Shown here: one piece after another, positions 1 to 44,927 of the stretch
How positions within the stretch are numbered: position 1 is the stretch's first letter
Layout: each line of letters opens with the position of its first letter
Assembly (NCBI GenBank): GCA_947491475.1
Contig: CANLKN010000021.1
Coordinates: forward strand, 1 to 44,927
Source: Akkermansiaceae bacterium
GTDB taxonomy: Bacteria; Verrucomicrobiota; Verrucomicrobiia; Verrucomicrobiales; Akkermansiaceae
Reading direction: 5' to 3'
DNA length: 44,927 nt
Notes under the pieces: generated by a model
Database searches by the model: none
Told to the model about the DNA's origin: nothing
What the model saw: the letters and a program-made list of their open reading frames with translations, nothing else
Program-made: the position numbers and the translations under genes

Positions 1-465
1 GAGGACCGCAACGAAATCGACCGCGCGGTGTTCTACTCGGGGCCTCACCGTGGTTCCGAACTCGCGACCAATTGGATCGGCCGCACCGCCGCACGTCTGG
101 TCAAGACGCCCGGCTTGATTGCGGACATGAGGAATGTGGTTTTCTCCGCCGCCACCGCCGACATCGCCGGCCTCACGATGAGCAGCGCTCCTAACAGCAT
201 CGGCACGCTCTCACCGAACAACCCTTTTGTCCGCGAGATCAACAAGATCCCCATCACGCCGCGCGTCCCCTATCACACCATCGCCGGCGACCGCGGCAAG
301 GGCGACACGCCCGACTCCTCGGACGGCGTCGTCGCGTATTGGAGTTCCCACCTTGATGGTGCCGTCTCCGAAAAAATCGTTCCCTCCGGCCATGGTTCCC
401 ATGAGAATCCCGAGGGCATCGAAGAAGCCCGCCGCATCCTGAAACTCCACCTCGATTCCCGATGA
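1..465 (+). CDS. Alpha/beta hydrolase (lipase-like), C-terminal part, cut by window edge
   Basis: The frame is open from base 1, so the 5' part lies outside the window; 154 codons remain. The visible protein aligns throughout with the C-terminal third of the minus-strand lipase at 4466-6055: both have the PHRGSE block, LSPNNPF/T, GDRGKGDTPDSSDGVV, and a late His in a GHGSHENPE/GPHGACELPE context. That His and the upstream Asp are the likely catalytic partners of a Ser lying beyond the edge. The stop codon overlaps the start of the ion-channel gene (ATGA), so the two are probably translationally coupled. The substrate is unknown. The paralogous copy a few kb away suggests an old duplication flanking this block. 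Confidence 0.8.
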   Translation, partial: EDRNEIDRAVFYSGPHRGSELATNWIGRTAARLVKTPGLIADMRNVVFSAATADIAGLTMSSAPNSIGTLSPNNPFVREINKIPITPRVPYHTIAGDRGKGDTPDSSDGVVAYWSSHLDGAVSEKIVPSGHGSHENPEGIEEARRILKLHLDSR

Positions 466-1484
466 TCCGCACGGTTTGCCTGTTCACACTGCTTCTGGTC
501 TCTGCACCGGGAACCATCGCCGCGGCCGAGCCGCCGGAGCGGTTTCTATCGCCACCATCCGATCCGGGACCCGCCACCGTGACGGTCTGGTTCGCGCTGC
601 ATGACATCAACGAAATCGGTGACGAGGAGGAGACTTTTGGTTTCAACGGAGTGCTCCGCCTGACTTGGAAGGATCCGCGGCAGGCCTTTGATCCCGCGGC
701 GGCAGGGGTTGCCGAAAAGATCTATCAGGGGGCGTTCCAGGTTGATGAGATTTCCCCGGCCTGGTTTCCACAGGTTTATCTCGCCAACGAAAGCGGAGCC
801 TTTGAAACCGATGCCGTGACCCTGCGGATCCATCCGGACGGCACCAGCGTGCTGACAAGCTCCATCGACGCCATCGCGGAAACCAGTCTCTCCATGCGCA
901 GGTTTCCGTTTGACAAACAGACACTCAAGGCGGTGTTCCGAATCCCGGGCTTCAGTATCGATGAGGTGGTTTTCGTTGGCGAGGGCGCGGAGTTCGATTC
1001 TCAGATGGAGATTCCCCAATGGAATCTCGAAGGCGTGGGGATCTCCGTCGAAGCCGGGCCGTCACCCGGATTTGTGCTGAATGTGAATGTCAGGCGTGAT
1101 CCCCTATTCACCCTGAGACTCGTGGGCCTGCCGCTTGCCCTCATTGTGGTGCTTTCCTGGTCGGTGTTCTGGATGGAACGTTCCTCGCTGGGCGACCGCC
1201 TCAGTGTCTCATTCGTCGGCATCCTGACGGCGGTGGCCTATCAAATCGTGGTCGGGGACCTGCTGCCGCACGTTTCCTACATCACCCTGATGCACGCTTT
1301 CCTCAACTTCAGTTTTTTAATCATGTGCGCCAGCGTCGTCGCCAACCTCGTCGTCGGCGCGTGCGACAGGAACGGAAAGGTCGCTCTGGGGGATCTCATC
1401 GACCGCCGTTGCCGGGTTCTATTCCCTATCACCTACCTCGGCCTGCTGCTGGCCGCCGCGATAAACGCCTTCTTCATTCTCTAG
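462..1484 (+). CDS. Bacterial pentameric (Cys-loop family) ligand-gated ion channel subunit
   Basis: The 340-residue protein has the architecture of prokaryotic pLGICs such as GLIC and ELIC. A signal peptide (about residues 1-21) is followed by a beta-rich extracellular ligand-binding domain (about 25-210). That domain carries RRFPFDKQTL near residue 147, the FPFD-x-Q hallmark of the Cys-loop region; as in other bacterial members the disulfide cysteines are absent. Four membrane segments follow at about 214-236, 246-268, 273-300 and 317-340, ending almost at the C-terminus. The second (LSVSFVGILTAVAYQIVVGD) is the expected pore helix. The protein should assemble as an inner-membrane pentamer whose receptor domain faces the periplasm. 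The gene overlaps the hydrolase stop by 4 bp, and an outer-membrane barrel gene follows 37 nt later. The ligand is unknown. Confidence 0.88.
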   Translation: MIRTVCLFTLLLVSAPGTIAAAEPPERFLSPPSDPGPATVTVWFALHDINEIGDEEETFGFNGVLRLTWKDPRQAFDPAAAGVAEKIYQGAFQVDEISPAWFPQVYLANESGAFETDAVTLRIHPDGTSVLTSSIDAIAETSLSMRRFPFDKQTLKAVFRIPGFSIDEVVFVGEGAEFDSQMEIPQWNLEGVGISVEAGPSPGFVLNVNVRRDPLFTLRLVGLPLALIVVLSWSVFWMERSSLGDRLSVSFVGILTAVAYQIVVGDLLPHVSYITLMHAFLNFSFLIMCASVVANLVVGACDRNGKVALGDLIDRRCRVLFPITYLGLLLAAAINAFFIL

Positions 1485-1521
1485 CAAAAAACATGTCATC
1501 ATTCCAACCAACGACCAAACC

Positions 1522-2310
1522 ATGAACTCCATCAAGTCCATCCTCATCGCATCCACACTCCTGCCTGCCGCCCTTCCCGCAAACGCCGGCACCACCATCC
1601 CGGAGCTGACAAGCACCCAACCCGTGGCCACCACCGGAACCGGCTGGCATGTCCGCACCGCCCTCTACGGCTGGGCCACCGCGCTGGACGGCGATGTCAC
1701 GCTGTACGGCAACAATGTGCCGATGGATTTGGGCTTCGACGACATATTCGACAAAATCGACTTCGCCTTCATGGGCGTGGTGGAAGTCGGTCGCGGCAAA
1801 TGGAGTGTTCTTACAGATCTGTTCTATGCCGATCTCAGCGTGGACAACACCAAGGGCAACCTCGAATTCGACGTCGAACTCAAACAATTCATCGGCAACT
1901 TCATCGTCGCCTACAATGTGGTCGATGAACCATGCAGGCGCTTCGACGTCTTTGGCGGCGCGCGGGTCAATTCAATGGAAACCGACATCAACATCACCCG
2001 TACGGGACTCGTCCGCGCGACGACCTTCAACGGCTCTGCCAGCGAGACCTGGGTCGATCCGATCATCGGGGTGCGCTACCAACAAGGGCTGTCCGATAGA
2101 TTCTTCTTCCGCGCCGTGGGCGACATCGGCGGGTTTGGCGTCTCATCGGACCTCACCTGGCAGGCGCTGGCCGGCCTCGGATATCACATCAATGAGGACG
2201 CGTCTGTGGTGCTCGGCTACCGCGGCATTGGCACGGACTACGAGGACGGCAACTTCGGCTACGATGTCATCAGCCACGGCGTCCTGCTGGGTTTGGAATA
2301 CAGCTTCTGA
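1522..2310 (+). CDS. Outer-membrane beta-barrel protein
   Basis: The 262-residue protein has a signal peptide (about 1-22, ending PANA) and then alternating amphipathic strands typical of small barrels. Examples are the segments beginning WHVRTALYGW, FAFMGVVEVGR, WSVLTDLFYADL, FDVFGGARV and ASVVLGYRGIG. It ends in LGLEYSF, the terminal aromatic residue being the usual BAM recognition signal. It resembles OmpA/OprF-barrel-like or porin-like proteins of Verrucomicrobiota, but no specific family is recognised. It follows the ion-channel gene by 37 nt in the same direction, so co-transcription is likely. A role in letting the channel ligand through the outer membrane is only a guess. Confidence 0.75.
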   Translation: MNSIKSILIASTLLPAALPANAGTTIPELTSTQPVATTGTGWHVRTALYGWATALDGDVTLYGNNVPMDLGFDDIFDKIDFAFMGVVEVGRGKWSVLTDLFYADLSVDNTKGNLEFDVELKQFIGNFIVAYNVVDEPCRRFDVFGGARVNSMETDINITRTGLVRATTFNGSASETWVDPIIGVRYQQGLSDRFFFRAVGDIGGFGVSSDLTWQALAGLGYHINEDASVVLGYRGIGTDYEDGNFGYDVISHGVLLGLEYSF

Positions 2311-2690
2311 AGACTGTAGCGGCGGTCTATGACGGTCGAAGCGCAAGGGAAGCCCATGAATAAGCTTCGCACGATTCATCATCACAAAGCCACGCCGGAG
2401 TCATCGTCAGCCAACCTTCGCCCATCACCCTCATCGCATATTAAACCAAACCCATTTATCAAACCATCCCCATCCATCGCATTCCCGCAGCGCGACATCC
2501 ATTTCGATCGCGATGTCTCGCTGCGTGTGGAGCTCACCCGCAAGCCGGCCGCAGCTGCAAGCAGAGCTACAAGGAAAGAGACCAAGGCAATTTCACAACT
2601 GAGAACACGATCTGCCAGCCATCTCCTCCCGGATGAGACCATCGTCCGATTGTCCGCCGGGGATTATCTGTCTGGAATGCATGGCTGACC
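2311..2690. other. Intergenic stretch without convincing gene; degenerate hairpin at its start
   Basis: About 380 bases separate the barrel gene from the SulP remnant. At 2320-2338 lies an imperfect inverted repeat (CGGCGGTC-TAT-GACGGTCG), which could be a REP-like element or a transcription terminator. The plus frame that is open here (2329-2688) encodes a low-complexity Ser/Pro/His/Arg-rich string with no domain and is not counted as a gene. Confidence 0.5.
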
Positions 2691-3090
2691 ATGACCCGCT
2701 CTCTCACATCCCGCATTGCAGAGGTCGTTCCGGCGATCGGCTGGCTGCGTGTCTATCAGCCGCGCTGGTTACGGGCGGATCTGGTCGCCGGGGTCACGCT
2801 GGCGGCGTATCTGATTCCCACGGGCATCGGTGATGCCTCGCTGGTCATCCTGATCGTCGCGCTTTATCTGTCAGGCCTGCTTCCTCGGCACCGTTCCCGT
2901 GGTGGACATGGCGGGCGTCGAACTCCTCGCCGAACTGCACGAGACATTGCACGAGCGCGGAATCGACTTCCGCCTTGCCGAGACCCACTGTGACGTGCGC
3001 AATTCATTGCGCCGCGCAGGTTTCGAAAAATTCCACGTTCCAATCCTGCCGGACCAAACAGTCGAAGCCATCTTGAAAAAAATCCCGCTG
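2691..3090 (+). pseudogene. SulP-family anion transporter remnant (N-terminus joined to STAS domain)
   Basis: From 2691 the translation matches the start of SulP permeases: a short cytoplasmic lead, then WLRADLVAGVTLAAYLIPTG, which is the first membrane segment. After about 50-60 codons this similarity stops. From about 2881, in a different frame (+1), the C-terminal STAS domain appears (TVPVVDMAGVELLAELHE, then RGIDFRLAE and NSLRRAGF). The roughly 400 residues of membrane core normally between them are missing. The gene is therefore an internally deleted, frameshifted relic. The STAS frame has no stop and reads directly into the ATG of the next gene at 3091. Confidence 0.8.
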
Positions 3091-3939
3091 ATGAATCCAC
3101 ACATCCTTGCAAAACTTGCCATCCTCGCTCTGTCCGCAGCCCCCGTGTCCGCGGATATCATCTTCGGCCCGCTGATCGCCGGTTCCGGAAAAAGCGTGCG
3201 TCTTGTCAGCAGCAGCGCCAGCGAGGGCGGCACCATCCGGATGGAAAAGGACGGAGCCGTCAACAATGGCACCATCCTGTTCAACCGCGAGCGCGACCTC
3301 ACATGGACGATTCGCGAACCCGAGGCCGATGGCACCTTGCGCGGCATGCTCGCTGTAGCCAAAATCGCCACGTCCACCACCGTCACCATCAATGGCACGC
3401 CAGAGAAAACCACTGATCACAGCCCGCTGGCCGGCAAGATGGTCGCCATGAGCAAAGCACCCGGCGGCGATTGGAAATTCCAACTCGATGGCTCGGTGCC
3501 GATGCATCGCATCGACAAGGAGATCACCGAATTGAAACTCTATCTGAACCGCAAGTGGTATCCGCAACGCCGCGTCACGCTCGGCGAATCATGGGAATTC
3601 GATCCTGCATGGATCCGCATGCTCATCGAGCGGGATCTGGAAAACGCGCAAACCATTGGCACCATGCGGTTGCGCCAAATACGCAAGACGGCCGGCAAGG
3701 ATACCGCTGTCATTGATGTCTCGGTCCGCTCCACAGGTGGCGATTTCCGTCCCGATGGCACCGCCACCAACGCCCAAATCGAACTCAATGGCCAAATCGT
3801 GGTGAACCTCAAAACCATGCTCGATGAATCACTCGAACTCAGCGGCACCGTGGTAACACGCATCGATAAGCCAGGCGACAAGAAAACCGTCACCCTTCCA
3901 CTGCGCATATCTGTCGCCAAAACACTTGTCGGCAACTGA
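3091..3939 (+). CDS. Secreted protein of unknown function
   Basis: The family is not recognised. The start is placed at 3091 because MNPHILAKLAILALSAAPVSA is a clear signal peptide (cleavage about residue 21), giving a 282-residue protein. The upstream in-frame codons belong to the STAS remnant of the broken SulP gene. The mature part is soluble and beta-rich, without cysteines or membrane segments. Features include WTIREPEADGTLRGMLAV, the repeated pattern KLYLNRKWYPQRRVTLGESWEFD near the middle, and a beta-rich end. It could bind a periplasmic ligand, but nothing assigns a function. Neighbours on both sides are pseudogenes, so its own promoter is unclear; it may depend on the old SulP promoter. 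Confidence 0.6.
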   Translation: MNPHILAKLAILALSAAPVSADIIFGPLIAGSGKSVRLVSSSASEGGTIRMEKDGAVNNGTILFNRERDLTWTIREPEADGTLRGMLAVAKIATSTTVTINGTPEKTTDHSPLAGKMVAMSKAPGGDWKFQLDGSVPMHRIDKEITELKLYLNRKWYPQRRVTLGESWEFDPAWIRMLIERDLENAQTIGTMRLRQIRKTAGKDTAVIDVSVRSTGGDFRPDGTATNAQIELNGQIVVNLKTMLDESLELSGTVVTRIDKPGDKKTVTLPLRISVAKTLVGN

Positions 3940-3954
3940 GACAAGCATCGACTG

Positions 3955-4121
3955 GTCCGCAGCCGCCATCGCCGAGAAACTCCACGATTTCCTCGATCAA
4001 ATGCCGCCGCGCGATGGGATCCAGGCCCGCCGCCGGTTCGTCGAGCACCAGCACTGACGGCAATGACGCCGCTGCGGAAGGATTTGGCCAGATCGGTGGC
4101 CGTGATTACCGGTTCGTTCAT
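3955..4121 (-). pseudogene. ABC-transporter ATPase remnant
   Basis: On the minus strand, ATG at 4121-4119 begins MNEPVITATDLAKSFRSGV, the usual beginning of an ABC ATPase. After about 22 codons the sequence shifts frame and continues as LVLDEPAAGLDPIARRHLIE, the Walker B and D-loop region, then EIVEFLGDGG. The Walker A and signature motifs normally between them are missing, so the gene is internally deleted and non-functional. Its start overlaps the stop of the GntR remnant (ATGA), as in YtrA/YtrB-type operons. Confidence 0.8.
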
Positions 4122-4440
4122 GGTTCTTGGGGTGGGGATGGGATGGTGGGCGGACTAAGGGTTTCGAAAGCCTGTTGCAGCGCGGTGAATGCCTCGGTAT
4201 CGGCTGCGCCCATCTGGCGGGTCTCGACGGCCAATTGGGAGGCCAGCGCTTGCAGCCGTTCGCGGCGGCGCTCTGGCGGCCACTCCGGCACTTGCTCCGC
4301 GACGTAGGCTCCACGTCCGTGCCGCATTTCAATGAGCCCCGCGTGCTCCAGCGCGCTCTAGGCTTTGATGATGGTCGTCGGATTGACGGCTGGGGATTTA
4401 CGGCTGAAATCGAGAAAGACGGAGGGAGCGGCAACAGGAA
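4118..4440 (-). pseudogene. GntR-family (YtrA-like) regulator remnant with in-frame stop
   Basis: Minus-strand reading gives NPTTIIKA, a TAG stop at 4360-4358, then SALEHAGLIEMRHGRGAYVA, and a C-terminal helical part (WPPERRRERLQALASQL, ending SPPQEP). This is the second half of a GntR winged helix plus the short YtrA-type tail. The TAG sits where family members usually have Tyr or a similar residue. The first ~40 residues of the DNA-binding domain cannot be found upstream, where the lipase gene ends at 4466. It is a nonsense-mutated, 5'-truncated relic, once coupled to the ABC ATPase. Confidence 0.8.
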
Positions 4441-4465
4441 CCCGATGACTTTGATGAACTTGTTA

Positions 4466-6055
4466 TCAATGCTTCATGTGAAGATGAAGGATGCGGCGGA
4501 GTTCCTCGAGGGTTTCGGGCAGTTCGCAGGCACCGTGGGGGCCTGGAACGATCTTCTCGGACTTGACGTTCTTCAAATGGGAACTGTGATACTCAACCAC
4601 GCCGTCTGAGCTGTCAGGTGTGTCTCCTTTGCCGCGGTCGCCTATGATCGAGTGATGGGGAACCTCGATGGGGCGGGCGTCGAGCACCATGAAAGTGGGG
4701 TTGTTAGGGGACAATCCCACAACGCTGTTAGGAATGCGGTTGGGATTGCCGGTGATGACGGCGATGGATTCTCCCAGCGTGCTGGTCAAGGTGCCTGTTA
4801 GATCCACCGGCAGGGAAATCATGCGTATTGCAAGGTTACCCAGCGTGCCAACGGCCATCTCACTGCCACGATGAGGGGTGCAGACGAAGACGGCACGGTC
4901 CACACGCGGATTGGCCGTGAAAATGGTGGAGCGGTAGATCAGATCACCGGGCTTGACCTTGGTGAAAAACAGATCCGCCTTGTCCTCGCCGATGGCATCC
5001 CAGTGCTCGCGAGTGACGGTGGTGACCTGGGTGCGGGACAGGATGCCGCCCATGCTGTGGCCGACGAGCAAGGCATTGAGCGCATTGGGGTGTTGTTGAT
5101 AGAACTTGGCGAGCTCCTCGCGCAGACGCAGCGCCGAGTAGAGCGGCGGATTGCCGGTGGGATAGGCAAAGACCAGGCACTGGTAGCGTCGGCGCAGTTC
5201 CGGATCGGTTTCCAGTTCGTTGATCACATTTCGCCACATCCGCGGTGTGGAGATCAGGCCGTGCACGAAGATGAGCGGAATGCGGTCCGGATCGTAAGGA
5301 CGAAGCATGTAAAGCCCGGTGGTATCCATGTAGCTGGATACCCGGATGGCTCCCATGAGGCCTTCCCATAACTCCGATTTCTGTGGGTAGTAGGCGAGTG
5401 GCGCGGAAAAATCCGCGTCGAGCCAACGGTCTTTGGAGGCCACGCGGGCGCGGGATTTGAGTGTGGGATCAACCAAGGTGAGCAGCACATCCTTGCCCTT
5501 GAAATCGAGCACCGCAGTGACCGGTGCGGTGACGCCGACCCGCGGTGAAAACGCCTCCAGTGGCTCGGTTTTGCGCACGCCGACGAGCGCGCCGCCGATG
5601 CCGTCCTGACGGTTGCGGCGCTTGATGGTTTTCAACTCGACCTCATCGGCCGGGGTGAACGAGGTGAAGACATCCGGGTTCCAGATGCCATCGCGCGTGC
5701 CCTTGGCAAAGCGCAGGCGGTAGGTTGAATCACCGGAAACAAGGGTGAGAGGGCGGTTCCAAAGCGCACCATCGCCGGTTTCGCGCAGCAGGATGGTGAG
5801 CCCAGCCACCGATTGGTTATAGACCTCGCGCGCAGCCTCGCCGGAAACCGGGGAATCCAGTAGCGCGGATGCCTCACGAGTCGCGTCAAGATAATGTGCG
5901 GCGCGTTGCTCCGGTGTGGCTTTGCGCGAAGACGCCTCTTTGAGTGATAGCACCGCACTGCGATGCAATGCTTCCTCTGGAGGCAGGCCGGTGGGAGCAC
6001 AGGCGGTAAAGGCCAGCGCAGCGAGGAGAGATGCCCAAGGCGTGGAATGGTGCAT
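4466..6055 (-). CDS. Alpha/beta hydrolase lipoprotein (lipase/esterase)
   Basis: The start is placed at 6055 (MHHSTPWASLL...), 23 codons inside the longest frame, because it gives a lipoprotein signal with a lipobox-like FTAC near residue 19; the protein is 529 residues. A helical N-terminal half (about 20-230) precedes the hydrolase core. The core has LIFVHGLISTPRMWRNV (oxyanion-hole region), LLVGHSMGGILSR with nucleophile Ser about residue 334, CTPHRGSE, a conserved GDRGKGDTPDSSDGVV block and a late His in GPHGACELPE. It is probably anchored to a cell-envelope membrane and hydrolyses esters; the substrate is unknown. The partial gene at 1-465 is a paralogue. It is divergent from the AraC gene, with a perfect palindrome between them. 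Confidence 0.8.
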   Translation of the reverse strand: MHHSTPWASLLAALAFTACAPTGLPPEEALHRSAVLSLKEASSRKATPEQRAAHYLDATREASALLDSPVSGEAAREVYNQSVAGLTILLRETGDGALWNRPLTLVSGDSTYRLRFAKGTRDGIWNPDVFTSFTPADEVELKTIKRRNRQDGIGGALVGVRKTEPLEAFSPRVGVTAPVTAVLDFKGKDVLLTLVDPTLKSRARVASKDRWLDADFSAPLAYYPQKSELWEGLMGAIRVSSYMDTTGLYMLRPYDPDRIPLIFVHGLISTPRMWRNVINELETDPELRRRYQCLVFAYPTGNPPLYSALRLREELAKFYQQHPNALNALLVGHSMGGILSRTQVTTVTREHWDAIGEDKADLFFTKVKPGDLIYRSTIFTANPRVDRAVFVCTPHRGSEMAVGTLGNLAIRMISLPVDLTGTLTSTLGESIAVITGNPNRIPNSVVGLSPNNPTFMVLDARPIEVPHHSIIGDRGKGDTPDSSDGVVEYHSSHLKNVKSEKIVPGPHGACELPETLEELRRILHLHMKH

Positions 6056-6136
6056 GAATGAGTTTGTAGAATTGGCCCCTGAGCGTCTAGTCTGATGAAT
6101 AGCGCACGGCATTTTCATTGGCATATGATTTTAGAT

Positions 6137-6154
6137 CTCGCCCACGTGGGCGAG
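6137..6154. promoter_or_regulatory. Perfect 18-bp palindrome, candidate operator
   Basis: CTCGCCCAC followed directly by GTGGGCGAG forms an uninterrupted two-fold symmetric site. It lies in the divergent intergenic region, 82 bp upstream of the lipase start and 165 bp upstream of the chosen AraC-regulator start. There is no T-run, so it is more like a dimer-binding operator than a terminator. Which regulator binds is unknown. Confidence 0.5.
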
Positions 6155-6319
6155 CGACTCCCATATACCGCCTGCTTTCCCTGCCCGAATGATGTGCGCA
6201 GCTTGCTCTCGTTTTTGTTCAAAACGCTGCATGGTTCATTTTTGATTGTTCTCCGCAGAGTGGTAATGTTTTGTGCATTCATCGGTATCCTCCGATGGAT
6301 GACAACCGGCACGAATCTT

Positions 6320-7219
6320 ATGCTCGAACAGGAATTGACGCGGCTTTTTTCCGTCAAACGGCGGATGCCCAGCCCCTACCGGGGCCAGCCGCGGCTGTTC
6401 TTCGGAACCGGCCGGCTGACGCAAGGCGAGGACTATGATTGGGACGGGCAAAAGCGCAATCGGCCTCCGGACAGGCCCTTGCTGATTTTCCAATACACCT
6501 TCGGCGGATACGGGCTTTTCAGCCGCGGCAACAAGCAGCACCACATGCAGAAAGGCCGCGCCTTCTTCGCGGTGATCCCTTCCGCGCATGTTTACAAACT
6601 GCCCCCGGAATCGCCGGGTTGGAACTTTTTCTACCTGACGTTCCAACATCCCCACACCGTCAACCGGATCGCTGCGGCGCTTGAGCAGCATTCCGGCGTG
6701 ATCGAAGTGGACGAACATCATCCGTTGATCAAAAAAAGCGCGGACTTGATCCGGCTCACGCAAAACGGGGTGTTCGCCGACAGCTACGAGGAGGAGGCCC
6801 ACATCCTTGACTGGATGTGCGCGGCCGAACGGGAACTCAGGGAGCCCGCCGCCTCGCGCAAGGAGAGTCATGTCTGGCAGAAGCGTGTGCTCGCCGTCTT
6901 GAACAAAAACCCCGGCGCACCGCCATCGATCGAGGAACTGGCCGCTTACTTCGATCTCAGCCGCTCGCATTTCACCCGGATTTTCAAGGAAAAGACCGGC
7001 GACAGCCCCGCCGCTTTCATCACCCAGTTCCGCGTTCACAAGATCGAGCAGGACCTGCGCCTCACCGGCAAAACGCTGGTGGAAATCGCCGATGACCACG
7101 GCTACGGAGACATCAGCCGGCTGTGCAAGGTCTTCCGCAAGACCTACGGCATGACCCCGGGCGCATACCGCAAGCTCATCTGCCGGCGCGCCGATGACGC
7201 GGATGGCGGGACACGCTGA
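6320..7219 (+). CDS. AraC/XylS-family transcriptional regulator
   Basis: The start at 6320 gives a 299-residue protein of normal AraC length. The frame stays open upstream to 6095, but those 75 codons look unlike any domain. The N-terminal half has a cupin-like sensor fold (FQYTFGGYGLFSRGNKQHHM, then FFAVIPSAHVYKLPPESPGW). The C-terminal ~100 residues carry both helix-turn-helix units: IEELAAYFDLSRSHFTRIFK, and LVEIADDHGYGDISRLCKVF followed by RKTYGMTPGAYRK. It sits immediately upstream of the hydrolase units in the same orientation and is the only regulator inside the cluster. It is therefore the natural candidate to sense a liberated sugar and bind the shared element found before four units. 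That link is inferred. Confidence 0.87.
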   Translation: MLEQELTRLFSVKRRMPSPYRGQPRLFFGTGRLTQGEDYDWDGQKRNRPPDRPLLIFQYTFGGYGLFSRGNKQHHMQKGRAFFAVIPSAHVYKLPPESPGWNFFYLTFQHPHTVNRIAAALEQHSGVIEVDEHHPLIKKSADLIRLTQNGVFADSYEEEAHILDWMCAAERELREPAASRKESHVWQKRVLAVLNKNPGAPPSIEELAAYFDLSRSHFTRIFKEKTGDSPAAFITQFRVHKIEQDLRLTGKTLVEIADDHGYGDISRLCKVFRKTYGMTPGAYRKLICRRADDADGGTR

Positions 7220-7246
7220 AATCCGTCTCACAAATCCACCCTCAAG

Positions 7247-7269
7247 AGCACATATTGCCTGTAGGAAGT
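7247..7269 (+). promoter_or_regulatory. Shared upstream element, copy 1 (before GH106 gene)
   Basis: The site reads AGCACATATTGCCTGTAGGA and three more bases. It is preceded by TCACAAATCCACCCTCAAG and begins 54 nt before the ATG at 7301. It matches copies at 10808, 15155 and 30290; the consensus is AGCACA-n-AT-Y-G-n-CTGTAG-rAAT. It is a candidate promoter or activator site for the unit. Confidence 0.65.
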
Positions 7270-7300
7270 GACGGCATCCGCAATCAGGATTCCGCAACTT

Positions 7301-10300
7301 ATGAGGATGAAGATTACGAATGACGCGACGATCCGTGGCTGCGCGGCACGCTGGCTCCACCCGCTTCTTTCCGCATGGGTCTCTGCGGTCATTTTCAGCA
7401 GTTCATTCGTGGCGGCCGCACCTTCGCTTTTGAGCGAGGAGTTTGCGACACCACCGATGAAGGCGCGCCCGTGGACATTCTGGTGGTTCCAAGGTGGATA
7501 CGGCAACAAGGACGGCATGGCCAAGGATATGGCCGCCATGCGCGAGAAGGGCATCGGCGGAGTGCTGCACATGCAGACCAACAACACAACCGGCCTGCCA
7601 CTGCCTTCAGAGCCCCAGATGCTCGGACCCGAGTGGGCCGATTGGTTCGGCGAGGCCGCCCGGCTTGCGCAGAGCGCCGGCATGACCTTCAGCGCAAGCA
7701 TTGTGGATGGCTGGGCGTTTGGCGGCAATTGGGTGGGCAAGGAGGATGCGGCCAAAATGCTGGTATGTTCCGAACTGCAAGTCGATGGCTCCACCGACAT
7801 GAGCCAAGCCCTGCCGATGCCATTCAACAGGCTCGGCGTTTACCACGATGTGGCCGTGATCGCCTTCCCGGAGCGGCCGACCCGCGCGCTGACACCGGCA
7901 TCCGCCATCGGCAGCCATACCGACAAGGGCTATTGCGACGAGGAAAACTGGCCGGCCATCCATGCTGCGGACAACGACCCGGACACTTTCTGGCGAACCT
8001 CCAGCGCACCAAGCGCCGCCAGCCCCGTTTGGATCCAGCATGCCTATTCACAGCCGCTGAACGCCGTGGCGGTTTACCTGAAAGGCATGCCCGGCGGTGG
8101 CCTTCGTGAAGGTGAGCTTCAGGTGTCTGAAGACGGCAGGAATTTCCGGCCGGTCACAAAAATCAGCATGGAGCCGGGAGAGGAAAAGCAGGTTGCCATT
8201 CCCGATACACACGGCCGCCATTTCAGGCTGTGGATCACATCGGCCCATTGCCAGGATGTCAGGCTGGCGGAGTTCCAACTGCTCCGGCAGGGCGATCAAC
8301 CGATCGTGCGCCAGGGCATCAAATGCTGGGATTACAAGTCGGGCAACCGCGGCATCTGGAATTACAAGTCAAAGAACGGCGGCGTTGTGATCAGTGTCGC
8401 GATGGATGATGTGAATCCGTTTCACCAACAATATGACTTGCAGAGCAGCGAGGTGATCGACCTCAGCAAATTCCTGCGGGCTGATGGCCGATTGGATTGG
8501 AAGGCACCCTCCGGACGCTGGACCATCATGCGCTTCGGCTGGACGACCATCGGACAGCACGCGCGCATGTCGTCCGGCGGCGGCTACGAGGTGGATGTCC
8601 TGAGCACCAAAGGTGCCGACCTGATGTTCGACAACGCGGCGGTTGGTATGTTGAAGGCCACCGCAAAGACGGCGCCGGGTGCGATGAAAGTCTTTCACAC
8701 CGATAGCTGGGAAATCGGAGCCGATGTGCAAGGCCAGCAACCCACCTGGACACCGGACTTCCGGGAGCAGTTCCGGAAGCGCCGGGGCTACGACCTGCTC
8801 CCGCTGCTTCCTGCGATGGCGAGGCGCATCGTGGATGACAGTGAGACCACGGAGAGGTTCCTGACCGACTATCGCGCCACCATTGCCGATCTGATTGCGG
8901 ACTACTATGGGCAACTCCAACACCGGGCGCACCAAACCCAAACCATGCTGAATCCGGAATCGGGATACGGCAGCTATCCAACGCCGCATCTCGACGGGCT
9001 TAAAGTTTTCGGACGCGCCGATCTGCCAATGGCGGAAATCTCACACAATGACACGGTGGAGAATTTCTCCAGCGCCATCACATCCGGTGCCATTCCCAGT
9101 TCGTTCTCGACCTGCGACGTGCTGCGCACCGCAGCTTCCGGCGCGCGCATCTACGGCCGCCAGATCGTGCAGGCGGAAACCTTGACTTATCATCCCTGGC
9201 TGGGGCAGGTCACCGCTCCCGACCGATACCGGAAGACACTCAATTACTGCTTTGCCAATGGCTTGAACTCCGCGGTGATCCACAAGTATGTGCACCAGCC
9301 GTTTGAATACAAACCGGGGCTCGAAGACTACGGAATCTTCAGCCGTCACCATACATGGTGGCCGATGGCCGAGGGCTTGTTGGGATACATCGGGCGCTGC
9401 CAGTATCTTCTGCAGCAAGTGCGCTTTGTGGCGGATATAGCCTACTTTGTGGGCGAAGGTTCTTCCCGCTACGTGACCGGCAAGGCATATCTTGATCCGT
9501 CTTTGCCGCCGGGATGCGACTATGACGGAATGAATGCCGAAGTGTTGCTGACCCGCCTGTCCGTCAGGGAAGGCCGGTGGTCGCTGCCGGACGGACTGGG
9601 CTACCGGTATCTTGTGCTCTCCCAACCCCACAGCTCGACCATGAGCGCCGAGGTGTTGGAGAAGATCTCCCAACTGGTGAAAGCAGGCGGCACCCTCATC
9701 GGCAAGCCGCCCACACGAACTCCAGGCCTGGCAAACCGGGATGCTGCCGACGCGGAACTCAAGGCAATGGCGAATAACCTATGGGGTGATGGCAACTCAC
9801 CTAATGGGATTCATGCCGTGGGCAAAGGCCGCGTGGTTTGTGGCTTCTCCATCGAGGAGTTGATGCAGCAGGACAATCTGGTCCCTGACATGGTGGCCAC
9901 CGTCGTCCCGCCAGACGGCAGTCCCACGGGCTCATCCGGTCCGGCCGAATCAGTCAGCCTCGACTGGATTCATCGGCAAACGAAGGATACAGACATCTAT
10001 TTCGTGGCCAACCCGTCTAACAAGCCGCTGGATTTGCAACTCGCCCTGCGCGTGACCGGCAAGGTGCCGGAACTTTTCGATCCGCTCACAGGAAAGGCCG
10101 GCGTGCTTCCGAATTACTCGATCCAATCAGAGCGGACGATCATTCCCATGCGTTTCGAGGCATACCAGGGATTGTTCATCGTCTTCAGTCAAAAGGCACC
10201 CATACAGGCCACTGCCAAAGCTGAACCGAACTTTCCCGATTTCAAACCGATCCTTGAAATCAAAGGCCCGTGGACCGTTCAGTTCGATCCCGCCTGGGTA

Positions 10301-10762
10301 GCGCCAGCACTGGGAGCCACAGGCGACTTGGCAAAAGGCCTGGTGGTGTTCGACCAACTCACCGACTGGACTCAACGTGCTGAACCCGGTTTGAAATACT
10401 ACTCCGGCATCGCCACCTACAGCACCAGCTTCAACCTGCCTGACGGACTGGCACCGGAAGTGATGTCGAAGCTGCGGCTCAGCCTCGGCGTGGTGAAGAA
10501 CATCGCCCGCGTGCGTTTGAACGGCAAAGACCAGGGCGTGACGTGGTGCGAGCCGTGGCAGGCGGATCTTGGCACGGCCTGCAAACCCGGCACCAACCAA
10601 CTGGAAATCGAGGTCGCAAACCTGTGGACCAACCGCGTGATCGGCGATGCCAGCCTGCCTCAGGACCAGCGCTTGACCAAATCCAACTTCCAGTTGAGTG
10701 CGGAAACACCGCTGTATTCATCGGGATTGTTGGGGCCGGTGCGGATACTGGCAGAGGAATAA
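7301..10762 (+). CDS. GH106-like alpha-L-rhamnosidase, secreted
   Basis: The start at 7301 is chosen because the element-to-ATG spacing and first codons (ATGAGGATGAAG) match three other genes here. The protein has 1153 residues. The signal peptide is about residues 17-40 (ending FVAAA). The GH106 core begins with RPWTFWWFQGGYGNKDGMAK and contains FHTDSWEIGAD (about 464-474) and LNPESGYGSYPTPHLDG (about 550). Their Glu residues are good candidates for the catalytic pair of this inverting calcium-dependent family. A discoidin-like (F5/8 C) domain is inserted at about 215-325 (DTFWRTSS, LQVSEDGRNFRPV, RHFRLWITS). A galactose-binding-like sandwich ends the protein (ARVRLNGKDQGVTWCEPWQ). It would release terminal L-rhamnose from a polysaccharide outside the cytoplasm. 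It is probably a single-gene unit. Confidence 0.8.
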   Translation: MRMKITNDATIRGCAARWLHPLLSAWVSAVIFSSSFVAAAPSLLSEEFATPPMKARPWTFWWFQGGYGNKDGMAKDMAAMREKGIGGVLHMQTNNTTGLPLPSEPQMLGPEWADWFGEAARLAQSAGMTFSASIVDGWAFGGNWVGKEDAAKMLVCSELQVDGSTDMSQALPMPFNRLGVYHDVAVIAFPERPTRALTPASAIGSHTDKGYCDEENWPAIHAADNDPDTFWRTSSAPSAASPVWIQHAYSQPLNAVAVYLKGMPGGGLREGELQVSEDGRNFRPVTKISMEPGEEKQVAIPDTHGRHFRLWITSAHCQDVRLAEFQLLRQGDQPIVRQGIKCWDYKSGNRGIWNYKSKNGGVVISVAMDDVNPFHQQYDLQSSEVIDLSKFLRADGRLDWKAPSGRWTIMRFGWTTIGQHARMSSGGGYEVDVLSTKGADLMFDNAAVGMLKATAKTAPGAMKVFHTDSWEIGADVQGQQPTWTPDFREQFRKRRGYDLLPLLPAMARRIVDDSETTERFLTDYRATIADLIADYYGQLQHRAHQTQTMLNPESGYGSYPTPHLDGLKVFGRADLPMAEISHNDTVENFSSAITSGAIPSSFSTCDVLRTAASGARIYGRQIVQAETLTYHPWLGQVTAPDRYRKTLNYCFANGLNSAVIHKYVHQPFEYKPGLEDYGIFSRHHTWWPMAEGLLGYIGRCQYLLQQVRFVADIAYFVGEGSSRYVTGKAYLDPSLPPGCDYDGMNAEVLLTRLSVREGRWSLPDGLGYRYLVLSQPHSSTMSAEVLEKISQLVKAGGTLIGKPPTRTPGLANRDAADAELKAMANNLWGDGNSPNGIHAVGKGRVVCGFSIEELMQQDNLVPDMVATVVPPDGSPTGSSGPAESVSLDWIHRQTKDTDIYFVANPSNKPLDLQLALRVTGKVPELFDPLTGKAGVLPNYSIQSERTIIPMRFEAYQGLFIVFSQKAPIQATAKAEPNFPDFKPILEIKGPWTVQFDPAWVAPALGATGDLAKGLVVFDQLTDWTQRAEPGLKYYSGIATYSTSFNLPDGLAPEVMSKLRLSLGVVKNIARVRLNGKDQGVTWCEPWQADLGTACKPGTNQLEIEVANLWTNRVIGDASLPQDQRLTKSNFQLSAETPLYSSGLLGPVRILAEE

Positions 10763-10807
10763 AGCACCTCCCGTCGCTGGGATTAGACTCACAAATTCAC
10801 CCTTAAC

Positions 10808-10830
10808 AGCACAAATCGTCTGTAAGAATC
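10808..10830 (+). promoter_or_regulatory. Shared upstream element, copy 2 (before beta-helix gene 1)
   Basis: AGCACAAATCGTCTGTAAGA plus three bases begins 56 nt before the ATG at 10864. It is preceded by TCACAAATTCACCCTTAAC, nearly the same flank as copy 1, and further upstream by the CCTCCCGTCG string also found before copy 3. Confidence 0.65.
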
Positions 10831-10863
10831 AGGCGGTTTTCATAAGTAGTATCCAGACCACTT

Positions 10864-12915
10864 ATGAAAATGATGAGAACAACGAATGACAGAGCGAACC
10901 GCGATGGCGGATGCCTGGGACGCCGAAGCCTTTTCGGACTTCTCTCCATGGTCGCGGCGGGCGCTCTCGGCGTGGCGAATAGCAACGCCCAACAGGCGGG
11001 CACCAAGCCGGAGCACCACAGCGACGCGCATCTCCAGCGGGTCTTGAACTGGACTGACGCCGAACACCAGGCCGCCTCGGAGGCGGCGCGAAAACTGCAG
11101 GCGGATCTCGACGCCGCGATTGCCGCGAAGGCTCAATCTTTCCGCATTCCACCCGGCGATTACACCGAATGGATGGCTCCGGGACAACCCGGGCACCGCT
11201 GCATCCTCAGTGTCATGGGAGCGGAGAACATGCACATCGACGCCACCGGAGTGACCTTCTGGACCACCGGAGACCAACGCGCATGCGCTGCGGTGTTTGA
11301 CGGCTGCAAGAACGTGACGGTGAGCGGCCTCACCACCGACATGATCAAATCTCCATTTGTCCAGGGAGTCGTCTCGCAGATCATCCCCGACGGATGTTCT
11401 CCTGGAAACGACAAGATCATCATCGATCTCGAAAAAGGATTCTCAACCATCCCAGGTGGCGTCGGCCGCACCTGGCACATGCGCCGCGATGGCAGCGTGA
11501 CGGCCTACCCCGGAAAACTCAATCCGATCCATGACAGCAGCTTGCCCCCCGGCAAGGCGGCGTGGATTTATCGCGGGAAGTCCGCGGGGGACGTTGAGAT
11601 CGGCGACCGCCTCTCCTTTCACCACATGAACGGCAGCGGCGGAGTGGTGATGATCAACTGCGGCGGCATGAATTTCACGGATTTGACGGTCTTTTCGTGC
11701 GGCTCATTCTGTGTCTGGGAAATGGGTGAGCGCTCGCCGGGAGGAAATACCTACACGCGGATGCGGATCATCCCGCGCCCCGGCTCCACCCGGATCGGGG
11801 TGGGTGCGACCGACGGGTTTCATTCCTACAACCAGCACAAAGGGCCGACGCTCATCGACTGTGAGATTGCGCGAACTCACGATGACGGCATCAACATCCA
11901 CGGCCACATCAATGTGGTGGTCGATGTGCTGCCCGACGGGCGTCATGTCCTGGCGAGCATCCACGCTCGGGATTATGACATCGGCACCGAGTTGATCCTG
12001 CGCCAGGCACCGGCCATGAAGCCGCTGGGCGCGGCGAAGGTGACTGCTTGGGAGCCGTTTGACAAAGCCGAGGGGCTCAAGCTCTACGAGCGGATGCGCG
12101 AGCGCTACAAGCAGGAGTTCGGCACCCCCATCCGCGACGTGATCGTGCCTGAGTTCAATGTGGTCTCCTTTGACCGCCCCACGGAGCTCGCGGAACTCGA
12201 TATCGCCATCTCCCAGGAATACTGCGGGCGGGGAGCCCGGATCACCAATCTGTTTGTCCACGATGGCTGCAACCGCGGGGTCTTTGTCTTGGGTCCCGAT
12301 TCCATCATCGAAAACAGCCGCTTTGAAAATATCAGCTTCGGCGGTCTCGGTCTCGCCACCGATGTGACCGAGTTCCTTTCCGGCGGCATTCCGAACAACA
12401 CAAAAATCCTGGGAAACACGTTTGTGAACTGCGGAACGCAAAACTTCGGCGGTGAGTTTGCCGACGGCGTGATCTGGGCGATGTGGGGCGCTATCTCGCT
12501 CTCGCCCTGCCTGCCGCCGTTCCATCAGGAAGCCTTCCTGCACCTCACTCCCCACATCCTTTACGAAAACATCGAGATCCGCGGCAACCGGATCATCGAC
12601 ACCCAGGGCCTGCCGATCTTCATCGGCAACAGCCGCGGCGTGACCGTCGCCGACAACGTGATCATCAGGCCGTTTCAGGCAACACCCGAAAAGCTGCGCT
12701 TCCTCGATCTGACCCGGCCCGGCGTGATCGAGCAAAAATTCGCCCCGCCGGTGCCAGCGGAGCTGCTGCCCGTGCTGCGCGAGCCGTTTTACGGGATCTT
12801 CATTTCCGCCAGCGATGAGGTCACCCTCACCGGAAACCGTGTAGAGGAAGCGCCGCCGTTCTTCAAGGGCCTGCTCGGCGTCGGGCCATGGAACGGAAAG
12901 ATCCACGTCCCATGA
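10864..12915 (+). CDS. Secreted right-handed parallel beta-helix protein (polysaccharide lyase/hydrolase fold), copy 1
   Basis: The 683-residue protein starts at an ATG whose first codons align with GH106 (TTND/KITND). A twin-arginine-like signal follows (CLGRRSLFGLLSMVAAGALG, about 19-38), suggesting Tat export. The body is a run of short beta-helix coils rich in Asn/Gly turns, e.g. NMHIDATGVTFW, GCKNVTVSGLTTDM, THDDGINIHGHINVVVDV, ENIEIRGNRIIDTQGLPIFI, NSRGVTVADNVIIR and DEVTLTGNRVEEAP. It resembles pectate-lyase/GH28/GH110-type folds, but no catalytic set can be assigned with certainty. It is closely related, also at the DNA level, to the gene at 30346. It heads a unit with the sialidase-fold gene. 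Confidence 0.78.
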   Translation: MKMMRTTNDRANRDGGCLGRRSLFGLLSMVAAGALGVANSNAQQAGTKPEHHSDAHLQRVLNWTDAEHQAASEAARKLQADLDAAIAAKAQSFRIPPGDYTEWMAPGQPGHRCILSVMGAENMHIDATGVTFWTTGDQRACAAVFDGCKNVTVSGLTTDMIKSPFVQGVVSQIIPDGCSPGNDKIIIDLEKGFSTIPGGVGRTWHMRRDGSVTAYPGKLNPIHDSSLPPGKAAWIYRGKSAGDVEIGDRLSFHHMNGSGGVVMINCGGMNFTDLTVFSCGSFCVWEMGERSPGGNTYTRMRIIPRPGSTRIGVGATDGFHSYNQHKGPTLIDCEIARTHDDGINIHGHINVVVDVLPDGRHVLASIHARDYDIGTELILRQAPAMKPLGAAKVTAWEPFDKAEGLKLYERMRERYKQEFGTPIRDVIVPEFNVVSFDRPTELAELDIAISQEYCGRGARITNLFVHDGCNRGVFVLGPDSIIENSRFENISFGGLGLATDVTEFLSGGIPNNTKILGNTFVNCGTQNFGGEFADGVIWAMWGAISLSPCLPPFHQEAFLHLTPHILYENIEIRGNRIIDTQGLPIFIGNSRGVTVADNVIIRPFQATPEKLRFLDLTRPGVIEQKFAPPVPAELLPVLREPFYGIFISASDEVTLTGNRVEEAPPFFKGLLGVGPWNGKIHVP

Positions 12916-13057
12916 TAACATTGCTCAAAATTCTACCCATCCTCTTCCTTGTGCCATCACACTTATGAAAACATCACCCCCCATTTCCCCGCCCTCCGGT
13001 CCGGCTCAATGGCTCTTTCAGGGCCCTTCCGCCAAAAGCAAACTTCTAGCAAACGAT

Positions 13058-14767
13058 ATGAAAAAAGCAACCAAGACAGTCATTGTGGCACTCGGATTAC
13101 TCATGGGAGGCCTCGCACAGGCAAAAGTTTTCGACGATTTTTCGTCGGGTAATTTGATGGATAACTGGTCTACCACCTCGACGGACACCGGCTTGAAGTG
13201 GACGATCGAAGATGGCGTGCTGGCCTTCAGTTCCGCTAGTGCGCACCCCGGAACGGCGACCTATGTTTCGCGCAAGCAGGATTTCAAGCTGGTGGGCACG
13301 CCGGAGAAACCGCTGGTGGTGTTTATCGAATTGCCTGAGACGTTTTTCTCCAAGCAAGCGCTGAATACCGGGCAGCATGAAGCCTTCACCTTTGGCGTCC
13401 GCGACAGCGAGGAACAGTCCATGGCGGGCACCATCAACTTTACCGCCACCGAGGCGGGCCTGAGCGGGAATATTATCCTCTCGGTCACGGGTGCTTCCCC
13501 GGCTGTGAACTGGAGTTTTTCACCGATGCATGCGGGTGACAAGCTGCTGCTGACATGGGATGGTTCGGTTGTGCGCTTCCTGCGCTTCGATGCCAGACTG
13601 GAAGCGGTGCATGATCTGACCCTCCCGGTGCGCACGCCGGAGGGCTTCCGGTTTGCCAATGATACCGGTGCTTTATTCATGACATATGCCTCACGGCAGG
13701 GCACTCCGGCGGGGGATGGCCGCGTTGCGCTGGCTGCCATTGGGGTTGCCCATGGCGCATCCTTTGCCACCAACAATCCCCGCTCGGCTGATGGAACTCT
13801 GGAGCTGCTTGAGGTGCGGAAGATATGGAACGAGGCGCCGCATAATGGCTTTACCGGACTGGCCCGTTTTAACGATCAATGGTTTGTCTCGTTTCGTGAG
13901 GGCGAGAAGCACGAGTATCATCCCTCCGGGCAGTTGAGGATCATCCGCTCGCGCGACGAAGGCCAGACCTGGGAGACGGTCGCCCTCAAAAAGTGGGACG
14001 GCGGCGATGTGCCCGAGGCGGGGCTGTCCATCACTGCTAACGGTGAGTTGATGGTGACGGGTCTTGTCAATGTTGGCGGAAACCGCTTTCAGTCCACCAC
14101 CTGGTTGTCGGCGGATGGCGAAAACTGGCGCGGACCGTTTGTGGATGAGGAAAACAATCCCACCTGGCGCTGGCGGACCGAATGGCATGAGGGCTACGGC
14201 TACAGCGTGGCTTACTCGGGCATCCATCAACCAAAGGTCGCCCTGTATCGCACCGCCGATGGCAAAAGCTGGGAACTGGTGAGTAAGGACATGGGTCCGC
14301 CAACGAGTGACTGGCAGACCGAAGCCCATGTGGTCTTTGCCAATGACGGCACCGGGTATTGTTTGCTGCGGCAGGACTGTGGGGCTGGGAATGACACGCG
14401 CAATACCCCCACTGGCTACATCGGCACCGCTGCTCCGCCCTATACGGAGTGGAGTTGGCAGCCCCTTGGTCGTCGCATAGGCGGGCCGTTCATTAAATTA
14501 CTGCCCGATGGCAGGTTGCTCAGTGTGATGCGCCTGCACGAATCCTTCACCGGTCACCAAACTGGCTATACCGCTCTGGTCTGGATTGACCCGGAAACCG
14601 GAAGCCTGACTGAAGCCCTGCGGCTGCCTTCCGGCGGCGGCGACACCAGCTACGCTGGCGTGGTGCTGCATGAGGGCGTTCTTTGGATCAGCTACTACTC
14701 GCGTCATGGCGGTAAAACGGAAATCTATCTGGCGAAAGTGGCACTTGGCGATGCGGCATCCAACTGA
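13058..14767 (+). CDS. Secreted sialidase-fold (BNR/Asp-box) protein
   Basis: The start is placed at 13058 (MKKATKTVIVALGLLMGGLA), which gives a clean signal peptide and 569 residues. The frame is open back to 12965, where a second CACTTATGAAAA-type start context looks like a leftover 5' end. Residues about 22-230 form a concanavalin-like beta-sandwich (VFDDFSSGNLMDNWST, then WTIEDGVLAFSS). From about 240 a six-bladed propeller follows, with Asp-box-like repeats SRDEGQTWETV, SADGENWRGP and TADGKSWELV, an FREGE segment and a C-terminal SYYSRHGGKTEIYLAKV. It probably cleaves or binds a terminal acidic or deoxy sugar. The sialidase Arg triad was not verified, so the substrate is open. Confidence 0.72.
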   Translation: MKKATKTVIVALGLLMGGLAQAKVFDDFSSGNLMDNWSTTSTDTGLKWTIEDGVLAFSSASAHPGTATYVSRKQDFKLVGTPEKPLVVFIELPETFFSKQALNTGQHEAFTFGVRDSEEQSMAGTINFTATEAGLSGNIILSVTGASPAVNWSFSPMHAGDKLLLTWDGSVVRFLRFDARLEAVHDLTLPVRTPEGFRFANDTGALFMTYASRQGTPAGDGRVALAAIGVAHGASFATNNPRSADGTLELLEVRKIWNEAPHNGFTGLARFNDQWFVSFREGEKHEYHPSGQLRIIRSRDEGQTWETVALKKWDGGDVPEAGLSITANGELMVTGLVNVGGNRFQSTTWLSADGENWRGPFVDEENNPTWRWRTEWHEGYGYSVAYSGIHQPKVALYRTADGKSWELVSKDMGPPTSDWQTEAHVVFANDGTGYCLLRQDCGAGNDTRNTPTGYIGTAAPPYTEWSWQPLGRRIGGPFIKLLPDGRLLSVMRLHESFTGHQTGYTALVWIDPETGSLTEALRLPSGGGDTSYAGVVLHEGVLWISYYSRHGGKTEIYLAKVALGDAASN

Positions 14768-14936
14768 TGCGCCGGAAGTTGCGGCCAACTTGTGCAGCAA
14801 GCCCGGAGGTCCGGTTCCCGAGGGATGGCTGCCACATCTTGTGCGCGAGGCGCCATTCGACACGGGGGAAGTGCTGGTGAGGTGCGACACGATCAAGATG
14901 CTTGCCGATGCGACACATGGCCTACCGATTGATGTC
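14768..14936 (+). other. Unrecognised non-coding or relic stretch after the sialidase-fold gene
   Basis: Between the sialidase-fold stop and the beta-helix remnant there is an open plus frame with PGGPVPEGWLPHL and FDTGEVLVRCDTIKMLADAT. It could be the 3' end of another lost gene; no family is recognised and it has no plausible start of its own. Confidence 0.35.
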
Positions 14937-15110
14937 CATCTTGCAGTGCCAACTGAGCTGCCACCCCTCCTGCGCGAAGCATTCTACGGAATCTTCGTCT
15001 CCGCCAGTGAGGACGTGACCCTCACGGGCAACCGGGTGGAAGAGGCACCGGCCAACTTCAAGGGGCTGCTCGGCATCGGGCCATGGAACACGAACATCCG
15101 CGGGCAATGA
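14937..15110 (+). pseudogene. Orphan 3' end of a beta-helix gene
   Basis: The translation reads ELPPLLREAFYGIFVSASED, VTLTGNRVEEAPANFKGLLG and IGPWNTNIRGQ before a stop. This is the last ~55 residues of the beta-helix proteins at 10864 and 30346, with a different final heptapeptide from either. No gene body precedes it. It sits just upstream of the third promoter cassette. Confidence 0.85.
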
Positions 15111-15154
15111 ATGCCTCCCGTCGGCCTTCCGCCGGCCTCAAAAGAACCGTAAAT

Positions 15155-15177
15155 AGCACATATCGCCGGTAGAATCG
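15155..15177 (+). promoter_or_regulatory. Shared upstream element, copy 3 (before the GH116 operon)
   Basis: AGCACATATCGCCGGTAGAA plus three bases begins 53 nt before the ATG at 15208. The wider flank (CCTCCCGTCGG, CTCAAAAGAACCGTAAAT, then GCTAGCAT and ATGAGGAAT) matches copy 4 best. It presumably drives the long operon from 15208 to 30236. Confidence 0.65.
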
Positions 15178-15207
15178 GATGCGCCCTCCCGCTAGCATGG
15201 CGGCAGA

Positions 15208-15267
15208 ATGAGGAATAAAATATCGAGCAACGCAGCGGGCTGTGACGATGGCTGCTTGGGGCGCCGG
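15208..15267 (+). pseudogene. Orphan 5' end of a beta-helix gene (20 codons)
   Basis: After the shared element come 20 codons beginning MRNKISS and ending GCDDGCLGRR. These correspond to the N-terminus of the beta-helix protein at 10864 (ending NRDGGCLGRR). The similarity stops just where the Tat signal would continue. The frame runs on openly into the GH116-like gene, so a chimeric start here is possible. Confidence 0.65.
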
Positions 15268-15283
15268 ATCATGCAAGCCAAGC

Positions 15284-15325
15284 GGTCTGGGGGAGCGGGT
15301 GATCCAGGCGGCGAAAGCAAAATGA
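15284..15325 (+). pseudogene. Orphan 3' end of a GH116-like gene
   Basis: The bases encode GLGERVIQAAKAK and a stop, the C-terminal tail of the GH116-like proteins ending at 19305, 22483 and 27529, in a different frame from the downstream gene. Its TGA overlaps ATG 15322. Together with the 5' remnant at 15208 it marks a deletion junction. Confidence 0.8.
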
Positions 15326-18300
15326 TACTAATGGAACCGAAACTCAAACTCGCCACCTCGCTACTATGTCCTTTAATCCCGAAAACGGCGATTTCGAAAT
15401 GGGTTCCCCATTCCGCTACAGGAATCGCGGTTTTCGGGTTAATCTTCGCCCTGCTGAATGGGCTGCCGTTGAGCCGGGCCGACCAAGTCGCGGGCCGGGT
15501 GCTGGATGCGCCGCTGCCGTATCCCGATGGCTCGATCCGCTTTCATGTGCTGCCGGCTGGCGTAGTGCAGCGCGAGCCAGATTTCAAAGGCGGCTCCGCT
15601 GGTGGGTCCCGCGCAACCACGAATGCCTTCACCGATCATTTTGACGGCCCCCGCGATGCCCGCTGGGTGGATGTGGAGGGCCAGACCGAAGCCCGTGACG
15701 GCGTGCTGCGCAGCGTGAGCGATGGCGGAGTGACGATTGTTAACGGCCTTGTGGACGAACGGGCCAAGGTGCGGGTGCGGGCGGAGAAACAGCTCCAGTT
15801 CGGCATCGTGCTGCGCTACGAAAACAATGACAACTACGTCCTGGCGTTTTTCGAGCCGACGCAAAAAATTATCGCGGTGCATGAGCGGAAGAACGGCAGT
15901 TGGGGGCCGCATGTCACCGCGACGAAAATCGAGGGGGTGGCCGACGGCCCGGTCACGCTGGAGGCTGAGATTGCGGGGCCGGATCTGAAGCTGGTGCTCC
16001 GTGACAGCCAGGGGGGGACGTGGCAGGCGGCCTGCAAGCTGGGCACTTTTCTGCAGCCGGGTGCGGTGGGCATCTATTGCGATCCGGCCTCCGCCAAGGG
16101 CGCGCAGGAGTTTGATGACTTCGAGGCGGAGGGTTCCCTGGCGCAGGAAGCGGTCTTTGACCCGGCCAAGTCCGGCTTTGTGGCCTTGCCCGCGGGATCG
16201 CCAAGCCGGCCGTTGGTGCTGTTTCAGGAGAATTTCGACAGTGGCAAGTCGGGTTCGATGCCGGCGGTCATCGGTGGTGCCCAAGTGGTGGATGGACAGT
16301 TGCGGTTGAGCGGTGCCCAGGCTGTGGCGCTGGCCCAGGGCGTGCAACAAAAGGACGGATCGGTGAGTGTGACGGGAGATGCCGGCCTGCAATTCGGCGT
16401 GGTGCTGCGTTATCAGGACGCCGACAACTATCTGCTGGCGTTCTACTCGCCGGCCCAGAAAACCATCGGCTGGCATGAGCGGCGTAACGGTAATTTCGGC
16501 CCATGGGTGGCCGCGCGCGCCGTTCCCGAGCTCAAGTCCAAACGCGTGCGGTTGACGGCGGTGGTGGAGGGCGGCCGGATTCGCTCGCTGCTCACGGATG
16601 ACGAGGGCAACGCCTTTGTCTGCGCTGGCAAAGTCGAGCACCTCAAAGAGGCGGGCAGAGTCGGGGTTTACTTTGACACCGCCGCTGGACCGGGCGAACA
16701 AAAAGTGGATGATTTTGTGGCCAGCGGCCGGGGTGCCGTGGTTCAGGATGATGCCGTGCAGGTGGTTGTGCCGGCGAGCGTTCGCGGCGACGGCTTTGTG
16801 TGGAATCTCGGCGAGCAGGTTCAAGTAGAAGGCGCGCCTGCCGATTCCATCTGCGGCGAGGCGAAACTCAAAGCCATCGCGGTCAAATCCGCGGCGGACC
16901 TGACTTCCCCCGGGCAACAGCCAGAGCGTTTGTTTCCCACCCGCGCACCTTCGAGGGATTGGGTGCGCTTTCCTTCACCCGGCTTCAAGAACCCGGTCAC
17001 CGGCGTGATTTATCGCATGGCGGATCCGGTGGTGTGCGGCGTGGCGCTGGGCGGTTTGGACACCGGTTGCTTGGATCTTGAGTCCAGCGGGCTTTGGGGC
17101 TATTCTACCTTGTTTAACAGCCATCTGCCCCGCTCGGGGCCGATGAACGAGCCCGCCCTGGGATTGAGCGTCGGTGGGCGCACTTGGGTTTTGTGCAATC
17201 CCAAGGCAACGAAGGCTCACTTCGTGGGCACATTAATGGCCAACACGCTGCCCGGAGATGATCCCAGGCATATCGCCCCAGGCCCATTGGAGCTGAACGG
17301 AGTTTCGACGCCCCAAGAAATTCATTACCACGGCCACTATCCCATGGCCGATATGGAGTTTGAAACCGACGCGCCGGTGTCTGTGGGGATGCGCGCGTGG
17401 TCGCCGTTCCTGCCGGGAGACGAGGTGGGTTCGATGATGCCGGCGCTGTTCATGGAGGTGCATTTGCGCAACGAGTCGGGCCAGCGCCAGAGCGGCTCGG
17501 TGGCGGTGAATTTCCCCGGCCCACTGCCGGCGGAGGCGGATACGGTGACGTTTCAGCGCCAGGAGCGGGTGGAGGGGGAATTGCGGGGGCTGCAAGTCAG
17601 CGGCCGGCGCGCCACCTACGTGCTGGGGGCGATAGGCGAGCCGCGCGTCCGCACCGGGGCGGGCCTCGGCACGAACCCCGAGGCGTGGGCCCGGATTCAG
17701 ACCAGCCTGCCGACGGCCGGCACCAACCAGTCCGGCGGGTCTGCGGCGGTGGATTTCGATCTGGCGGCGGGCGAGCAGAAAGTCGTTCGCTTCGTGGCCA
17801 GTTGGTATTCGCCGCAGTGGTATGGCGGGGGAAGCTGGGGCTTCACCAAGGAGCCCAAGGATGGCGTGTGGGGACAGCCGCTGGGCCAGTTGGGCACCTA
17901 CACGCACATGTATGCGAAGCATTGGCCGGATGCCTGGCAGACGGCGCAGGCCGCCGCCCAGGGATATGATGGTTTGCAGCAGCGCGTGCTCGGCTGGCAG
18001 GCGGAGGTTTTCAACGACCTGACGCTGCCCGCCTGGCTGCGCGAGGGTTTGGTAAATGTGCTCTACCTCATCACCGAGACCGGCCTGTGGACGCAAAAGG
18101 ACGCCAGCTTCAAGCCGGAATTCAAGGAAGAGGACGGCCTCTTTGGCATGTGCGAGAGTCCGCGGGCGTGTCCCCAGATTGAATGCATTCCGTGCTCGTT
18201 CTACGGAAACATTCCCGTGGTGTATTTCTTTCCCAAGGCGGCGCTGTCCACCCTGCGCGGCTACAAAAATTATCAGGACGCCGAGGGCGCCCCGCCGTGG

Positions 18301-19305
18301 ATCTTCGGGCCGGCGGTGGATTTCAAATGGCCCCGGCGCGGTTACCAGGTGACGATGAATCCGGCCTGCTACACCGAGATGGTGTCCCGCTACTGGAAAA
18401 CGCACGGTGACTCGGAGTTTCTCAAGGAATTTTATCCGTCGGTCAAGAAGACCACCGAGTTTACTATGGGTATGAATCGCGGTCCGGGCGGGATCATCGC
18501 CATGCCGGATCACCGGGTCAGCGACAACCCCAACGGCAGCGGCATGTCGCCGGAGACGGAGTGGTTTGAGTTCCTCCAATGGTATGGCTACGCGACCCAT
18601 CCCGGCGCGGTGAAGCTGGCACAGTTGCGCACGGTGGCTGCCATGGCCCGGGCCGTGGGCGATGTCGAGTTCGCCGAGAAGTGCGACCGCGTGACCGCCG
18701 AGGGAATGCAGTTCATGGAGGACAAGCTGTGGATGAAGGACGGCGGCTACTACCGCAACTTCATCGAGGAATCCACGGGCCGCAAATCCGACCACATCTT
18801 TGCCTATCAGCTCGATGGGGAATGGATGGCGATGTTCAATGGCGTGCCGAGCGTGTTCCCGAAGGAGCGCGTGAAGACTGTGCTGCGAACCGTGCGCGAG
18901 AAGAACGTGCCGCACACCCGATATGGTGCCGTGAACCTTGTCAACCCGGACGGCACGATCATGCCCTATGGTGGCTTCCCCCTGGCCGGATTTTACGAGC
19001 CGTATGACTTCTTCACGCCGGAGTTGTTCATGCTCTCGATGACCTATATTTACGCCGGCGAAAAGGACTTCGGCCTCGAACTGGGCCGGCGTTGCCAGCA
19101 AAACATCGCGCTGGAGCAGGGCATGACATGGGACGGCGCGAACGTGATTCGCGGCAACACCGGCGAGCGCGGCTTCGGCAATGACTATTACCAGAACATG
19201 ATGATGTGGTCCTACCCCGCAGCCCTCGCGGGCGGGGACATCACCGGCCCGATGAAGGGTGGCGGCCTGGTGGAGCGGGTGATCCAGGCGGCAAAGGCCA
19301 AGTGA
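15322..19305 (+). CDS. GH116/DUF608-like glycoside hydrolase with duplicated concanavalin-like N-terminal domains
   Basis: The start at 15322 (ATGA overlap with the upstream remnant) or 15331 puts the hydrophobic export segment (TGIAVFGLIFALLNGLPLSR) within the first ~60 residues; the frame is open back to 15208. The protein has 1327 residues. Two homologous beta-sandwich modules lie at about 106-270 and 303-470; both have the pattern QFG(I/V)VLRY, DNY(V/L)LAF, then HER(K/R)NG. The GH116 N-terminal sandwich begins about 537 (CGVALGGLDTGCLDLESSG). The (alpha/alpha)6 domain runs from about 885 to the end (LVNVLYLITETGLWTQ near 910, ECIPCSFYGNIPVVYFFP, ETEWFEFLQW with Glu about 1083, FAYQLDGEWMA). 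Activity is probably an exo-beta-glycosidase; the specificity is unknown. It is the first gene of a six-gene run. Confidence 0.77.
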   Translation: MILMEPKLKLATSLLCPLIPKTAISKWVPHSATGIAVFGLIFALLNGLPLSRADQVAGRVLDAPLPYPDGSIRFHVLPAGVVQREPDFKGGSAGGSRATTNAFTDHFDGPRDARWVDVEGQTEARDGVLRSVSDGGVTIVNGLVDERAKVRVRAEKQLQFGIVLRYENNDNYVLAFFEPTQKIIAVHERKNGSWGPHVTATKIEGVADGPVTLEAEIAGPDLKLVLRDSQGGTWQAACKLGTFLQPGAVGIYCDPASAKGAQEFDDFEAEGSLAQEAVFDPAKSGFVALPAGSPSRPLVLFQENFDSGKSGSMPAVIGGAQVVDGQLRLSGAQAVALAQGVQQKDGSVSVTGDAGLQFGVVLRYQDADNYLLAFYSPAQKTIGWHERRNGNFGPWVAARAVPELKSKRVRLTAVVEGGRIRSLLTDDEGNAFVCAGKVEHLKEAGRVGVYFDTAAGPGEQKVDDFVASGRGAVVQDDAVQVVVPASVRGDGFVWNLGEQVQVEGAPADSICGEAKLKAIAVKSAADLTSPGQQPERLFPTRAPSRDWVRFPSPGFKNPVTGVIYRMADPVVCGVALGGLDTGCLDLESSGLWGYSTLFNSHLPRSGPMNEPALGLSVGGRTWVLCNPKATKAHFVGTLMANTLPGDDPRHIAPGPLELNGVSTPQEIHYHGHYPMADMEFETDAPVSVGMRAWSPFLPGDEVGSMMPALFMEVHLRNESGQRQSGSVAVNFPGPLPAEADTVTFQRQERVEGELRGLQVSGRRATYVLGAIGEPRVRTGAGLGTNPEAWARIQTSLPTAGTNQSGGSAAVDFDLAAGEQKVVRFVASWYSPQWYGGGSWGFTKEPKDGVWGQPLGQLGTYTHMYAKHWPDAWQTAQAAAQGYDGLQQRVLGWQAEVFNDLTLPAWLREGLVNVLYLITETGLWTQKDASFKPEFKEEDGLFGMCESPRACPQIECIPCSFYGNIPVVYFFPKAALSTLRGYKNYQDAEGAPPWIFGPAVDFKWPRRGYQVTMNPACYTEMVSRYWKTHGDSEFLKEFYPSVKKTTEFTMGMNRGPGGIIAMPDHRVSDNPNGSGMSPETEWFEFLQWYGYATHPGAVKLAQLRTVAAMARAVGDVEFAEKCDRVTAEGMQFMEDKLWMKDGGYYRNFIEESTGRKSDHIFAYQLDGEWMAMFNGVPSVFPKERVKTVLRTVREKNVPHTRYGAVNLVNPDGTIMPYGGFPLAGFYEPYDFFTPELFMLSMTYIYAGEKDFGLELGRRCQQNIALEQGMTWDGANVIRGNTGERGFGNDYYQNMMMWSYPAALAGGDITGPMKGGGLVERVIQAAKAK

Positions 19306-19324
19306 CCTTTTCAAAACTAACCAA

Positions 19325-22300
19325 ATGAAAACCATATCCGGCCTCGGCTGTTGCAAACTGATGATAGGTATGGCGCTGGCCGCCGGCGTTCACGCGGAAA
19401 CCTGGGATCTGGCCCGCGATTGGAGCGATGCGGCCAACCCGAACGGCGTCTGGTCATATGAGCAGGCCCCGGATCTGAGCCAGGCCAAGTCCACCACCGT
19501 CGCCACGCAGTCCGGTGAGATCCGCGTCCTCACTTTGGATGCCGCCTCAAGCACGGGCCGGACGTTGCTAGATAAGCCGGTGGCGCAATGGCTGGGCGCG
19601 GGCAACGCGGACTTTCCGAAAGGCGATCAGCCCGCTTGGACGGCGGGCGGCATTCCGGGAGTCTTTCGCAGCACCGGCGCGAGTGCGCATGACATGCCGA
19701 AAAACCGCGTCGGCATCCACGCGCCCACGGTGATTCGCTGGACGGCTCCGCGTCAGATGATCGTGGATATCACGGGCGGTGTCTGGATGCCCCGTGACCT
19801 GGGCCGGATCAACGGCGTCACGATCGGCAAGACATCCCGCAGTGGCAAAGAGGCGTCGTTTCTGGTGGAGGACGCCCCCGTGCCCGGCCGCCCCGCGAGT
19901 TTCAATTCTGATCATCTGCTCACCCTGTCGCATCTCGCAAAAATGGCGCACGGCTCGGACGGCATGCTGCGCAGTGTCGCGGTTGAAGCGGGCGATTCCC
20001 TCTGGCTGTGGATCAAGGTGCGCAATGGCGACAATGACTTTGTCGGTGTGGATCTGAGCATTTCCGAATCGGGCGAGGCATCCGCAGCAAATGCGTCCAC
20101 GCTTGCCCCCGGCCCGCGCCTGTTTCCGATTGACGGCCCGGCCAGTCAGTGGGCGCAATTCAAAGCGGAAGGATTTTCCGCCCCGGTCACCGGGGCGGTC
20201 TATCGCCGTGACACGCCCGCCACCTGCGGTGTGCCGCTGGGCGGCGTGGACACGGGCTGCATTGATTTTGAGACGAGCGGGCTTTGGGGATACTCGACGA
20301 TTTTCAACACGCACATCCCGCGCCGCGGACCGATCAACACCCCGATGCTGGGTTTGAGCGTGGGCGGGCAAACGTGGGTGCTGTGCGATCCGGATCAAAC
20401 GAAGCCGGGGCAGGGCAACTTCCAGCCGCCGTTCTGCTACTACTTCCCGCAGCACCAGAATTTCCTGAATGCGCAGGGTAAGCCGATGGCCGAGCCGTAT
20501 GTCCAGACCCTGCCGTTTGCCACGCTGAAGACCGCGCGGGAAATCCATTACTGGGGGCATTATCCGGTGGCCGATCTGGAATTCGAAACCGACGCGCCGG
20601 TGCAGGTGGGAATGCGCGCGTGGTCGCCGTTTTTTCCCGGCGACGTCAAGGCATCGGCCATGCCAGCGGCGGCGTTCGATGTGCACCTGCGCAACACCAG
20701 CGGCCAACGGCAGAAGGGCAGCGTGGCCTTCAGCTTTCCCGGGCCGACCGTGCGCGAGGGCGGCACGAATCATTTTGCGCGCTCGCCAATGGCTGCGGGC
20801 TTGACCGGAACCTTGGTGGAATCGCCAAAGGCCAGTTATGTCCTCGCAGTCCAGGATGAGAAGCAAGTGCGCCTGGGCGGTGACCTGGCGGACAGCGCTG
20901 AGGCGTGGGGCAAACTGGGCACGACCCTGCCGCAACCGGCGGCATCACACGGCGGCAGTTCGGTGGCGGTGGACTTTGATCTGGCAATGGGGGAAACCAA
21001 AGTCGTGCGCTATGTCCTGGCCTGGAGCGCGCCCGAATGGAACGTGGGCGGCAAAAATTGGTCGTCGCAAACCACGACCTACAAGCACATGTATGCACGG
21101 TTTTTCCCCGATGCGAAGACCACCGCGCAGTTGATGGCAAAACGGCACGGGGAACTGCTCAGCCGTGTGCTCGCGTGGCAGCAAGTGGTTTACAGCGACA
21201 AAAACACTCCAGGCTGGCTCGCGGATTCCCTCATCAACGTGCTCCATCTCATTGCCGAAACCGGAATGTGGGCGCAGAGCGGCCGACCGTTAGGCGACTG
21301 GGTGCGGCCGGAAGACGGCCTGTTCGGCATGAACGAATGCCCGCGGACCTGCCCGCAGATCGAGTGCATCCCCTGCGGATTTTACGGCAACCTGCCGCTG
21401 GTATATTTCTTCCCGGAACTCGCCCTGTCCACCTACCGCGGCTACGCGGCGTATCAATTCGACGACGGCGCGGCTCCGTGGGTGTGGGGCGGTTGGACCG
21501 GCGGGTTCGAACCGCCGGTGGAATTCGGCAAACCGGCCCGCGGCTATCAGCACGCCTCCAACGGCATCTCGCTGGCCGGGATGATCGACCGCTACCTGGT
21601 GGTTCACGGCGATCCGGACGGCAGCTTTGTCCGCGAGTTCTACCCGATGGTGAAGCGCAACCTGATCTACACCATGAACCTTTCGCAGCGGAAGGATTTC
21701 TCTGTCGGGCAACGCGCCATCGCCATGCCGGACCACGACCGCACCGAGTGGTTTGAGGCGGGCAACCCGGCGTGGTTTGGCATGACCGCGCACATGGCCG
21801 GTCTGCGCAACGCGCAAATCCAGATCGGAGAGCGCCTGGCAAAACTCGCTGGCGACCCGCCGTTTGAAAAACAATGCCAGGAGTGGCGGGCCGCCGCCAG
21901 CGAAGCCACGGAGCGCGACTTGTGGAATGGCGGCTACTATCTCAACTGCTTCGATCCCGTCAGCAAGCAGAAGGACGATCTGGTGTTTGGCTATCAGTTG
22001 GACGGACAATGGATCAATTTGCAGCACGGGCTGAAGGACGCGTTCCCAAAGGACCGGGTGAAGACCACGCTGCAGACGATCCGCGACGGCAACGCCAAAA
22101 TCAGCAAATTCGGCGTTGTGAATTACGCCCATGCCGACGGTTCGCCCGCGCCGGTGGGCGGCTACGGGACCTACAGTTATTTCCCGCCCGAGTTGCTGAT
22201 GCTGGCCATGACCTATATGTATGAGGGCGACCGCGAGTTCGGCATCGATCTCGCCAAACGTTGCTGGGAAAACATCGTGTGCCGCCAGCGCTATACCTGG

Positions 22301-22483
22301 GACATGCCCAACGTGATGCGCGGCGATCAGGATACCGGCGAGCGGGGGTTCTACAACGGCGGCCACGATTATTATCAGAACATGATCCTCTGGCACCTGC
22401 CTGCCGCATTGGCAGGACAGGATCTCGGCGGCCCGGCAAAACCCAACGGCCTGGTGGAGCGGGTGATCCAGGCGGCCAAATGA
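19325..22483 (+). CDS. GH116/DUF608-like glycoside hydrolase, secreted
   Basis: The 1052-residue protein has signal peptide MKTISGLGCCKLMIGMALAA and further residues to GVHA. An N-terminal region (about 20-250) is unlike that of its upstream neighbour and may be a carbohydrate-binding sandwich. The GH116 sandwich starts near 285 (TCGVPLGGVDTGCIDFETSG). The catalytic helical domain includes LINVLHLIAETGMWAQ (about 636), QIECIPCGFYGNLPLVYFFP, DRTEWFEAGNPAWFG (Glu about 811) and FGYQLDGQWI. It ends in GLVERVIQAAK. The stop overlaps the ATG of the next gene (ATGA at 22480). The start CCAAATGAAAA lacks a Shine-Dalgarno sequence but matches the starts at 22510 and 25052. It is a tandem paralogue of the preceding gene, so related but distinct linkages are likely substrates. 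Confidence 0.78.
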   Translation: MKTISGLGCCKLMIGMALAAGVHAETWDLARDWSDAANPNGVWSYEQAPDLSQAKSTTVATQSGEIRVLTLDAASSTGRTLLDKPVAQWLGAGNADFPKGDQPAWTAGGIPGVFRSTGASAHDMPKNRVGIHAPTVIRWTAPRQMIVDITGGVWMPRDLGRINGVTIGKTSRSGKEASFLVEDAPVPGRPASFNSDHLLTLSHLAKMAHGSDGMLRSVAVEAGDSLWLWIKVRNGDNDFVGVDLSISESGEASAANASTLAPGPRLFPIDGPASQWAQFKAEGFSAPVTGAVYRRDTPATCGVPLGGVDTGCIDFETSGLWGYSTIFNTHIPRRGPINTPMLGLSVGGQTWVLCDPDQTKPGQGNFQPPFCYYFPQHQNFLNAQGKPMAEPYVQTLPFATLKTAREIHYWGHYPVADLEFETDAPVQVGMRAWSPFFPGDVKASAMPAAAFDVHLRNTSGQRQKGSVAFSFPGPTVREGGTNHFARSPMAAGLTGTLVESPKASYVLAVQDEKQVRLGGDLADSAEAWGKLGTTLPQPAASHGGSSVAVDFDLAMGETKVVRYVLAWSAPEWNVGGKNWSSQTTTYKHMYARFFPDAKTTAQLMAKRHGELLSRVLAWQQVVYSDKNTPGWLADSLINVLHLIAETGMWAQSGRPLGDWVRPEDGLFGMNECPRTCPQIECIPCGFYGNLPLVYFFPELALSTYRGYAAYQFDDGAAPWVWGGWTGGFEPPVEFGKPARGYQHASNGISLAGMIDRYLVVHGDPDGSFVREFYPMVKRNLIYTMNLSQRKDFSVGQRAIAMPDHDRTEWFEAGNPAWFGMTAHMAGLRNAQIQIGERLAKLAGDPPFEKQCQEWRAAASEATERDLWNGGYYLNCFDPVSKQKDDLVFGYQLDGQWINLQHGLKDAFPKDRVKTTLQTIRDGNAKISKFGVVNYAHADGSPAPVGGYGTYSYFPPELLMLAMTYMYEGDREFGIDLAKRCWENIVCRQRYTWDMPNVMRGDQDTGERGFYNGGHDYYQNMILWHLPAALAGQDLGGPAKPNGLVERVIQAAK

Positions 22484-22515
22484 AACCGAAACAAATGAAA
22501 ACGAAACAAATGAAA
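22480..22515 (+). repeat. Tandem 15-bp repeat containing three in-frame ATGs
   Basis: The unit GAAACAAATGAAA recurs with 15-nt period at the junction of the GH116-like and GH95-like genes, placing ATGs at 22480, 22495 and 22510. The last ATG aligns with the starts of the neighbouring genes (MKxVSG). It looks like slippage expansion of the start region. Confidence 0.7.
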
Positions 22516-24978
22516 GCCGTATCCGGCTTTGGCCGGGGGCAAAGGATGTTGGGCCTGGCCCTGGCAATGCTCGTGTCACCAATGGCTGTCGGCTTCGCGG
22601 CGGCCACGCCAGTGGCGGAACCTGAAACCATCCCAGGCACGCGGATGCGCGTGGATTGGCAGGCACTCGTCTCGGGGCACAATCTCAATCTGCCCAAACT
22701 GCCGGATAACTTCAACGATTCCCTGCGGATAGGGAACGGTGACATCGGCGTGGCGGTTTACGCGGTTCCCGAGTGTTTGGTTCTCTCGGTAGCCAAGAAC
22801 GACTTGCTGGATTATCGCTGTTTGGAGCCGGGTAATTTCACTCTGCCGCCCACCGCCAAGCCGGCGGGGGCGATCCGTTTTAGAAACGCCAAGCCCGGAA
22901 ACCCCACAGCCCAGGTCCGTCATGATATCTGGAATGGGGAGATCGATGTCCGCTCCGAAAATGCGGCATCGCCTGAAATCAGAACCTTGGTTTCAAAAAA
23001 ACGCAATTTGATCGTAACGGAATACCAACCGGCCAACGGGCAGGACTTCGATATCGAGATCGCACGCAACAAGGACAACAGCACCAGCAAGATCACGAAT
23101 ACGCCGGAACTGGGAGTTGAGGGACGGGATTTCTGGGTTCGGTATCAGTTTCCTCCCGACCCGGATACCTACCCCGGCGGTTTTGAATATGTGATGTATG
23201 GCCGGGTCATCGGGGGCGAGGTGACCAAGGCAGATGTGGTGAGCGATTTCACAAATGTGCAGCAAACGCCGGAGACTATATCGAGCTTTGCCCGGATGCG
23301 GATGAAGTCGTCAACTGCGGTGACGGTTCTGGTCGCGGTGGTCACCACGCGTGACAGCGCGAATCCCATGCAGAAAGCCAAGTCGGAGGTTGACAGCGCG
23401 CAGAGCGTCGGGCTCGCGCAGTTGCGACTGGAGCATGCCGGGTTGTGGCATGAATTCTGGAGGAAATCCTTCGTCCAACTGGCCGACCGGGATTTTGTGA
23501 ACCAGCAGTGGTTTCTGAGCCTGTATCATCTGGCCTGCATCACACGACCGGGAGCCATCGCCCCCGGTATGTTTGGTCCGTGGATATGGGAGGACTTCCC
23601 CGGCTGGGGTAATGACAACCATTGGGACTACAATATGCAATCGACCATCTGGGGCGCATTCTCGAGCAACCATCATGAGCTGACTGAGGCATATCACCAG
23701 GCCGCCTTCGACCTGCTGCCCGCTGCGAAACTGGGCACAGCAGAGTATGGTAATTTCCCCGGGGCCAAGTACCCCGTTTTGTCGTGGCCCAGGAATTATA
23801 CCCAAATTGCCGTTTCCAGGAAGTACGGAGGTCCGTTTGTAAATGGCTTTGTCGCCCAGCCGCTCTGGTGGTATTATCAATATAGTCAAGACAAGACGTT
23901 TCTCCGTGAGAAAGGGTATCCGGTTATTAAGGCGTGTGCTGAGTTCTATGAGCACTTCGTGCAGCGCGCACCGGACGGCAAATACGACATGCCGCCCACC
24001 GAGGTTTGGGACTTGGTTTCTCAATCAGTCGGAAAAATAGCCGATTCCAGGAACAGCACCATAGATCTGGCATTTGCAAAGATGCTATTCAGGATGGCGT
24101 CTGCGGCGAGCAAGGTTTTGGGCGTAGATGCCGACAAGTGTGGTGTCTGGGATAATATTGCGAACAACTTGCGAGACTATCCTACGGCAGTTATTGATGG
24201 GAAAGATTTCAAGCCAGTCGATCGCCGAGCGGCGGGAGCAATGCCGCTTTACACCTCCCGCAGCTTTCCATCCGGTAAAGTGCTGGTTGCCTACGAAAAC
24301 TATCCCGTCGTCGAATACAATGTTCCGCCCTGGACGATGCCGATTTTCCCGGGGGGCGATATCGGCCTGCACAGTCTGCCGAAAGAACAAGAACTGGCCC
24401 TCCGGACATTGGAGATTACTCCCTACTATCTTTGGGATGACTTAGTGATGCTTTCCATGGCGTGGATACGGCTTGGGCACGACCAGCTTGATGTCGCCGA
24501 AAAACACGCGCGCTCACTAGTCCGTACCAATGGAATGCAATCCTATCCAAGAGATTGCTGGCCGGCTCGATTTGGAATTTTCACACACTTGCTGGGCTGG
24601 CCCATTGTGGTCAATGAGAGCCTGGTTCAGAGCTACACCGGTCAGATTCGCGTGTCCCCGGTGAAGCTGAAGAACGCCGCCCGTTTCGCCCGCTTGCGGG
24701 CCGAGGGCGCGTTCCTGCTCAGCGGCGAAATCCAGAGTGGCGGCAAGGTGTCGTATCTGGCCATCACCAGCGAAGTCGGGCGGCCATGCAATCTGGTGCG
24801 GCCTTGGGATGGCCCGGTGCGGGTGCGCCGCCTGGATTCGATGGCGGAGGTGACGGTGGCGGAGAAGGACGGCGTGCTGACGTTCCCTACAACCGCCGGA
24901 GCCACCTACGTGCTGGACCGTCCTGATGCGCCATGGGAATCACAACCGGTCACCGACATCGCGCAAACTTCCAAATAG
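22480..24978 (+). CDS. GH95-like (clan GH-L type) glycoside hydrolase, secreted
   Basis: There are 832 residues from ATG 22480, although ATG 22510 gives the N-terminus MKAVSGFGRG shared with neighbouring genes. A signal peptide follows (QRMLGLALAMLVSPMAVGFA). The N-terminal sandwich has FNDSLRIGNGDIGVAVYAVP, the GNG-xxG opening of GH95/DUF5703-type proteins. The helical barrel includes WGNDNHWDYNMQSTIWGAFS, GFVAQPLWWYYQYSQD and PTEVWDLVSQS. A small C-terminal sandwich follows (KLKNAARFARLRAEGAFLLS). Known relatives remove alpha-L-fucose or alpha-L-galactose by inversion; which sugar applies here cannot be said. Unlike its neighbours it lacks the GLVERVIQAAK tail. The stretch from about 23800 to 24640 looks richer in A/T than its surroundings. 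Confidence 0.65.
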   Translation: MKPKQMKTKQMKAVSGFGRGQRMLGLALAMLVSPMAVGFAAATPVAEPETIPGTRMRVDWQALVSGHNLNLPKLPDNFNDSLRIGNGDIGVAVYAVPECLVLSVAKNDLLDYRCLEPGNFTLPPTAKPAGAIRFRNAKPGNPTAQVRHDIWNGEIDVRSENAASPEIRTLVSKKRNLIVTEYQPANGQDFDIEIARNKDNSTSKITNTPELGVEGRDFWVRYQFPPDPDTYPGGFEYVMYGRVIGGEVTKADVVSDFTNVQQTPETISSFARMRMKSSTAVTVLVAVVTTRDSANPMQKAKSEVDSAQSVGLAQLRLEHAGLWHEFWRKSFVQLADRDFVNQQWFLSLYHLACITRPGAIAPGMFGPWIWEDFPGWGNDNHWDYNMQSTIWGAFSSNHHELTEAYHQAAFDLLPAAKLGTAEYGNFPGAKYPVLSWPRNYTQIAVSRKYGGPFVNGFVAQPLWWYYQYSQDKTFLREKGYPVIKACAEFYEHFVQRAPDGKYDMPPTEVWDLVSQSVGKIADSRNSTIDLAFAKMLFRMASAASKVLGVDADKCGVWDNIANNLRDYPTAVIDGKDFKPVDRRAAGAMPLYTSRSFPSGKVLVAYENYPVVEYNVPPWTMPIFPGGDIGLHSLPKEQELALRTLEITPYYLWDDLVMLSMAWIRLGHDQLDVAEKHARSLVRTNGMQSYPRDCWPARFGIFTHLLGWPIVVNESLVQSYTGQIRVSPVKLKNAARFARLRAEGAFLLSGEIQSGGKVSYLAITSEVGRPCNLVRPWDGPVRVRRLDSMAEVTVAEKDGVLTFPTTAGATYVLDRPDAPWESQPVTDIAQTSK

Positions 24979-25042
24979 TTCAATGAACTCATGATCGGGT
25001 ATTGCGGCATCCGCCACTGACTAACTCTCAAAACCAAACCAA

Positions 25043-27529
25043 ATGAACCAAATGAAAACTGTTTCCGGCTATGGCCGGGGTCGGGTGATGATGAGTCTGC
25101 TGCTGGCGCTGGCCTCCAGCCTTACCATTCAGGCGGAATCCCCTGCGGGCAGGCTGTTCCCACCTGGTCTGCCCACCAACCAATGGCAACAATTTCCCGC
25201 CGTTGGTTACGACCAGCCCGTGAGCGGCTCAATCTACCATGCCGAACCCCGCCTCTGGTGCGGGATGCCGCTTGGTGGCCTGGCCACCGGTTGTCTCGAC
25301 ATTGAAAATGACGGCACTCTCGGTTATTCCACGATCTTTTCCCACGTCTGGGGACACGACGCCGGCAGTGATGGCAGCGTCAGGTGGCGAGACATCGTGT
25401 GGGCGCAGAAAAACGGTCAGCTTGAGGACCGATTCATCGACGATCCGAGCCGGGGGAAAATGAATGCGCCGTTCCTCGGGCTTTCCGTGGAAGGTCAATC
25501 GTGCGTGCTGTCCACGGCCGCCGTGGGCGACGTCAAAAAGGCTTCCAAGCTCGAATACTGGGGACACTATCCGATCCTGGACGTCGAATATGAACAGGAT
25601 CTACCGGTGCAGGCGGGCCTGCGTTGTTTTTCACCCTTCCTGCCGGGCGAGTCGAATGAGTCGAATGTTCCCGGCGCGGTGTTCGAGGTGCGGTTGCGGA
25701 ACACGCAGGACCGGCCGGTTTCCGGCCGACTGGCGTTCAGTTTCCCCGGTCCGAGGCCCCGCGAGGCGAACGGCCGACCCTTTACCCGGCAATTGGTGGG
25801 GAAGAACGGCTCTGCCTATCAAGGGGCATACATCGCCACCAGCGAGCGGATTGGCTATGTCCTGGCGGCACTCGGTGGCGAAAAGGTGACTTGCGGCAAA
25901 GGTTTGGGAACGAATGCGGCGGATTGGATGAACCTCGGTCATGTCTTGCCGGCATTCGAAGCCGCAAGCGATTCGCCGGACGGCAGCGCGAGCGTGGGCG
26001 TGGATTTCTCTCTGCCCGCATTGGGGACGAAAACCGTTCGCTTTGTGCTGGCATGGTATGCCCCGCAGTGGTCCACGGATTTTCCCTACGACGGCGTGGT
26101 CGATCGCTGGTTCACCAAGATGTATTCCACCCGGTTCCGCGATGCCCCGGCCGTAGCGGATTATCTTGCGAAAAATCATGAATCACTGCTCCGGCGGATC
26201 ATCGCATGGCAATCGGTGATATACGGCGAGAAATCGCTGCCGCCCTGGCTGCGGGATGGACTGGTGAACACGTTGCACCTGTTTCCGGAGTGCGGCTTCT
26301 GGGCCGCGGCGGAACCGCCGCTAGGCCATGATTTCGCGCCCAACGGTCTTTACTCACTGGTGGAAAGCACCGTCGCCGACGGCCAGCAATCCTGCATCCC
26401 GTGCGACTGGTATGGCAATCTGCCTCTGGTCTATTTCTATCCCGATCTGGCGCGCACCACTCTGCGTGCTTACGCCAAATTCATGCGGGAGGATGGCGCG
26501 GTGCCATTCACCCTGGGGCGTGGGCTGGATCTGCTGGCCGAAACACAGCCCGACCGCCAGCGCACGCTGAATGGTTGCTGTTATGTGGACCTCGTGGACC
26601 GGCTATGGCAGCGAACCGGCGACAGGTCCGTTCTGAAAGAGTTCTATCCGTCCGTGAAACGCTCGGTGGAATACATGATGAGTCTCGTTCCCGGTCCTGC
26701 AGGAGTCATCAGCACGGCGGGCGATCAGTGGTATGAATCCATGGCCTGGCCGGGCATGTCCAGTCACGTGGGGGGCGTGCGCCTGGCCACCCTGCGGATT
26801 GCCGAACGCATGGCCAAGCAGCAGGGCGATACCGCCTTCGCCGCCAAGTGTGTCGATTGGCATGCTCAAGGAAGCCGCATGATGGAGGAATTCCTGTGGG
26901 CCGGGAGCCACTACCTGATTTACAACGACGAGAAGAACAGCAACGCCGCCTACCGCCACCAGACGGAGCAGAAGGGTGCCGGCTTCATTGCCGACGTCAA
27001 CCAAGGCTCCGGTGAGAAATCCGATCTCGTGCTCTCCTATCAACTGGACGGAGAATGGATGGCGCGCTTTCACGGCTTGCCCGGCGTGTTTCCGAAGGAG
27101 CGCGTGAAACAAACGCTGACGACCATTGAGCGGCTGAATGCGCCCCTCACCACCGCCGGTTTGCTGGTGGTGGTTGGCGCGGATGGCAAACCCACTTCGT
27201 TTGGCGGCCGCATGGGCAGTCTGTCGAGCATGCCCGCCTCGGCCTTCATCACCGCGATGAGTTATATCTATGAAGGTGAGCGGGAGACCGGCTTGCGCGT
27301 CGCTCATGACGCGCTCAACGAGATGGTGAACGTCCAGGGAATGACGTGGGACATGCCCAACATCATGGTCGGCACCAAGGAGAAAAAACAGCGCGTCTAT
27401 GGCACCGATTACTACCAGTGCCTGAGTTTGTGGGGACTGCCTGCAGCCTTGGCGGGGGAAGATATCGCCACGACGAGCCGCCAGGGCGGCCTGGTGGAGC
27501 GGGTGATCCAGGCGGCAAAAGCCAAGTGA
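25043..27529 (+). CDS. GH116/DUF608-like glycoside hydrolase, secreted
   Basis: The 828-residue protein is the shortest of the three related enzymes here. It has a signal peptide (MKTVSGYGRGRVMMSLLLA, from the second ATG at 25052, to about residue 31) and goes straight into the GH116 sandwich (WCGMPLGGLATGCLDIENDG at about 70), without extra N-terminal modules. The catalytic domain has LVNTLHLFPECGFWAA (about 407), QSCIPCDWYGNLPLVYFYP, DQWYESMAWPGM (Glu about 565), LSYQLDGEWMARFHGLPG and DYYQCLSLWGLPAALAGED. It ends in GLVERVIQAAKAK. It follows the GH95-like gene by 64 nt. The start context ACCAAATGAACCAAATGAAA has no Shine-Dalgarno sequence. It is presumably a periplasmic or outer-surface exo-glycosidase. 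Confidence 0.78.
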   Translation: MNQMKTVSGYGRGRVMMSLLLALASSLTIQAESPAGRLFPPGLPTNQWQQFPAVGYDQPVSGSIYHAEPRLWCGMPLGGLATGCLDIENDGTLGYSTIFSHVWGHDAGSDGSVRWRDIVWAQKNGQLEDRFIDDPSRGKMNAPFLGLSVEGQSCVLSTAAVGDVKKASKLEYWGHYPILDVEYEQDLPVQAGLRCFSPFLPGESNESNVPGAVFEVRLRNTQDRPVSGRLAFSFPGPRPREANGRPFTRQLVGKNGSAYQGAYIATSERIGYVLAALGGEKVTCGKGLGTNAADWMNLGHVLPAFEAASDSPDGSASVGVDFSLPALGTKTVRFVLAWYAPQWSTDFPYDGVVDRWFTKMYSTRFRDAPAVADYLAKNHESLLRRIIAWQSVIYGEKSLPPWLRDGLVNTLHLFPECGFWAAAEPPLGHDFAPNGLYSLVESTVADGQQSCIPCDWYGNLPLVYFYPDLARTTLRAYAKFMREDGAVPFTLGRGLDLLAETQPDRQRTLNGCCYVDLVDRLWQRTGDRSVLKEFYPSVKRSVEYMMSLVPGPAGVISTAGDQWYESMAWPGMSSHVGGVRLATLRIAERMAKQQGDTAFAAKCVDWHAQGSRMMEEFLWAGSHYLIYNDEKNSNAAYRHQTEQKGAGFIADVNQGSGEKSDLVLSYQLDGEWMARFHGLPGVFPKERVKQTLTTIERLNAPLTTAGLLVVVGADGKPTSFGGRMGSLSSMPASAFITAMSYIYEGERETGLRVAHDALNEMVNVQGMTWDMPNIMVGTKEKKQRVYGTDYYQCLSLWGLPAALAGEDIATTSRQGGLVERVIQAAKAK

Positions 27530-27543
27530 TCTAACTAATAAAA

Positions 27544-28602
27544 ATGATGAAAAAGATAATAATCCATTCCATGTCCATCGCATCCGCACGCCGTTGCGGC
27601 CGTTGCCTGACCCTTGGCCTGCTGCTATCGGGTTGGCAATTGGCGGATGCCGGAGCGATCATCGTGGCGGCGGCCAATTCCACGGCGGAATCCAAGCGCC
27701 GCGCGGACCTTGTGTGCGACGGCAAGGATGACCAGGTCGAGTTGCTGGCCTCCTTCACCCGAGCGTCCCGGGTGAAGACCGTATTCGAGCGGAATCCGGC
27801 CACTCTGGAGGCCACGGAGTGTTTTGCCGGGCATTCGGTCGAGTGGCTGCCGGGCGATTACCACCTGTCGGAAACACTGACGATTCCTGACGCCGAGGAT
27901 TGTGTCATTCAAGCCGAAGGCACCCGGTTCCATTACTCGGGAGAGAAGGGCGACGCCATCGTTCTGCAAGGGATGAGCCGCTGCCGCTACCGCTTCGGCA
28001 CGGTGTTCTGTTCCTCCGAGGGCGCGGCGCTCCGGGTCCAGCCAACCGAGAACATGCCCTCGCTCATGAGCATCGTGAGCTTTACCGGACTGATCGGGAG
28101 CAATCAGAAAGGCGTCGGCTTGTGTGTCGATTCGAGTGTTGAGAATGTCTGCACCATGCGTTTCGAGGGCACCGACATCCGCGGCTTCGACGTCGGCGTG
28201 CTGGTTGCCGATGCACGGGCGTCGCGCCCGGACAAGCCCGGATCCGGCAAAACCGATACGAACTGGTATTGGTTCAGTTATATCCGGATGTGCAACACCT
28301 GCATCTGGGAAAAGCGCAATGGAATTGATAGCGGCAACTGGTCGGTCAATGTGGATGCCAGCATTCCCAACTCCACCGCGATCCGGACCGCAGCCTGCTA
28401 CGGGCGCTGGTCGGTGATCATGGGCACTTACAGCAGGGACAACACGCGCGCCGTCATCCTGGACCCGGGCGCGGCCCACAATGTCATCGAAGTGACTCCG
28501 CCGATTGGCTTGTTCGCTCCGTCCGAAGACCGGAGCGGCAACGACAGCAATGTGATCATGAACGCGTTGACGCCCGCGACGATCAACCGCCCCGGACCCT
28601 GA
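27544..28602 (+). CDS. Secreted pectate-lyase-superfamily-like beta-helix protein
   Basis: The 352-residue protein has a signal peptide within residues 1-36 (LTLGLLLSGWQLADA). It opens with AGAIIVAAANSTAESKRRAD and VCDGKDDQVEL, the start typical of pectate-lyase-superfamily (Pectate_lyase_3-like) beta-helices. A helix of short coils follows (CVIQAEGTRFHYSG, MRFEGTDIRGFDVGVLVAD, CYGRWSVIMGTYSRDNTRA). It is rich in cysteine for a secreted protein, which could mean disulfides. It is 14 nt after the GH116-like gene. It may bind or cleave the polysaccharide; no catalytic residues are assigned. It differs from the large beta-helix proteins at 10864 and 30346. Confidence 0.6.
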   Translation: MMKKIIIHSMSIASARRCGRCLTLGLLLSGWQLADAGAIIVAAANSTAESKRRADLVCDGKDDQVELLASFTRASRVKTVFERNPATLEATECFAGHSVEWLPGDYHLSETLTIPDAEDCVIQAEGTRFHYSGEKGDAIVLQGMSRCRYRFGTVFCSSEGAALRVQPTENMPSLMSIVSFTGLIGSNQKGVGLCVDSSVENVCTMRFEGTDIRGFDVGVLVADARASRPDKPGSGKTDTNWYWFSYIRMCNTCIWEKRNGIDSGNWSVNVDASIPNSTAIRTAACYGRWSVIMGTYSRDNTRAVILDPGAAHNVIEVTPPIGLFAPSEDRSGNDSNVIMNALTPATINRPGP

Positions 28603-28649
28603 CACCGGAACATTATCAGACCGAACACAACCTCCTTTCCAATCCATCC

Positions 28650-28929
28650 TAACATAACGATTCCCACACCCATCGTCAGCCCCTTCCAGGCCCCCCCCGC
28701 GAAGCTGCGCTACCTCGACCTGACCCGGCCCGGCGTGATCGAGACAAAATTCGCCCCGCCGGTCGCGCCGGAGATGTTGCCCCTCCTGCGCGAGCCGTTC
28801 TACGGGATCTTTGTCTCCGCCAGCGAGGACGTGACCCTCACGGGCAACCGTGTGGAAGAGGCCCCGGCCCACTTCAAGGGTCTGCTCGGCGTCGGGCCAT
28901 GGAACACGAACATCCGCGGGCAGGAATGA
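28650..28929 (+). pseudogene. Orphan 3' end of a beta-helix gene (about 90 codons)
   Basis: The frame reads PIVSPFQAPPAKLRYLDLTR, PGVIETKFAPPVAPEMLPLL, then REPFYGIFVSASEDVTLTG and GPWNTNIRGQE before the stop. This is the C-terminal part of the beta-helix proteins at 10864 and 30346. It has no start codon of its own at the right place and no body. Similarity fades just upstream of about 28650, leaving some 45 unassigned bases after the previous gene. Confidence 0.85.
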
Positions 28930-28973
28930 TCACGTCCCCACACGCCTATGCAAAGCGCATCAGAACCATACTT

Positions 28974-30236
28974 ATGAACAGAATTTACAAGCTCCTCCTC
29001 CTTCTCATTCTCGCCGTCGCCACATCGCACGCCGCCGAGCCGGACGAGCCTGCTCCATTATCTGCGGAGGACAGCGCCACGCTGCGCAAGATCGCATCCG
29101 TGCGGGAGCGCCTCACACGGGTGAACCGCGTTGCCTACGAAAACATCCGCCTCGCGGATCAGAACAAATCGGCCGGGATGATTGCCGAGATGCTCAACCG
29201 CGCCGAGCAGAAGATTTACAACCTGCTTCCGCCAAAATTCTATTGGCCGGAACCGGAATTCGAACCGCCGGCAAAGATGGTGGAGTCTGCGGAAGAATTG
29301 CTCAACACGCTGGCCTCGGGCAGGGATCCCTTCGCGGGGAAATATGCCGAGCCGGGCGGATATGTGAATGACCATGCCCTGATCAAAAAAGACGGCCTGC
29401 ACCATTTGTTTCACATTAGGGGAACCGCTGCGACAACCTGGCAGGACTACCCGCTGTTCAACTTCGGACATGCCGTCAGCCGGGATCTTGTCCACTGGAA
29501 TACGGAAGATCCGGTGCTTCAAATTGAGGGAAACAGTTGGGACCAGTTCCAGGTCTGGGCCCCGCACATCATCGAGCACAAGGGCACCTATTACATGTTT
29601 TATACCGGTGTGAACAAAAACGTGTGCCAGGCGATTTGCCTGGCCACGTCCACGGATCTCTATCATTGGAAACGCAGCGATACCAATCCGGTGATCACGA
29701 CCAAGCCATGGGGGATATGGAACCCGGACAAGTGGTCGGATTGCCGCGATCCCATGGTGCTGAAAGACGGGGACCTGTTTTACTGCTACTTCACGGCCCA
29801 GCGGAAAAACCCGGAATCCGGGAAGGACGAATCCTGCATCGGCATTTCCTCATCCACCGATTTGCTTAACTGGAAACACGCGGGCATCATCCGGCTCGAT
29901 CAAAGCCTGTCCACACCTCCCGAATCTCCGTTTGTGGTCAAGCGGGACGGCAAGTATTATCTCTTTTATACCAACTACGGGATGGGGACCACTTATGCGA
30001 TCAGTGATGATCCGGTCAAAGGCTGGAAGGAAGTGCCTCCAGACCAGGTCAAATTGATGGGCAGGACCGGAGCCAGTGAAATCTACCAGGATGACGGCAA
30101 GTGGTATTATTCCTATATCACCCATCTGAAGAATTCCTTCTACCTGTTCGACATCCACCCGCTGCAATGGGGCGCGGACGGCTATCCCTTCATTGACGCT
30201 TCGGCCCGCGAGGGTTCCGACCAACAGACGAAATGA
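28974..30236 (+). CDS. GH32/GH43-like five-bladed beta-propeller glycosidase, secreted
   Basis: ATG 28974 (ACTTATGA context) is chosen because it starts a signal peptide (MNRIYKLLLLLILAVATSHA); the protein has 420 residues. A helical N-terminal part (25-125) precedes the propeller. Candidate catalytic acids are Asp in YVNDHALIKKDG (about 132), Asp259 in SDCRDPMVLKDG, and Glu317 in TPPESPFVVKRDG, with ASEIYQDDG (Glu about 369) as an alternative. The RDP motif and order fit clans GH-J/GH-F (GH32, GH43 and relatives). It would remove furanosidic or pentose side groups; the precise substrate is unknown. It is the last gene of the operon that starts at 15208. Confidence 0.72.
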   Translation: MNRIYKLLLLLILAVATSHAAEPDEPAPLSAEDSATLRKIASVRERLTRVNRVAYENIRLADQNKSAGMIAEMLNRAEQKIYNLLPPKFYWPEPEFEPPAKMVESAEELLNTLASGRDPFAGKYAEPGGYVNDHALIKKDGLHHLFHIRGTAATTWQDYPLFNFGHAVSRDLVHWNTEDPVLQIEGNSWDQFQVWAPHIIEHKGTYYMFYTGVNKNVCQAICLATSTDLYHWKRSDTNPVITTKPWGIWNPDKWSDCRDPMVLKDGDLFYCYFTAQRKNPESGKDESCIGISSSTDLLNWKHAGIIRLDQSLSTPPESPFVVKRDGKYYLFYTNYGMGTTYAISDDPVKGWKEVPPDQVKLMGRTGASEIYQDDGKWYYSYITHLKNSFYLFDIHPLQWGADGYPFIDASAREGSDQQTK

Positions 30237-30244
30237 AAACCAGA

Positions 30245-30263
30245 AATGCCTCCTGCAGGCATT
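30245..30263 (+). terminator. Perfect short hairpin after the GH32/43-like gene
   Basis: AATGCCT-CCTGC-AGGCATT can form a 7-bp stem with a 5-nt loop directly after the stop codon at 30236. A U-run is not obvious. It could end the long operon or be part of the upstream cassette of the next gene. Confidence 0.4.
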
Positions 30264-30289
30264 CCTCCAGTTACAAAAAAGCCGTTAAT

Positions 30290-30312
30290 AGCACACATCG
30301 ACTGTAGAATTG
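30290..30312 (+). promoter_or_regulatory. Shared upstream element, copy 4 (before beta-helix gene 2)
   Basis: AGCACACATCGACTGTAGAA plus three bases begins 56 nt before the ATG at 30346. The flanks TTACAAAAAAGCCGTTAAT upstream and GGCTAGCAT downstream match copy 3. Confidence 0.65.
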
Positions 30313-30345
30313 GCCGCCTCCGCCGGCTAGCATATTGCTAACAAT

Positions 30346-32385
30346 ATGAGGAATATCATCTCGACGAACGAACGGGTTTCGCGGCGCATTTTTTTGATCA
30401 TGGCAAGCGCCATCGGCTTGGTGGGCTGCGGCGACAACAAAGTGGACAATCAACAAGCGGACGCCATACCAGATCACCACAGCGATGCGCATCTCCAGCG
30501 GGTCTTGAACTGGACCGACGCCGAACACCAGGCAGCCTCGGATGCGGCGCGAAAACTGCAGGAGGATCTCAACGCCGCGATCGCCGCGAAGGCTGAATCT
30601 TTCCGCATTCCCCCCGGCGATTACACCGAATGGATGGCCCCTGGGCAAAGCGGACACCGCAGCGTCCTGAGTGTCATGGGCGCGGAGAACATGCACATCG
30701 ATGCCACCGGGGCGACGTTCTGGACCTCCGGAGACCAGCCCGGCGCAGCGGTCGTTTTTGCCGAGTGCAAAAACAGCACGGTCGTCGGACTCACCGCAGA
30801 CATGATCAAGTCCCCGTTTGTGCAGGGGGTTGTGTCCCAGATCATCCCCGATGGATGTTCTCCGGGAAATGACAAGATCCTCATTGATCTCGAAAAGGGA
30901 TTCTCAGCGCAGGCACGACCGTCGGGCGTCGGCCGCACCTGGCACATGCGTCGTGACGGCACCGCCGTGGCGTATCCCGGCAAGCTCGGGCCGATTGCCG
31001 ACGCCGAGTTGCCGCCCGGCAAGGCGGCGTGGATGTATCGCGGGACGGCTGCGGGGGACGTTGAGATTGGCGACCGTCTATCCGTCCATCACATGAACGG
31101 CAGTGGCGGGGTGATAATGATCAATTGCGGCGGAATGAACTTCACGGATCTGACCGTCTTTTCCTCCGGACAATTCTGTGTCTGGGAGCAGGGGGTCCGC
31201 TCGCCGGGCGGAAATACCTACACGCGGATGAAAATCGTCCCGCGTCCCGGATCCACCCGCGTCGGTGTGGGCGCGGCCGACGGCTTCCATTCCTTCAATC
31301 AGCACAAAGGACCGACACTCATCAACTGCGAGATCGCGCGGACCCACGACGACGGCATTAACATCCACGGCTTCATCAACGTGGTTGTCGAGGTGCTTCC
31401 CGATGGCCGCTGTGTCCTGGCAAGCATCCATGGCCGGGATTATGATATAGGCACCGAGCTCCTCCTGCGTCAGGCACCGGCGATGAAACCGCTGGGCTCG
31501 GCCAAGGTGACCGCTTGGGAGCCGTTCGACAAGGCCGAGGGGCTCAAGCTCTACGAGCGGATGCAGGAGCGCTACAAGCATGAGTTCGCGACCCCCATCC
31601 GCGGGATAATCTATCCCGAATTCTGCGTGGTTTCCTTTGACCGCCCGACGGAGCTCGGAGCCCTCGATATGGCCATCTCCCAGGAATACACCGGACGCGG
31701 CACCCGGATCTCAAACCTCCACATCCACGACGGCTGCAACCGCGGCATGTTGCTCAAAGCACCCGACTCGATCATTGAAGGCAGCCGCTTCGAAAACATC
31801 AGCTTTGGCGGCCTCGCGCTGGCTACCGGAGTGACGGCGTATCTCGAAGGCGGTATTCCCAATAACACAAAAATCCTCGGCAACACCTTAGTCAACTGCG
31901 GAACGCAAACCTTCGGCGGCGAGTTTGCCGACGGCGTGATCTGGGCGATGTGGGGCGCGATCTCGCTCTCTCCCTGCCTCCCGCCGTTTCACCAGGAAGC
32001 CTTCCTGCACCTCACTCCCCAAATCCTTTACGAAAATATCGAGATCCGTGGCAACCGGATCATCGACACCCAGGGCCTGCCAATCTTCATCGGGAACAGC
32101 CGCGGCGTGACCGTCGCCGACAATGTCATTATCCGCCCATTCCAGGCAACACCCGAAAAGCTCCGCTTCCTCGACCTGACCCGGCCCGGAGTGATCGAGC
32201 AAAAATTCGCCCCGCCGATCGCGCCGGAGTTGATATCCCTCCTCCGCGAACCCTTCTACGGGATCTTTGTCTCCGCCAGCGAGGACGTCACCCTCACCGG
32301 CAACCGGGTGGAAGAGGCTCCGGCCAACTTCAAGGGCCTGCTAGGCATCGGGCCATGGAACGGAAAAATCCACGCGCAGGAATGA
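30346..32385 (+). CDS. Secreted right-handed parallel beta-helix protein, copy 2 (Tat lipoprotein)
   Basis: The 679-residue protein is nearly identical over most of its length to the one at 10864, with long stretches of matching DNA (for example 31990-32200 against 12530-12740). It differs at the N-terminus. It has a twin-arginine motif (VSRRIFLIMASAIGLVGC) ending in a lipobox Cys at about residue 28, so it is probably exported folded by Tat and then lipidated. The helix coils include GGVIMINCGGMNFTDLTVFS, THDDGINIHGFINVVVEV and ENIEIRGNRIIDTQGLPIFI. It heads unit 4 and is followed 10 nt later by the GH36-like gene. It is likely a lyase or glycosidase of the target glycan; the active site is not assigned. 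Confidence 0.8.
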   Translation: MRNIISTNERVSRRIFLIMASAIGLVGCGDNKVDNQQADAIPDHHSDAHLQRVLNWTDAEHQAASDAARKLQEDLNAAIAAKAESFRIPPGDYTEWMAPGQSGHRSVLSVMGAENMHIDATGATFWTSGDQPGAAVVFAECKNSTVVGLTADMIKSPFVQGVVSQIIPDGCSPGNDKILIDLEKGFSAQARPSGVGRTWHMRRDGTAVAYPGKLGPIADAELPPGKAAWMYRGTAAGDVEIGDRLSVHHMNGSGGVIMINCGGMNFTDLTVFSSGQFCVWEQGVRSPGGNTYTRMKIVPRPGSTRVGVGAADGFHSFNQHKGPTLINCEIARTHDDGINIHGFINVVVEVLPDGRCVLASIHGRDYDIGTELLLRQAPAMKPLGSAKVTAWEPFDKAEGLKLYERMQERYKHEFATPIRGIIYPEFCVVSFDRPTELGALDMAISQEYTGRGTRISNLHIHDGCNRGMLLKAPDSIIEGSRFENISFGGLALATGVTAYLEGGIPNNTKILGNTLVNCGTQTFGGEFADGVIWAMWGAISLSPCLPPFHQEAFLHLTPQILYENIEIRGNRIIDTQGLPIFIGNSRGVTVADNVIIRPFQATPEKLRFLDLTRPGVIEQKFAPPIAPELISLLREPFYGIFVSASEDVTLTGNRVEEAPANFKGLLGIGPWNGKIHAQE

Positions 32386-32395
32386 TCGCTCTAAC

Positions 32396-34540
32396 ATGAA
32401 AACCAGAATCATAGAACACACATGGGGCGATACCCTGCTGCGGTATCGGATTGATTGCGAAAACGGACGCACCGGGCTGGAAATCATCCCGGCGGCGATG
32501 GCGGGGCGCGTCGTCGAGCGAAGGGAATTTTTTGATGGACCGGAGATGGCCTTCCTGCCGCAGCACTGGCCGGACTTTCCCGCATGGGAGATTGATTCGA
32601 TGGTGCAGGTCGGAGTGAGGGGCCTGCCCGCGCCGGATCGTTTTGCGCAGGGGCGCAGCATGCGGAATAGTCCAGCCACCGAGGGACTACGATTCCAAGG
32701 GCAGCGCGCGGAGGGGCATTCAATCATCACGACGCTCGGGCATCCCGCAGGATACGAGTGCGAGCACGTGCTGACATGGCTCGAGGGCACGGGCGTGTTG
32801 GAGTGCCGGACACGGTTCCTCAACCGTTCCGAAAAGCCACTGGTTTTGACCATGCTGTCGAGCTTCTCGCTGTGCGGGATTTCTCCGTTTCAACGCGACG
32901 GTGCGGCCGGCAAACTCCGCCTGCACCGGTGCCGCAGCGCCTGGTCGGCGGAGGGACGGCTGGATTCCCGGCTCTTTGAAGAGCTGCAGCTCGAGCCCTC
33001 GTGGACCGGGCATTCCGTCTCGTGCGAACGGTTCGGTCAGGCCGGCTCGCTTCCTGTGCGGGGATTTTTCCCCTTTGCGGCGATGGAGGACACCGACGCG
33101 GGCGTCACATGGGCGGCCCAGATCGCCTGGCCGGGTTCGTGGCAAATGGAGGCCTACCGGAGGAACGACTGCGCCTGCCTGTCTGGCGGTCTGGCTGACT
33201 GGGAGTTCGGCCATTGGGCGAAGGAAATCGCGCCAGGCGATTCGTTTGAGACTCCCTCCGCGTTTCTAACAGTAGTGCAAGGCGGCGTGGATGAGGCCGC
33301 CCAGCGGTTACAGGCGCTCTATACGGAGGAGGATGTGTCACAACAATGCCTGCCGGTCATTTGCAACGAGTGGTGCACGAGCTGGGGGGCACCCACCCAT
33401 GACTCGATCCTTGCCATGGCCGACCGCTTCCGCGATACCCCGGTCCGCTACCTCGTCATTGACGACGGTTGGACGGATCGTCCACCGGGCGTCACCTTGG
33501 AAAACGGCGATTGGGAGGTGAACACCCGCTCGTTTCCAGACGGACTCAAGGCGACGGCGGATGCCGTAAGAGCGCGTGGCATGGTCCCCGGAATCTGGTT
33601 TGAGTTTGAAGTCGCCACCCGGCTGGCCAAAGCCTATGGCGAAGTCTCCCACCAACTCCACCGGGACGGTGTGCCGATCGAGGTCGGCACCCGCCGGTTC
33701 TGGGACTTCCGTGATCCGTGGGTGCACGATTACCTTGCGGAAAAAGTGATCGGCCTCCTGCGCGATGCGGGGATCGGATATCTCAAGGTGGATTACAACG
33801 ACACGATCGGGATCGGTTGCGATGGTGCCGAATCTCCGGGCGAAGCCCTGCGCACCCACATCGAGGGAGTCATCCGGTTTTTCCGGAAAATCCGCGAGGA
33901 ACTGCCGGAGCTCGTCCTTGAGATCTGCGCCTCCGGCGGCCAACGCCTGGAGCCCTTGCTGATGGGGATCGGAACGATGGGTTCCTTCTCCGATGCCCAC
34001 GAAACGCTCGAAATCCCGATCATCGCGGCCAATGGCGTGCGTCTGATCCCGCCCCGGAAATACCAGACCTGGGCGGTGCTTCACCGCAGCGATACCCCGC
34101 AGAGATTGATCTACTCGCTGGCCTCCACATTCCTCGGCCGCATGTGCCTCAGCGGTGAGGCGCATCAACTCGAAGGAACTCAGCAAGAACTCCTCACCCG
34201 CGCGCTGGCACTCTATCAGAATGTGACTCCCATCTTGCGGCGCGGCACATCCAAACGCCATGGCACGACCGGCCCAAGCCAGCGCCATCCCACCGGCTGG
34301 CAGGCGGTGGCGCGCACTGCCAGCGACGGCTCAGCCATGCTGGTGGTTTGTCATGTGTTTGCCAGCCCGTTTCCCACCGCCGTCGAAATTCCGCTGGGGC
34401 AGACGGGCGAATGGGAAATTGCCGGCGATCTCCACGCGCTGGACGAAACGCTTTCCCTCCGGGGAGACCGCCTCATATGGATTCCGAACAATGAGTTCAG
34501 GGCATGCGTGGCCTGGCTCAAACGAACCGGCAGCGTATAG
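32396..34540 (+). CDS. GH36 alpha-galactosidase-like enzyme, cytoplasmic
   Basis: The 714-residue protein has no signal peptide. An N-terminal beta-supersandwich (about 1-300) is followed by a TIM barrel with family hallmarks: YLVIDDGWTDRPPG, FPDGLKATADAVRARGMVPG, IWFEFEVATRL and FWDFRDPWVHDYL. The nucleophile is Asp466 in YLKVDYNDTIG, then EICASGGQRLEP, and the acid/base is Asp533 in SFSDAHE. These match the GH36 retaining mechanism. Cytoplasmic location implies that oligosaccharides reach the cytoplasm through a transporter not in this window. The gene lies between the second beta-helix gene and the UroD-fold gene in one transcription unit. Confidence 0.85.
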   Translation: MKTRIIEHTWGDTLLRYRIDCENGRTGLEIIPAAMAGRVVERREFFDGPEMAFLPQHWPDFPAWEIDSMVQVGVRGLPAPDRFAQGRSMRNSPATEGLRFQGQRAEGHSIITTLGHPAGYECEHVLTWLEGTGVLECRTRFLNRSEKPLVLTMLSSFSLCGISPFQRDGAAGKLRLHRCRSAWSAEGRLDSRLFEELQLEPSWTGHSVSCERFGQAGSLPVRGFFPFAAMEDTDAGVTWAAQIAWPGSWQMEAYRRNDCACLSGGLADWEFGHWAKEIAPGDSFETPSAFLTVVQGGVDEAAQRLQALYTEEDVSQQCLPVICNEWCTSWGAPTHDSILAMADRFRDTPVRYLVIDDGWTDRPPGVTLENGDWEVNTRSFPDGLKATADAVRARGMVPGIWFEFEVATRLAKAYGEVSHQLHRDGVPIEVGTRRFWDFRDPWVHDYLAEKVIGLLRDAGIGYLKVDYNDTIGIGCDGAESPGEALRTHIEGVIRFFRKIREELPELVLEICASGGQRLEPLLMGIGTMGSFSDAHETLEIPIIAANGVRLIPPRKYQTWAVLHRSDTPQRLIYSLASTFLGRMCLSGEAHQLEGTQQELLTRALALYQNVTPILRRGTSKRHGTTGPSQRHPTGWQAVARTASDGSAMLVVCHVFASPFPTAVEIPLGQTGEWEIAGDLHALDETLSLRGDRLIWIPNNEFRACVAWLKRTGSV

Positions 34541-34569
34541 ACAAGAGCTATCATAGAAAAACCCAACCC

Positions 34570-35649
34570 ATGAACACACACACTTTTGATCTCGCCACCT
34601 CACTCGCGCGCTTTGACGCGTGGTGGCACGGGGAAATCATCGACCGTCCGCCGGTCCGCCTCTACATCGAGCCATCCCGCCCGCAGCAGCCGATGCCGCC
34701 AGCCGCCAGTGCGCGCGACGAATGGATGGATCCGTCACGAGCCGTGGCAGCCGGACTCGCCGGCTTGGCCGAGACAGACTGGCTGGCTGACAGTGCGCCG
34801 GTCTATATGCCAAACCTCGGCCCCGACATCGCGGGCACACTCTTTGGCTGCGAGTTGGAATTCGGCCCCGCCACCTCGTGGAGCAGCCATCCGATCGACT
34901 CGGACGATGACTATGCACGCATCGCGGAAAGCCAACCCGATTTCTCAAACCCGTATTGGCAGGCCATCGAGAAAATGACCTGTCTGTCGCTCGCGCGTTC
35001 CAGTGAGGGACACCTCACCGGCATGACCGATATCCATGGGTCCATCGACACCCTGGTAAGTCTTCGCGGGCCGGGAGAACTCTGCTGCGATCTCATGGAC
35101 ACTCCGGAACTAGTCCACCGCGCCCTCGATCGCTTGGTCGAGGGCAATCGTGCCATCTTCAACCGCTCACGGGAATTGCTGCTCGCGGGCGGACAGGAGG
35201 TTTCGCCCACTTGGACCGCCTTTCTCCACCGCGGCCCGGCCTATGCGAGCAGCGCGGATTTCCTCGCACTGATCTCTCCCAAGATGGCGCAGGAATTCGT
35301 CCGTCCTTATCTCCGGCGCGAGTGGGACATGCTCGAACGCAGCGTCTTCCACCTCGATGGCCGCGAGGCTCTCCACCACCTCGACTGGCTGCTGGAAGAG
35401 GATTGGATCCAAGCCATCCAGTGGGTCTATGGCGCGGGCGGCGGGCGGGCCTGCGACTGGCTCGATGTTTACCGCAAAATCCGTGCTGCGGGAAAATCCA
35501 TCCATCTCCTTGCCGTGGATGCGGAAGACGCCCTGCATGCCTTGCGCGAACTCGGCCCGCAAGGACTCTGGATTGATATACAAATGTCCCGCTTCCCATC
35601 CGTGCAGGCTGCCGAGGCATTTATGGAAAATCTCCAGCGCATCATTTGA
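34570..35649 (+). CDS. Uroporphyrinogen decarboxylase (UroD)-fold protein, methyltransferase-like
   Basis: The start at 34570 (MNTHTFDLATSLARFDAWW) gives 359 residues; the frame is open a further 22 codons upstream into the GH36 gene. The C-terminal two thirds have the UroD/MtaA barrel pattern: GSIDTLVSLRGPGELCCDLM, DTPELVHRALDRLVEGNRAI, FALISPKMAQEFVRPYL-like helices, SVFHLDGREALHHLDWLLEE, the Gly-rich WVYGAGGGRACDW and SIHLLAVDAEDALHALREL. Such proteins are common beside glycosidases in Verrucomicrobiota and Lentisphaerae, and are not heme-synthesis UroD. The fold also serves corrinoid methyltransferases, so O-methyl-sugar handling is conceivable but unproven. It lies 29 nt after the GH36 gene and ends convergently with the next gene. 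Confidence 0.7.
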   Translation: MNTHTFDLATSLARFDAWWHGEIIDRPPVRLYIEPSRPQQPMPPAASARDEWMDPSRAVAAGLAGLAETDWLADSAPVYMPNLGPDIAGTLFGCELEFGPATSWSSHPIDSDDDYARIAESQPDFSNPYWQAIEKMTCLSLARSSEGHLTGMTDIHGSIDTLVSLRGPGELCCDLMDTPELVHRALDRLVEGNRAIFNRSRELLLAGGQEVSPTWTAFLHRGPAYASSADFLALISPKMAQEFVRPYLRREWDMLERSVFHLDGREALHHLDWLLEEDWIQAIQWVYGAGGGRACDWLDVYRKIRAAGKSIHLLAVDAEDALHALRELGPQGLWIDIQMSRFPSVQAAEAFMENLQRII

Positions 35650-35669
35650 TCTGCACGCCTCCATGACTG

Positions 35670-38600
35670 TTACGTCAGATTGATCCGCAATTCGGTTTCG
35701 GCAGTGAGTTGAATTTCTTCGGCGAAGGTGATGAGCGCGCGGTTGTTTTCAACTTTCACGTCGGCGCGAACGGGCTTGCCGCTCAATTCCACTTTTACTG
35801 TTGAAACCATGGCATCCGCCAGCGCGAGCGACATCGTTTTCAAGCGCAGCGTGCCCCAGCGCAGTTGAATGCCGAATTCGGTGGTGCGCGCACCGCGTTT
35901 TTGCCAGAAAGATCCCCAGCCTTCCGCTGCGGTGAACGGCGCGCGGAAATCCTCCGGTTTCAATTTCGGCGCGAAACCGATGTGGCCTTTCGGGCCGTGA
36001 TACTCGTAACCACTCACTTCGATGAACACGCCGTAGCTGGCCATGGCGCGGGAGTAGTGATCGCCGCATTCGATCTCGTTCCATGGGTTGCGGAGCGAGG
36101 CGTGGTAGCGGTCGTGGATCGCCCGCTCGATGGCCAGGCCCTCGGTCAGCAAGCCTTCGCCGATCATGTGCCCCGCCACTTGGTGCTCGAACCCACTCAT
36201 GCACTCGTTGAGATAACCCAGGCCCACGACTCCCCAGCCTTCCACAATCTCGGGACGCTCGAGATCGCCGCGCGGCCATGTGGTCATGATCGTGCCGCCC
36301 TCACCGGCCATGGCATACCAGCGGCCTCCCTTGAATTCCCTGCGGAATGGCCCGACGTCCGGCGTGAAGTTGTATTTCCAGATGGATCGCAACGCGGAGC
36401 GGGTTTGCTCTTCCGGCAAAATGCGTCCCAGGCCCACTTGATCGGCCCATGCCTGACCATAAACCTGATCGATGTGGCAGCCGTTGCCGATGATGAAACT
36501 CTTCGGCTGGCTGCGATCCGGCTTGTGGATGAAATATTCGCCGTTCCATAGGCGCTCGACCAGATTCTTGGCTCCGGCGTCCGCGATGGTTCTGGCGGCT
36601 ACGGCAAACTCCGCATCGCCCATTTCACGGGCCATCTCCTCGCCGGCGCGCAATGCCGCCAGATACAGCGAGCTGGTCCACGACATTGCGCCCCACCAAA
36701 ATCCGGTATCCAGAGTGGTGGATTGCTGTCCTTCGATGATGCCGTCATTGTTGACATCTTCCCCGATGAGCCATTGCAGGGCCTTCTTGACGTTCGGCCA
36801 GTTGCGTTTGAGAAACGCGCCATCCGGAGACATCTGGTGTTCCCGGTAGGCGCGCAGGATGTTGCCGGCCTGTCCATCGAGGACGAAGTCGCCGCGCCAC
36901 TCGCCGCGCGTCCAGATGCCGCCGGTTTGCGGGTCGAAGCCGACGCCCTCTGCAAAGTCCTGCATTTCACGAGCGGACCGTTCCAAGCCGGGAAAAAGCC
37001 GTGCCACCGCCTGGGCGTAGAACCAGACGCTGGTGCATGTTCCCGAGCAGCAATAAACACCTTCCCAACCGTAAAAACGGCCATTGTCGAAGCGATAGCT
37101 GGTGGTCGTGGCCAGCGTGGAAACGTTGAGCAGCGTGCGGTCCAGCAGCCAGTAAGGCAGCGTCGAGTCATACCATGTGTCGCGCCAACGTTTGGTCTCG
37201 CCGGAGAGGCGCGCGAAATCCTTGCCAAGATACACCGCCACGTCGGCCGCATTGCGGAAATTTTTGGCGTAGTAAGGTTTCAGATTCCCGAAGTCGCGGA
37301 GGTTGCCCAAGCCGCCGGTCAACTTGGCCACGGTGGATTCCAAGCTCGGAAAATGCCAAGCAATGACGAATGCCGCCTTGCGTTCCTCGCCAGGCTTGAG
37401 GGTCCACTTGCGGCCTGCAGCGCCAATAATCTTTTCGGGAATGGGTTTCTCCACCGACTCGCTGCTGCGGCCAAGCGCCTGAAACACAGCCTCCGGCTGC
37501 GCGTCGCCCACATCGGCGCACGCGCGGTCGCCGGATTCCGTCGCGAGCAGCGCCAGCGTCAGCGTGCCAAAGTCCGGCGCGTCCGCCGCCGGGATGCGCG
37601 TGTAGCCTTCATCCGTAAACACGATGTGGTCCACTCCAATGCAACCCCAGCCTTCGGCTGCTTCGTCAACGATTTCCAAGTGTGCGTTCCGCCCCGCGAA
37701 CTCGTGCACCTCGAACGTATCCGTCCACAGTTTGTTAACATTGTTTCCGCAGGCCGTGCGCACGACTTTGCCGTCCACGATCAGGCGCAAGCCGAGCTTT
37801 TCCGGCAGAGCGCCGCCACCGATGAGAAAGCGGATGTAATTGCGCTCAATCGTGAACCCGGGGCTGGTGAGTTTGCCGGTCGCCGCATCCTTGGCACCGG
37901 GATCCGCACCCGGCGCGGAGGCGTGGCTGTTGACCAGCGCCTGGCCGTGCGCGGCCATCGTCTGCGGCGATTGATAGTCCGGAATTTCCGCCAGAGTCGC
38001 GGGCCGCGAACCGAAGGCCGTGCCTTCAACTATCCACGCGCCGTAGCTGCCATCTTCAAAATCGGCGAACACGATGTCCTCGCGGCCCGTGCCTTGACCA
38101 TTGGCATCGACACCTTCGGCGCTCAAGTCCACGCGCAGGAGGCCGCCGTCGCGTGCCACCCGATTGCGGCGCACACCGGACGCGCCCTTGCTGAATTTGC
38201 AGACAGCGTTTTCCAGCCAACCCGCGAGTTCGACCTCGACGGCTTCGGACGAAGTGTTTTTCACCGTGAACTCCATCACCGTCGCGGGCAGGCCGGAGTC
38301 GTCTTCGTTCAATGGGATAAATGGCGAATACGCTTCCAACTTCACCGTCACCGGACATGCGGCATCGTTGTAATCGACCGTACCGATGGGATATTGTCCG
38401 CAGAAGCTCACGCCGGGGAAGCCGGATTTGTCGAGCCGCCGCACTTGCGGTCCGACTTTGAGCGCGAAGCCCTGTTCGAGCGGCGAGACGGGCTTCAGGG
38501 GCTTGGCGTAGTGATGCCCATCGCCTTGCTGGGTGAGCCCGGGGTCGGGCGCGTTGAAGATATCCCAATGCCAAAGCCGCCCGTCGCCTCCGAGGTAAAG

Positions 38601-38945
38601 CTGGCCTGTGCAGATGCCGCCCACCGGCATGCCGATGGTGTCCAGTTCCCCGCCTCGATAAACCGTCGGCTCGCCGCGCTCGGTGAGCGAACGCAGCCAC
38701 GCGGCACTCAGTTTTTTGTCGAGGGGAATGAGTTTCTGGAAATCCTCAGCGGTGAATGGTCCGGCGATGGCTGGCAGGTTTGGCAGCACCGCGCCTGCGG
38801 TGACGAATCCGGTCAGCTTGAGAAAGTCCCGCCGGGCGAAACTTTGAGTGCGGACGCGCTGGTGGTCAGAGCAATTGGATGAGTTGGTCACGATTGGATG
38901 TTTTTGGCGAAGAAGAGATACGGATCTTGCGGCTCGATCTTTCAT
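35670..38945 (-). CDS. Tat-exported GH116/DUF608 glycoside hydrolase with an inserted beta-sandwich
   Basis: There are 1091 residues from ATG 38945; a GTG at 38891 (codon 19) is an alternative start. The Tat motif is SFARRDFLKLTGFVTAGAVL (about 34-53). The GH116 sandwich begins with DTIGMPVGGICTGQLYLGGD (about 103). It is interrupted at about 305-455 by an extra sandwich of the levanase-insert type (FADFEDGSYGAWIVEGTAFG, then EAAEGWGCIGVDHIVFTDEG). The catalytic domain has GTCTSVWFYAQAVARLFPGL, TTLDTGFWWGAMSWTSSLYL (the Asp is the likely acid/base) and FIIGNGCHIDQVYGQAWADQ. It is closer to canonical GH116 than the three plus-strand copies. It is divergent from the TetR gene. Confidence 0.83.
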   Translation of the reverse strand: MKDRAARSVSLLRQKHPIVTNSSNCSDHQRVRTQSFARRDFLKLTGFVTAGAVLPNLPAIAGPFTAEDFQKLIPLDKKLSAAWLRSLTERGEPTVYRGGELDTIGMPVGGICTGQLYLGGDGRLWHWDIFNAPDPGLTQQGDGHHYAKPLKPVSPLEQGFALKVGPQVRRLDKSGFPGVSFCGQYPIGTVDYNDAACPVTVKLEAYSPFIPLNEDDSGLPATVMEFTVKNTSSEAVEVELAGWLENAVCKFSKGASGVRRNRVARDGGLLRVDLSAEGVDANGQGTGREDIVFADFEDGSYGAWIVEGTAFGSRPATLAEIPDYQSPQTMAAHGQALVNSHASAPGADPGAKDAATGKLTSPGFTIERNYIRFLIGGGALPEKLGLRLIVDGKVVRTACGNNVNKLWTDTFEVHEFAGRNAHLEIVDEAAEGWGCIGVDHIVFTDEGYTRIPAADAPDFGTLTLALLATESGDRACADVGDAQPEAVFQALGRSSESVEKPIPEKIIGAAGRKWTLKPGEERKAAFVIAWHFPSLESTVAKLTGGLGNLRDFGNLKPYYAKNFRNAADVAVYLGKDFARLSGETKRWRDTWYDSTLPYWLLDRTLLNVSTLATTTSYRFDNGRFYGWEGVYCCSGTCTSVWFYAQAVARLFPGLERSAREMQDFAEGVGFDPQTGGIWTRGEWRGDFVLDGQAGNILRAYREHQMSPDGAFLKRNWPNVKKALQWLIGEDVNNDGIIEGQQSTTLDTGFWWGAMSWTSSLYLAALRAGEEMAREMGDAEFAVAARTIADAGAKNLVERLWNGEYFIHKPDRSQPKSFIIGNGCHIDQVYGQAWADQVGLGRILPEEQTRSALRSIWKYNFTPDVGPFRREFKGGRWYAMAGEGGTIMTTWPRGDLERPEIVEGWGVVGLGYLNECMSGFEHQVAGHMIGEGLLTEGLAIERAIHDRYHASLRNPWNEIECGDHYSRAMASYGVFIEVSGYEYHGPKGHIGFAPKLKPEDFRAPFTAAEGWGSFWQKRGARTTEFGIQLRWGTLRLKTMSLALADAMVSTVKVELSGKPVRADVKVENNRALITFAEEIQLTAETELRINLT

Positions 38946-39139
38946 TCTTTCGAGGTTTCATGAGCAGCGGATTGAACCAGGGCGGGGGCCATCGGCGCCG
39001 AGTCGTATCCGATCCACCAGCGATACCGGCGATAGGGATGCCCTACCGTCTCACTTCGGTAGTGGTGACGACGGTCTTTTTGGAGGTGAGCTCGAAACGG
39101 AGATTGACAATGTACCGGCGGTACACAATTTCTTGAAAT
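38946..39139. promoter_or_regulatory. Divergent intergenic region between GH116 and TetR genes
   Basis: It contains an inverted repeat CTACCG(8 nt)CGGTAG at 39043-39062, a TTGACA hexamer at 39105-39110 and the palindrome at 39111. A half-site-like ATACCGGCG also occurs near 39023. Both genes could be controlled from here. Confidence 0.45.
39111..39125. promoter_or_regulatory. Palindromic candidate TetR operator
   Basis: TGTACCG-G-CGGTACA is a perfect 7-bp inverted repeat around one central base. It directly follows a TTGACA -35-like hexamer and ends 14 nt before the TetR-family start codon. This position would let the bound repressor block its own transcription. Confidence 0.6.
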
Positions 39140-39829
39140 ATGCCACTACCGCAGGATAACGCATCCGATAGCTGGGTGCGTGCACGCACCTTGGATCAGA
39201 AGGAGCAGCGCCGCCAAGAGATTTTGGAGGCGGCTTACACGTTGTTTCATGATCTGGGCTATGAACAAGCCAGTCTCAACAGGATTGCCCGTGAGGCTCG
39301 ATTGAGCAAGTCGTCGATTGGTCTCTATTTCCAGACGCGCGAGGAAGTTTTCATGGAAATTTTCTTCAAGACCTTCCGCGACTGGTTTGATGAAACCATT
39401 ACGGCGATTGAGGCGCTGGATGACTTCTGCTCGGTCCGTGATGTCGTGGAGACGTGGATGGATGTGTCTTGGTGCAATGAGCGTTTGCGTGCGATCGCTC
39501 CGCTGGTGGCCATATCGATCGAATACAATGTCTCGGATGACTGTCTGAGCGCGTGCCTGCGGTTGAAGCAAGCGGAGTGCGAGCGACTGCGTCAGGTTTT
39601 GAATCGTTATGTCGCCATGAACAAGGCGCAGATGTGGGATCTGTTTCTTTTTGCCTTCAGTCTCTATTCCCAGTTCGTCGGGTATGAAAAGAACAAGGGA
39701 TTTGATGTCTCCATGGAGAATCCCGATTTAAAGTGGATGAAACGGGACTATCGGGCGATGGTCGTGAATTTGCTGGCTTTGTTTCTTGAGGATTTGAAAC
39801 GTAACCAGAATAAGAAGAATGAGCCATGA
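39140..39829 (+). CDS. TetR/AcrR-family transcriptional regulator
   Basis: The 229-residue protein carries the N-terminal TetR domain at about 20-70: QEILEAAYTLFHDLGYEQAS, then the recognition part LNRIAREARLSKSSIGLYFQ and TREEVF. The all-helical C-terminal domain, with the cysteines and aromatic residues of the ligand pocket region (e.g. WMDVSWCNERLRAIAPLV), is not assignable to a known ligand. A GTG at 39176 is an alternative start. The stop overlaps the next ATG (ATGA at 39826), so the regulator is translationally coupled to the HzsA-like gene it probably controls. A palindrome at 39111 is the expected operator. Confidence 0.87.
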   Translation: MPLPQDNASDSWVRARTLDQKEQRRQEILEAAYTLFHDLGYEQASLNRIAREARLSKSSIGLYFQTREEVFMEIFFKTFRDWFDETITAIEALDDFCSVRDVVETWMDVSWCNERLRAIAPLVAISIEYNVSDDCLSACLRLKQAECERLRQVLNRYVAMNKAQMWDLFLFAFSLYSQFVGYEKNKGFDVSMENPDLKWMKRDYRAMVVNLLALFLEDLKRNQNKKNEP

Positions 39830-42426
39830 AAATGAATATTAAAAAACAGATCCGCACGGTAGTTGTTGGATTGTCACTCTGTGTTTTATCAAGTTCTGTC
39901 GCGAAGAGTGAGGCATTTCCCGAGTCACCCACGGTGCGGCTGGATACTGCCGCAGCCAAGCAGTTGGTTGAGCAGGAGTGGACAGTGCAGCGCGGAGATA
40001 AAACGGTGCAAGATGCCGTTGCCGATGAGCTGGTGCGCTGTGAACGCATTCTCAACAGGCAGGGAAAACCGTCCGATGCCCCCGAGCGCATTCAGCTCGC
40101 GAAGTGGAAGGCGATCCCTGCGGATGATCAGCTCTACACGGATGTGCGGCGGTTTAAGCGCGGCGTTCTGCTGGGCGATCCACAATTGGATTTTTCGCAA
40201 ATCCTCTGCATCGACAACCCCTACGTCCAAGGAAGCGAGTGTTTCCATGAGGTAAGGCATCGCAACGAGGATACCGCCACGGTTGGCGGGCGATTGCTGC
40301 TGCTTGACGGGCTCGGGCCGGATGCGGACGTCCGCAAACTGGCACCAACCGGTTGCCCTGCCGCCTTCTGGCGCCCCGACCTTTCCTTTGACGGGAAGAA
40401 AGTGGTCTTCTGCATGAAGAAGGAGAATGAGTCCGCCTACCACATTTACGAGATAGGACTCGACGGCACAGGGTTGAGGCAGATCACGCACGGCGACTAT
40501 AATGATCTCGATCCAGTTTATGCGCCCGACGGCGGCATCATCTTCACCACGACGCGAGTCAATCAGTTTTTGCGTTGTGGGGGCTCCAACTTCCGAATGT
40601 TCGTGCTGGCACGCATGGATGCCAACGGCAAAAACATCTACTTCATTAGCACCAACGCCGAAATCGATTTGACGCCGGTGTTCATGCCGGATGGGCGACT
40701 GCTCTATACCCGCTGGGAATATGATGACAAGGAAATCGTACGCATCCAGAGCCTGTGGACAGTCAATGCGGATGGCACCGCACCGAATGCGTTTTGGGGT
40801 AACCAAAGCAGATGGCCCGACATGCTGCTTCACGCCCGCCCGATTCCCGGCACGCGCAAGGTTGTTTTTCAAGCAGCGGGACACCACGATGTCTTTGAGG
40901 GTGGGTTGGGCATCGTCGATCAGAGCGAGGGCATGAATTACCCCGACGGAGTTTACAATCTCACGTCAAGCTTGCCGTGGGCGGAAGTCGGCAGAGGTCC
41001 GGACGATAAGCTCTATAACCCGGAGTTTTCCTCGCCAGCCTGTTATGGAGGCTTCACCACTCCGTTTCCGGTAAGCCGCGACCTGCTGCTGGTTTCGGCC
41101 CGTATCGGACCCGGCAAATCCGCATACAATCTCTATCTGATGGACTACGACGGCAATATGGAGCTGCTCTATCAGGGAGGCTTCAATATTCTTCACGCCA
41201 TACCGGTTCGCAAGCGTCCTGCGCCACCCGTAATTCCTTCCACAGTTCAATGGCCGGGGAAAATGACTGCGCCGGAACAGGAAGCCAAACCAGCTACCTT
41301 TTATAGCTCGGATATTTATGAAGGCACCACGATTCCACGAGGACTCGCGAAGGCATTGCGCATTCTCGAAATACTGCCGCAAAGCTACTGCGACGGCAAG
41401 CGTTCGAGCGGCCCCGAGATGATGAGTTATTTCAAACAGGGTATGCCTGCCCATTATTGGATGACCGGCGAAACGTCGGTATCGTTTGTGATGGATGACA
41501 CACCCAAACGGATCCTCGGCACGGTTCCGGTCGAAGAAGACGGGAGCGTTAATTTCTCGGTGCCTCCGATGCGCTCGCTCTATTTCCAGTTGCTGGATGA
41601 GAGGGGGCTGTGTCTGCAGACCATGCGCTCAACCACTCACGCCATGCCGGGGGAAGTGCGCGGCTGCGTCGGCTGTCACGAAACGCGGCCTGTCGCACCG
41701 TCGCCGAAGCAGTCGATTGCGGTTAAGCGGGCTCCGTCCGAGATCACGCCGCCGGCCTGGGGCGACGCAACTGTTGGGTTCCCGCGCTTTGTGCAGCCGG
41801 TGCTGGACAAGCACTGCGTCTCCTGCCACGGCGGGCCAAAGCCTGACGGAGAGTTGGATCTGACGCACCGCACGGAAGAAGGCACTTTGCTGAGCTGGCC
41901 TTATGTCAAACTGGTCTTCGGCAATAAGCCTGGGGCAACTCTGGAAGAAATCAAGAAGACGAGCATTGCCGGCCCCATCTTCCCCTATGCGCTATACCCC
42001 AATCCCGAGGTCAAGATACCCACGCCGGACACGGTCGTCCCGCCGATGACGGCGATGAGTTACCGGAGCCCGCTGATCGAGATCATCAGCTCTGGAAAGC
42101 ATTACGACGTAAAAGTTTCGCCCGAAGAAGAAGCCATGATCATTGCCTGGATCGACACGCTCTGTCTCTATATGGGATCAGAGGAGCTTCTTCAACAGCC
42201 CGACATCGATCCGGCGGAGTATTATTTTGATCCAGTCCGTAAATATTTCACTTATCCACCGCGCATGAGCACGATGCCGGAGGTTCATCGCGCCTTCCAG
42301 CAGGACGACTTCCAATCTCAGGATGATCGCCTTCCGCGCGATGCCGATGGCAAGGTGCTGCCTTCGATCTATTACGAGGGTAATAAACTGAGGTATAGGA
42401 TTCCCAAACAGGAGGAGAAAAGATGA
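39826..42426 (+). CDS. HzsA-like secreted PD40-propeller protein with two c-type heme motifs
   Basis: The 866-residue protein has a signal peptide (about 1-29, TVVVGLSLCVLSSSVAKSEA). The middle is a beta-propeller with PD40/TolB-like blades (FWRPDLSFDGKKVVFCMKKE, IYEIGLDGTGLRQITHGDYN, LDPVYAPDGGIIFTT, LTPVFMPDGRLLYTRWEYDD). The C-terminal part carries heme-binding CVGCH (from residue 614) and CVSCH (from 664). This is the layout of hydrazine-synthase-alpha-like proteins that are widespread in Planctomycetes and Verrucomicrobia lacking anammox. A hydrazine role is therefore not implied; it is probably a periplasmic redox or electron-transfer enzyme. It is coupled to TetR upstream and followed 27 nt later by a second diheme protein gene. 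Confidence 0.78.
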   Translation: MKMNIKKQIRTVVVGLSLCVLSSSVAKSEAFPESPTVRLDTAAAKQLVEQEWTVQRGDKTVQDAVADELVRCERILNRQGKPSDAPERIQLAKWKAIPADDQLYTDVRRFKRGVLLGDPQLDFSQILCIDNPYVQGSECFHEVRHRNEDTATVGGRLLLLDGLGPDADVRKLAPTGCPAAFWRPDLSFDGKKVVFCMKKENESAYHIYEIGLDGTGLRQITHGDYNDLDPVYAPDGGIIFTTTRVNQFLRCGGSNFRMFVLARMDANGKNIYFISTNAEIDLTPVFMPDGRLLYTRWEYDDKEIVRIQSLWTVNADGTAPNAFWGNQSRWPDMLLHARPIPGTRKVVFQAAGHHDVFEGGLGIVDQSEGMNYPDGVYNLTSSLPWAEVGRGPDDKLYNPEFSSPACYGGFTTPFPVSRDLLLVSARIGPGKSAYNLYLMDYDGNMELLYQGGFNILHAIPVRKRPAPPVIPSTVQWPGKMTAPEQEAKPATFYSSDIYEGTTIPRGLAKALRILEILPQSYCDGKRSSGPEMMSYFKQGMPAHYWMTGETSVSFVMDDTPKRILGTVPVEEDGSVNFSVPPMRSLYFQLLDERGLCLQTMRSTTHAMPGEVRGCVGCHETRPVAPSPKQSIAVKRAPSEITPPAWGDATVGFPRFVQPVLDKHCVSCHGGPKPDGELDLTHRTEEGTLLSWPYVKLVFGNKPGATLEEIKKTSIAGPIFPYALYPNPEVKIPTPDTVVPPMTAMSYRSPLIEIISSGKHYDVKVSPEEEAMIIAWIDTLCLYMGSEELLQQPDIDPAEYYFDPVRKYFTYPPRMSTMPEVHRAFQQDDFQSQDDRLPRDADGKVLPSIYYEGNKLRYRIPKQEEKR

Positions 42427-42453
42427 AACCATGAGTCATTAAAGAGACTTATT

Positions 42454-44289
42454 ATGAAGCGAATAGCCCGCATTCTTTTAGCCGTAATTTCATTGTGTTA
42501 TTGTCAATCTTCAGCAGAGGTTTCGGCGCAGAACCTTAAAGGTTTATCTCCTTGCGCGCTGGCGGCCACAGCGGACGGCCTGGATATTTATATTGCCGAA
42601 TACACCGCCAATCAGATCGTAAAACTTAATCTGGCATCAGGAAAAGTCATACAAACGATAAATACGACCTTGCCTCCGACCGGTTTGGCGCTGGGTAAAA
42701 AAACCGGTCAACTATATGTGACTCTGGAAGCTCCAAAAGGCCAGGTTGTTTCCTACATGGTAAACTCAGGAGAAATGGCTTGGGAAACGAGTGTTGGAAA
42801 TTCCCCACTGTCGCCAGCATTAAGTTCGGACGACAAAACATTGGCTGTATGCAATCGCTTTTCAAACAGCGTCAGTCTTATAGATGCCGAGACCGGGAAG
42901 GAGAAGGGTCGTGTGGCGACAACCCGTCAACCGATAGCAGCGGCGTTTACTCCTGACGGCAGCCAATTGCTCGTCGCCAACCATCTTCCCGCCATGGCGG
43001 CGATAGATGATTATGTTTGCGCGGAAGTGTCACTCATTGATCCGCGCAATAATACAATCATCACCAGCGTGAAACTTGAAAATGGCGCGACAGGTGTTCG
43101 TGGTGTTTGCATTTCTCCTGATGGTTTGTTTGCTTACATCACCCACACGATAGGTCGTTATCAAGTGCCGACAACCCAGATCGAAAAGGGTTGGATTAAT
43201 ACCAACGCAATGACCGTTATTGATCTCAAATCAAAGAAACCATATTGCACGATCATGCTGGATGATCTGGATCTTGGTGCCGCAAATCCATGGGGCATTG
43301 CCTGCACATGGGATGGATCCAAACTGTGCGTCTCTCATTCTGGGACGCATGAAATCAGCGTCATTGACCGTCTGGCATTGCATGAACAAATACAAAGAAT
43401 TGAAAAGGGCGAAAAAGTCAATGGATCCAAATCCATTGCAGATGCAGCGAATGACTTGAGTTTTTTAACTGGTATTCGTCAGAGGATTCCACTTTCAGGC
43501 AATGGTCCGAGGAGCTTATGCGCCGCAGGGGATAAGGCAGTCGTCGCAAACTATTTTACCGATGATATTTCCCTGGTTTCGTTGGATGGAAAAGGCGCGG
43601 AGGTCCAAAAGGTTTCATTGGGTTCAAATGCCGCGGTTTCAATCGAAAGAAAGGGAGAGATGCTGTTCAATGATGCACAATATACTTTTCAGAAATGGTT
43701 GAGCTGTTCCACGTGCCACCCCGACACGCGTTCGGATGGCCTGAATTGGGATTTGCTAAATGACGGCATTGGCAATCCCAAAAACACTAAAAGCTTGCTG
43801 TTGTCTTTTCTAACGCCTCCAACCACATGGACGGCTGTGCGCCGGGATGCCAAAGAATCGGTTCAAGCGGGTATCCGTCACATCCAATTTACTGAACGTC
43901 CTGAGGAACACGGCAGTGCCATAGAGGCGTATCTCAGGACATTTCAGCCAACTCCAAGCCCTTTTTTAATTGATGGCAAGCTCAGCGAGGACGCGATTCG
44001 AGGCAAAGCGACATTCGAGCGTGCCGGATGCGCTGACTGCCACACGCCTCCGCTATTCACGGATATGAAATCCCACAACATGGGTTTGGGGAGAGGCGCG
44101 GAAGAGGATAAAATCTTCGACACGCCCTCGCTGATCGAGTGTTGGAGAAACGCGCCCTATCTGCATGACGGCCGCGCGGCAACCCTCAAAGATATATTTT
44201 TAAGGCATGATACGACAGACAAGTTTGGGGCGAAGAATCTGAGTGAAAATGAACTCAACGATCTTCTGGAGTATGTCTTGTCACTATGA
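42454..44289 (+). CDS. YVTN beta-propeller fused to a MauG/cytochrome c peroxidase-like diheme domain
   Basis: The 611-residue protein has a signal peptide (about 1-25). Residues 30-390 are a YVTN/YncE-type propeller (LDIYIAEYTANQIVKLNLAS, NRFSNSVSLIDAETGKEKGR, VTLIDPRNNTIITSV-like blades). Residues about 395-611 are a diheme cytochrome with CSTCH at 418 and CADCH at 526, plus NPKNTKSLLLSFLTPPTTW and APYLHDGRAATLKDIFLRHD, the usual MauG/CcpA landmarks. It should sit in the periplasm and exchange electrons with its HzsA-like neighbour or oxidise a protein or sugar substrate. The DNA looks richer in A/T than genes further left, hinting at a separate origin. The start has AAAGAGAC upstream as a weak ribosome site. 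Confidence 0.8.
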   Translation: MKRIARILLAVISLCYCQSSAEVSAQNLKGLSPCALAATADGLDIYIAEYTANQIVKLNLASGKVIQTINTTLPPTGLALGKKTGQLYVTLEAPKGQVVSYMVNSGEMAWETSVGNSPLSPALSSDDKTLAVCNRFSNSVSLIDAETGKEKGRVATTRQPIAAAFTPDGSQLLVANHLPAMAAIDDYVCAEVSLIDPRNNTIITSVKLENGATGVRGVCISPDGLFAYITHTIGRYQVPTTQIEKGWINTNAMTVIDLKSKKPYCTIMLDDLDLGAANPWGIACTWDGSKLCVSHSGTHEISVIDRLALHEQIQRIEKGEKVNGSKSIADAANDLSFLTGIRQRIPLSGNGPRSLCAAGDKAVVANYFTDDISLVSLDGKGAEVQKVSLGSNAAVSIERKGEMLFNDAQYTFQKWLSCSTCHPDTRSDGLNWDLLNDGIGNPKNTKSLLLSFLTPPTTWTAVRRDAKESVQAGIRHIQFTERPEEHGSAIEAYLRTFQPTPSPFLIDGKLSEDAIRGKATFERAGCADCHTPPLFTDMKSHNMGLGRGAEEDKIFDTPSLIECWRNAPYLHDGRAATLKDIFLRHDTTDKFGAKNLSENELNDLLEYVLSL

Positions 44290-44315
44290 ACGCGTTCATT
44301 CCTTCACACGTGTTT

Positions 44316-44768
44316 CTACCGGGTTGCGGCATTCAGCACCATGCTGGTAAGCTTTTCAAGCACATGCCGGTCGGCAACGGTGAGGGAGTTCATTTGATCC
44401 CCCCCCTTCCACCCGGTTAGCAGGTCTTGTATCAGAGCGGTTTTAAGAGCGTGGATTTTGCTTAGCAGTTCCGCTTATATCTCATAATCATCCGTCAGAG
44501 ATTTCATACGAACCTCTATCTCAATAAGTTCATCCATTGGCGGAACTGGAAGCAGCGTGGCCCTTAGAGTATCCGACTTGATTGAAGACATAATGCCGCC
44601 CTGCTCGTCCTTTAAAAAGTGATTGAGAACCCAAGATGCTTGGTTGATCTGTCAGGCAAGGTAGGGGTAATACACAGTCTGGTCGAGTGAGATGGTCCAG
44701 GTATGTTTGGATGACAGCGCTGTTCCGATATTGGCAGGAACCACGCAAAAACGACCAACTGTCACCAT
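44316..44768 (-). pseudogene. HsdS (type I restriction specificity subunit) C-terminal remnant with two in-frame stops
   Basis: On the minus strand from about 44768 the reading is MVTVGRFCVVPANIG, LSSKHTWTISLDQTVYYPYL, a TGA stop (44654-44652), SWVLNHFLKDEQGGIMSSIK, SDTLRATLLPVPPMDELIEI, a TAA stop (44477-44475), then LLSKIHALKTALIQDLLTGW. These are the second target-recognition domain and the coiled, LLTG-ending conserved region of HsdS. A frameshift probably lies near 44770, upstream of which WDGSG appears in another frame. The gene is dead. No HsdM or HsdR is visible before the window ends. Confidence 0.85.
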
Positions 44769-44927
44769 GATCTTGATCCACTGCCGTCCCACAGACTGGG
44801 CGCGGCGCGCCCTGAGCCTTGATTTTGCAAGGCCCTGAGGTCGTTTCGGGAGAATGGCGATTGCGACTTTTTTGCGAGCAGTTGATATATCCCGGTGTTT
44901 ACACGGCGATGCTGTCCCATGACATCA

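Follow-up and report, generated by a model that had tools for sequence, protein, structure and literature searches.

The recurring gene starts in this stretch of DNA are best explained, and probably so, by leader capture as the origin of chimeric secreted-enzyme genes. The window analysed is the whole stretch, 44,927 nt of contig CANLKN010000021.1 (C21) from an Akkermansiaceae bacterium whose genome is referred to here as G000. Pfam scans identified an AraC regulator and GH106, GH116 (three), GH95, GH43/32-like and melibiase genes, a clustering of enzymes with a regulator that marks a glycan locus of the polysaccharide-utilisation type; no SusC/SusD-like pair of the Bacteroidota type was present among the 22 window ORFs scanned. 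Sharing between genes with unrelated bodies was anchored at the start, junctions were sharp at the end of the signal peptide, and two orthologous bodies carried locus-specific leaders. Under leader capture, a resident 5′ end (ribosome-binding region, start codon and Sec or Tat signal peptide) would be copied locally, sometimes with upstream DNA or the tail of the preceding gene. An unrelated enzyme body would then join one leader copy via a crossover inside or just past the signal-peptide DNA, and the join would preserve expression and export. Coordinates are given in the table.

Coordinates of genes, shared blocks and stubs in the window
Feature	Position	Strand	Evidence
GH106 alpha-L-rhamnosidase gene	7301..10762	+	PF17132, E 5e-151; ATG 7301 or 7307
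GH106 upstream DNA and first ~8 codons, common with beta-helix A	7214..7324	+	Alignment to 10775-10890
Beta-helix A upstream DNA and start	10775..10890	+	Self-blastn, local alignment
Beta-helix A gene	10864..12915	+	PF13229; 81% aa to beta-helix C
Stub, beta-helix 3′ end	14946..15110	+	77-92% to 12751-12915, 28780-28922, 32237-32378
Stub, beta-helix upstream DNA and first codons (MRNKISS)	15110..15239	+	71% to 30245-30370
Stub, GH116 3′ end (GGLVERVIQAAKAK tail) and spacer, within ORF called at 15208	15275..15343	+	
GH116-1 gene	15331..19305	+	PF12215/PF04685
GH116-2 gene, MKTISGLG leader	19325..22483	+	Pfam, start comparison
GH95 translation start and signal peptide, shared block (-15..+60)	22495..22569	+	53/75, 51/75
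GH95 leader/body junction zone	22539..22590	+	Between blastn leader end and body start
GH95 body	22590..24978	+	PF22124; blastn 70-71% nt to L022 and L025
GH116-3 leader block matching that of GH95	25037..25111	+	Blastn, ungapped comparison
GH116-3 gene	25052..27529	+	PF12215/PF04685
Stub, beta-helix 3′ end	28672..28931	+	82-87% to 12661-12907 and 32132-32387
Beta-helix C upstream DNA and start	30245..30376	+	Self-blastn, local alignment
Beta-helix C gene	30346..32385	+	Blastp to beta-helix A, Pfam scan

The preliminary description had proposed that the GH95 gene (22510) and two of the GH116 genes (25052 and 19325) carry one 5′ end on non-homologous bodies, and both parts were borne out. In a self-blastn of the window, 22499-22538 of GH95 matched 25041-25080 of GH116-3 (40 bp, 85%, E 2e-5). 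Ungapped comparison of these genes in successive 15-nt steps between -15 and +60 gave 10, 12, 13, 8 and 10 identities (53/75), falling to 3/15 directly after +60; a sharp fall where the signal-peptide region ends is what had been suggested as a check. Against the gene at 19325, the counts were 11, 13, 9, 9 and 9 (51/75, ungapped). The null mean in the same genome was 24.5 (sd 4.1; 37,950 pairs with signal-peptide-like starts, 1.24 Mb sampled), from a longest-ORF gene caller that omitted GH95, whose scores come from the separate ungapped comparison. Four null pairs reached at least 45/75, all of them at most 15 kb apart and two with homologous bodies. The 19325 start shares the common leader but reads MKTISGLGCCKLM, without the GGCCGGGG quoted for it earlier. 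Similarity between GH116-2 and GH95 crosses the gene junction (19012-19380 with 22181-22565, 67%, self-blastn).

The GH95 and GH116 bodies belong to different Pfam families and gave no blastp match at E 1e-3. Since both families have an (alpha/alpha)6 catalytic fold, a very remote kinship of the bodies is conceivable. The blastn match of the GH95 leader ended at 22538 (against 25052) or 22565 (against 19325), and the match of its body started at 22590 (against L022) or 22597 (against L025). No homologue of GH116-25052 was found at E 1e-60 in 72 other genomes of the genus. Relatives of the beta-helix genes were distant only (26-28%) among 98 other genomes, occurring in five, and none was confirmed in the further genomic, viral and plasmid contigs searched. 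With no closer relatives of either family, the window trio was left unpolarised, and the order of events for its GH95 gene, which has no known parent there, is inferred.

GH95 relatives at other loci, whose comparison had also been suggested, carried other leaders. Body homology to the window begins at 10114 in L022 and 10041 in L025, and the leaders of both differ from that of the window's GH95 gene. Each is common to an unrelated neighbour: in L022 this is GH32 (107 bp, 86%), in L025 it is GH42-like (81 bp, 81%). The blocks of leader and body homology are separated by 12-52 bp. This test covers two of five relatives; the listed ORFs of L023 and L024 showed no start resembling a signal peptide, and the start of L026 was ambiguous. 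In the genome of L022, a single leader occurs on GH95, GH32 (two copies), GH127, melibiase and two bodies with no Pfam match, as well as on one stub.

Two well-resolved cases elsewhere in G000 show how a new body came to stand behind a resident gene's leader, either by being joined to it or by receiving a copy. On contig C14, a melibiase gene is 83.2% identical to a paralogue on C19 over 2,490 bp, from +27 on, while its region from -254 to +71 matches the 5′ region of an unrelated C14 neighbour (LamG and GH2; 73% over 326 bp). The gene resembles both only at about +27 to +71, inside the signal-peptide DNA, and the tract shared with the neighbour takes in the 3′ end of the preceding gene. Matches to this melibiase at E 1e-120 occur in 5 of 73 genus genomes, its own included. 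Judged from these alignments, the gene is an explicit chimera, with relatives of both putative parents in one genome.

On contig C30, a superoxide dismutase (SOD) gene and a cellulase-like neighbour have 141 bp in common (82%) and belong to unrelated Pfam families. SOD matches at E 1e-40 were found in 71 of 73 genus genomes, the best match starting at query residue 1-7, leader included, in 52 of these; at E 1e-60, one of the 73 has the cellulase-like gene. An RRxF leader was present on 30/30 SOD loci inspected. Within the flanks examined, which reached 628-1458 bp upstream, a second full leader copy was found in G000 only, and the two G000 leaders were sisters (support 97/75, with SH-aLRT only 75). 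The cellulase-like gene thus carries a copy of the Tat leader of the adjacent, resident SOD gene, with the direction polarised. Because of the SOD case, leader sharing is not limited to glycan enzymes.

The recombination route would be local duplication and then a crossover between homeologous or micro-homologous tracts. Homology-facilitated illegitimate recombination, proposed for the joining of foreign DNA at a short similar stretch, is a candidate mechanism for this joining. Signal-peptide DNA would suit such joining, since even unrelated signal peptides are alike there (Leu/Ala codons) and expression and export are kept. A wider proposal, which we advance only tentatively, is that in these genomes signal-peptide DNA itself repeatedly serves as a port for recombination. 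Its uniform Leu/Ala codons would let arriving enzyme bodies be spliced in frame behind the leader already in place, so that newly gained hydrolases would be expressed and exported immediately and every locus would acquire a leader dialect. The leaders, recognised by eye as Sec or Tat (n-region, hydrophobic core, AxA or RR motif), are predicted to be functional, and selection may have acted for instant export.

Alternatively, a whole gene could arrive and have its own start and signal peptide overwritten by those of a neighbour through short-tract gene conversion. Upstream similarity ends near -15 in the GH95/25052, L022 GH95/GH32 and L025 GH95/GH42 pairs, so that for these blocks, which run to the signal-peptide end with no upstream context, copying of a short leader fits as well as body replacement. 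The three GH116 genes also converge at their 3′ tails (28-29/30 nt identical over the last ten aligned codons vs 53-57% over the whole aligned region), suggesting that short-tract exchange may occur. The C14 (-254..+71) and 19325/22510 tracts, however, include the 3′ end of the preceding gene, as expected for a body placed into an existing slot. Overall, we consider such overwriting somewhat unlikely.

Sharing between the GH106 and beta-helix genes was of a different extent. The GH106 ORF was listed from GTG 7268, with ATG read at 7301 or 7307. GH106 7214-7324 aligned to beta-helix A 10775-10890 with a score of 51 (maximum 25 in 300 shuffles), including 78% identity between 7214-7267 and 10775-10828 by self-blastn. 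The match comprises about 87 bp 5′ of ATG 7301 and about eight codons (MRMKITND / MKMMRTTND), and it ends before the hydrophobic core; therefore no export signal is held in common. Against beta-helix C the similarity was weak (score 29, equalled in 1/300 shuffles). A 21-bp upstream motif has four copies in the genome at 0-1 mismatches, all inside the window. The sharing of promoter, start and first codons described earlier thus stands for upstream DNA and about eight codons of beta-helix A, and does not extend to the signal-peptide core; nor, for this pair, does the claim that expression and export signals are kept together, as only upstream DNA and start are retained.

Gene fragments were found in the same locus, and under leader capture they would be by-products of the duplications and deletions. 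At the ORF called at 15208, beta-helix upstream and start DNA (15110-15232, similar to 30245-30370) runs into the 3′ end of a GH116 gene (15275-15343, similar to 22440-22507). The first stub, 15110-15239, had a Smith-Waterman score of 65 (null maximum 33); the second was 81% identical to 22440-22507 and 86-88% to 19262-19305 and 27486-27534. The MRNKISS start, listed previously among the shared first codons, is hence a scar and not a working leader, with a beta-helix 5′ stub fused to a GH116 3′ stub. The true start of GH116-1 is probably the in-frame ATG at 15322 or 15331. Gene ends are also repeated as beta-helix 3′ stubs at 14946-15110 and 28672-28931, the latter lying just 5′ of the GH43/GH32-like gene.

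The recurrence of gene ends of both kinds, 5′ and 3′, within the window might suggest a dedicated cassette system, driven by phase variation or a recombinase, in which bodies are swapped behind fixed 5′ ends. We regard this as very unlikely: no recombinase or transposase family was found among the 22 Pfam-scanned ORFs, inverted repeats of at least 18 nt between 7000 and 32500 were weak (6 pairs, 18-29 nt, 72-89%; seed 12, minimum 18), the leader varies by locus, and the stubs are either out of frame or broken. Nor do the 5′ ends act as fixed ports, for they have undergone duplication and truncation and persist as scars. Of the earlier proposal that bodies are swapped behind fixed 5′ ends, recombination is retained (C14, C30, L022/L025) and the dedicated system is not.

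Unrelated genes at most 15 kb apart were surveyed for in-frame blastn matches in 5′, mid-gene and 3′ windows, with genes of at least 200 aa from a codon-model caller and the frame accepted at either match end for all window classes alike. Across three genomes (G000, G111 and G112), 14 of 6,401 near pairs shared in-frame 5′ sequence, and none shared mid-gene or 3′ sequence. One of the 14 (G111 C106, 27 bp) was not at a leader and another (15208/22480) was the scar. In the control genome G004 (400 kb), 1 of 1,751 near pairs gave a 5′ match, at +165 and not at a leader. Lowering the limit to 100 aa gave 15 5′, two mid-gene and no 3′ near pairs in the three genomes (5′: G000 6, G111 5, G112 4, G004 1; mid-gene: G000 1, G111 0, G112 1, G004 0; 3′: 0 in all four), the extra 5′ pair (C30 33936/34428) being apparent true paralogues. 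The G111 and G112 rates are inflated, as both genomes were chosen via GH95 and 8 of 18 G111 contigs were taken for carrying search matches; the unbiased part of the survey is G000 outside C21 only, with two near pairs. A longest-ORF caller, which missed GH95 and real genes beneath long antisense ORFs, gave two mid-gene and one 3′ match in G000 and two 3′ matches in G004 at up to 20 kb; the two best G004 3′ matches (116 bp, 92%; 81 bp, 84%) drop out because the codon-model caller finds no gene there.

Of the four genomes sampled, three are drafts in fragments; G000 has 182 contigs, and G111 and G112 are lake metagenome bins. An assembly or binning artefact in metagenome-assembled genomes would be one source of such chimeras. 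The probability of this is small, given that leader and stub copies differ by 8-33% and the short GH116 tails by 3-14%, so that most are not k-mer chimeras, that stubs have private changes, that the pattern occurs in three genomes and several contigs, and that the SOD downstream neighbour adjoins SOD in 3/29 relatives inspected. Smaller still is that of chance or convergence among signal peptides and A-rich start regions within one genome. Similarity of composition does exist, as the null mean indicates, and could partly account for the weakest G112 pairs (52-72 bp, 75-77%); G112 had no pair of at least 42 by the start-anchored score, and its evidence rests on blastn because the aligned start codons differ. 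Chance is refuted for the best pairs, where unrelated neighbours in C14, C21 and C30 reached 47-66/75 vs 0/3,741 control pairs at 42 or above, and where sharing in several cases extends 5′ of the start. Least likely of all is whole-gene duplication with bodies diverged past recognition behind leaders still alike: although the window does hold three true GH116 paralogues, the partners come from Pfam families that are unrelated (SOD/cellulase-like, GH95/GH32), leader DNA identity of 80-86% is hard to reconcile with unrecognisable bodies, and the homologue of the C14 body lies in C19 (83%). For the C14 and C30 pairs this reading is refuted.

The closest parallel to leader capture is terminal reassortment of type III effectors, reportedly described by Stavrinides, Ma and Guttman in 2006. 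As a general feature of type III effector chimeras, upstream regulatory DNA moves with the N-terminus; here, upstream DNA in common reaches -254 in C14, about -40 in C30 and about -87 in GH106/beta-helix A, and only about -15 in GH95/25052. On the best reading, leader capture would be a Sec/Tat analogue that works alike without being a member: a homologous N-terminal export signal stands on unrelated C-terminal bodies, but the leaders read as Sec/Tat signal peptides rather than a type III secretion signal, the hosts are presumably free-living, many partner genes lie close together within a single locus, and stubs lie alongside. For type III effectors, short N-terminal export tracts alike across otherwise different families and a chimeric origin are described (PMC6460904). 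In Schistosoma japonicum, a similar core promoter and signal sequence occur in 27 distinct UniGene entries, which is ascribed to DNA-level duplication; that family differs in being eukaryotic, dispersed with repetitive elements and reportedly without homologues in other organisms (PMC3434034). The Mycoplasma agalactiae spma genes differ in having a lipobox after the signal peptide, internal repeats and poly-G tracts, and their products share regions of homology and are not enzymes of unrelated families (PMC2824730). Type III effectors and spma aside, none of the literature matches listed, with partial coverage, dealt with a leader common to unrelated proteins in bacteria. Unlike site-specific or phase-variable cassette switching, the window has neither a recombinase gene among its Pfam-scanned ORFs nor flanking inverted repeats beyond the weak ones above.

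How new bacterial enzymes gain an export signal and expression is seldom observed directly. In the present case, a single genome contains both a chimera, with relatives of the two parents, and a directed donor-to-recipient leader transfer, and three genomes show the pattern with different leaders. If general, shared leaders would be a marker of recent gene acquisition, and in glycan loci they would mislead both homology searches and the annotation of start sites.

In a blind self-comparison of the window, 22499-22538 at the start of the GH95 gene matched 25041-25080 at the start of a GH116 gene (ATG at 25052) with 85% identity (E 2e-5), and 19012-19380 matched 22181-22565 at 67%. Compared without gaps, the starts of GH95 and GH116-25052 shared 10, 12, 13, 8 and 10 identities per 15 nt from -15 to +60, beyond which identity fell to 2-5 per 15 nt, the drop that the preliminary description had proposed looking for. 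Starts were scored over 75 positions: GH95 scored 53 and 51 with two GH116 genes, and the GH116 pair 47 among themselves, against a null mean of 24.5 (sd 4.1; 37,950 pairs of signal-peptide-like starts from a sampled part of the genome). All four pairs scoring at least 45 in a scan of this genome, with a gene set excluding GH95, were neighbours. The GH95 and GH116 bodies belong to separate Pfam families, and blastp between them found no similarity.

Because the 19325/22510 match spans the preceding GH116 tail, the spacer and the next leader (translation start plus signal-peptide DNA), GH95 occupies a slot within a GH116 tandem array. The last ~14 GH116 codons (GGLVERVIQAAKAK) were 86-97% identical in DNA across three genes and one stub, although the aligned bodies reach just 53-57% nt; exchange or conservation seems to affect 3' ends too. 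By eye, the N-terminal region of the GH116 gene at 19325 (19400-19560, AETWDLARDW..NPNGVWSY) resembles AETWDLAKDF..NPSGPWFY of genes on contig C14, suggesting possible domain sharing between the two loci.

Remnants of genes were also found. The ORF at 15208 opens with a beta-helix 5' stub, behind which lies a GH116 3' stub. Locus L022, which carries a GH95 relative, contains an abutting leader stub (5193-5324), GH78 5' stub (5323-5511) and GH78 3' end (from 5510), their reading frames interrupted by stops. From these scars and the similar debris in L022, it follows that bodies are lost while ends are kept, with repeated local duplication. The genome comprises 3.89 Mb in 182 contigs, the window being contig C21. 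Elsewhere in the window, 462-1484 encodes a homologue, here in a bacterium, of pentameric ligand-gated ion channels (PF02931/PF02932), and 39826-42426 a protein containing a hydrazine-synthase-alpha middle domain, adjoining a beta-propeller/di-haem peroxidase-like protein (42454-44289).

Features of the window and of contig C14 (window coordinates unless stated)
Feature	Position	Basis
AraC regulator	6095	Pfam
GH106	7268-10762	Pfam
Beta-helix proteins	10864 (A) and 30346 (C)	Pfam
GH116	15208, 19325, 25043	Pfam
GH95	22510	Pfam
GH43/GH32-like gene	28899	Pfam
Melibiase	32396	Pfam
GH116 GGLVERVIQAAKAK tails	19261-19308, 22447-22480, 27485-27532; stub 15282-15331	
Beta-helix 3' stubs	14946-15110 and 28672-28931	
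AGCACANATNGNCNGTANNAA motif copies	7247-7267, 10808-10828, 15155-15175, 30290-30310	
Genes with AETWDLAKDF..NPSGPWFY	C14:10118-14677 and 25024-29658	By eye

Five GH95 relatives were found. Leaders were compared for L022 (63% identical) and L025 (64%), both from lake metagenome bins; L023 and L024 had no signal-peptide-like start, and L026 had an ambiguous one. DNA similarity of the GH95 genes starts at 22590/22597 in the window, 10114 in L022 and 10041 in L025, near the expected mature N-terminus. The orthologous bodies, whose comparison had likewise been proposed, carry other leaders: that of L022 is common to a GH32 gene (8118-8224 and 9980-10086, 86%), and that of L025 to a GH42-like gene (9949-10029 and 16003-16083, 81%). 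The gap from leader block to body block is 28 bp in L022, 12 bp in L025 and 25 to 52 bp in the window. In its genome, G111, the L022 leader also occurs on a second GH32, a GH127, a melibiase and two proteins without a Pfam hit. Adjoining but separate from this leader is a ~45-bp intergenic sequence (L022:9931-9975) present at at least 14 dispersed places in that genome.

Shared gene ends were surveyed by comparing 300-bp windows from the 5' end, middle and 3' end of genes of at least 200 aa called by a codon model; pairs whose bodies were homologous (masked blastp, E 0.01) were dropped. Unrelated in-frame 5' pairs within 15 kb numbered 5/4,729 in G000 (the present genome), and 5/581 in G111 and 4/1,091 in G112 (a second lake bin found through GH95), both biased samples; the control, G004, gave 1/1,751, at +165 and thus not a leader. 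Mid-gene and 3' near pairs were zero in all four. Far pairs (5', mid-gene, 3') numbered 3, 5, 3 in G000; 18, 1, 1 in G111; 1, 0, 1 in G112; and 1, 0, 0 in G004. With genes of at least 100 aa, near pairs in the same genome order were 6, 5, 4, 1 at 5' ends, 1, 0, 1, 0 mid-gene and zero at 3' ends. In G004 C1:163225-172934, crude ORFs share 3' DNA (116 bp, 92%; 81 bp, 84%) where genes called by the codon model are almost absent, possibly a repeat array. Two of the near 5' pairs in G000 lie outside the window, on C14 and C30.

The C14 melibiase (14674-17208) is chimeric, and relatives of both its parents occur in the genome. From about +27 onward, but not before, it is 83.2% nt identical to the C19 melibiase (24859-27519) over 2,490 bp, and its -254 to +71 region matches the unrelated LamG and GH2 neighbour C14:17205-21281 (73% over 326 bp). 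Base by base, only about +27 to +71, encoding the hydrophobic core and Ala-rich cleavage region, is similar to both; a crossover would lie inside this stretch, and signal-peptide DNA would therefore be a convenient joint.

On C30, a Tat-like leader and its surroundings, 141 bp in all, are 82% identical between a superoxide dismutase (27538-28278) and a cellulase-like gene (28341-29684). The dismutase has a match in 71/73 genus genomes (E 1e-40); in 52/73 the best match begins at query residue 1-7, leader included, and the remainder are mostly a shorter paralogue. All 30 dismutase loci inspected carry an RRxF leader. The cellulase-like gene occurs in 1/73 (E 1e-60). In inspected flanks, the dismutase leader is single in 28 of 29 relatives, the other showing just an internal repeat of 35 bp; two full copies occur in G000 alone, and these group as sisters in a tree of 31 rows (support 97/75). 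Since the dismutase and its leader are widespread, the cellulase-like gene is rare and the two leaders are sisters, the leader probably passed from the resident dismutase to the newcomer.

The GH106 and beta-helix genes had been described as sharing promoter, start and first codons. GH106 and beta-helix A are indeed similar (7214-7324 against 10775-10890; score 51, maximum 25 in 300 shuffles) over ~87 bp of upstream DNA and ~8 codons, the tract ending ahead of the signal-peptide core, which is not shared; the match to beta-helix C was short and weak (score 29, equalled by 1/300 shuffles). GH106, the two beta-helix genes and the 15208 scar are each preceded by a 21-bp motif (AGCACANATNGNCNGTANNAA). 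At 0-1 mismatches it occurs four times genome-wide, all in the window, with two more at 2 mismatches, and may be an operator for the AraC-type gene at 6095. Overall, the beta-helix proteins exceed 80% identity, but their leaders differ (10864-10990 and 30346-30451), by eye one Tat signal peptide-like, the other Tat lipoprotein signal-like.

The data fit leader capture, in which a resident 5' end would be duplicated locally and an unrelated body then joined in frame through a crossover in signal-peptide DNA. Copying of the leader itself is possible where the shared block is limited to -15 to +60. On C14 and at 22510, however, body replacement is favoured because the tail of the preceding gene lies in the shared tract. 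A Pfam scan of 22 window ORFs and an inverted-repeat search found no swapping machinery. The preliminary description was mostly right: its central inference, unrelated bodies coming to stand behind a common 5' end, is supported by the orthologue and identity-drop comparisons, though not as a dedicated switching system. Families with similar leaders are known in Schistosoma (PMC3434034) and the M. agalactiae spma locus (PMC2824730); the literature matches listed contained nothing further about Sec/Tat leaders common to unrelated bacterial enzymes. The nearest concept is terminal reassortment of type III effectors, as outlined in PMC6460904, and the phenomenon amounts to a new form of N-terminal reassortment, not a dedicated switch.
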